A DNA stretch of 37,310 bases from Thiomicrospira sp. (lineage in GTDB: Bacteria > Pseudomonadota > Gammaproteobacteria > Thiomicrospirales > Thiomicrospiraceae), in contig JAUUDE010000096.1 in assembly GCA_030826915.1 (NCBI GenBank), forward strand, positions 1 through 37,310, read 5' to 3'. The translations under genes were made by a program, and so were the position numbers. A model generated the notes under the pieces. It did not search any database. It was not told where the DNA came from and saw nothing but the letters and a program-made list of their open reading frames with translations. Below, in pieces: positions 1 through 37,310 of this stretch. How positions within the stretch are numbered: the first letter of the stretch is position 1; each line of letters opens with the position of its first letter.

Positions 1-199
1 AAGAGCCCTTTATAAAAAGTAAAAAGGCTTCTTATTCTGTTTTGTAAGCAATAATATTTTTCAGACTACTCCTTATTTTTCAAAAGCAAAACCAAAAGAA
101 ATTTATCCAATATAAAGAATATTCATGAACCATTTTCTCGAGAGGTGTACAAAAGTGTCTTGATATTAGAAAACACAAATTCGCATCCCAAAAACTAAA

Positions 200-233
200 A
201 AGCCCGAATAACCAGGCCTGGTTATTCGGGCTT
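200..233 (-). terminator. Terminator made of a 34-bp perfect palindrome with a CAGGCCTG core
   Basis: Bases 200-233 form an uninterrupted perfect inverted repeat centred on CAGGCCTG, with outer arms AAGCCCGAATAAC and its complement. Read on the minus strand it lies just after the stop codon of the TRAP binding-protein gene and is followed by a T-rich stretch (TTTTTAGTTTTT), so it fits an intrinsic terminator. There are no unpaired bases beyond those forced by hairpin geometry. Confidence 0.75.
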
Positions 234-257
234 AATAAAAATAAAGTGTGAATCTAA

Positions 258-1358
258 TTACAATGAACGGGCTCTTAAATACGCTTGTTCAGAGACTTCT
301 GTCCACTGCATAACTTGCTCTTTAAAGGCTTTTTGTGAAGCCCAAACTTTTTTGGATAATGGGTCCTTAGCCGCTTCTTCTTCAACAACTTGTTCTGCAA
401 TATCTTTTAACGATTTCAAAACGTCATCTGGGAAAAATTTCAATTCAACGTTATGTTTGGTGGTTAATGTATGCAAAGCTTGCTGATTTCGAGCCGTGTA
501 TTCAGCTAACATATCTGCATTGGCTACCTTAATGGCGTTACGCACAATGCTTTGTAAGTCCGCAGGCAATTCATTAAATGCCTTTTCATTAATCATACAT
601 TCCATAGTTGTACCCGGCTCATGCCAACCTGGTGTGTAGTAGTATTTTGCCGCCTTATAAAGGCCAAAAGCTAAATCGTTATATGGCCCTACCCACTCGG
701 TGGCATCTAAAGCACCCGACTGCAAAGATGGGAAAATTTCACCACCTGGCAAAGTAACCGGAATACCACCAGCACGTTTTAGAACTTCGCCACCTAAACC
801 AGGTATGCGCATTTTCAAACCTTTTAGGTCGTCAAGAGAGTTAATCTCTTTATTGAACCAGCCACCCATCTGAGTACCCGAGTTTCCACCTGGGTTCGGA
901 ATTAAACCAAACGGTTTATAGGCCTCTTCCCAAAGCTCTAAACCACCGCCATAGTACATCCACGCATTCATCTCTTGAGCCGTTAAACCAAATGGTACCG
1001 CTGAGAAAAATGCCGCTGATGGAATCTTACCTTTCCAGTAATAAGCGCCTGCATGACCAAGTTGCGCGTTTCCACGTGAAACAGCATCAAACACTTCAAA
1101 CGCCCCGACTAACTCACCTGCACCGTAAACCTTAACATCAATACGGCCACCTGACATTTCTGTAATCAACTTAGCGATATTGTTAGCGCCAGTACCCAAA
1201 CCAGGGAAGTTTTTTGGCCATGTGGTCACCATTTTCCACTTATAGGTTTTTTGCGGTTCAGCGGATGCTTTCTGCGGAGCATCTTCCGTTCCACAAGCCG
1301 TTAAGGCAGTGGCTGCTGTTGCACCAGCAATGGCGCCAATAAAGTCTCTACGTTTCAT
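258..1358 (-). CDS. TRAP transporter solute-binding protein (DctP/TakP-like), Tat-exported lipoprotein
   Basis: Periplasmic solute-binding component of a tripartite (TRAP) carrier. The protein is 366 aa when started at 1358, where ATG is preceded by AAAGGGAG; an in-frame codon at 1409 gives a longer, less likely form. The N-terminus has a twin-arginine motif (KRRDFIG) and then a lipobox-like LTAC, so export by Tat and lipid anchoring are both plausible. The mature part shows the DctP fold signatures, including PGLGGEVLKRAGG and the EWVGPYND stretch seen in TakP-type proteins, which bind alpha-keto acids and similar carboxylates. The substrate here is not established. No dctQ or dctM membrane gene lies beside it in the window, and it appears monocistronic with its own terminator. 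Confidence 0.88.
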   Translation of the reverse strand: MKRRDFIGAIAGATAATALTACGTEDAPQKASAEPQKTYKWKMVTTWPKNFPGLGTGANNIAKLITEMSGGRIDVKVYGAGELVGAFEVFDAVSRGNAQLGHAGAYYWKGKIPSAAFFSAVPFGLTAQEMNAWMYYGGGLELWEEAYKPFGLIPNPGGNSGTQMGGWFNKEINSLDDLKGLKMRIPGLGGEVLKRAGGIPVTLPGGEIFPSLQSGALDATEWVGPYNDLAFGLYKAAKYYYTPGWHEPGTTMECMINEKAFNELPADLQSIVRNAIKVANADMLAEYTARNQQALHTLTTKHNVELKFFPDDVLKSLKDIAEQVVEEEAAKDPLSKKVWASQKAFKEQVMQWTEVSEQAYLRARSL

Positions 1359-1523
1359 ATTTACAAATACTCCCTTTAAGATTAGTAAAGCCATTTTAAG
1401 CAAAAACATGATTCTAAATAGGATTTTTTTAGAATAGGCTTAACCAAAGTATCCAATTCTGATTACTTAGGCATTCGACTGAATTCGGCTAATGACTGTT
1501 CTATTAAGATGAAGTATAGCAAT

Positions 1524-1548
1524 AAAAAAGGGCGTTAATACGCCCTTT
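1524..1548 (-). terminator. Intrinsic terminator of the cbpA-like gene
   Basis: AAAGGGCG (1527-1534), a 6-nt loop and CGCCCTTT (1541-1548) form a perfect 8-bp stem. On the minus strand it is followed by a run of six T. It lies 30 bases after the stop of the J-protein gene. Confidence 0.85.
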
Positions 1549-1578
1549 GATTAAACACTGATTTTTTACTTACTACGA

Positions 1579-2496
1579 CTAAAAGTCCGCTCTTGGATTA
1601 AACGGCATCTGCTCAGCCATTTTTTCATATAGCTCCTTGTCCACATCGGTAGCCGCTGGTGGTGTATGGATTTGTACAATCACATACTGGTTTCCAGGTG
1701 TTACACCAAGACCACGGCCTTTAATGCGCAACTTAGCACCCGATTGCGTACCAGGTGCAATCGCCATTTTTACCTTACCTTTTAAGGTTGGTATTTCAAC
1801 TTTAGCGCCTAATGCAGCCTCCCAAGGTGTAATTGGCAAATCTAAATAAACGTCTTTCTCTTCTACCTTGTAGAGAGGATGTTTTTCTAGATTAACCTGA
1901 ATAATTACATCCCCATTTGGCCCACCGTTAAAACCAGAAAAACCTTTACCTTTTACACGAATTTTCTGTTCTTGAGTGACCCCAGCCGGAATTTTTACTT
2001 TAATTGGCTTAGTATCGTAAGAGTAGCTATTGGAGTGCGGGTTCCCCGTTTGCACATTAATGGTTCTTTCCGTTCCTTCAACAGCCTCAGTCAAAGAAAG
2101 CATCACTTTAACAGTTTGGTCTTCCCCTTTTTGAGGTCGAGCCTGTTGTTGACCGAAGCCACCCTGAGCGCCATGAGCACCGCCAAAGCCACCGCCGCCG
2201 CCAAACATGTCGCCAAAGATATCACTGAAATCCGCAGCACCCCCATAACCACCTTGACCTCCGCCAAAGCCGCCTGCGCCACGTTGTTCGTAGTCAGAAC
2301 CAAATTGGTCGTACATACTGCGTTTTTCGGCATCACTTAAGGTTTCGTAAGCTTCGCTTATTTCTTTAAACTTCGCTTCATCACCCGTTGGTTTATCAGG
2401 GTGAAATTTTGCCGCTTTTTTTCGATACGCCTTTTTAATTTCAGCATCACTCGCAGTGCGAGAAACACCTAAAATTGCATAATAATCTTTACTCAT
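1579..2496 (-). CDS. cbpA: CbpA-type DnaJ-like co-chaperone (J-protein without zinc finger)
   Basis: Class II J-protein of 305 aa that stimulates the ATPase of DnaK-type Hsp70 chaperones in the cytoplasm. The J domain occupies about residues 1-70, with the essential HPD motif in KFHPDKPTG. It is followed by a long Gly/Phe-rich linker (about 75-125) and two DnaJ C-terminal substrate-binding domains. The CxxCxGxG zinc-finger repeats of true DnaJ are absent, which together with the length points to CbpA rather than DnaJ. The ATG at 2496 opens directly on [11 protein letters not shown], the canonical start of the family. It has its own terminator and no cbpM modulator gene beside it. Confidence 0.92.
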
Positions 2497-2593
2497 AACT
2501 TTTTTCTTTCACTATATTCTTTAATTGTCTTAAAAATATGGGCTAAAAAGACAAATTTCAAGGCTATGCGTTCATTTTTTGTGTTTTTTATAA

Positions 2594-2658
2594 CAAAAAA
2601 CCCCTCTTATTCTTTAAAGCGCCTTTTATAAAAAGACTCTTCAAGAATAAGAGGGGTT
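2594..2658 (-). terminator. Long-stem terminator after the TonB receptor gene
   Basis: Perfect 16-bp arms at 2599-2614 and 2643-2658 (core CCCCTCTTATTCTT) enclose a 28-nt loop. On the minus strand a T run follows. It lies 44 bases after the receptor stop codon. The loop is longer than in most intrinsic terminators. Confidence 0.8.
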
Positions 2659-2701
2659 ATTTACCTTTTAGCACATAACCATGTGCTAAGTTTTAAAGGA
2701 A

Positions 2702-4849
2702 CTAAAAATCCAAACGTGCTTTTAGCTGGATATTTCTACCAGTGTTAAGTGTTACGCCTTTGTAGGTATTCAAAAAATCCACATAAGCAGTGTCAAACAC
2801 GTTGTTCACAGCCGCAGATAAATAAAGATTTTGTTTATCCAACTTCATTTTGGCTTGGTAGCCTAAGTTCCACAATGCGTAAGCATCGGTGGATGCTCTT
2901 CCAAACGGTGCATTATCAAATTGTGAGAAAGGCTCATAGGCTCCAGCCGTTTTTTTACTATCAACCAGTTTTACACCTACGGTGAACTTTTGATTTTGTA
3001 GTCCAGCAAAATCCTGAGCGTGATAATGCATATTTATATGGGCGTTATTGGCAGGCATTAATGGTAATTCTTGGTTATTACCCGTATCACGCCCTTCAAT
3101 GATTTCCAAATCCAAATCCGTTGACCAGGCCTGATTGAATTGATGATTAACACTCCATTCAAAACCTGTAATCACCGCATCAGTTTGCTCTGCTTTCATA
3201 ACAGGAATGGTTGCACCTGATTCACTTGTGGTTGTTCTCGGTGTCACACCATCTGCTTCAAATTGATTAGCTAAATAGATGTAATTATCTACCCAGTTTT
3301 GATAAACCGTTGCCACCATCTCTGTTTTAGGTGCTTGCCATCTTAAGGATAAATCAGTATTTAACGAAGTTTCGGCCTTTAGATTAGGGTTACCCTCTTG
3401 ATAGGCTTGAACTCCGCCATGTTCACCACCGGCATACAATTCAAAAATACTTGGTGCACGGAAACCACTGGCTAAGTTTGCGGCTAAACTCCAGTTTGAG
3501 TCAATTCGATAAGTTGAGCCTAAAGAACCACTAAAGACATCAAACGTTCGGCTATTATTGGAGGCGTCATAAATTCCCTTATCCACAAACTGTTTGTTAT
3601 TGCCATCTAGTGGGGCAGAAATACCGTGCCAGTCATAACGAGCACCCATTTGAATTAGCCATTTATCGTAATCCGCTTCTTCAAACAGATAAACGGCTCG
3701 TGTACTCTCTTTTGCTGATGGCGTTAACTCACCAGAACGAAGAACTTGATCTTTTTCTGATAGCTCAAAACCAAGCTCTCCCTCAAAATCACCTACTTTT
3801 GGATGTTCTAATCCAAGTTTCACATCATCACGTTTTACTAACAAGTCCAGATAGTGATCTGTTCCTTTATCTTCTGACATCGTTTCATAAGGTAAATCAT
3901 GTGCCGCTTCACGTGCGTTTCGTATATGTGTATAGCTTGGTTTCACTACCCAATCATTATCTAAAAAGATTTCAGCTTTTAATTGCGTTTCATCATTTTG
4001 CAGTTTTTGTCCTGCACCAATGGTTTCTAAACCTGAACCATTATCTTCCACACCGACATAAGTTTGTTTAGATAGCCATTGAGTGTGACGTAACTCAATC
4101 GTACCCCAGCCTTGTTGATAGCCTATGCCAATATTGGCAGATCGGTTTTCAAAGTTGGTATTAGGAACCTCGCCAACAAACAATGGACGACTATCACCTG
4201 CAATTGTACCCGGTGCTTTAGAGGCATTTGGCACGGTAAAATCATCTGCTGACCGGAGTGAAACACCCGCTTGAATCGCAAACTCTTCAGACCCTGCCCC
4301 TACTTTTGCACCAAACATTTTCTCTTGGTTATTGGTGTTATATTCGCTCGCCAATTCACCCGACATACCTTTGCCATACGGTAAATCTGCTTGAATAACA
4401 TTGACAATACCACCCATCGCTTCTGAACCATACAATACGCTCTGTGGCCCTCTAATGACTTCTACACGTTCAGCCAGAAAAGGATCCACATTAGGCAAAT
4501 GTCTTGTTCCATACGCTTGATAGTCGGTTGACTGACCATTAGATAAAACTTTAATTCGATTTCCTGTCATTCCTCGAATAACGGGCTTACCTACTTGTGT
4601 TCCAGCTGATTGACTATTCACGCCCGGAATACTTTCTAGCATTTGCCCTAAAGAGCCACTTTCTGCGGCCATTTTATCCGCACCTTGAACCACATTAATT
4701 TGCGATGGTACTTCAAAGATTTCATGATCATGAATGGGTGACGCCGATACAGTCACGGATTGTAAAGTGGATGCGGCTTTATCCTGTGCAAACACAGGCA
4801 AAGCACCCGTGGCACAGCAAAGCGCCAAAGTGATTTTTGATAATTTCAT
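2702..4849 (-). CDS. TonB-dependent outer-membrane receptor, ZnuD-like
   Basis: Outer-membrane transporter of 715 aa energised by TonB-ExbBD. It has a signal peptide ending near ALPVFAQ, a plug domain at about 30-155 with GKPVIRGMTGNRIKVLSNG and RVEVIRGPQSVLYGSEAMGG, a 22-strand barrel over the rest, and a C-terminal Phe (LKARLDF) as recognised by the Bam machinery. The plug sequence most resembles ZnuD-type zinc receptors. The small His/Cys-containing protein encoded just upstream on the same strand strengthens a metal substrate, but siderophore or cobalamin transport cannot be excluded from sequence alone. Only 70 bases separate it from that gene. A 7-bp hairpin at 4878-4896 lies in the gap. 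Confidence 0.85.
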   Translation of the reverse strand: MKLSKITLALCCATGALPVFAQDKAASTLQSVTVSASPIHDHEIFEVPSQINVVQGADKMAAESGSLGQMLESIPGVNSQSAGTQVGKPVIRGMTGNRIKVLSNGQSTDYQAYGTRHLPNVDPFLAERVEVIRGPQSVLYGSEAMGGIVNVIQADLPYGKGMSGELASEYNTNNQEKMFGAKVGAGSEEFAIQAGVSLRSADDFTVPNASKAPGTIAGDSRPLFVGEVPNTNFENRSANIGIGYQQGWGTIELRHTQWLSKQTYVGVEDNGSGLETIGAGQKLQNDETQLKAEIFLDNDWVVKPSYTHIRNAREAAHDLPYETMSEDKGTDHYLDLLVKRDDVKLGLEHPKVGDFEGELGFELSEKDQVLRSGELTPSAKESTRAVYLFEEADYDKWLIQMGARYDWHGISAPLDGNNKQFVDKGIYDASNNSRTFDVFSGSLGSTYRIDSNWSLAANLASGFRAPSIFELYAGGEHGGVQAYQEGNPNLKAETSLNTDLSLRWQAPKTEMVATVYQNWVDNYIYLANQFEADGVTPRTTTSESGATIPVMKAEQTDAVITGFEWSVNHQFNQAWSTDLDLEIIEGRDTGNNQELPLMPANNAHINMHYHAQDFAGLQNQKFTVGVKLVDSKKTAGAYEPFSQFDNAPFGRASTDAYALWNLGYQAKMKLDKQNLYLSAAVNNVFDTAYVDFLNTYKGVTLNTGRNIQLKARLDF

Positions 4850-4919
4850 TATAATTTCCTAATTGTGATGCTAATTAAGAGTGCAATCGGCACTCTCATT
4901 GATGTTTAAGCAAGAGCAA

Positions 4920-5240
4920 TTAGGCAATAGGTGGCGCACGGCCAAAGGTATAAGGTTGGTAGACGAAATGAAAGACAGAACGTGCTTCAATACCTAATGG
5001 AATAATTGGAGCAGGCCTGGTTATTTGAAATGAAGCATAACTAACTTTATCAAGCGGGTGCGTTAAGTTATCAAACACATCACAACTGGCTTCATGTTCA
5101 TGAAAGGGGTGAATCTCAGCATGCAGCAGGCCTGCCGTTTGTGAAAAAACAAACAGCAAAATTAACCCGCTAACTAAACGAATCAATCGATTTTGCACAA
5201 CTTGAATATTGTCTGAATTTAGCTCTTTCACTCGGTTCAA
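4920..5240 (-). CDS. Small envelope protein beside the TonB receptor (DUF2946-like?)
   Basis: Protein of up to 106 aa with one hydrophobic segment (about residues 22-41, LVSGLILLFVFSQTAGLL), then a His/Cys-containing stretch (HAEIHPFHEHEASC) and a C-terminal GRAPP. This layout is typical of small proteins encoded next to metal-responsive TonB receptors; the exact family is not certain. The longest frame starts with TTG at 5240. No ATG is available and no strong ribosome-binding site was found, so a GTG further in is possible. It is transcribed ahead of the receptor and probably with it. Two CAGGCCTG copies lie inside this gene, 115 bases apart. Confidence 0.6.
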   Translation of the reverse strand: MNRVKELNSDNIQVVQNRLIRLVSGLILLFVFSQTAGLLHAEIHPFHEHEASCDVFDNLTHPLDKVSYASFQITRPAPIIPLGIEARSVFHFVYQPYTFGRAPPIA

Positions 5241-5260
5241 TCTAACTTGAAAATGGTTTC

Positions 5261-5280
5261 ATTGAAAATTTTCAATTATA
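5261..5280 (-). promoter_or_regulatory. Palindromic operator candidate overlapping a -10 box
   Basis: ATTGAAAATTTTCAAT (5261-5276) is a perfect 16-bp palindrome. A consensus -10 (TATAAT on the minus strand, 5275-5280) abuts it, directly upstream of the small envelope gene and receptor. A repressor bound here would cover the -10 and the start of transcription. It does not match the usual enterobacterial Zur box, and no good -35 was seen. Confidence 0.4.
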
Positions 5281-5391
5281 AAGCAATGACTTACAAATAA
5301 AACCTTAGTTTAATAATAAATCCGCTTTAAAGAGGGGGCAAAAAAACGTAATATAAACCATACAACATTTCTATTTTAAAGTGAGAACTTC

Positions 5392-7032
5392 ATGGCAAAC
5401 TCTCCGTACGCAGGTAAAAAAGCGCCTTATACTCTTTTAGAAAACATTCCTCTGCTGATGGCGGATTATTACAACCTTGCTCCTGATGCAAACAACCCAA
5501 ATCAAGCGGTCAGTTTTGGCACCAGCGGCCACCGAGGTTGCTCAAGTAAAACCACTTTCAATGAAAACCATATTGCCGCTATTTGCCAAGCCATTGTTGA
5601 ATATCGCCGTCTACAAAACACCGTTGGTCCAATGTATATTGGTATGGATACCCACGCTTTATCCGAAGCGGCTCACGCCACAGCAATTGAAGTTTTTGCC
5701 GCCAACAAGGTCAACGTCATTATTCAGTCAAATGGTCGTTATACACCAACGCCTGTTGTCTCTAATGCTATTTTGACTTATAACGAAGGTCGACAAGGCG
5801 GTTTAGCCGATGGCGTGATTATTACCCCATCACATAACCCACCACAAGATGGCGGCTTTAAATACAACCCACCAACGGGTGGCCCTGCCGATACGGAAGC
5901 CACAAACTGGATTCAAGATCGTGCCAATGCCATGATTAAGGATGGCATGAAAGAGCTCAAACGCATGCCATTAAGTGAAGCCATGCAGTCTGATTATGTT
6001 ACTCCAACCGACCTTATTATGCCGTATGTTAAAAACCTAGATAAAGTCGTAAATATGCAGGCCATCAAAGAAGCTGGCTTAAAATTAGCCATTGACCCTA
6101 TGGGTGGTGCCGCGGTTGATTTTTGGCAACCCATTGCCGAATATTACGGCCTAAATCTAGAAACTGTTAACCCACAAGTGGATGCCACCTTCTCATTTAT
6201 GCACGTAGATAAAGATGGCAAAATCCGTATGGATTGTTCGTCACCCTATGCAATGGCAGGCCTGATTAGTTTAAAAGACAATTATGATCTTGCCTTTGGT
6301 AATGACCCAGATGTAGATCGCCATGGAATTGTCACCAAGTCGGTTGGTTTAATGAACCCTAACCACTACTTAGCCGTTGCCATTCAATACCTATTTAGCC
6401 ATCGCCCTAACTGGCCTAAAAATGCCGCAATCGGAAAAACTTTGGTATCTAGTTCCATGATTGATCGTGTTACTCATGCCATGAACTTAAACCTAAGTGA
6501 AGTACCCGTTGGCTTTAAATGGTTTGTAGATGGTTTACAAACTGGCGAATTTGGCTTTGGTGGTGAAGAATCCGCTGGCGCCTCTTTTTTACGTTTTGAT
6601 GGCGGCCCTTGGTCTACTGATAAAGACGGAATTATCTTAAATTTATTAGCGGCAGAAATCACAGCGGTTACAGGTAAAGATCCTGGCGAACTTTATCAAG
6701 AATTAACGGAAAAATACGGTAACCCAATATACAGCCGTATTGATGCGCCTGCCAACCGTGAACAAAAAGCGGTTTTAAGTAATCTATCGCCAGATATGGT
6801 TAAGGCAGATAGCTTAGCAGGCGAAACAATCACCGCTAAACTCACCCACGCTCCAGGTAACGGCGCTGCCATTGGCGGGTTAAAAATCACCACCGAAAAT
6901 GGTTGGTTTGCGGCTCGACCATCAGGCACCGAGGACATTTATAAAATTTACGCTGAAAGTTTTAAGGGTCAAGAACACCTTGATACAATATTAGATGAAG
7001 CTAAAGCAATTGTATCTAACGCACTTAAATAA
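5392..7032 (+). CDS. pgm: Phosphoglucomutase (alpha-D-glucose phosphate specific)
   Basis: Interconverts glucose 1-phosphate and glucose 6-phosphate in the cytoplasm, linking glycolysis to glycogen and cell-envelope sugar nucleotides. It is 546 aa, the length of E. coli Pgm. The phosphoserine loop is TPSHNPP, with Ser at about residue 147. The metal-binding loop is [10 protein letters not shown], the sugar-binding loop is GGEESAG, and the phosphate-binding loop near the C-terminus is RPSGTED. The N-terminal SFGTSGHRG is also typical. The ATG at 5392 follows AAAGTGAG. A patatin-like gene follows after 23 bases and is probably co-transcribed. One CAGGCCTG lies at 6257, where it encodes Ala-Gly-Leu. 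Confidence 0.96.
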
Positions 7033-7055
7033 TTAAGTTAATTGAGTCGAAAATC

Positions 7056-7970
7056 ATGGCATCATCAAGTGAAAAAAGTGTTTCTCTTGTATTAGGCAGT
7101 GGTGGAGCTCGTGGCTTAGCTCATATTGGCGTAATACGTTGGTTAGAAGAGAATAACTATAAAATTCAATCCATTTCAGGCAGTTCAATAGGCGCTTTAA
7201 TAGGCGGTCTTTACGCCTGCGGAAAAATGGATGAATATGAGAGTTGGCTAAAAGGAATGGGAAAAACCGATTTTTTAGCCTTAATGGATATTGCTTGGAA
7301 TCGCAGTGGGTTAATTAGGGGCGATAAACTGGTTGCCGCTATAAAAAAATTAATTGATGAGCCTAATATTGAAGATTTACCTATATCGTTTACCGCTGTG
7401 GCAACCGACATTAATCATGAAAAAGAGGTTTGGTTACAAAAAGGCTCATTACTGGATGCAATGCGTGCATCTTTTTCTTTACCAATGATTTTTATGCCTT
7501 ACAAACACAATGGCTTAACCTTAATTGACGGTGGCGTTTTAAATCCTATTCCTATTGCCCCAACATTTGGAGAAAACTGCGATTTGACCATTGCGGTAAA
7601 CTTGGGTGGAAAACCAAAAGTAACAATTCATCATAACGAAGTTAAAGAGACACAAAAGACATCAAAAGATGATGGCTGGATTCCCAGTTTATATACCATG
7701 ATGGATAGTATAAAAGAGTACTTTAGATCTGATACAGATCCTTTAAAGACGCCATTTAGTTGGGATGTATATGATATAAGCAACAAAGCGTTTGATAGCA
7801 TGCAAAATAGTATTGCACGCCAGCAGCTGGCCGCGTACCCTCCAGATATTACAATTGAAATACCGCGTAATGCCTGCGGAATGTTAGAATTTTCTTTAGT
7901 AGACAAAATGGTCAAACTTGGTTATGAGCGTTGCCAAGAGGAATTGGGGGATAAAATTGAAGATGCCTAA
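7056..7970 (+). CDS. Patatin-like phospholipase, RssA family
   Basis: Serine acyl hydrolase of 304 aa with a Ser-Asp dyad. The oxyanion loop GSGGARGLAH is at about 14-23, the nucleophile elbow GSSIG has Ser44, and the catalytic Asp158 lies in the DGG motif. All essential residues are present. No signal peptide is visible, so it is probably cytoplasmic or membrane-associated. The lipid substrate is unknown. It follows pgm closely on the same strand, although the two functions have no obvious link. Confidence 0.88.
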   Translation: MASSSEKSVSLVLGSGGARGLAHIGVIRWLEENNYKIQSISGSSIGALIGGLYACGKMDEYESWLKGMGKTDFLALMDIAWNRSGLIRGDKLVAAIKKLIDEPNIEDLPISFTAVATDINHEKEVWLQKGSLLDAMRASFSLPMIFMPYKHNGLTLIDGGVLNPIPIAPTFGENCDLTIAVNLGGKPKVTIHHNEVKETQKTSKDDGWIPSLYTMMDSIKEYFRSDTDPLKTPFSWDVYDISNKAFDSMQNSIARQQLAAYPPDITIEIPRNACGMLEFSLVDKMVKLGYERCQEELGDKIEDA

Positions 7971-8074
7971 GTTTTATGGTTCTTGCTTGCATTTTTCCCA
8001 AAAAATACTGAAAATATGCCAATTTTTTAGCTAAGCAAATTAGCGTCTCGTCTTTCTCATCTAAGGAACATAGT

Positions 8075-8650
8075 ATGCCCAAAATTAATGAACTTAAAAA
8101 AGGCAGTGTTGTCGAAATTAACGGTGTACCACATATTGTAAAAACCTACGATGTACGCAACCCTTCTTCACGTGGCGCATCTACCATGTATAAGGTTCGT
8201 TTCAATAACTTAAAAACGGGCCAAAAGGTAGATGAAACCTTTAAGGGTGAAGACATGATTAAAGAAGTCGAAACCACTAAAGTATCGGTTATGTTTTCCT
8301 ACATTGATGGCGATAATTATGTGTTTATGAATAACGAAGACTACACTCAATATTTAATAAATGCTGATGAACTTGAAGACGATAAAAAGTTTATTACTGA
8401 AGGTTTATCAGGGATTACCGCTTTATTATACGAAGATCAAATTTTAGCGATTGAACTACCAACCAATGTAGACTTAGAGGTCATTGAAACCAATCCAGGA
8501 TCCAAAGCAACCGGAGCAGGTCGCACCAAGCCAGCCGTTTTATCTACGGGCTATGAAATTCAAGTACCCGAGTTTGTTGAACCTAATGAAATCGTTAAAG
8601 TCAGTACTTTAACGGGCAAATTTATGTCAAGAGCATCTAATGACAAATGA
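8075..8650 (+). CDS. efpL: Elongation factor P-like protein EfpL (YeiP)
   Basis: Three-domain EF-P paralogue of 191 aa that acts at the ribosomal P/E site during peptide-bond formation on difficult sequences. The loop facing the tRNA acceptor end reads NPSSRGAST, with Arg33 at the tip, as in YeiP/EfpL proteins. Canonical EF-P has Lys, or a rhamnosylated Arg, in a different loop context. Other hallmarks are NNEDYTQY, ELPTNVDLEVIETNPG and KPAVLSTGYEIQVPEF. The ATG at 8075 is preceded by TAAGGA. A separate canonical efp is expected elsewhere in the genome. Confidence 0.93.
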   Translation: MPKINELKKGSVVEINGVPHIVKTYDVRNPSSRGASTMYKVRFNNLKTGQKVDETFKGEDMIKEVETTKVSVMFSYIDGDNYVFMNNEDYTQYLINADELEDDKKFITEGLSGITALLYEDQILAIELPTNVDLEVIETNPGSKATGAGRTKPAVLSTGYEIQVPEFVEPNEIVKVSTLTGKFMSRASNDK

Positions 8651-8680
8651 GGGAATACAAAATTCAAATTCTAATGTAAC

Positions 8681-8950
8681 TTAATCATCAAGTAGATGCC
8701 TTAATTCTTCTTCTGTTAGAACCGAGTTGGTGTGAATATTTTCTAAACGGCTTGCCCTACGTGGATCATTGCCCTTACGCCTATCAACGCCCAGACGAGG
8801 TTTTATCAAAGTACGAATCCAAGTTATAACGTTTAGCCTTTGAGAGCTACCGGTTCTATTATCACTACGTCTTTCATAAGCATTGCGGCGGCGATCACCT
8901 TTTCTACGCTTAAAATCTTTCTTTTGTGTATTGTTCTGATGTTCTTGCAT
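8681..8950 (-). CDS. Small Arg-rich protein with repeated DRR motifs, function unknown
   Basis: Not recognised. The ATG at 8950 gives 89 aa; a TTG at 9004 would add 18 residues, and neither start has a clear ribosome-binding site. The protein is very basic, with RRKGDRRRNAYERR near the N-terminus and GVDRRKGNDPRR in the middle, separated by a short hydrophobic stretch (NVITWIRTLI). It ends in an acidic tail (TEEELRHLLDD). No signal peptide is visible. It is convergent with efpL, 30 bases apart. Nucleic-acid binding would be a guess from charge alone. Confidence 0.6.
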   Translation of the reverse strand: MQEHQNNTQKKDFKRRKGDRRRNAYERRSDNRTGSSQRLNVITWIRTLIKPRLGVDRRKGNDPRRASRLENIHTNSVLTEEELRHLLDD

Positions 8951-9043
8951 AGTCTCTGTAATTAAGCCCAATGATGCTTTAGCCACTTTTAATATAAAAC
9001 ACAATATACCTGTATTTTCTTAAATAATTTAACAGCATTTTTT

Positions 9044-9079
9044 AAAAAAATACCGTTAACATTGAACTTTTACGGGTAT
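9044..9079 (-). terminator. Intrinsic terminator of the TlpA-fusion gene
   Basis: On the minus strand ATACCCGT, a 15-nt loop and ACGGTAT form a stem with one bulged C, followed by seven T. It starts about 50 bases after the stop at 9128. Confidence 0.55.
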
Positions 9080-9127
9080 TCATATAATTCTAAAAGTAAA
9101 ATAATAATACATAAACAATGCTGAAAA

Positions 9128-10444
9128 TCACCTTGTCAATAGAATTTCGATTTTATCTAAATACTGTTTGTCATCCCATTCTGTTCCGCCAAATAGTGCA
9201 AACTGAATTTTACCTTTTTTATCAATGAGATAACTACTAGGGTAAGCAAACACATTCCACTGTTTGACAGCAAGCGCATCAGAGTCCAGTAAAACGGGAA
9301 AGTTAACAGGGTGCTCTTTTAAAAACGCCACAACCTGTTCTTTTTGCTCGCCTAAATTGACTGCTAATATTTCAAAATCACGTTTTGCATAATGGCTTTT
9401 TAAACGTGCCATAGATGGCATTTCATGCACGCAAGGTGGACACCAGCTCGCCCAAAAATTTACCAAGACCACTTTACCTTTATAGCTTTGTAAATCAACA
9501 GAATTATTGTTGATATCCATTAGTGCTAAGGGTAAGTTTTGTTTGCCTTTATAGTCTGATAAAGCCAAAGTTCTAGTTTGTTTAACTGGTTTTTTTACCT
9601 TGGCAGATAATGTTTTAATCCTTCTTGGTTTTGAAAAGTATGCTAACTGTAATCGCATCGATTGCAGTAGGTTGTTTGCCATTTTATTTGCTTTGTGTTT
9701 TTCAATATCCAAAGCATCTGGCCTAAAATAAAAACGATCTCTGACCTCTGTAATTATCTGAGTAAACACATCACTGCCGAGCAAACTCAACTGTTTGGTG
9801 AGCGGTGTTAGACGCCACTTCCAAGGCGAAAGTTCGGCCTGAATAATGGTAATTGGTAAATTGATATTGCTGGTTTCAGGCCAGTAATCGGCTACCAGGC
9901 CTGGTTGCGGTGTTTCTATGTATAAATTAGGATTAATTAAAATCAAACCTAAATTATGAATTGGTTTAGTGAGAACCTTTTGCAAACCTTTAACTGCAAT
10001 TTGTGCGGCTTTGTTGGGAGCAATAATCCACACAGGAACGTCCACATCTTCTCTTGCTAACTCAATCAATTTTTGAGTCCATTGTGGATTAATTTTATCT
10101 ACCGTGCTGGGCGTGGGTGATAAAAACATGGCGTCATAATAATCCACAAACCAAGATTCAATGCCATACTGGCTCAGCTGTTCAGCCATCGCTTTTTCTT
10201 GCGGCAAAACCCCGTATTCTGAAGGCAACCAAAGCAAACGAGCTTGCGTTTTTTTATTTGTGGTTGGCACTTGCTTAGGCATCATCGCATCAATAACGTC
10301 AATCGATAAACTGACATCGCCCACTTCCAGAATTTTTTCCGAAGCTTGAACGGACGAAACCACACTAACCAGGCCTGCCCAAATTAAAAACAGCCCTATT
10401 TGAACAATCTTTTTACCTTTAATATTGCTGTTTTTAAAATTCAC
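9128..10444 (-). CDS. Exported fusion: alpha/beta-hydrolase-like domain plus TlpA/ResA thioredoxin domain
   Basis: Protein of 438 aa starting with GTG at 10444, chosen because AAAAGG lies 7 bases upstream. An N-terminal membrane or signal segment spans about 14-35. Residues 65-245 look like an alpha/beta-hydrolase fold (LLWLPSEYG, LGLILINPNLY), but the expected nucleophile elbow GxSxG reads APNKAAQ, so hydrolase activity is unlikely. Residues 290-438 are a TlpA/ResA-type thioredoxin with the WCPPC active site at 334-338 and the cis-Pro loop YPSSYLID. Such domains reduce disulfides of periplasmic proteins, often during cytochrome c maturation; the partner here is unknown. Two CAGGCCTG copies occur (9896, 10370). 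It is divergent from the olsF-like gene. Confidence 0.8.
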   Translation of the reverse strand: MNFKNSNIKGKKIVQIGLFLIWAGLVSVVSSVQASEKILEVGDVSLSIDVIDAMMPKQVPTTNKKTQARLLWLPSEYGVLPQEKAMAEQLSQYGIESWFVDYYDAMFLSPTPSTVDKINPQWTQKLIELAREDVDVPVWIIAPNKAAQIAVKGLQKVLTKPIHNLGLILINPNLYIETPQPGLVADYWPETSNINLPITIIQAELSPWKWRLTPLTKQLSLLGSDVFTQIITEVRDRFYFRPDALDIEKHKANKMANNLLQSMRLQLAYFSKPRRIKTLSAKVKKPVKQTRTLALSDYKGKQNLPLALMDINNNSVDLQSYKGKVVLVNFWASWCPPCVHEMPSMARLKSHYAKRDFEILAVNLGEQKEQVVAFLKEHPVNFPVLLDSDALAVKQWNVFAYPSSYLIDKKGKIQFALFGGTEWDDKQYLDKIEILLTR

Positions 10445-10621
10445 AATGCAACCTTTTGCTTAACTGAGCTATCAACCATTTTAACGTTTTCAAAATATTT
10501 TATAACACCGCTTTTCTCGGTCATCTTTTTCTGTCATCAAAACATCACAAGCCTGTCATATGCCCTTCAAAATGACAACCAATAATGGTATCTGATAACA
10601 AAGTGTTCAAGAAGAGAATCT

Positions 10622-12361
10622 ATGCTAAATCTAGAAAAAGCCCTAACTGAAAAATACCCTGACCTACCCAAAAAACTTGGCGGAAAAGCCATGATAAAGT
10701 TGATAAAAACCCTTACTCATGAGGATGAAATCAATCAATTTATTCAAAGTCATCAGCACTTAAAAGGGTTTGCCTTTTTAGATCAAGTATTAAATTTCTT
10801 CAATTTCAGCTATCAAGTCAGTGCCCGTTCTTTAAATCGTATTCCATCAGAAGGGCGTGTGATGATTATTGCCAATCACCCCATAGGTTCTTTAGATGGA
10901 TTAGCCCTTTTAAAAATGGTTCGATCGGTGCGTTCAGATGTTCGTATTGTTGCCAATGATATGTTAAATAACATTGAACCGCTGCAATCGTTATTTTTAG
11001 GTATTGATAATATGAGTGGAAAAACCTCTCATAAAGCCCAATTCAAAGCGATAATGTATGCCTTAGAACAAGATGAAGCGGTCATTATATTCCCAGCTGG
11101 TGAAGTGTCTCGTATTCGACCAAATGGCGTGCGTGATGGCAAATGGAAAGCGGGCTTTTTAAAGCTGGCCAAGAAAGCCCATGCCGCCATTGTACCTATT
11201 TATATTGATGCCAGAAACTCCGCACTATTCTATAGCCTATCTGCACTCTATAAGCCGTTAGGAACACTCATGCTCGTGCAAGAGATGTTCAATAAAAGCC
11301 ATCAAGAAATTAAGTTTCATATTGGTAAACCCATTCTATGGAAATCGGTTAGCGAACTGGATTTAAGTGATAAAGCGTTAGCTAATCGTTTTAGAAAACA
11401 TCTTTATCAACTGGATAAAGAAGCCAAATTTGCTAAAAAAGGTAAAACACCTCTATTTAATACGGTAGAAACCGTGGCGCACCCTGTTGATAGAAAAGCA
11501 TTAAAAAAGGCACTAAAAAAGAGCCCATTACTTGGCCAAACCCAAGATGGTAAAAAAATCTATCTGTACAATTTTGAAGATGACTCTCCTGTGATGCATG
11601 AAATCGGTCGCCTAAGAGAACTCACTTTTAGAACTGTTGAAGAAGGCACGGGCACGGCACTGGACTTAGACCAATACGATGTTCGCTATCGCCACTTAGT
11701 GTTATGGGATGAAGAAGATTTAGAGATTGTCGGGGCTTATCGAATTGGGGAGTGTAAACAAATTATCGAAAAACACGACATTAAAGGGTTATACACCAGC
11801 ACCCTGTTTAATCTTAAAACCGAAATGGAGGATTACCTGCCTAACGCCATAGAATTAGGCCGCAGTTTTGTGCAACCTCGTTACTGGGGCAAAAGAAGTT
11901 TAGATTATTTATGGTTTGGCATCGGCGCTTATGTCGCTCAACATCCCAATATTAAATACCTGTTTGGCCCTGTTTCATTAAGTGCCGCTTATCCTCAAAA
12001 TGCCAAAGAATTAATCATCAGTTTTTATAGCCAACAATTTGGTTCACATGCTGACTTAGCTATGGCAAAACGTCCAGTAGCCATCAGCAAAGAGAACCAA
12101 AAAATAGCCAAACACCTGTTTGCAGATGAGTACAAAACCAGCTATAAAAAACTCAATGCGCTACTGGATGTAGAAGGCGTTAAAGTGCCCACCCTTTTCA
12201 AGCAATATGCCGAAGTGTGTGATGACAAAGGTTGCCGTTTTATCGACTTTAGCATTGACCCAGATTTTAACGACTGTATTGATGCATTAATTTTAGTTGA
12301 ACTCGCCAAACTCAAACCTAAAAAACGTGAACGCTATATACAAGCAATCTTCTCAAAATAA
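10622..12361 (+). CDS. olsF: Bifunctional ornithine lipid synthase, OlsF-like
   Basis: Two acyltransferases in one 579-aa chain. The N-terminal half is a PlsC/OlsA-like O-acyltransferase with the HX4D motif NHPIGSLD (His86, Asp92) and the glycerolipid-acyltransferase block FPAGEVSR (157-164). The C-terminal half (about 310-579) resembles OlsB, the GNAT-like N-acyltransferase that loads 3-hydroxyacyl-ACP onto ornithine (IGRLRELTFR, ELGRSFVQPRYWGKRSL). Fusions of this order, called OlsF, are known to make the membrane ornithine lipids that replace phospholipid under phosphate limitation. The ATG at 10622 follows AAGAAGAGA. No PhoB box was identified. A specific lipid product is inferred. Confidence 0.85.
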   Translation: MLNLEKALTEKYPDLPKKLGGKAMIKLIKTLTHEDEINQFIQSHQHLKGFAFLDQVLNFFNFSYQVSARSLNRIPSEGRVMIIANHPIGSLDGLALLKMVRSVRSDVRIVANDMLNNIEPLQSLFLGIDNMSGKTSHKAQFKAIMYALEQDEAVIIFPAGEVSRIRPNGVRDGKWKAGFLKLAKKAHAAIVPIYIDARNSALFYSLSALYKPLGTLMLVQEMFNKSHQEIKFHIGKPILWKSVSELDLSDKALANRFRKHLYQLDKEAKFAKKGKTPLFNTVETVAHPVDRKALKKALKKSPLLGQTQDGKKIYLYNFEDDSPVMHEIGRLRELTFRTVEEGTGTALDLDQYDVRYRHLVLWDEEDLEIVGAYRIGECKQIIEKHDIKGLYTSTLFNLKTEMEDYLPNAIELGRSFVQPRYWGKRSLDYLWFGIGAYVAQHPNIKYLFGPVSLSAAYPQNAKELIISFYSQQFGSHADLAMAKRPVAISKENQKIAKHLFADEYKTSYKKLNALLDVEGVKVPTLFKQYAEVCDDKGCRFIDFSIDPDFNDCIDALILVELAKLKPKKRERYIQAIFSK

Positions 12362-12365
12362 ATAG

Positions 12366-12401
12366 AAGGGGCTGTTCTAAATCAATAGACCAGTTCCTTT
12401 T
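12366..12401 (+). terminator. Terminator candidate after the olsF-like gene
   Basis: AAGGGGCTGTTCT pairs with AGACCAGTTCCTT across a 10-nt loop, with two G-T pairs and one mismatch, followed by TTTT. It begins 5 bases after the stop codon at 12361. Confidence 0.5.
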
Positions 12402-12407
12402 AATTGC

Positions 12408-12554
12408 TTAATTTTCTATATGCTCTTGCTTGTTGGATTCTTTTCCAGAATTCTTAAATAACCAAACTATCACAAAATGCAGTAACAAACTCACCACCAA
12501 AGAACCGCCAGCCACTAACCACAAATTATCCAAAGCCCAAGCAGACCAACCCAT
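12408..12554 (-). CDS. Small single-pass membrane protein, 48 aa
   Basis: Short ORF with a good start: AAAGG lies 8 bases before the ATG at 12554. The product begins MGWSAWALDN, has one transmembrane segment (about 11-33, LWLVAGGSLVVSLLLHFVIV) and ends in a charged tail (KNSGKESNKQEHIEN). It ends just beyond the olsF terminator in the opposite direction. It is not recognised as any named family. The composition (hydrophobic core, positive-rich cytoplasmic tail) is that of a real small membrane protein, but there is no independent proof that it is expressed. Confidence 0.55.
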   Translation of the reverse strand: MGWSAWALDNLWLVAGGSLVVSLLLHFVIVWLFKNSGKESNKQEHIEN

Positions 12555-12612
12555 ATTCAATACCTTTAAAATCTACTCTTACTAGAAAATATCTGTCTAT
12601 TTTATATTAAAT

Positions 12613-12768
12613 TTAACAAACATACCCTTCTTGAAATCCAGGGTTCCAAGTATGGTCAAGACGAATTAAGCCATTATCTAATGGAGGTACAGTAATATCG
12701 CCATTGCATTGTTTCCAGGCATTAAAATACCTGCTAAATTAACAACGTTGGTGAGACCAATTTTTCAT
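12613..12768 (-). pseudogene. Decayed small ORF with an in-frame TAA
   Basis: A strong ribosome-binding site (GAGGTGG) precedes the ATG at 12768, but the frame stops after nine codons at TAA (12739-12741). The same frame then runs on for 41 codons of protein-like sequence (YFNAWKQCNGDITVPPLDNG, then RLDHTWNPGFQEGYVC) to a second TAA. An overlapping frame also reads as protein-like (KIGLTNVVNLAGILMPGNN), which suggests a frameshift as well as the stop. The family is not recognised. The rest of 12555-12884 holds nothing I can support. Confidence 0.35.
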
Positions 12769-12884
12769 GGTATCCACCTCTAAGACTCCAAACACATCAA
12801 ACAGGCAAAACACACGCCAAACTTATTAAAATCGGCTATTCCACATTTATCAAAAGCGTAACAGTGTCACAAAATAGCGCCAAG

Positions 12885-13676
12885 TTATGACTTTTCCAGA
12901 GCATCTATTTTTAAACGTTGTCTATTATCAAACAGCTTGCGTGAGGCGAGTTCAACAGCAATGAGTGTACCCAGGCCTGTTGACGATACGATTAATAGCA
13001 TAATCATAATTTGGTATTTCACCGCTTCAATCGGTTCAATTCCAGCTAAAATCTGCCCTGTCATCATGCCTGGTAATGAGATTATTCCTGCCGCAACCAA
13101 CATATTAATGACCGGAATCATCGCCGCATGTAAACTTTGCTGTTTGATAAATTGCATGGATTGTTTAGCCGTTTTTCCTAATGCAAGCTGAGCTTCAATT
13201 TTAGCCCTAAGCTGAACAGAACTGCGTGTTAAAGTATCTAAACCCAAACCAATTGCAGTCATACTGTTACCCAATAACATACCTAAAAGAGGAATCGCAT
13301 ATTGCGGTTCATACCATGGGTCTGGCTGAATAATAATAAAAAGCACACCAATCAGCAGTAGTAAAGAGGTAACAGAAAGAGAAACAAAGCCAATCAATAG
13401 GTTTTGAACTTTTTTAAACCGGTATTGCTGGCGTTTGCTGATTTCATAACCTGCGGCTGATAACATAATCAAACCTATTGCCATCACCAACCAGACGTTT
13501 TCAGCATAAAAAACCCAAGACAACCACACACCCATAAACAGCAGTTGCACAATCATTCTTAGAGTTGCCCACCACAACTGTCGTGCTTTACTAAAACCGT
13601 TAAGCCACAGTAAACCACCCAGTAAAAAAACCAGAACCGATAAGGTCAGTAAATCCCAATAACTAATGGCAATCAT
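12885..13676 (-). CDS. fetB: ABC exporter permease FetB (UPF0014)
   Basis: Integral membrane protein of 263 aa with about seven transmembrane helices. The family core LLGMLLGNSMTAIGLGLDTL, then a cytoplasmic loop with EAQLALG, and AGIISLPGMMTGQILAG are clear FetB signatures. With FetA it forms an ABC exporter linked in E. coli to iron efflux and peroxide resistance. It follows fetA after 80 bases on the same strand. One CAGGCCTG lies at 12972. The ATG at 13676 has a weak ribosome-binding site. Confidence 0.9.
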   Translation of the reverse strand: MIAISYWDLLTLSVLVFLLGGLLWLNGFSKARQLWWATLRMIVQLLFMGVWLSWVFYAENVWLVMAIGLIMLSAAGYEISKRQQYRFKKVQNLLIGFVSLSVTSLLLLIGVLFIIIQPDPWYEPQYAIPLLGMLLGNSMTAIGLGLDTLTRSSVQLRAKIEAQLALGKTAKQSMQFIKQQSLHAAMIPVINMLVAAGIISLPGMMTGQILAGIEPIEAVKYQIMIMLLIVSSTGLGTLIAVELASRKLFDNRQRLKIDALEKS

Positions 13677-13756
13677 TTGTCTAATATCTGAATTTTATCG
13701 TTGATTTTCATGCTACAAGTACCTGGCCTGCTTGGTTTAAAAATAGCATTCATAAT

Positions 13757-14371
13757 TCACACCTTTTTAAATGTGAGTTGCGTGGTTTTAGTGGCCATAC
13801 GCTGCGTTTGTGCCATATCGTGCGTTACCCAAATGATTGCCACGCCATCTGGCTGATTTTGCAAATAGTGTTTTAAAAATGCTTCTACTTGCAATGTCGT
13901 TTCTTCATCCAAATTGGCGGTAACCTCATCTAACAACAGCACCTTAGGAGAATAGACTAAGCCTCTTAACAAAGCTAAACGCTGTTTTTCTCCACTTGAT
14001 AACGTCAGTGTTGAAGCGGATAAAATGGCTTTAGATAAACCTAATGCAAGTAAGTCCTTTTCGTTCGGTTTATGCTCAAAATGCTCAATCACAGTGTCTG
14101 CCCACCAAGCGGTTTCAGCAGAAAAATACATCACTTGGGAACGCCAAATTTCAGGGCAAACGTCAACTTGTTGTTGCCCCTTTAAACTCACTAGGCCTGT
14201 GTGTTCAATAAGATCAGCAATGGCTTTTAAAAATTGCGATTTGCCAGTTCCTGATGGACCAGAAATGATCCAAACCTCCTGATGAAAGACTTCCAAACTG
14301 ACCGAAAACGGCATACCTGTAGCCTGCAAGTCTTTAACTTCTAGAATAGGCGTATTGGCATTATCTGACAT
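13757..14371 (-). CDS. fetA: ABC exporter ATP-binding protein FetA
   Basis: ATPase subunit of 204 aa. Walker A GPSGTGKS is at 38-45, the signature LSSGEKQR is followed by Walker B VLLLDEVTA, and the switch His lies in WVTHD. It is short, as FetA (YbbL) proteins are, and pairs with the FetB permease encoded next. The ATG at 14371 lies 4 bases after the uvrD stop, so it is translated from the uvrD transcript. One-mismatch copies of CAGGCCTG occur in it (14193) and just downstream (13723). Confidence 0.9.
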   Translation of the reverse strand: MSDNANTPILEVKDLQATGMPFSVSLEVFHQEVWIISGPSGTGKSQFLKAIADLIEHTGLVSLKGQQQVDVCPEIWRSQVMYFSAETAWWADTVIEHFEHKPNEKDLLALGLSKAILSASTLTLSSGEKQRLALLRGLVYSPKVLLLDEVTANLDEETTLQVEAFLKHYLQNQPDGVAIIWVTHDMAQTQRMATKTTQLTFKKV

Positions 14372-14375
14372 GAAA

Positions 14376-16643
14376 TCAGCCTTTTTTCTCTAGGTTTGCG
14401 TAAGCCATAACTAACCACTTTGAGCCAGCATGAGTAAAGTTGATTTGCACTCTGGCATGTTCGCCACTGCCTTCAACTCCCATAACCATTCCATCACCAA
14501 ACTTTTGATGAAACACTCGTTCGCCAATCTCAAATCCAGTCTGGTTATCATCCGCCAATGCGGTTTTAACACTACTTTCAGACAGGCCTGACATAGTAGG
14601 TTGTACCGAGCCAGACAGACGAACAAAATCAATACAGTCTTGTGGCAGTTCTTTGATAAAGCGTGATGGTGTTGGATAAATTTCTGTGCCATGCAAACGA
14701 CGGCGATTAGCAAAGGTAATCATCAGCTGTTTTTCCGCACGGGTAACACCAACATAAGCAAGGCGACGCTCCTCCTCTAAGCCTAAAGGATCATCCTGAG
14801 AACGTTGCGATGGAAACATCCCCTCTTCGACACCAATCATAAACACTAACGGAAACTCCAGCCCTTTGGCGGCATGAATGGTCATCAATTGTACTGATGA
14901 TTCCCACTCATCAGCCTGCTGCTCACCTGCTTCTAACGCCGCTTGCGCCAAAAAGTCGGCCAGTGGGTTATCGTATTCTGGCTTTTGTAATAAAGTGCCA
15001 TCTTGTTGAGCTTGAGAATCGACACCTTCAACCACAACTTGCGCCTCAGACGCCATACCTTCAACGGTTTCTTGTGATTGCGTCATTTTGAACTGACCAG
15101 CGGCGTTAATCAGTTCGTCAATGTTCTCTAGGCGGCCTTGCCCTTGTTCTGAACTGTCTTTTTCAAAGTGCTGTTGCAGGCCTGATTGCGCCACCACTTT
15201 AATCATTTGGTCTTCCAAAGAAAGGTCTTCTACTTCCTTTGCCATGTTATCAATCAAAGCCAAAAAGTTGGCTACCGACGTTTTGGCACGAGCGGTTAAA
15301 CCTTGTTCAACCAGTTGTTTGGCCGCTTGCCACAAAGGAATTTGATTGTGTTTCGCCACTTCTCGAATACTGTCTGCGGTTTTTTGCCCTATGCCACGTG
15401 GAGGATGATTATAAGCACGCTCAAATGCCGCATCATCTTCACGGTTAACCAGCAAGCGTAAATAACTTAATACATCTTTAATCTCGGCACGGTCATAGAA
15501 ACGTAAACCGCCATAAACACGATACGGAATTTGTGCCTGCATTAAAGCTTGCTCCATAACTCGAGACTGTGCGTTTGAACGGTACAAAACTGCCGCATCG
15601 CTTCGAGCCCCACTCTGTTCACACCAAGCTTCTATTTGTGTGCAAACATAACGCGCTTCGTCATACTCATTAAAGGCTTCATACACCTTAATAGCATCGC
15701 CCTCTTCACCCGCACTCCAAAGTTGTTTTCCCATGCGGGTGCTGTTATTGGCAATCAACTCGTTAGCAGCTTTTAGAATGGTGCCCGTAGACCGGTAATT
15801 TTGTTCCAACTTCACCATTTTGACATTGGCAAAATCTTCATCAAATTGACGAATATTCTCAACTTTAGCCCCTCGCCAACCATAAATAGATTGGTCATCG
15901 TCGCCCACCACAAATAACTTACCTGAACCGCCTGCCAAAACTCTTAACCAAGCGTACTGCAAACTATTGGTATCTTGAAACTCGTCTACCAAGATATGTT
16001 TATAGCGTGCTTGATAATGCGCCAACACCTGCGGATGTTTAAGCCAAAGTTCATGCGCTCTTAATAACAGCTCGGCAAAATCCACCAGGCCTGATCGCTG
16101 ACACAACTCTTCATAGGCTTTATAGACTTGAACCATCTTACCTACAAATGGATTGTGACCAATATCAATATGATGCGGACGACGACCCTCTTCTTTTTCT
16201 CCGTTAATAAAGGCTTGAATCTGCTTGTGCGGCCACTGGTTTTCATCCAGTTCCATCGCTTTTAATAGACGTTTGATCACACGTTTTTGGTCATCAGAAT
16301 CTAAAATTTGAAACGATTGTGGCAAACCCACTTCTTGGTAGTGTTGACGTAAAATACGATAAGCAATTCCGTGAAAGGTTCCCATGGTGAGGCCACCAGC
16401 TTGCTGACCAATTAACGATTCAATACGGCCCCGCATCTCATTCGACGCCTTATTCGTGAATGTTACCGCTAATACATTATAAGGAGAGAAGCCCATAACC
16501 TGAGTTAACCAGGCAATGCGATGCACCAAAACACGGGTTTTGCCGCTGCCAGCTCCCGCTAAAATTAAGGCATGAGTGTCTTCTGCGGTAACCGCATCAC
16601 GCTGCGCATCATTAAGATCGTTTAATATAAAAGAGATATCCAT
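14376..16643 (-). CDS. uvrD: DNA helicase II (UvrD)
   Basis: Superfamily 1A 3'-5' helicase of 755 aa used in nucleotide-excision and mismatch repair. The ATG at 16643 opens on MDISFILNDLNDAQRDAV, the UvrD N-terminus. A longer frame from TTG at 16670 is less likely, because GGAAAACGGA directly precedes 16643. The motifs follow in order: AGAGSGKT (Walker A), FTNKASNEM (Ia), VDEFQDTN (II), GDDDQSIYGWRGA (III), EQNYRS (IV), MTIHAAKGLEFP (V) and YVGVTRAEK (VI). The C-terminus carries the Tudor-like GERVFHQKFGDG domain that contacts RNA polymerase. Three CAGGCCTG copies lie inside it. It heads the uvrD-fetA-fetB operon. Confidence 0.95.
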   Translation of the reverse strand: MDISFILNDLNDAQRDAVTAEDTHALILAGAGSGKTRVLVHRIAWLTQVMGFSPYNVLAVTFTNKASNEMRGRIESLIGQQAGGLTMGTFHGIAYRILRQHYQEVGLPQSFQILDSDDQKRVIKRLLKAMELDENQWPHKQIQAFINGEKEEGRRPHHIDIGHNPFVGKMVQVYKAYEELCQRSGLVDFAELLLRAHELWLKHPQVLAHYQARYKHILVDEFQDTNSLQYAWLRVLAGGSGKLFVVGDDDQSIYGWRGAKVENIRQFDEDFANVKMVKLEQNYRSTGTILKAANELIANNSTRMGKQLWSAGEEGDAIKVYEAFNEYDEARYVCTQIEAWCEQSGARSDAAVLYRSNAQSRVMEQALMQAQIPYRVYGGLRFYDRAEIKDVLSYLRLLVNREDDAAFERAYNHPPRGIGQKTADSIREVAKHNQIPLWQAAKQLVEQGLTARAKTSVANFLALIDNMAKEVEDLSLEDQMIKVVAQSGLQQHFEKDSSEQGQGRLENIDELINAAGQFKMTQSQETVEGMASEAQVVVEGVDSQAQQDGTLLQKPEYDNPLADFLAQAALEAGEQQADEWESSVQLMTIHAAKGLEFPLVFMIGVEEGMFPSQRSQDDPLGLEEERRLAYVGVTRAEKQLMITFANRRRLHGTEIYPTPSRFIKELPQDCIDFVRLSGSVQPTMSGLSESSVKTALADDNQTGFEIGERVFHQKFGDGMVMGVEGSGEHARVQINFTHAGSKWLVMAYANLEKKG

Positions 16644-16713
16644 TCCGTTTTCCGTAAATACAACTATCAACAGGCCTGCTTAGTTTGCCATTTTTAATTT
16701 GTCATAAAGCAGT

Positions 16714-16755
16714 CATAATTATTGGCTAATATCGTACGATAATTACATAATTATT
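16714..16755. promoter_or_regulatory. Direct repeats flanking a palindrome between uvrD and trxA
   Basis: CATAATTATT occurs at 16714-16723 and 16746-16755, offset by 32 bp (about three helical turns). Between them lies the palindrome TATCGTACGATA (16730-16741). The 394-base gap between uvrD and trxA also holds GAAATTTAAATTTC (16814-16827). It must contain both divergent promoters, but no -35/-10 pair was convincing. Confidence 0.35.
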
Positions 16756-17037
16756 TGGGGGATTCGCAACAAAAACCCAATAATTAACTCAGTTTTTTTT
16801 GGAATTTAAGCTTGAAATTTAAATTTCGTTAATGTACTGTTACTGAATACCAAAGAAAATTATTTAAAAACAATATTGATTCAATACGAAATAGTTGGAT
16901 AACAACATATTCGTCATCACATCAACAAGATAAAATCCATACAGTTCCGACAAAGTTCTTAAACGTTCTACTCCATAAGTATTCGTTCATTCGAAATAAC
17001 GCTATCTGTATGTGACATTAAAATGTTAGGAGAAAAC

Positions 17038-17352
17038 ATGATTTCAACAAGCGATTCAAATTTTGACGCCGAGGTTTTACAATCAGACGTTCCAGTATTA
17101 GTGGATTTTTGGGCAGAATGGTGTGGCCCTTGTAAGATGATTGCTCCAATCTTAGATGAAATTAGCTCTGAATACGAAGGTAAAGTTAAAGTTGCTAAGT
17201 TAAACATTGATGAGAACCCTGCAACACCACCTAAATATGGTGTACGTGGTATTCCAACATTAATGTTATTTAAAAATGGTGAAGTTGACGCAACTCAAGT
17301 AGGTGCGCTTTCTAAATCACAATTAACTGCATTCCTAGACGGAAACCTTTAA
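17038..17352 (+). CDS. trxA: Thioredoxin 1
   Basis: Cytoplasmic dithiol reductase of 104 aa with the active site WCGPC (28-32), the preceding VDFWAEW, and the cis-Pro loop [11 protein letters not shown]. The start is the ATG at 17038, placed 6 bases after TTAGGAGA. An in-frame start 15 bases earlier lacks a ribosome-binding site. Near residue 66 the family's usual NPGTAPKYGI reads [10 protein letters not shown], a small change. trxA next to rho is a conserved arrangement. Confidence 0.96.
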
Positions 17353-17359
17353 TTACTTC

Positions 17360-17405
17360 CTCCCAAGTTATTAAATTTACTCAATTAAAGTAAGTAATTT
17401 GGGAG
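17360..17405 (+). promoter_or_regulatory. Hairpin in the trxA-rho gap
   Basis: CTCCCAAGTTA (17360-17370) pairs with TAATTTGGGAG (17395-17405), with one G-T pair. No T run follows, so it is not a classical terminator. It may mark the 3' end of the trxA RNA or lie in a leader that regulates rho, whose family is often autoregulated. Confidence 0.4.
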
Positions 17406-17513
17406 TATCTTCAAATCCTATCTTTAACACTCACTAGAACTTCATTTGAAACCAAATCTATACATTAATTGATATTAATTCAATTCTTCAAATAATCATC
17501 AGACTATAAAACT

Positions 17514-18770
17514 ATGCATTTACTCGATTTAAAAAAACAATCTGCCGCTAAATTATTAGACCTTGCTTCAAGCATGGGATTAGACAATCTAGCTCGTTTA
17601 CGTAAACAAGATATCATTTTCGCCATCTTAAAATCTCACTCTAAAAAGGGAGAGGACATTTTTGGTGAAGGTGTATTAGAAATCCTGCCTGATGGTTTTG
17701 GTTTCTTACGTTCTGGAGACGGTTCTTACTTAGCTGGCCCAGATGATCTTTATGTTTCACCTAGCCAAATCCGCCGTTTTGGATTACGCAAGGGTGACAC
17801 AATTCAAGGAAAAATTCGTCCTCCTAAAGAGGGTGAACGTTACTTTGCTCTACTTAAAGTAGAAAAAATTAACCACGAAGACCCTGAAATAGCTCGTAAG
17901 AAAATTGCCTTTGAAAACCTTACGCCACTGCATCCGCAAGAACGCCTAAAAATGGAAGTCGGTAACGGCAGTACCGAAGATATCACCCCTCGTGTTATCG
18001 ATATTGCCGCGCCGTTTGGTAAAGGGCAACGTGGCTTGATTGTGGCCCCGCCAAAATCAGGTAAAACCGTTATTCTTCAACAAATGGCACAATCCATTGC
18101 AGAAAATTACCCTGAAGCGCATCTAATTGTTCTGCTTATTGATGAGCGTCCTGAAGAAGTAACTGAAATGCAACGTACCGTTCGTGGTGAGGTTATCTCT
18201 TCAACTTTCGATGAGCCAGCAACTCGCCACGTGCAAGTAGCGGAAATGGTTATTGAAAAAGCCAAACGTTTAACAGAGCATAAAAAAGATGTCATTATCT
18301 TATTAGACTCTATCACTCGTTTAGCTCGTGCTTACAACACCGTTGTTCCAGCTTCAGGTAAGATTCTAACCGGTGGTGTGGATGCCAATGCTTTACACCG
18401 CCCTAAGCGTTTCTTTGGTGCTGCTCGTAATATTGAAGAAGGTGGTTCTTTAACCATTATTGCAACCGCCCTAATTGATACCGGTTCTAAAATGGACGAA
18501 GTTATCTTTGAAGAGTTTAAAGGTACCGGTAACATGGAACTGCACCTTTCTCGTAATATTGCTGAAAAACGCACCTTCCCTGCGATTAACCTAACTAAGT
18601 CAGGTACACGTAAAGAAGAGCTGCTTACAAGCAAAGAAGAGTTACAAAACATTTGGATTCTACGTCGTTTCTTACAATCTATGAACGAGATAGAAGCCAT
18701 TGAAACTTTAATTGACCAAATGAAAGTTTCAAAAACAAACCAAGCATTATTTGAAGCAATGAAAGGTTAA
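17514..18770 (+). CDS. rho: Transcription termination factor Rho
   Basis: Hexameric RNA-dependent ATPase and translocase that ends transcription of untranslated RNA. It is 418 aa, close to E. coli Rho (419). The N-terminal helical part contains [15 protein letters not shown]. The RNA-binding cold-shock-like domain contains [19 protein letters not shown]. The ATPase core has [12 protein letters not shown] (Walker A), [16 protein letters not shown] and [16 protein letters not shown]. The secondary RNA-binding Q-loop region is [17 protein letters not shown]. The ATG at 17514 opens on the normal N-terminus. It contains no CAGGCCTG copies, in keeping with strong constraint. Confidence 0.97.
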
Positions 18771-18773
18771 GTT

Positions 18774-18799
18774 AATTTCTAGTTGTCTAGAAATTTCTT
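18774..18799 (+). terminator. Hairpin just after rho (first of two)
   Basis: AATTTCTAG, loop TTGT and CTAGAAATT form a perfect 9-bp stem starting a few bases after the rho stop and followed by TCTT. It is A+T-rich, so the strength is uncertain. Confidence 0.5.
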
Positions 18800-18845
18800 A
18801 ACAAATCAACGCATTAATTAATAACACAATTCATAACAAAAGAAG

Positions 18846-18880
18846 GCAAGCTTACATAAATAAGCTTGCAATTCTAATTT
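18846..18880 (+). terminator. Second hairpin between rho and rpmE
   Basis: GCAAGCTTA (18846-18854), loop CATAAA and TAAGCTTGC (18861-18869) form a perfect 9-bp stem followed by a T-rich run. Its 3' arm overlaps the -35 of the rpmE promoter. Confidence 0.55.
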
Positions 18881-18893
18881 TTATGCATATAAT
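18866..18893 (+). promoter_or_regulatory. Sigma-70 promoter of rpmE
   Basis: TTGCAA (18866-18871), a 16-bp spacer and a consensus TATAAT (18888-18893) lie 41 bases before the rpmE ATG. This is the best promoter match in its neighbourhood. Confidence 0.7.
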
Positions 18894-18934
18894 GCTCTTT
18901 TTTTAGAAAATTAAATTATTATTGGACCGTCATC

Positions 18935-19183
18935 ATGAAAGCAGGCATTCATCCAGAGTACAAAGAAGTAGTTTTCCAGGACATCTCAACTGGTGAAACA
19001 TTCATTACTCGTTCAACTATTGAAAAGACTTCTGGCGACACTATTACTCTAGACGGTAAAGATTACCCGCTAGTACGTGTTGAAGTTTCTAGCGCATCTC
19101 ACCCTTTCTACACAGGTAAGCAAACACTTGTAGATACTGAAGGTCGTGTTGAGAAGTTCAAGCAGAAGTACGCACGCCGTTAA
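18935..19183 (+). CDS. rpmE2: 50S ribosomal protein L31, type B (zinc-free)
   Basis: Ribosomal protein of 82 aa. [33 protein letters not shown] and the basic tail FKQKYARR match type B L31. The CxxC zinc ligands of type A L31 are missing. In bacteria carrying both forms, type B is made under zinc shortage. Here it has its own promoter and a strong terminator next to rho, the usual location of the main L31 gene, so it may be the only L31. No Zur-like site was seen upstream. Confidence 0.94.
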
Positions 19184-19205
19184 TCAAATATTTTTGGTTA
19201 AACGT

Positions 19206-19243
19206 AAAAGCGCTAAAGGTCTTAGACCTCTAGCGCTTTTTTT
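19206..19243 (+). terminator. Strong intrinsic terminator of rpmE
   Basis: AAAAGCGCTA plus AGGTC pair with GACCT plus TAGCGCTTTT across a 3-nt loop with a single A-C mismatch, followed by more T. It lies 22 bases after the stop. Confidence 0.92.
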
Positions 19244-19284
19244 ATAACTAAAATAACACACTCTTTCATTTCAAAAATGAAAAC

Positions 19285-19298
19285 AACCAGGCCTGGTT
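19285..19298. repeat. Extended palindrome AACCAGGCCTGGTT
   Basis: Intergenic 14-bp form of the CAGGCCTG repeat. No other feature was recognised between the rpmE terminator and 19412. Confidence 0.85.
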
Positions 19299-19412
19299 AC
19301 CTCTTATTCATAAATATATTCATACGCTTTTTGGTTGTTACAAAAGACTCTATTCAAAATCTGGCGTATCAATTGCTTTGTATTTACATCTAAAATCATT
19401 ACAATCAAAGCC

Positions 19413-20233
19413 ATGAAAAAATAAAGTACATTCTCGCTCTAAGCCTATTTGGTTTAACCCTCTCTTTTGCTTCCTTTGCCGAGGACGAACAAACCTGCAA
19501 GGTCGATACCGAAAAACTTCTTTGGACAAAAGCCGAATACGCTCTCTCTGGCGATACCTTAGTAATTAACAAACAAGTGGTCAGGCTTATTGGTATTCAT
19601 GCACCAAAAATCGCCAAAGAGCAAAAGTTTAATAATACTGGTGAACCGCTTGCAAAAGAATCTCAAACTTTCCTTAACAAATTGCTCGCTAATAATAATT
19701 TAGAAATTGGTGTTGAATTTGATACAACACGCTTAGACAACCGCAATCGCCAACTGGTACACCTATATCTAAAAGACGGCACAAGCATTCAACAAAAAAT
19801 TCTAGAAAGTGGTTTTGCTGTAAACCGAACCATGTACAACAACCTAAAACACGCAAAATGTTATTATCAAGCTGAAGAAAAGGCCCGTAAAGGTGGCTAT
19901 CAGTTGTGGGATTATTTAGCTAAAAATCCAGACAGTCATTTTCCTTTAGTCGATAGCTCTAAACTCACCTCACAAGACACTGGTTTTAGAATTATTAGAG
20001 GCAAAGTGGTTAAGGTAGATAAATCATCATCTAACTACATTATTAATATGGACACGACAGGAATTCGTATTCCCAAAAAATACTGGAATCGTTTTGATTA
20101 CAGCAAAATCAAGCAACTCAAAGGGCAAACAATCGAAGTTCGTGGTAATGCATATCTATATAAGCGTGCAATGTATATGATTATTAAAGAGCCATATGCA
20201 TTTGCGCCGTTTAGCCCTATTGGCAATTCTTAA
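19413..20233 (+). CDS. Exported thermonuclease-like (SNase) protein with a frameshift at codon 3
   Basis: The ATG at 19413 is followed by six A and then an in-frame TAA (19422-19424). Moving one base back after the second Lys codon, or adding one A, gives M-K-K-I-K followed by a fine signal peptide (ILALSLFGLTLSFASFA) and a 273-aa protein. That frame stays open to 20233 but has no ATG, GTG or TTG start of its own before the domain. The GTG at 19577 lies inside the SNase fold (SGDTLVINKQVVRLIG), so it is not a credible start. Catalytic positions are altered: the usual D-x-P-E stretch after VRLIGI reads HAPK, while the second Arg (DNRNRQL) is kept. It is a frameshifted gene, a slippage-controlled gene or a sequencing error. 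Confidence 0.7.
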
Positions 20234-20281
20234 CCTATAGCCATAACTTCATGCTCTACCACCATTCTGCTGAGCAAAACC

Positions 20282-20309
20282 TTGCTTTAGTCCTGCTTTT
20301 CGCTAAAAT
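20282..20309 (+). promoter_or_regulatory. Promoter candidate for hemE
   Basis: TTGCTT (20282-20287), a 16-bp spacer and TAAAAT (20304-20309) lie 41 bases before the hemE ATG. Confidence 0.5.
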
Positions 20310-20349
20310 AACTCTCTATTTTTCGCTAGTTATATAAAGGGCCTAACTC

Positions 20350-21414
20350 ATGGCAGAACTACAAAACGATCGTTTTTTACGTGCACTTTCAAAACAACCA
20401 GTTGACCGCACTCCGGTATGGATGATGCGTCAAGCGGGTCGTTATCTGCCTGAGTACCGTGCCACACGAGCCAAAGCAGGTTCTTTTATGGATCTTTGCA
20501 AAAATAAAGAACTCGCTTCAGAGGTGACTTTACAACCTTTAGAACGTTACCCTTTAGATGCGGCAATTTTATTTTCAGACATCTTAACCATTCCAGATGC
20601 AATGGGACTTGAACTGCGTTTTGCGACAGGCGAAGGCCCAATCTTTGACAAGCCCATCAAAACCCAAGCTGACGTTGACCGTCTATTTGTTCCAGACATG
20701 AGTTCAGATTTAGGTTACGTTATGGATGCCGTTAGTGAAATTCGTAAAGACCTAAATGGCCGTGTTCCTTTAATTGGATTCTCTGGAAGCCCTTGGACTT
20801 TAGCCACTTATATGGTCGAAGGCGGTTCAAGTAAACAGTTTGGTAAAGTCAAAGGCATGATGTTTGAACAGCCTAAAATGATGCACCAAATTTTAGACGT
20901 ATTAGCTGATTCTGTTACCGCTTATTTAAACGCTCAAATTGAAGCGGGCGCACAAGCTGTACAAATTTTTGATACTTGGGGTGGCCTGCTTACTCCTCGT
21001 GATTATAAAGCCTTCTCTTTAGATTATATGGCTAAAATTGTCGATGGCTTAATCAAAGAAAAAGATGGCCGTAAAGTACCTTGCATTCTATACACCAAAG
21101 GTGGTGGACAGTGGCTAAATGCCATGGCCGATGCCGGTGCAGATTGTTTAGGAATTGACTGGACAATGGATATGGCTGACGCTCGTGCACAAGTAGGTGA
21201 CCGAGTAGCACTACAAGGCAATATGGACCCTACCGTGTTATACGCCTCTCCTGAACGTGTACGTCAAGAAGTAAAAAGCGTATTAGACAGCTACGGAAAA
21301 GGCACAGGACACATCTTTAACCTAGGCCACGGTATCCACCCAGGAATCGACCCAGAAACCGTTGACGCCTTTATCAATGCGGTTGTTGATTACAGCCCAG
21401 AGTATCACAAATAA
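20350..21414 (+). CDS. hemE: Uroporphyrinogen decarboxylase
   Basis: Cytoplasmic enzyme of heme synthesis that turns uroporphyrinogen III into coproporphyrinogen III. It is 354 aa. The N-terminal signature [16 protein letters not shown] carries the substrate-binding arginines. Also present are [11 protein letters not shown] with the catalytic Asp, [17 protein letters not shown], the FDTWGGLL stretch and the C-terminal [13 protein letters not shown]. The ATG at 20350 follows AAAGGG. It ends in its own terminator. HemW, a heme chaperone, is encoded 8 kb away in a separate unit. Confidence 0.97.
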
Positions 21415-21455
21415 ATTCTAGTTAATTACAACAAGCCAGTTGTAACCTAGATAGC

Positions 21456-21481
21456 AAAAACCCGCTTTCGCGGGTTTTTTA
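21456..21481. terminator. Bidirectional terminator between hemE and the EAL/HDOD gene
   Basis: CCCGC, loop TTTC and GCGGG are flanked by five A on the left and six T on the right, so the element can end transcription from both convergent genes. Confidence 0.88.
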
Positions 21482-21540
21482 TTGTCCAAGATTGAGTCAA
21501 AAATAGGGGCTTCATAATCGAGCTCTGTAAAAAAACACAA

Positions 21541-22743
21541 TTAAAAATCAATACTTTCAGCAAACTGCATAGCTTGTAGGTATAAAGCAGACACTTCACT
21601 TGCGCTAATGCCTTCTGGCAAAACAAAATCCGTTTTACCGAGTTCTAGACCTTTAACCATAGTGAGCACTTGACCTAACTCTCCCTCTTCTGCAAGAAGA
21701 GCGGTATGCACAGCAGAGTCTAAACCTAGCTTTTCAAGCAGTACAGACAATTTAGTATCCATAACCGCATCTAAGCAAGAAAACAGGCCAACGGTAAAGT
21801 AGCTGTCTTTTGAGGCTTTACCGATTTTGCCACCAACCAACTCACAAAACTTTGCGCGCACTAAAGAGGTAATAAACAATTCGATTGGTTTGTCATCCAC
21901 ACCAGATAACACCAACATACTTGCTCAGCTTTTAAGACGATTTAAACCAAAACGTAAAACAGCATCATGTATCGAAGCTATCTGCACATCTGGCCCACTG
22001 GTTTCAGCGACAAACTTGAGTAATTTTTGGCTTAAAGAGACGTCTTTACTGATGATTTTAGAAAGACTGTGCATATACACATCAGGGTCATAGACATTCG
22101 AGAGCAACTCTAAAATGGTTAATTTATTATTAGGCAGTCGCTTACCTTCTATGATTTTAGGTTTGGCAAAAAAGTAACCTTGAAAGTAATCAAAGCCAAG
22201 TTTAAGACAAAACTCAAACTGTTCTCGGGTTTCGACTTTTTCTGCTAAAAGTTTGATTCCTTGTGCTTTTAAACGTTTGGTGTGTTCCACCAACTGTTTT
22301 GGCCCTACGGCTAAAATTTCGACTTTAATAATATCGGCAAAACGTTCTAATGGAATAAGCTCTGGATTAAAGATGTAATCGTCTAATGCGATGGTAAAGC
22401 CCATCTCTTTTAATTTAGTCAGCGATGCAATCAGTTGAGGCGTGACTTTTACATCTTCAAGTACTTCAATCACTACCTTTTTACGAGGGAAAAAAGGTTG
22501 GTATTCTCGCAAGAGTAGACCTTCGGTAAAGTTAATAAATCCTTTATGCTCACCAAGCACTTCGGACAAACCCATTTCACCAAATACATTCATCATTACC
22601 TGTGCTGAAGCAGCATCACCCCCTATAATCATGGCATGATTGTCTTGGGTGTTACCTCTAAACAAGAGTTCGTAAGCCACAACCTCCATTTTCCTGTTGA
22701 AGATGGGTTGACGGCCGACATAAATATCAATTAACTGACTCAC
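21541..22743 (-). pseudogene. YuxH-like EAL/HDOD signalling protein interrupted by one in-frame TGA
   Basis: A 272-aa ORF (22743-21925) carries a degenerate EAL domain (YELLFRG, EVLED, ALDDYIF, KVEILAV) and the start of an HDOD domain, ending FGLNRLKS-TGA. The next ORF (21918-21541, 125 aa) starts two codons later in the same frame with MLVLSGVDDKP and is the rest of the HDOD domain. In relatives this junction usually carries Trp, so TGG-to-TGA is the simplest explanation. Both halves are otherwise intact, giving about 400 codons in total. Such proteins act as regulators that lack the EAL catalytic residues. It is either recently inactivated or expressed as two pieces by reinitiation at the ATG at 21918. 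Confidence 0.8.
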
Positions 22744-22880
22744 TAAGTCGATTGCTTTTGACTAAAAATTATCATTTAAGTATAGGTGTTTGAGTTTGCA
22801 AAAACTAGACAAAATTTTCAATATCGATATTAACTTGGTTTAAATCAATTTTAGCTCTCATCACACAGTTTTAGATAATA

Positions 22881-23150
22881 TTATATCGATTTAAACTCTT
22901 CTGGCATATCTAGGTCTTGATCGTCAAACAGAAACTTTTGCATCTCTTCTATTAAAAAAGTGCGTGCTTTAGGATCTAAACTTGATAAACGGTATTCGTT
23001 AATCAAAATCGTTTGCTGAGCTAACCACTGTTTCCAAGCTTCTTTAGAGATGTTGTCATACACTTTTTGCCCTAGCTCACCTGGAAATGGCGGAAAGTCT
23101 AAACCCTCTAATTTTTCGCCCATTTTTATACAATCTACTGTTCTACTCAT
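22881..23150 (-). CDS. yggX: Fe(2+)-trafficking / oxidative-damage protection protein YggX
   Basis: Protein of 89 aa beginning MSRTVDCIKMGEKLEGLDFPP, with Cys7 and the FPGELGQ stretch of the family, and WKQWLAQQTILINE in the helical core. YggX protects iron-sulfur clusters and limits Fenton damage. It lies 61 bases after mutY on the same strand. mutY encodes a 4Fe-4S glycosylase, and the pair is conserved in gammaproteobacteria. Confidence 0.95.
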   Translation of the reverse strand: MSRTVDCIKMGEKLEGLDFPPFPGELGQKVYDNISKEAWKQWLAQQTILINEYRLSSLDPKARTFLIEEMQKFLFDDQDLDMPEEFKSI

Positions 23151-23211
23151 TTCGTTACTCCGTAACCCTTTTGAATTTGCTTTTATGATGTTTTATCTGA
23201 GACGTTTGCAG

Positions 23212-24366
23212 TTAATCAAGTCCATCACGTTTTCTATTTTGTAGCTGTTTAACTAACTTAGCCACGGGTGCGGGAATACCAATTTCACCGCTTAATACCA
23301 TTTGTATGTCTACCCATTTAAGCTCAAGACTATTATCTAAGCCAAGCGTATAAAGACTGTCATTTTCTGCCACTTTACTTGTAGCAGGTGTTTCATTCCC
23401 TTGTTTTATTTCATCTTTTAGATTTATCTTATCTTTTAGATATAAAGGGTGAATATCCAAATGGTAATGTGAAAACGTGTGTCTGAATGTGTCCCATTCT
23501 ATCAAACTCTTTGCATCACTTCCGTGGCTTTGCAGAAACTTTTCACAGGCCTGTATACTTTCAAATTCAGGCAAACTCCAAAGCCCGCCCCAAATGCCTT
23601 TTTGTGGCCGTTGTTGCAAATAAATTTCAGCTTGTTGATTCTCTTTTATAAGTAACCAGGCCTGCTTAATTGGCTTAATCTTTTTAGGCTTTTTATATGG
23701 AAATTCTACCACTCTATTTTGAGAAAAAGCCTGACAATCTGTTTTAACTGGGCACTTGCCACACTGCGGTTTGCTTCGAGTACATAAGGTTGCACCCAAA
23801 TCCATGATTGCTTGAGTGTAGTCATTAAAACGTTGTTTTGGAGTCAAACTTTCCGCTAGATCCCATAGGTCGTTTTCAATGGCTTTCTGCCCCGGCCAGC
23901 CTTCAATAGCATAATATCGGCTTAATACACGCTTAACATTACCATCTAAAATCGCAAAACGTTGGTTAAGTGAAATCGATAGAATCGCCCCTGCGGTTGA
24001 ACGCCCTATTCCCGGTAAGGCAACAATCTCATCAAAATTACTCGGAAAAACACCTTGATATTGTTGTGCAATTTGTTGTGCCGCTTTATGTAAATTGCGA
24101 CCACGAGCGTAATAACCCAACCCTGCCCAATGTGATAAAACTTCATCTTGCGAAGCCTGAGCCAAATCAACCACGGTTGGAAAACGTTGCATGAATTTTA
24201 GGTAATACGGAATCACGGTTTTGACTTGCGTCTGTTGTAACATGATTTCTGAAACCCAGACTCGATAAGGCGTTATCTGCTGTTGCCAAGGCAAATCATG
24301 CCGACCATATTGATCAAACCAGGCTAACAATCGATTTGAGAATTGCGTTTCTTGCTTTTGTGACAT
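23212..24366 (-). CDS. mutY: Adenine DNA glycosylase MutY
   Basis: Removes A mispaired with 8-oxoguanine. It is 384 aa. The N-terminal catalytic domain has [10 protein letters not shown] (catalytic Glu), the helix-hairpin-helix [13 protein letters not shown] and LDGNVKRVL (catalytic Asp). The 4Fe-4S ligands have the C-x6-C-x2-C-x5-C spacing from CTRSKPQC. The C-terminal NUDIX-like 8-oxoG domain includes [12 protein letters not shown] and RHTFSHYHL, and carries a Lys/Glu-rich insert near 305-335. Two CAGGCCTG copies (23546, 23657) lie in the less conserved C-terminal half. Confidence 0.96.
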
Positions 24367-24457
24367 CTGTTTAATCTGTTTCTCTTTGAAGGATATAGTT
24401 CATGATTTTTAATAGGCATTAAGTCGATAAGCTATTGAAAATTTATGCTCTATCGGA

Positions 24458-24485
24458 TTGTATTTTTAGATTTACGCTATACTAT
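24458..24485 (+). promoter_or_regulatory. Promoter candidate for trmB
   Basis: TTGTAT (24458-24463), a 16-bp spacer and TACTAT (24480-24485) lie 39 bases before the chosen ATG. This supports the shorter start of trmB, because the longer frame would begin upstream of the promoter. Confidence 0.45.
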
Positions 24486-24524
24486 ACGCATTCAAAATTA
24501 ACTCAACCCATTCTAGAATTTATT

Positions 24525-25247
24525 ATGACTGACACAAGTAAAACAACAGAAAACCAAGATAAAGATTCATCCAATATTAGCCGCCGTATTAAAAGTTTTG
24601 TTTTGCGCCAAGGCCGCTTGTCTAATGCTCAACAAAATGCCATTGATACTCAATGGCCAAAATTTGGGTTAACCGTAACAGATGAATTGCTTGATTTTAC
24701 AACACTGTTTAGACGTGATGCACCAACCATTATTGAAATTGGTTTTGGAATGGGAAAGAGTCTTGCAGAAATGGCAGAAGCCAACCCACAAAACAACTAC
24801 ATTGGTATTGAAGTTCACCGCCCAGGCGTAGGTGCTTTGCTTAAGTTAGTTGAAGAGAAAGGCCTTACCAATGTCCGTGTTTATAATCACGATGCCATTG
24901 AAGTATTGGAAAAGTGTGTTCCCAAAGATTCTTTAGCGGGTGTCTATCTGTTTTTTCCTGACCCTTGGCATAAAAAACGTCACAATAAACGCCGTATTGT
25001 TCAACCCGGTTTTGCTAAAACCATCGCTTCTCACCTAAAAATAGGCGGGCAATTTCACATGGCAACCGACTGGGAGGATTATGCCATTCATATGATGGAT
25101 GTAATGAATGAAGCCGAAAACTACCAAAACATCAGCGGTCACGGACAATACACACCAAGACCAGAGTACCGTCCACTAACAAAATTTGAAGCGCGAGGGC
25201 ATAGCTTAGGGCATGGAGTTTGGGATTTGATTTTTGAGCGTATTTAA
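24525..25247 (+). CDS. trmB: tRNA (guanine-N7)-methyltransferase
   Basis: SAM-dependent enzyme that makes m7G46 in tRNA. It is 240 aa from the ATG at 24525. A TTG at 24435 would add 30 residues unlike the family and is rejected. The motifs are [15 protein letters not shown] (SAM binding), [12 protein letters not shown], and [18 protein letters not shown] with the catalytic and tRNA-binding residues; MATDWEDYA follows. It is divergent from mutY. Confidence 0.95.
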
Positions 25248-25339
25248 TAAATTACGTTCAAAATATGAATAAATTTTAAAACATTAAACTTGTTGTAACC
25301 CTATAAAAAATAAACTGTTTTTACGTACATTTTAGCTTA

Positions 25340-25640
25340 AATGCATAAGCCAAAATTGAGCTTTGCGTTTGAGAAAATGCTTTGGCTGATGCCCAAACTC
25401 CCCTTGGAATAAATGGTGCAAAGTTCTTAGCGTAGAGAACGGTTAAACAATCTCGACTGTTCGAAGCTGAGCTTGCTCAGCAAGTTGCGAGATTGTCTCG
25501 GCTCTTCAGCCGAGTTCTTCGTTTCAGTGAACAGCTTAGAACTTGCCCATTTATGGAGTGGGGTGCCCTTTGTTTGCTTACTTTGTTTTGGCAAGAAAAC
25601 AAAGTAAGGGGAAGCCTGTTAGAAAATATCAAGGCGAAGT
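25340..25640. repeat. Strongly folded non-coding element, probable dispersed repeat
   Basis: The 468-base gap between trmB and the AsmA-like gene holds nested inverted repeats. A long outer stem pairs 25409-25431 with 25534-25554. Inside it are ACAATCTCG (25447) with CGAGATTGT (25488), GCTGAGC with GCTCAGC (25466-25481), and CTCGGCT with AGCCGAG (25497-25514). Outside it, AGCCAAA (25348) pairs with TTTGGCT (25381), and a 13-bp perfect stem CTTACTTTGTTTT (25577-25589) pairs with 25596-25608. The last hairpin resembles a repeat tail seen in many gammaproteobacteria. Open frames through it look like translated repeat. It could also be transcribed as an RNA. Confidence 0.6.
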
Positions 25641-25715
25641 CATTAAATTAAGAGGCTTCTCAACTTTTCTGCAATGTAAGAGTAAGTTGAAACTTTTTTC
25701 AAATAAATAACACCT

Positions 25716-27812
25716 TTATTCAATCATAGTTTTTAGGGTGTTTAAGATTGGTGCTTGAGTTAGCAGGCCTGGTGTTATTTCGGCTAAATTTACCGACCAC
25801 GTTGGTTGAGTCAAATTGCCTTTAAACATCAAAGGCAAAGTCAGCCCTTTAAGTTCCGTGAGAACATTGTCGGCTTTCTCAATGGTTACCTGTAACTCAC
25901 CATTTACTTGCTGACGCTTTAAATCAAATATGCCCTTGCCAGCGCCTTTAAAATTTTCACTTTGCACCAACAGCCTTTTAGGCATAAAAACCCCTTGCAA
26001 AAATTTACCGTTCACTTCGACATGATTGAGTTTTGTGTGTAAATCATCGGTTTTATTTAAACTCACATTACCAGCCAGCAATGCATTCATATCCAAGCCA
26101 TAGACCTCTGCATCACTAATATTTGCGTTGACCGCACCTTTCAAGTTCTCTGCCCACGCTTCAGGCGTATTACCAAAAGTAGTCAAGTGAAAATGGCTCT
26201 CTACGTTACCTGTTAAAGGCGACTTAACATTGGAAACCAAAGCATTAATGGGCAAATTTTTGGTACGGCCTTTCCAAAGATATTGACCTAATGATTTAGA
26301 TAAATCGGCAATCAATTTAGACTGTAAAACACCGTCTTTTACTTGCCAATCAAAAGGGGCAAAGACCATTTTTCCATGTCTAGAAAACAATTCTGATTCT
26401 AGTTTAGCTACACGAATATCAAAGGCATTAAAATTGGTAAGCACCACATTGCCTTGGGCATTTAAAGCTTGCAAAGCTTTTAAAGGAAAAGGATAAAAAG
26501 TATGTTCAATCTTTTGGCCAGTTTCTTTACTGGGTTCTGTCAACTTGGCTAAATAATCTTCAGCTTTTAGGCCATCAATGGCTAAATTAAATTTCAGTGC
26601 TTGATTGAAATCTAACGGCAAAAGCACATTGCCTTGAATAGAAGCCGAATCCAATTTCGCTTGGATATTATCTAGCTTTAAGACTTGGCCATCCCATCGC
26701 CAATTAAATTTGCCTTCTGCCTCTGTGAGCGACTTTTTATTCACCATCTCTGGCGCAGGCAACCCTAAACGTTTAATCCACTCTTTTAAATCCACTTTAT
26801 TGGCTTCAAACACCCCTTCAAAAACAGGATTAACGCCGAACTCGCCTTGAAAACTCAAATTTACATCTGCCTCTAAACCTTGTAATGTCGCTTCATTAAC
26901 ATAGATTTGATGATGTTTAAAATCCAGCAACAAATTTTTGCCCGATGTCGTTAAGCGCGTATCAGGTAAATTATATTCTGGCGGTAATTGCAAACGAAAT
27001 ACACCGTTCCAATTATTTAAATAGAGCTGGCTATAATGATTGCCTAAATGCAAAAAACCGTTTAATTCAAAATCAAAAGTTCTAGGTGATTGACTGTGCT
27101 GGTAAATAAAATCAGTGTTAATTTGAAAAGGCGTATCAGGCAAAACATCAAAGGTTAATAAGTTAACTTTTTTAATTGTTACCGTATAGCCATCTTCAAT
27201 ATTTGAATAATCGATTTGTGCATTTTTAACCACCAAACTCTGCAGTGACCAATCTTGCTCATTCACCTCAGACTTAACTATCGGTGGACCATTATTTACA
27301 TCACTCACTACACGTTTAAAGTAATTCGTCACTTCATTAGGTTTTAAATTTGCATACCGTAGTTTGGCAAGCTGTTGTTCAGGCATAATCGCTACAAGCA
27401 GAGGAATATCGCTCCAGTTATTTTGCGTTTTTTGTTGAATAAAATGGAGTTTAGGTTCAATCAGCTCCAAACCTTTAATATCTAATTTACGATCGATAAA
27501 AAGCGACTTTAGAGACAGCTCAATATGCGCGCCTTTCATGGTCATAAGGTTTGTTTCTTTAAACCCTGGTGGATTTTTTAAGGCTAAATTTCCCAAATGA
27601 AACTTAAAAGGCAATATAGATACATCGACTTCGCCTTCAATTTTAAAATCACGATTTGTGTATTGAGTTACTTCGGCTTCAATTTGAGGTTTATATTGAT
27701 TAAAGTCAATTAAACTGACTGCTCCAGCAAAGGCTAAAAAGACAAGAATGGGAATAATGACAACGACTAAAGTAATGCCTTTTGTCCAGGTAATATGTAT
27801 GGGTTTAATCAC
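25716..27812 (-). CDS. AsmA family envelope protein
   Basis: Protein of 698 aa with an N-terminal membrane anchor (about 11-33, GITLVVVIIPILVFLAFAGAV), then the AsmA start (IDFNQYKPQIEAEVTQYTNRDFKI is close to the family consensus) and a long beta-rich repeat region. The C-terminal AsmA domain is near GAVNANISDAEVYGLDMNALL. AsmA-like proteins span the periplasm as bridge-like structures and take part in lipid movement to the outer membrane; the role of this one is inferred. The start is GTG at 27812. The GGDEF gene lies 77 bases upstream on the same strand without a visible terminator between them. Confidence 0.87.
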   Translation of the reverse strand: MIKPIHITWTKGITLVVVIIPILVFLAFAGAVSLIDFNQYKPQIEAEVTQYTNRDFKIEGEVDVSILPFKFHLGNLALKNPPGFKETNLMTMKGAHIELSLKSLFIDRKLDIKGLELIEPKLHFIQQKTQNNWSDIPLLVAIMPEQQLAKLRYANLKPNEVTNYFKRVVSDVNNGPPIVKSEVNEQDWSLQSLVVKNAQIDYSNIEDGYTVTIKKVNLLTFDVLPDTPFQINTDFIYQHSQSPRTFDFELNGFLHLGNHYSQLYLNNWNGVFRLQLPPEYNLPDTRLTTSGKNLLLDFKHHQIYVNEATLQGLEADVNLSFQGEFGVNPVFEGVFEANKVDLKEWIKRLGLPAPEMVNKKSLTEAEGKFNWRWDGQVLKLDNIQAKLDSASIQGNVLLPLDFNQALKFNLAIDGLKAEDYLAKLTEPSKETGQKIEHTFYPFPLKALQALNAQGNVVLTNFNAFDIRVAKLESELFSRHGKMVFAPFDWQVKDGVLQSKLIADLSKSLGQYLWKGRTKNLPINALVSNVKSPLTGNVESHFHLTTFGNTPEAWAENLKGAVNANISDAEVYGLDMNALLAGNVSLNKTDDLHTKLNHVEVNGKFLQGVFMPKRLLVQSENFKGAGKGIFDLKRQQVNGELQVTIEKADNVLTELKGLTLPLMFKGNLTQPTWSVNLAEITPGLLTQAPILNTLKTMIE

Positions 27813-27889
27813 AGCGATGCTCTTAGATTATTTTTTTAAAATGTCTGGTACTGCATTGAGTTATTTTCTATTAAAACGAGACTTACCGT

Positions 27890-29245
27890 TTAATATTCAT
27901 CGTATTCTTCTAAAAAAGTGCGAGATTCATTATTATCCACCACGCCATTGAGCAATAGCAACTCCATATCCGTCGCCGCCATTGGCTCATTTAAATAAGG
28001 CCCTTGCATAAGATTACAATATTGGCTGAGTAAAAAAGCCTGCTGCTCTGCACTTCTCACCCCATAAGCCACTACCTTTTTATTTAATGTTTGCCCCATT
28101 TGAATGAGCGCCATTGCTATAGATTCCATAGAGCGTTTATTGGTAATTTCCGTAACAAACAAAGCGCTTAAAAACAGCCAATCTATTGCCCAGTCATGCA
28201 ACCTTAAAGGAGAAAGGTTACCTGAACCAAAATTCTGCACGGCAATTTCAACACCCAGCTTTGACAGTAACTTCAACTGTTTTTCCACAGGAAAACGTTG
28301 TGCATTTAAGCAATTTTCATTCAAACTTAACACCAAGTTTTGCGGAGGAAATTCTAAGCTTTCAATTCGTTCAGACAACCAATCTACAAACTGCTTTTGG
28401 TGGAAGTGAGTAGGCCTGACTGGTACCATCATTGCCACTTGTACATCGGAGTTTGCCTGAAAGTTCAGAAAGTTTAAAGCTTGCTCCAACATCCATTCAC
28501 TTAACTGAACAGCCACTTGAGACTCGTCTGCAATGGAAAATATTTCGGCCTGTTCCAATGCGTTCAGCTTTTGACTTTTTTCTACACAAAGCATCGCCTC
28601 AATCGCCACTACTTCATGGCTTTGGCAATTGTAAATAGGTTGATAATTTAACTCTAACAGCTCTTCTTTTAAGGCTTTGCGCAACTCTGTTTGAATTGAG
28701 CGGCGGTATTGAATTTGGCGAATCATCTCAGGCTGATAAAAAGCGACCTGATTACGCCCAGAGTTTTTAGCTCGATACATAGCAATATCGGCAAACTTCA
28801 GCAATTCGCTTAAAGATTGACCATCTTGAGGGTATTGTGAGAGACCAATAGAAGCCCCAATTTCAACCTCAGCATTTTTTAACTTAATTGGCTGTGATAG
28901 AGTTTGAACAATCTGATTCGCAATGTGTTCTGGCTCCGCTACAAACCCAGTGGTTTGCAATAAAACAACAAATTCATCGCCCCCCATTCGCCCAACAATG
29001 TCAGCGTCATTTTGTTCAGAATTTTCTGTGTTCAACAAGCGTTTTATCGAATCTGAAACAATCGTGAGCAGTTCATCTCCTGCATCATGACCTAAAGAGT
29101 CATTGACCCATTTAAAACGGTCCAAATCAATAAACAGTAGCGCCTTTTTACTCTCATGATTTGCTAACGCCAATTCCGACGCTTTTAACCAACCTTCACG
29201 ATTAGGCATTTGGGTTAAACTATCAATGAGGTTTTTATTTGGCAT
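27890..29245 (-). CDS. Diguanylate cyclase (GGDEF) with a degenerate EAL domain
   Basis: Cytoplasmic c-di-GMP protein of 451 aa without a recognisable sensor domain. The GGDEF motif is intact at 88-92, with the metal Asp in FIDLDRFK, so cyclase activity is likely. The inhibitory RxxD site reads NDAD (79-82), lacking its Arg, so product inhibition may be lost. The EAL half (about 190-440) is degraded: EAL reads EAM, the DDFGTG loop reads QNFGSG, and the later GVE position reads GVRS. Phosphodiesterase activity is therefore unlikely. The ATG at 29245 has a weak ribosome-binding site. A miniature element lies just upstream. Confidence 0.9.
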   Translation of the reverse strand: MPNKNLIDSLTQMPNREGWLKASELALANHESKKALLFIDLDRFKWVNDSLGHDAGDELLTIVSDSIKRLLNTENSEQNDADIVGRMGGDEFVVLLQTTGFVAEPEHIANQIVQTLSQPIKLKNAEVEIGASIGLSQYPQDGQSLSELLKFADIAMYRAKNSGRNQVAFYQPEMIRQIQYRRSIQTELRKALKEELLELNYQPIYNCQSHEVVAIEAMLCVEKSQKLNALEQAEIFSIADESQVAVQLSEWMLEQALNFLNFQANSDVQVAMMVPVRPTHFHQKQFVDWLSERIESLEFPPQNLVLSLNENCLNAQRFPVEKQLKLLSKLGVEIAVQNFGSGNLSPLRLHDWAIDWLFLSALFVTEITNKRSMESIAMALIQMGQTLNKKVVAYGVRSAEQQAFLLSQYCNLMQGPYLNEPMAATDMELLLLNGVVDNNESRTFLEEYDEY

Positions 29246-29273
29246 ATTAATAAAACTCTAGATGAAAAATGTG

Positions 29274-29436
29274 ATGAGACCTTTGCACGGGAGGACTCAC
29301 AAGTAAAAATAGTTAAAACTTGCCTGATTTTCGTTCAAAACCTTGCTAATAGCGAGCTATTAGCTGCACTTTTCGCCTCAATCAGACAACTTTTTCCATA
29401 TTTTTCTTTTGTGCCCCTCTCGTGCAAAGGTCTCAT
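29274..29436. mobile_element. Miniature inverted-repeat element, copy A (about 163 bp)
   Basis: The termini ATGAGACCTTTGCACGGGAGG (first base 29274) and its near-perfect complement ending at 29436 match at 20 of 21 positions. The interior has a central hairpin GCTAATAGC-GA-GCTATTAGC and flanking CTGATT/AATCAG arms. It has no coding capacity. It is homologous, inverted, to the element at 31422-31628. It separates hemW from the GGDEF gene. No clear target duplication was seen. Confidence 0.8.
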
Positions 29437-29455
29437 AATGTTAAAGTAATTAATC

Positions 29456-30613
29456 TTATTCCGCTAAAAATGCACCGACCACATCGTTTAAATATTGTTG
29501 GCCTTTTGCTGTCAATTTTAAACACTGTTCTTCATTCAATGTAATAAATCCTTGTTCTTGCAAATCAAGCAACGTTTTTTCTATTACCGAAGTTGGCAGG
29601 CCTGTTCTTAGGCTAAATAACTGTAAATCAAACCCTTGTTGCAAGCGTAATGCATTCAACATAAATTCAAAAATGGCATCACCTTCTTCAAGCCAATGGG
29701 TGCGCCCTGCATTTTGTTGTTTCATGGCTTCTACATAACCACCTGGCGAAGCGGGCATTTGTGTTCTAAAGATTCGCCCTTCTGGCGCCATAGTGATTTT
29801 GCCATGCGCACCTGCTCCTAAGCCTATGTAATCGCCAAACTGCCAGTAGTTTACATTGTGCAAACATACACGTCCCTTTTGAGCGTAAGCGGAAACCTCA
29901 TAATGCTCATAACCTGCTTGAGCGATTTTATCTTGGCAGGCCTGCTGAAACTCCCAAGCCAAATCATCATTGGGCAAAACGGGCGGATTTTTATAAAACG
30001 GGGTATTGGGTTCTAGGGTTAATTGATAGTGCGATAAATGCGGTGGTTGATAGCTTAATGCTTGCTCTACATCCGAAATGGCTTGCTCTAAACTCTGATT
30101 TGGCAAGGCAAACATCAAATCTAAATTAAAGTTTTTAAACCCTGCAGATTTAGCAGCTTCAATCGCTTTATGCGCTTCGTCAGCAGAGTGTATTCGCCCT
30201 AGTGCTTTCAGCTTTTCATCATCAAAACTTTGAATTCCCATAGAGAGACGGTTAACCCCAGCTTGATAGAAGCCGGCAAACTTTTCAAAATCAACCGTAC
30301 CTGGATTAGCTTCTAGGGTAATTTCAATTTCGGGCGAAAATCCTAGCAAAGCTCTAGCTTGCGATAAGAATCGATTCAAACCCTCTTCAGAAATTAAGCT
30401 TGGTGTACCACCACCAAAAAATATCGACTTAATGGGACGCCCCCAAACCTGAGGCAAGATTCTCTCAAGTTGAGTAATTAATGCATCAATATAGGCCGTT
30501 TCATTTATCTCAGTTTTTAGGGTGTGAGAATTAAAATCACAATAAGGACACTTTTGCACACACCACGGATAATGCACATATAAGCTTAATGGTAAGGGTT
30601 GAGTAAAATTCAC
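29456..30613 (-). CDS. hemW: Heme chaperone HemW (radical SAM)
   Basis: Protein of 385 aa with the radical SAM cluster C-x3-C-x2-C (Cys18, Cys22, Cys25 in CVQKCPYCDF), GGGTPS and the later RLSMGIQSF. The fourth Cys of true coproporphyrinogen dehydrogenase HemN (CxxxCxxCxC) is replaced by Phe, which marks HemW, a protein that delivers heme to respiratory enzymes. The start is GTG at 30613 with GGA 8 bases upstream. It follows rdgB on the same strand, a conserved pairing, with a 160-base gap in which nothing else was recognised. Two CAGGCCTG copies lie inside. Confidence 0.93.
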   Translation of the reverse strand: MNFTQPLPLSLYVHYPWCVQKCPYCDFNSHTLKTEINETAYIDALITQLERILPQVWGRPIKSIFFGGGTPSLISEEGLNRFLSQARALLGFSPEIEITLEANPGTVDFEKFAGFYQAGVNRLSMGIQSFDDEKLKALGRIHSADEAHKAIEAAKSAGFKNFNLDLMFALPNQSLEQAISDVEQALSYQPPHLSHYQLTLEPNTPFYKNPPVLPNDDLAWEFQQACQDKIAQAGYEHYEVSAYAQKGRVCLHNVNYWQFGDYIGLGAGAHGKITMAPEGRIFRTQMPASPGGYVEAMKQQNAGRTHWLEEGDAIFEFMLNALRLQQGFDLQLFSLRTGLPTSVIEKTLLDLQEQGFITLNEEQCLKLTAKGQQYLNDVVGAFLAE

Positions 30614-30773
30614 ATAACATCCAAAAAAGTAAAATAACTAAAAAATTTAAGAATATTTTAGCGTTTTTAATCCATATAGATTTAAATCATTTGTTGCCTA
30701 TATTCAATTACAAAAATACCGTATATTAATTAATCAACCCGACAATACTCAGCAACCCTTAATGTCCCAATAA

Positions 30774-31385
30774 CTAGGCACCTCGCCTTAACTGCATAAC
30801 TAAAGCATTTAACGCCTGAGTACGGTGGCTTACTTGGTTTTTTTGCACTTTAGACATTTCTGCCGCTGACTTTTCAAACTCTTCTACCCAAAAAATAGGA
30901 TCGTAACCAAATCCTCCATCCCCACGTTTTTCGGTCAAAATTTCACCATACCAACGTCCTAAACCAATTATAGGCGTTGGGTCATTAGCGTGTTGCACAT
31001 AAACCATGGCACAGTAATAACTGGCTTGACGCTGTTCAGCAGGAACGCCATCAAGCTCTAACAACAGTTTTTGTAAATTTGTTTCATCACTGGTTGCCTC
31101 TCCATACATATCTTCAGAATAACGAGCTGAATAAATACCAGGCCTGCCCTGCAAAGCCAAAACCTCAATTCCCGAATCATCTGCAATAGCAGGCAAGCCA
31201 GATTTTTTAGATGCATAACGTGCTTTTAAAATGGCATTTTCTATGAAGGTTAGGCCCGTTTCTTCAACTTCACTATCAAAAAAATCCAATTGCGGTTTTA
31301 TGTCCCAACCATGCGGTTGTAACATCTCTGAAATTTCTCTAATTTTGCCCGCGTTACCTGAAGCCAAAACAACCGTTTGTACCAT
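30774..31385 (-). CDS. rdgB: XTP/dITP pyrophosphatase (RdgB/HAM1)
   Basis: House-cleaning enzyme of 203 aa that hydrolyses non-canonical purine triphosphates. Signatures are LASGNAGKIREI, ENAILKARYAS, AIADDSGIEV with the catalytic Asp, and GDGGFGYDPIF; the C-terminal VSHRTQAL is also typical. The ATG is at 31385. It is divergent from yicC, and the whole space between them is nearly filled by a miniature element. One CAGGCCTG at 31139 encodes Arg-Pro-Gly. Confidence 0.96.
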   Translation of the reverse strand: MVQTVVLASGNAGKIREISEMLQPHGWDIKPQLDFFDSEVEETGLTFIENAILKARYASKKSGLPAIADDSGIEVLALQGRPGIYSARYSEDMYGEATSDETNLQKLLLELDGVPAEQRQASYYCAMVYVQHANDPTPIIGLGRWYGEILTEKRGDGGFGYDPIFWVEEFEKSAAEMSKVQKNQVSHRTQALNALVMQLRRGA

Positions 31386-31421
31386 GCCATTTCCTTTTTG
31401 TGATGAAGCTTGTTAAATTAA

Positions 31422-31628
31422 GAGAGCTTTAAACGAGTGAGGCGCGATAGGAAAATAGACGCAAGTACCCCTTGAGGGTATAAAATTTTCCTGATTAAGG
31501 CGAGAAACGCAGGTAATAGCAAGCTATTATCAAGTTGCCGCCCATCGGAAGTGCCCTTGGGGTGCAACGAAAATCAGGGGAATTTTAGCCTTTTTAATTC
31601 GTGGCTTCATCTCGTGCAAAGCTCTCTC
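31422..31628. mobile_element. Miniature inverted-repeat element, copy B (about 207 bp)
   Basis: The termini GAGAGCTTTAAACGAG (31422 on) and CTCGTGCAAAGCTCTCTC (to 31628) are inverted. On the complementary strand the interior matches copy A: CCTGATTTTCGTT, then TAATAGCTTGCTATTA, then TCGCCTTAATCAG. It is longer than copy A because of an insert near 31510-31560. It has no coding capacity. It fills the divergent rdgB-yicC region, ending 37 bases from each start codon. Confidence 0.78.
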
Positions 31629-31665
31629 AATGTATTATAGCCATAAACAGATTCTAAGGATTTCT

Positions 31666-32586
31666 ATGTCAAAACTGCAAACATCTAAAAAATCATATTC
31701 AGTTAGTAGCATGACGGCTTTTGCAAGAGTACAAGAAAACACGAACCTTGGTCGTTTTAGTTGGGAAATTCGTTCAGTTAACCAGCGTTATTTAGAGGTA
31801 AATTGTCGCTTACCCGAAAACTATCAATATTTGGAGATGGCTATTCGAGAAAAGGTTAAGCAGCAGGTTTCACGTGGAAAGCTCGATATTAGCTTGAGTA
31901 TAGAAAAGCAACAAACTAAACCCTCTATGCAAGTTAATATGGCCGTATTAGAACCATTAACTCAAGCCATAAATCAGGTTCAACAAACAATGATTGAGGC
32001 CACCCACGTCAATCCAATAGAGGTATTACAATGGCCAGGTGTTTTGCAAAACAACACAAACCAAATGAATCAAGAGCAGATAGCAACTGAGCTACTAACG
32101 GGATTGAACAAAACCCTAGAACTTCTGAAACAGCATCGCATACGAGAAGGGCAAGCCTTGGCAAAAATGATTGATGAGCGTTGCTTACTCATCCAAAATC
32201 TAGTTAATAAACTGGCGCCTAAGCTACCAGAGCTATTGAAAAGTCACGTTAAAAAGATGAAACAACGGATTCAATTGCTTAGCGAACAAGTGGATGAAAG
32301 CCGATTTCATCAAGAAGTCGCAATACTGGCACAAAAAAGTGATATTAGCGAAGAGATTGATCGCTTAACTACACATATAAAAGAAGTACAGTTCATTTTA
32401 CATAATACTGAATCAAGTAAAAATAACACGCCCATTGGCCGCAGATTGGATTTTTTAATGCAGGAACTCAATCGCGAAGCCAATACGCTTGGCTCAAAAT
32501 CAATTGATACTCAAGTTTCTCAAACCAGCGTGGAATTGAAAGTGTTAATTGAACAAATGCGTGAGCAAGTGCAAAATATTGAGTAA
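31666..32586 (+). CDS. yicC: YicC family endoribonuclease-like protein
   Basis: Protein of 306 aa. The ATG at 31666 follows CTAAGGA; the ATG at 31630 overlaps the edge of the miniature element and lacks a ribosome-binding site. The N-terminal SSMTAFARV and WEIRSVNQRYLEV are YicC signatures, and the C-terminal DUF1732 part contains EIDRLTTHI and GRRLDFLMQELNREANTLGSK. E. coli YicC has been described as a ribonuclease that affects small-RNA stability. A long helical, coiled-coil-like middle is typical. Confidence 0.92.
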   Translation: MSKLQTSKKSYSVSSMTAFARVQENTNLGRFSWEIRSVNQRYLEVNCRLPENYQYLEMAIREKVKQQVSRGKLDISLSIEKQQTKPSMQVNMAVLEPLTQAINQVQQTMIEATHVNPIEVLQWPGVLQNNTNQMNQEQIATELLTGLNKTLELLKQHRIREGQALAKMIDERCLLIQNLVNKLAPKLPELLKSHVKKMKQRIQLLSEQVDESRFHQEVAILAQKSDISEEIDRLTTHIKEVQFILHNTESSKNNTPIGRRLDFLMQELNREANTLGSKSIDTQVSQTSVELKVLIEQMREQVQNIE

Positions 32587-32644
32587 TAACCGTAAATTTA
32601 GCGTAAAAAACTTGATAGAAATCAATCTTACATTTGTAAAAAAA

Positions 32645-32673
32645 TTGAAATTCCCACTTAATCTAAGTATAGT
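32645..32673 (+). promoter_or_regulatory. Sigma-70 promoter of the 69-aa membrane protein gene
   Basis: TTGAAA (32645-32650), a 17-bp spacer and TATAGT (32668-32673) lie 43 bases before the ATG at 32717. It is one of the two best promoter matches in the window. Confidence 0.7.
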
Positions 32674-32716
32674 TCTCAATGTGAATAAATAAAAAATTTA
32701 GCTGAGGCGTTAAATC

Positions 32717-32926
32717 ATGAACAACTTTGTAAAAATGTTACTTGTTATCGTTGCTACAGTGGTCGTTCCACTAGCAGTATTATTAGGAATTTGGACTGAT
32801 ATCCTTCCTCAATCGGTACAAGTTGCAATTGGACTTGCGGGTGTTGTACTTGCTGCCACCTTCATTATTGGTGGTAACTTACTCCTAATGTGGGGTGACA
32901 TCAAATCAGGTCGTTATAGCAAATAA
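32717..32926 (+). CDS. Small two-helix membrane protein, 69 aa
   Basis: Not recognised. It has two hydrophobic helices (about 7-27 and 36-60) joined by a short turn (DILPQSVQ), and a short basic C-terminus (KSGRYSK). The second helix is Gly-rich (GLAGVVLAATFIIGGNLLLMWG). It has a good ribosome-binding site (GAGGC, 8 bases before ATG), its own promoter and a strong terminator, so it is a monocistronic unit that is likely well expressed. The function cannot be stated. Confidence 0.8.
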   Translation: MNNFVKMLLVIVATVVVPLAVLLGIWTDILPQSVQVAIGLAGVVLAATFIIGGNLLLMWGDIKSGRYSK

Positions 32927-32946
32927 TTTTTTAGATTACTTGTTAC

Positions 32947-32977
32947 AAAAAACCCAGCTTTGCCTGGGTTTTTTTTT
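32947..32977 (+). terminator. Intrinsic terminator of the 69-aa gene
   Basis: AAAACCCAG and CTGGGTTTT form the stem around a short loop, followed by a run of T. The remaining bases to 33206 hold the mrcA leader, with no clear promoter identified. Confidence 0.88.
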
Positions 32978-33206
32978 GTTAGTGAAGACCAAGTTCTTAA
33001 CTAAGCTTAGATATCCAAAGTAATAAATAAAACCTAAAACGTACTAAGCTTTAAGTCCATAATTCTCGTATCCCTTTTCTTACGTAAAAAAGCTATAATA
33101 CCCAACAATTTATTATCAATATGAGAACTATCATTTTACTTCTATTTAGCTTACGTTTAATAATTCAAAGCCGTAATACTGTAAGGATAGTCAATAGAGT
33201 TCTTTC

Positions 33207-35666
33207 ATGAGTGAAATAGATAAACCAAAAATTGAAGTTGAAGTGAACAACGGTTCTGCCCCTGAAATAGAAAATAATTCTCCACCTGCCTCTAAACCAG
33301 CTAAAAAGCCAAGACGTTACTTTTTATGGTTTTTTATTATCAACTTCATCTCTATTAGTGCGTTTGTAATTGCAGCAGGAATCTATTATTACTTAACTGA
33401 ATACCCAAAACTTCCAGACCCTGCTGAGCTCAAAGAAGTGAGCTATCAAGTCCCGCTTAGAATTGTGACTCAAGATAACAAACTAATCAGTGAAATAGGA
33501 ACAAAAAAGCGTTTACCCTTAGAATATTCAGAAATTCCGGAGAGAATGACCCAGGCTATTATCTCTTCAGAAGATGAACGTTTTTTTGAGCATGGCGGTG
33601 TCGACTACAGAGGTTTAGCTCGCGCTGTTTTTGAACTGATAACAACCGGTAGTAAGAAATCGGGTGGTTCAACCATTACTATGCAGGTAGCCCGAAACTT
33701 CTTTTTAAGCAAAGAAAAAACCTACTTGCGTAAATTTAATGAAATCATTCTTTCTTACAAAATTGAACACGAACTCAGCAAAGAAGAGATACTGGCACTT
33801 TATCTCAATAAAATCTTTTTAGGCTACCGTTCATACGGTGTAGCCGCTGCTGCTCAAACATACTATGGCCGACCTATTTCAGAGCTTACCTTAGATGAAT
33901 ACGCTATGATTGCTGGCCTGCCTAAAGCCCCTTCAGCTTATAACCCTATTGCCAACCCAAGTCGCGCTAAGCTGCGCCGCAACTATGTATTACGCCGCAT
34001 GAATGAGCTTAACTTTATTACTCAAGAAGAGATGCTTGCAGCACAAGCCGTTCAAGTTCATGCTGAACGCCACGCCTCAATTATTGATATTGAAGCCGAC
34101 TATGTCGCTGAAATGGCACGCGCTTTTGCATTAGATAAATTTGGTGAAGAAGCCCTGCAGAACGGTTTAACAATCGTGACATCCATTGACAGTAAACTGC
34201 AAGCACAAGCAAACCAAGCGGTACAACATGGATTACAACGTTATGAACGTCGCCACGGTTATAGAGGTGCCATTGCCAACATCGACATTAATAGCTTTGA
34301 AGATGAAAAAGCATTGCTAAAAGAGCTAAAAAACACTTCAAACTTTGGTGATTTAAAAGTGGGCATTGTCACAGGCTTTGCAAAAACAGACACTCAAGCG
34401 TTAATGCAAACTGGTGAAAAAGTCAGCATACCTTTTAAAACAATGGAATGGGCTGCGCCATTCATAAGCGTAAACCACAAAGGCAAAGCACCTAAAAAAC
34501 CTCAAGATGTGCTTAAAGTTGGTGATGTCATCTATTTACAATTTATTGAAGAACAATGGCAACTGGCGCAAGACCCTAAAACCGAATCGGCTCTAATTTC
34601 TATCGATTCAAGTAATGGACGTATTTTTGCACTTGTTGGTGGTTATGACTATTTTAGAAGTAAATTTAATCGTGTCACTCATGGTCGCCGCCAAGTGGGT
34701 TCGAACATTAAGCCATTTTTATATTCAGCAGGCCTGGATAATGGCATGACCGCCGCTACCACCATTAATGATGCGCCAGTCGTATTCCACGACCGTAACC
34801 TAGAAGATGTGTGGCGTCCTGAAAACTATTCAGGTCGTTTTTATGGCCCTACTCGTTTACGCAATGCGCTCGCCTTCTCTCGTAACTTGGTCTCTGTTCG
34901 TCTACTAAGAAAATTGGGAATTGATACCGCATCCAACTATATTCAGCGTTTCGGTTTTCCAGAAGAAGAAATTAACAAACACAGAGATTTATCTCTCTCT
35001 TTAGGAAGTGTGCAATTCACCCCTTGGGAAGTAGCTAGAGCTTATGCAACCTTCTCAAACACAGGATATTTAATTGAACCGTACCTTATTTCAGAAGTAC
35101 GTGACTTTAATGGCGACATTCTATTTAAAGCCCAACCAAAAATCGCCTGCAACAATAATCAATGTGTTGCTGGGGATGAACAAAATGCACCCCGCGTCAT
35201 TGAAGAACGCAATGCGTATATCATGACAACAATCATGCAAGATGTCATTCGTATTGGTTCTGCCAAAAAAGCCCGTGCATTAAAAAGACAAGACATTGCG
35301 GGTAAAACCGGTACCACTAACGATCAAAAAGACGCTTGGTTTTCAGGCTTTAATCCAAATATGACCACAACGGTTTGGGTAGGTTTTGATAGCCCTACAA
35401 CTTTAGGTCGTAGTGAAGTAGGTGGACGTGCCTCTTTACCTATTTGGATGGAGTACATGGAACTCGCTTTAAAGGCTTACCCTAACGAGCCGTTTGTTCA
35501 GCCCGCTGGTATTGTCAATATTCCAATTGACAGAGAAACAGGACAAGCAGTACCAAGAAATACTCCCGGTGCTTTATCTGAAATTTTCAGAGAAGAATAT
35601 GCCCCAGAGATCCCAAGCGTATCTCAAAAACAGATTGAAGACATAACCGAAGATCTCTTCAACTAA
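33207..35666 (+). CDS. mrcA: Penicillin-binding protein 1A (bifunctional transglycosylase/transpeptidase)
   Basis: Class A peptidoglycan synthase of 819 aa. It has a cytoplasmic Pro/Lys-rich N-terminus, one transmembrane helix (about 39-61), and a GT51 glycosyltransferase with the catalytic Glu in SSEDERFFEHGG (about 122) and GGSTITMQVARN. An OB-like insert occupies about 345-450. The transpeptidase has SNIK (Ser499, Lys502), SRN (558) and KTG (700). The GT51 helix pair KEEILALYLNKIFLG is also clear. It is not beside pilM genes, unlike in several relatives. One CAGGCCTG lies at 34729. Confidence 0.96.
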   Translation: MSEIDKPKIEVEVNNGSAPEIENNSPPASKPAKKPRRYFLWFFIINFISISAFVIAAGIYYYLTEYPKLPDPAELKEVSYQVPLRIVTQDNKLISEIGTKKRLPLEYSEIPERMTQAIISSEDERFFEHGGVDYRGLARAVFELITTGSKKSGGSTITMQVARNFFLSKEKTYLRKFNEIILSYKIEHELSKEEILALYLNKIFLGYRSYGVAAAAQTYYGRPISELTLDEYAMIAGLPKAPSAYNPIANPSRAKLRRNYVLRRMNELNFITQEEMLAAQAVQVHAERHASIIDIEADYVAEMARAFALDKFGEEALQNGLTIVTSIDSKLQAQANQAVQHGLQRYERRHGYRGAIANIDINSFEDEKALLKELKNTSNFGDLKVGIVTGFAKTDTQALMQTGEKVSIPFKTMEWAAPFISVNHKGKAPKKPQDVLKVGDVIYLQFIEEQWQLAQDPKTESALISIDSSNGRIFALVGGYDYFRSKFNRVTHGRRQVGSNIKPFLYSAGLDNGMTAATTINDAPVVFHDRNLEDVWRPENYSGRFYGPTRLRNALAFSRNLVSVRLLRKLGIDTASNYIQRFGFPEEEINKHRDLSLSLGSVQFTPWEVARAYATFSNTGYLIEPYLISEVRDFNGDILFKAQPKIACNNNQCVAGDEQNAPRVIEERNAYIMTTIMQDVIRIGSAKKARALKRQDIAGKTGTTNDQKDAWFSGFNPNMTTTVWVGFDSPTTLGRSEVGGRASLPIWMEYMELALKAYPNEPFVQPAGIVNIPIDRETGQAVPRNTPGALSEIFREEYAPEIPSVSQKQIEDITEDLFN

Positions 35667-35673
35667 ATTGCAA

Positions 35674-35706
35674 GACCTTTACACAAGAGGGGCGAAAAGC
35701 TCTCAT
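35674..35706. mobile_element. Relic of the miniature element end
   Basis: GACCTTTACACAAGAGGGGC and the following AAAAG match the end of copy A at 29274-29436, with two substitutions and a small gap. GCTCTCAT follows and resembles the opposite terminus, as if the interior had been deleted. It lies between mrcA and the fructosamine-kinase-like gene. Confidence 0.55.
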
Positions 35707-35726
35707 TACGATTACAAGGTTGCTTT

Positions 35727-36608
35727 ATGAACTGGCCAGAATTTTCTCTTCATCTTAGCGAACAGCTTGGCCAGTCTATTGCAATCGAAACAGTACATTC
35801 CGTTGCAGGTGGCGATATACACCAAGCGTTTCAGCTGCATACCGATCAAGGCAATTTCTTTTTAAAGCTAAATCAAGCTTCACTTCTGCCATTATTTCAT
35901 ACAGAAGCGCATAGCCTCACGGCTATTGAACAATCCTCTTCAATACGCTGCCCTAAAGTCATTAATTTTGGTACATTCAATAACCAGGCCTGGTTACTTT
36001 TGGAGTTTTTATCACTCAGCAGTAAAGGGGACGATTTTCAGCGTGGTCGAGATTTAGCCTTAATGCATCACCAAATTCATAATAACTCTCAACCTTTTGG
36101 TTGGTTTGAAGATAACTATATCGGCCATACACCGCAAAAAAACCGTTGGCATTCCAACTGGATAAATTTTTATGCTGAGCAACGTTTACGACCACAACTG
36201 GAACTCAGTCAGCTCCGTGGAGCAAGCAGCAACTTATATCAGTTAGGAACGCAATTAATAGAAGCTCTGCCATTTTGGTTCCAAGACTATCAGCCTGAAG
36301 CCTCGCTATTACATGGCGACTTATGGGGTGGTAACAGCGCTTTTACCCAAGATGGCGATGCGGTTATTTTTGATGCGGCAAGCTATTACGGTGACCGAGA
36401 AACCGACATTGCTATGACAGAACTCTTTGGTGGATTTTCAAGCGATTTTTATAATGGCTATAATGATGTTTTTCCATTAGATCCAGGCTATCAACAGCGC
36501 AAACCCCTCTACAATCTTTACCATATTCTTAATCACTTTAATCTTTTTGGTGGCCACTATGAACAAGAGGCCTTAAACATCATCCAACAATTATTAGCAC
36601 AAACCTAA
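35727..36608 (+). CDS. Fructosamine kinase family protein (YniA-like)
   Basis: Protein-kinase-like fold of 293 aa that phosphorylates sugars attached to amines in related enzymes, allowing their removal from proteins. Signatures are SVAGGDIHQAFQL, the ATP-binding Lys in FFLKLN, the catalytic loop HGDLWGGN, the metal Asp in IFDAASYYGDRETDIAM, and a C-terminal helical bundle. The substrate is not established. The ATG is at 35727. The 16-bp extended palindrome at 35981 falls inside it and encodes N-Q-A-W-L. Confidence 0.9.
   Translation: MNWPEFSLHLSEQLGQSIAIETVHSVAGGDIHQAFQLHTDQGNFFLKLNQASLLPLFHTEAHSLTAIEQSSSIRCPKVINFGTFNNQAWLLLEFLSLSSKGDDFQRGRDLALMHHQIHNNSQPFGWFEDNYIGHTPQKNRWHSNWINFYAEQRLRPQLELSQLRGASSNLYQLGTQLIEALPFWFQDYQPEASLLHGDLWGGNSAFTQDGDAVIFDAASYYGDRETDIAMTELFGGFSSDFYNGYNDVFPLDPGYQQRKPLYNLYHILNHFNLFGGHYEQEALNIIQQLLAQT
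35981..35996. repeat. Extended coding palindrome TAACCAGGCCTGGTTA
   Basis: A 16-bp perfect palindrome containing the CAGGCCTG core, located within the fructosamine-kinase-like gene. Confidence 0.85.
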
Positions 36609-36657
36609 AACTAATCACACTAAATCAGTGACTCTAAATAGGCTAAATTCAACACTT

Positions 36658-36705
36658 CGATTCTTTCTGGCTGTTTTAAAATAGAAACAATCGGCTTATT
36701 CTTTT
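36658..36705 (+). terminator. Weak terminator-like hairpin before adk
   Basis: CGATTCTTTCT (36658-36668) pairs with AGAAACAATCG (36683-36693) with one mismatch, followed by a T-rich stretch. It may end the fructosamine-kinase transcript. Confidence 0.35.
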
Positions 36706-36724
36706 CTGCCACTTAGAAACACCG

Positions 36725-37310
<586 letters not shown>

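Follow-up and report, generated by a model that had tools for sequence, protein, structure and literature searches.

Several kinds of short words are known to recur over bacterial chromosomes. Chi (GCTGGTGG) is short, invariant and found throughout the chromosome; all Chi words known to us are directional, not palindromic, and long A+T arms are no part of them. The uptake sequences of Neisseriaceae (DUS) occur in high copy number, those of Pasteurellaceae (USS) are flanked by A+T-rich DNA, and to our knowledge no uptake sequence is palindromic. A clear excess of one-mismatch forms has been described for uptake sequences in PMC1939737, while in cyanobacteria the palindromic octamer HIP1 (GCGATCGC) and its alternates have been described as tracking methyltransferases (PMC4390886). 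Here we analyze another palindromic octamer, CAGGCCTG, from Thiomicrospira sp. Literature searches for this word gave, among the matches listed, papers without it or with titles that point to unrelated work, and likewise, among the matches listed, no earlier report that joins Thiomicrospira with a DNA uptake sequence or natural transformation.

Abundance of the octamer in the window and in the source genome

The window, i.e. the whole stretch of 37,310 nt that was analyzed, contains 21 exact copies of CAGGCCTG, starting at positions 213 to 35985, as counted in the initial annotation, and no other octamer reaches this count. Dinucleotide shuffles of the window yielded 0.35 copies on average and 2 at most, and none of the 100 shuffles reached 21. 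The G+C content, assumed in the initial annotation to be 40%, was measured as 39.5%, and the hexamer AGGCCT, said to occur about five times outside the octamer, was found 26 times in total, of which 5 are outside. The excess, which had been proposed to extend over the genome, is not limited to the window: the source genome (a draft of 1.79 Mb, 86.4% complete) contains 655 copies in 1,786,265 bases, compared to a single occurrence of the reversed-pattern control. In the coding DNA sampled from this genome there are 119 copies vs. 3.0 after synonymous-codon shuffling, and CAGGCCTG is the most over-represented octamer relative to such shuffles. Chance or composition as the source of the word is ruled out by both types of shuffles. 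The observation of a strongly iterated palindrome is confirmed as real and genome-wide, and such a large genome-wide excess of a palindromic octamer is also characteristic of HIPs.

No strand is assigned to the copies in the window. The one at 213..220 is intergenic and forms the center of a long inverted repeat, gcccgaataacCAGGCCTGgttattcgggc, while another intergenic copy, at 19288..19295, has the arms aacCAGGCCTGgtta. The copy at 16671..16678 is located directly upstream of the predicted start of uvrD, and three others are within this gene: at 14583..14590 (query nt 2081), present only in the source genome of the 29 genomes with data; at 15177..15184 (query nt 1487), shared with only one other genome (G002) of those 29; and at 16086..16093 (query nt 578, codons S-G-L-V), which 9 of 15 high genomes contain, but none of 15 low ones (as defined below). 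Two copies, at 23546..23553 and 23657..23664, are in mutY (23212-24366, minus strand), and one, at 31139..31146, is in rdgB (30774-31385, minus strand). Together, these genome-maintenance genes hold 6 of the 17 coding copies in the window (p 0.018), a bias that was looked for post hoc and is only suggestive. Other copies are found in ORFs whose translations read as a TonB-dependent receptor (3126..3133, in 2702-4849, minus strand), a phosphoglucomutase (6257..6264, in 5392-7032, plus strand), an AsmA-like protein (25764..25771, in 25716-27812, minus strand), a HemW-like protein (29597..29604 and 29937..29944, in 29456-30613, minus strand), a PBP1A-like protein (34729..34736, in 33207-35666, plus strand) and a kinase-like protein (35985..35992, with the full arms aataacCAGGCCTGgttact, in 35727-36608, plus strand). 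Two copies each are present in a 106-aa ORF without an NCBIfam match (5012..5019 and 5127..5134, in 4920-5240, minus strand) and in an ORF with a TlpA/ResA-like domain (9896..9903 and 10370..10377, in 9128-10444, minus strand), and one is in a FetB-like ORF whose match is below the family cut-off (12972..12979, in 12885-13676, minus strand).

The exact core, graded arms and placement of the copies

In 897 kb of samples from high genomes, without loci of Hydrogenovibrio halophilus, the perfect word occurs 356 times vs. 11.5 expected, and one-mismatch forms occur 256 times vs. 248.6 expected; in the sample with these loci included, 348 one-mismatch forms were counted vs. 367 expected. The fifteen H. 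halophilus loci were chosen for their 18-mer and hence are enriched; they also enter the Chi, intergenic, peptide-context and synonymous-shuffle counts, and the main counts were repeated without them. Thirteen loci of Thiomicrospira sp. WB1, likewise chosen by their 18-mer, are included in the synonymous-shuffle data set. A mild excess is exhibited by forms with a mismatch in the outermost base alone (76 vs. 51), and intergenic one-mismatch forms number 30 vs. 13.1 expected in ten high samples and 27 vs. 6.0 in the source genome. Depletion of forms with a central mismatch, considered as precursors of the word, was apparent in the first sample, but it turned out to be equal in low genomes and was rejected.

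The flanks of the core are graded and symmetrical toward AAATTTACCAGGCCTGGTAAATTT, although weaker in the source genome. Symmetrized flank counts reveal a preference for G-T-A-R, and the palindrome is kept in these extensions, as in HIPs. The entire site is two-fold symmetric and comprises about 24 bp with A+T-rich arms, which in some genomes extend 8-13 bp from the core; beyond the arms, the flanks of different copies diverge. The combination of an invariant short core, many copies and graded flanks is typical of uptake sequences.

Among the eligible peptide contexts, 108 of 271 contain the exact word (3.6 expected), and the spacing of copies is chance-like (CV 0.99). Since the copies fill free codon contexts and are spaced as if by chance, opportunistic accumulation rather than placed sites is suggested; the word occupies whatever contexts leave it free. 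When the eleven sampled genomes apart from G000 are pooled, its density is 2.96/kb in convergent and 1.13/kb in divergent gaps. Orthologous gaps with a site keep one in 16/37 and 42/93 ordered pairs, compared to 21/129 and 51/303 for gaps without a site, with gap length uncontrolled.

Distribution, a dialect and candidate machinery

The initial annotation regarded the word as a HIP-like element peculiar to the source genome. It is indeed genome-wide, palindromic and exact, but it is shared by a large part of the family and exists in more than one dialect. The 32 genomes of the genus comprise 15 high ones, with 236-1173 copies of CAGGCCTG, and 17 low ones, with 3-74, and of five other Thiomicrospiraceae genera three are high as well. 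One low genome, G023, contains 1217 copies of CCGGCCGG, which occurs at most 90 times in each of the other 31; CCGGCCGG in this genome is a dialect of the word, and dialects between lineages of one family are also known for uptake sequences. Both cores are perfect palindromes. A search for a replacement octamer in nine other low genomes (samples of 40-77 kb each, with power reduced by repeats in G019, and with seven low genomes outside the sample) yielded none, although weaker or gapped words may escape it. Ten low genomes retain the S-G-L-V peptide of uvrD without CAGGCCTG. A single UvrD gene tree covers 30 of the 32 genomes. By a partial UvrD, the sister of the source genome is G006, a fragmented draft with 236 copies.

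A link to a cytosine methyltransferase, suggested by the initial annotation, was not borne out: at E 0.001, neither the source genome (86% complete) nor any of five high genomes that are at least 99% complete and contain 522-904 copies yielded a match to PF00145, PF01555 or PF02086. Members of these three families, as candidates for methylating the word as in the case of HIPs, were not found in five of the ten high genomes that are nearly complete, nor in 2 of 9 low ones; PF02384, PF07669, PF05063 and others are outside this search. Given these five high genomes without a match, a C5, N4/N6 (PF01555) or D12 methyltransferase is rejected as the common factor. Vsr repair was rejected as the driver as well, as it is present in 3 of 32 genomes, just one of them high.

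As regards uptake machinery, ComP_DUS (PF16732) has no match over the cut-off in the 32 genomes of the genus and five family relatives, and the single match below it, in G019, does not identify a ComP-type receptor. ComEC is present in 17/17 family genomes with at least 400 copies and in 16/20 others (p 0.11, not significant). Apart from the source genome, all 27 genomes of the genus searched for T2SSE ATPases and all 23 searched for N_methyl pilins contain them, whether high or low, and the two groups cannot be told apart by their numbers of pilin-like genes. The presence of ComEC and pilus-type ATPases in most low genomes speaks against uptake.

In the source genome no N_methyl pilin was detected at E 0.01, and the T2SSE family has only a 1.9e-5 match. 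Its intergenic copies seem to decay: the ratio of perfect to one-mismatch forms is 27:27, vs. 128:30 in ten other high samples (G006, G033 and G023 left out; Fisher p 2.7e-5, or 9.4e-6 without the pre-selected H. halophilus loci). In the intergenic DNA of the G006 sample, 7 copies are perfect and 8 have one mismatch, with 4.2 expected. The coincidence of undetected pilus genes with seemingly decaying copies speaks for uptake, and concerns one draft genome of 86% completeness. A lost drive should, however, erode coding and intergenic copies alike, and the coding copies hardly decay (26 synonymous one-mismatch forms vs. 29.1), which counts against uptake. The GT flank is kept in 9/27 intergenic one-mismatch forms vs. 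23/27 perfect ones, hence some of the former may not be relics. Besides, G021, which has pilus genes, exhibits 12 perfect to 7 one-mismatch forms, not different from the source genome (p 0.42); that a piliated genome likewise has many one-mismatch forms speaks against uptake.

Possible explanations and comparison with known systems

Among the remaining suggestions of the initial annotation, the best fit would be DNA uptake, with a nucleoid-type protein as the next possibility. We tentatively interpret CAGGCCTG with its symmetrical A+T-rich arms as a drive-accumulated self-recognition (uptake-type) sequence of Thiomicrospiraceae-type sulfur bacteria, in line with the family-wide spread, exact core, graded arms, opportunistic use, preference for convergent gaps and the CCGGCCGG dialect. 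The word would accumulate wherever proteins or promoters stay undisturbed, most likely through preferential uptake and recombination of fragments in which it is present, analogously to DUS, and a putative surface or uptake protein would read it as a palindrome. The low genomes may have lost the word, and the source lineage may have lost the machinery, with its copies then beginning to decay. The cores are palindromic and not oriented, and the overall excess of one-mismatch forms described for uptake sequences in PMC1939737 is absent here, both of which speak against uptake. It is conceivable, though we would not yet call it probable, that this is a third, independently evolved family of self-recognizing uptake sequences and the first palindromic one, in free-living sulfur-oxidizing gammaproteobacteria, which would have two or more dialects and would have been lost repeatedly in one genus.

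The main rival, somewhat doubtful in our opinion, is a dimeric nucleoid or chromosome-organizing protein of the family that would bind the palindrome chromosome-wide via half-sites with GGTA-R-W-T arms around GGCC, the dialect reflecting a changed protein. The exact core, the two-fold symmetry of the 24-bp site with A+T arms and the keeping of sites in orthologous gaps agree with such a protein, itself putative, whereas the chance-like spacing and the filling of free codon contexts do not. Maintenance by methylation, with a solitary methyltransferase recognizing AGGCCT, GGCC or the octamer, would be suggested by the similarity of word type to HIP1 and its alternates, but we consider it unlikely given the nearly complete high genomes without the three families and the arms, whose reach probably exceeds the usual methyltransferase footprint.

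A palindromic Chi-like signal, which RecBCD would recognize from either side and which would accumulate as its carriers recombine better, appears improbable. The weaker UvrD matches include long ORFs of RecB size (putative RecB), and the source-genome sample shows no enrichment of the E. coli Chi word (13 vs. 15.3 expected), but such ORFs occur in low genomes as well as in high ones, and the known Chi words, directional and without long A+T arms, are a poor precedent. A bias in codon usage or composition, or a mobile repeat without function, can be practically dismissed: apart from the shortness of the word nothing was found in its favor, and as a complete account it is refuted by the synonymous and dinucleotide shuffles, the divergent flanks, and the low genomes that retain S-G-L-V in uvrD without the word.

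If the uptake interpretation is true, a third case of uptake sequences, in chemolithoautotrophs, would provide an independent system for studying why such words evolve; if it is wrong, the link that has been proposed for HIP1 would be weakened by a highly iterated palindrome that does not track these three families of methyltransferases. With 32 related genomes in clearly high or low states, the cause should be findable by gene presence and absence.

Chi and CAGGCCTG are both exact short chromosome-wide words, but Chi is directional, while the palindromic core of CAGGCCTG allows no polarity. With HIP1 and the alternate HIPs our word shares the features of a GC-rich palindromic octamer found genome-wide in coding and non-coding DNA, with palindromic extensions and with another palindrome as a substitute in some relatives (PMC4390886). 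It differs from them in its occurrence in Gammaproteobacteria, in its A+T arms, in the half of nearly complete high genomes without a match to the three methyltransferase families, and in one-mismatch forms being near chance, while they are described as common in many cyanobacteria (PMC4390886). Neisseriaceae DUS are similar in having dialects (PMC12616744), but the word studied here is palindromic, and ComP_DUS was not found over the cut-off in the family. Pasteurellaceae USS differ in lacking a palindromic core and symmetrical arms and in their overall one-mismatch excess, and the uptake bias in our case is putative. They are similar, however, in their invariant core, with A+T-rich DNA on its flanks, and in the presence of dialects in one family (PMC12616744), and we count as a further likeness that a high density of USS has been described despite defective competence genes (PMC1626085). 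USS also accumulate in temperate phages (PMC6776037), and a phage-like contig here carries 8 copies of CAGGCCTG in 20.5 kb, i.e. the density of the host, an observation that speaks for uptake.

The word, its arms and its dialect

The palindromic octamer CAGGCCTG, built around the hexamer AGGCCT, is a real element, exact and family-wide. It occurs in the window (G+C content 39.5%) in 21 exact copies, as counted in the initial annotation, against 0.35 on average and never more than 2 in 100 dinucleotide shuffles, and 5 of the 26 AGGCCT hexamers lie outside it, in agreement with the earlier estimate of about five. The excess is not confined to the window, a case that the same annotation had named as telling against its proposal: the source genome, G000, whose 99 contigs total 1,786,265 bases at 86.4% completeness, contains 655 copies and only 1 of the reversed pattern. 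In 897 kb from ten sample sets of high genomes (those rich in the word), perfect copies number 356 versus 11.5 expected (order-3 Markov model, sites masked), and forms with one mismatch total 256 versus 248.6, with a mild excess at the outermost base only (76 versus 51). These main counts were redone without the Hydrogenovibrio halophilus loci, which had been picked because the word is present; with them, the figures are 389 versus 19.6 and 348 versus 367. In 651 kb of low genomes they are 5 versus 7.5 and 174 versus 178.

The flanks are symmetrical and graded (G014, G030, G021, G009, G018, G027), with a consensus of word and arms close to AAATTTACCAGGCCTGGTAAATTT. Among 121 coding copies from six genomes, the frequencies are 0.66 for G at +1, 0.74 for T at +2, 0.83 for A or G at +4 and 0.84 for A or T at +6, while 86 intergenic copies give 0.90 for G at +1, 0.91 for T at +2 and 0.88 for A or T at +6. 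The arms are weaker in the source genome (G 0.45 and C 0.35 at +1, T 0.70 at +2; 56 copies) and strongest in G033, from another genus, where +5 to +8 are A or T in all copies sampled (10 in 60 kb); G025 favours C or T at +1 and +2 in place of G-T. In G033 (L132-L134) the word lies within palindromes roughly 26 bp long whose A/T arms hardly vary, and several copies have TTAGCG-like blocks further outward, as though within a longer repeat. The low genome G023 (L077, L078, L119-L125) carries 12 copies of CAGGCCTG but 1217 of another palindrome, CCGGCCGG (control 22), of which every other genus genome has at most 90; the 86 copies in 180 kb of its samples have T at +1 (0.91) and again A+T arms. 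The GGCC centre and the arms are thus retained, while the intervening bases vary. CCGGCCGG is flanked in G023 by ACC..GGT; other low genomes (e.g. G012, G013, G019, G026, G031) have 55-84 copies, exceeding the reversed control two- to fivefold.

Distribution and history

Within the genus, 15 of the 32 genomes contain 236-1173 copies of CAGGCCTG and 17 contain 3-74. Among the five genomes from other genera of the family, G033, G035 and G036 have 409, 840 and 668 copies, and G032 and G034 have 7 and 10, while the counts in 21 genomes from further away in the class range from 0 to 222 and never exceed the reversed control more than about sevenfold. An exact scan of a named-genome collection with the 18-mer TTTACCAGGCCTGGTAAA returned 37 stretches: 15 from H. 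halophilus, 13 from Thiomicrospira sp. WB1, 5 from two Thiomicrorhabdus and 4 isolated hits to unrelated bacteria, by estimate about the chance expectation; records close to the source genome may be missing from that collection. The genus of the window is thus probably Thiomicrorhabdus or a near neighbour. Two stretches retrieved in this way, from Leptolyngbya and Dehalococcoidia (L246, L258), have 3 and 2 copies of the octamer in about 8 kb. On a tree built from UvrD for 30 of the 32 genus genomes, the high/low label needs 4 changes versus 10.4 with labels shuffled (0 of 500 shuffles as low), which, together with the high genomes of other genera, makes ancestral presence with several losses the simplest history. 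Five genomes (G001, G011, G016, G022, G029) have 3-5 copies each, below chance by estimate, possibly through avoidance of a GGCC-type restriction site.

Further dispersed repeats were observed in G014 (GTCATTGCGAGG-type, L093-L096) and G009 (CAGACTTAGGTTCAGAC-type, L105-L108); words like CAGCTAAGAA, found nearly 100 times in the 40 kb sampled from G019 (L075 or L076), probably belong to one large, very repetitive gene. An ORF at 19577-20233 of the window partially matches a model for staphylococcal thermonuclease, with an E of 1.1e-10 that falls short of the family cut-off.

Placement in genes and gaps

The word occupies sites where its cost is nil. When synonymous codons were shuffled with the protein fixed, the source-genome sample had 119 coding copies versus 3.0, the most over-represented 8-mer, and four relatives pooled had 98 versus 4.6; the excess is merely about threefold in the WB1 (32 versus 10.8) and H. 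halophilus (17 versus 5.6) loci. In the peptide contexts [STAP]-G-L and Q-A-[CW] of the source genome, where the word fits without altering the protein, 108 of 271 sites carry the exact word (3.6 expected). Of 15 high genomes, 9 have it at one and the same set of codons in uvrD, and each of the nine encodes S-G-L-V there; none of 15 low genomes has it at this place, though 10 of these encode the same peptide.

Intergenic density exceeds coding density 2.6- to 13-fold in ten other high samples (e.g. 2.01 versus 0.30 per kb in G030) and just 1.6-fold in the source genome (0.54 versus 0.33 per kb). In eleven genomes pooled without the latter, G023 being entered with CCGGCCGG, convergent gaps hold 44 copies in 14.8 kb (2.96/kb), tandem gaps 79 in 51.6 kb (1.53/kb) and divergent gaps 30 in 26.4 kb (1.13/kb). 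Spacing is chance-like (CV 0.99, 403 gaps). If an intergenic gap has a copy, the orthologous gap also has one in 16 of 37 cases for close pairs (21 of 129 if the first has none) and in 42 of 93 for distant pairs (51 of 303), each pair being counted in both orders and gap length uncontrolled. Aligned copies are mostly perfect or have at least two bases changed (small numbers).

Candidate readers of the word

Cyanobacterial HIP words, as described in PMC4390886, accompany methyltransferases able to act on them, and the initial annotation proposed such a link here. The search covered PF00145, PF01555 and PF02086; hits over the cut-off occur in 15, 9 and 5 of the 32 genus genomes, unrelated to the word, and Vsr in 3. 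Among genomes that are at least 99% complete, one or more of the three families is present in 5 of the 10 high ones and in 7 of the 9 low ones (p 0.35); the proposed link is not supported for these families, which were rejected as the common factor. None was found in G014, G017, G021, G025 and G027, though each has 522-904 copies. Methylation by another family, such as PF02384, PF07669 or PF05063, seems unlikely.

We tentatively regard CAGGCCTG as a putative drive-like self-recognition sequence of uptake type. ComEC is present in 33 of 37 family genomes, including the source genome, and ComP_DUS was not found over the cut-off in any of the 37. Pilus and type II secretion genes are present in the other genus genomes searched, whereas a search for N_methyl pilins at E 0.01, covering 24 of the 32 genus genomes, gave matches in the other 23 and none in the source genome. 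Its best T2SSE match is only 1.9e-5 (28 of 32 searched), and it was accordingly taken to be the only one among 44 genomes that lacks a match above the cut-off. Its draft is 86% complete, and between 2 and 6 ATPases are present in each of five drafts whose completeness is 79-88%. Were uptake what maintains the word, loss would be expected in this lineage. The intergenic sample of the source genome (49.6 kb) contains 27 perfect and 27 one-mismatch words (6.0 expected), versus 128 and 30 (13.1 expected) in ten other high samples (Fisher p 2.7e-5, composition uncorrected; 9.4e-6 without the H. halophilus loci). This decay argument is, however, weakened: the GT flank accompanies 9 of the 27 one-mismatch forms versus 23 of the 27 perfect ones (14 of 30 one-mismatch forms elsewhere); G021, in which six ATPases and 15 pilin matches were counted, contains 12 perfect and 7 one-mismatch words, no different from the source genome (p 0.42); and coding copies are hardly eroded (125 perfect, 0.33/kb; 26 synonymous one-mismatch forms versus 29.1, a slight excess of 0.08 per perfect copy relative to non-perfect contexts). 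The re-check of one-mismatch flanks and G021 slightly lowered our confidence in uptake.

The 16-mer TTACCAGGCCTGGTAA occurs in four IMG/VR contigs, three of which have one octamer apiece within the 3-12 kb examined. The fourth, IMGVR_UViG_3300005470_000015 (L260/L303), has 8 in 20.5 kb, the host density, and matches to a phage-type exonuclease, an O-like replication protein and a P-like helicase-loader; the word is absent from five contigs with a relative of one of its proteins, whatever their hosts may be. Host density in a phage-like contig would also be expected from any intracellular process. A dimeric chromosome protein is the main rival candidate as reader, somewhat less likely than uptake, and a Chi-like signal is very improbable.

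CAGGCCTG resembles an uptake sequence in the A+T flanks around an exact core, in having dialects, in accumulating at free sites, and in a probable shared ancestry with losses. In Pasteurellaceae, uptake-sequence density is high despite broken competence genes, according to PMC1626085, and temperate phages gather uptake sequences (PMC6776037), much as the phage-like contig carries CAGGCCTG at host density.
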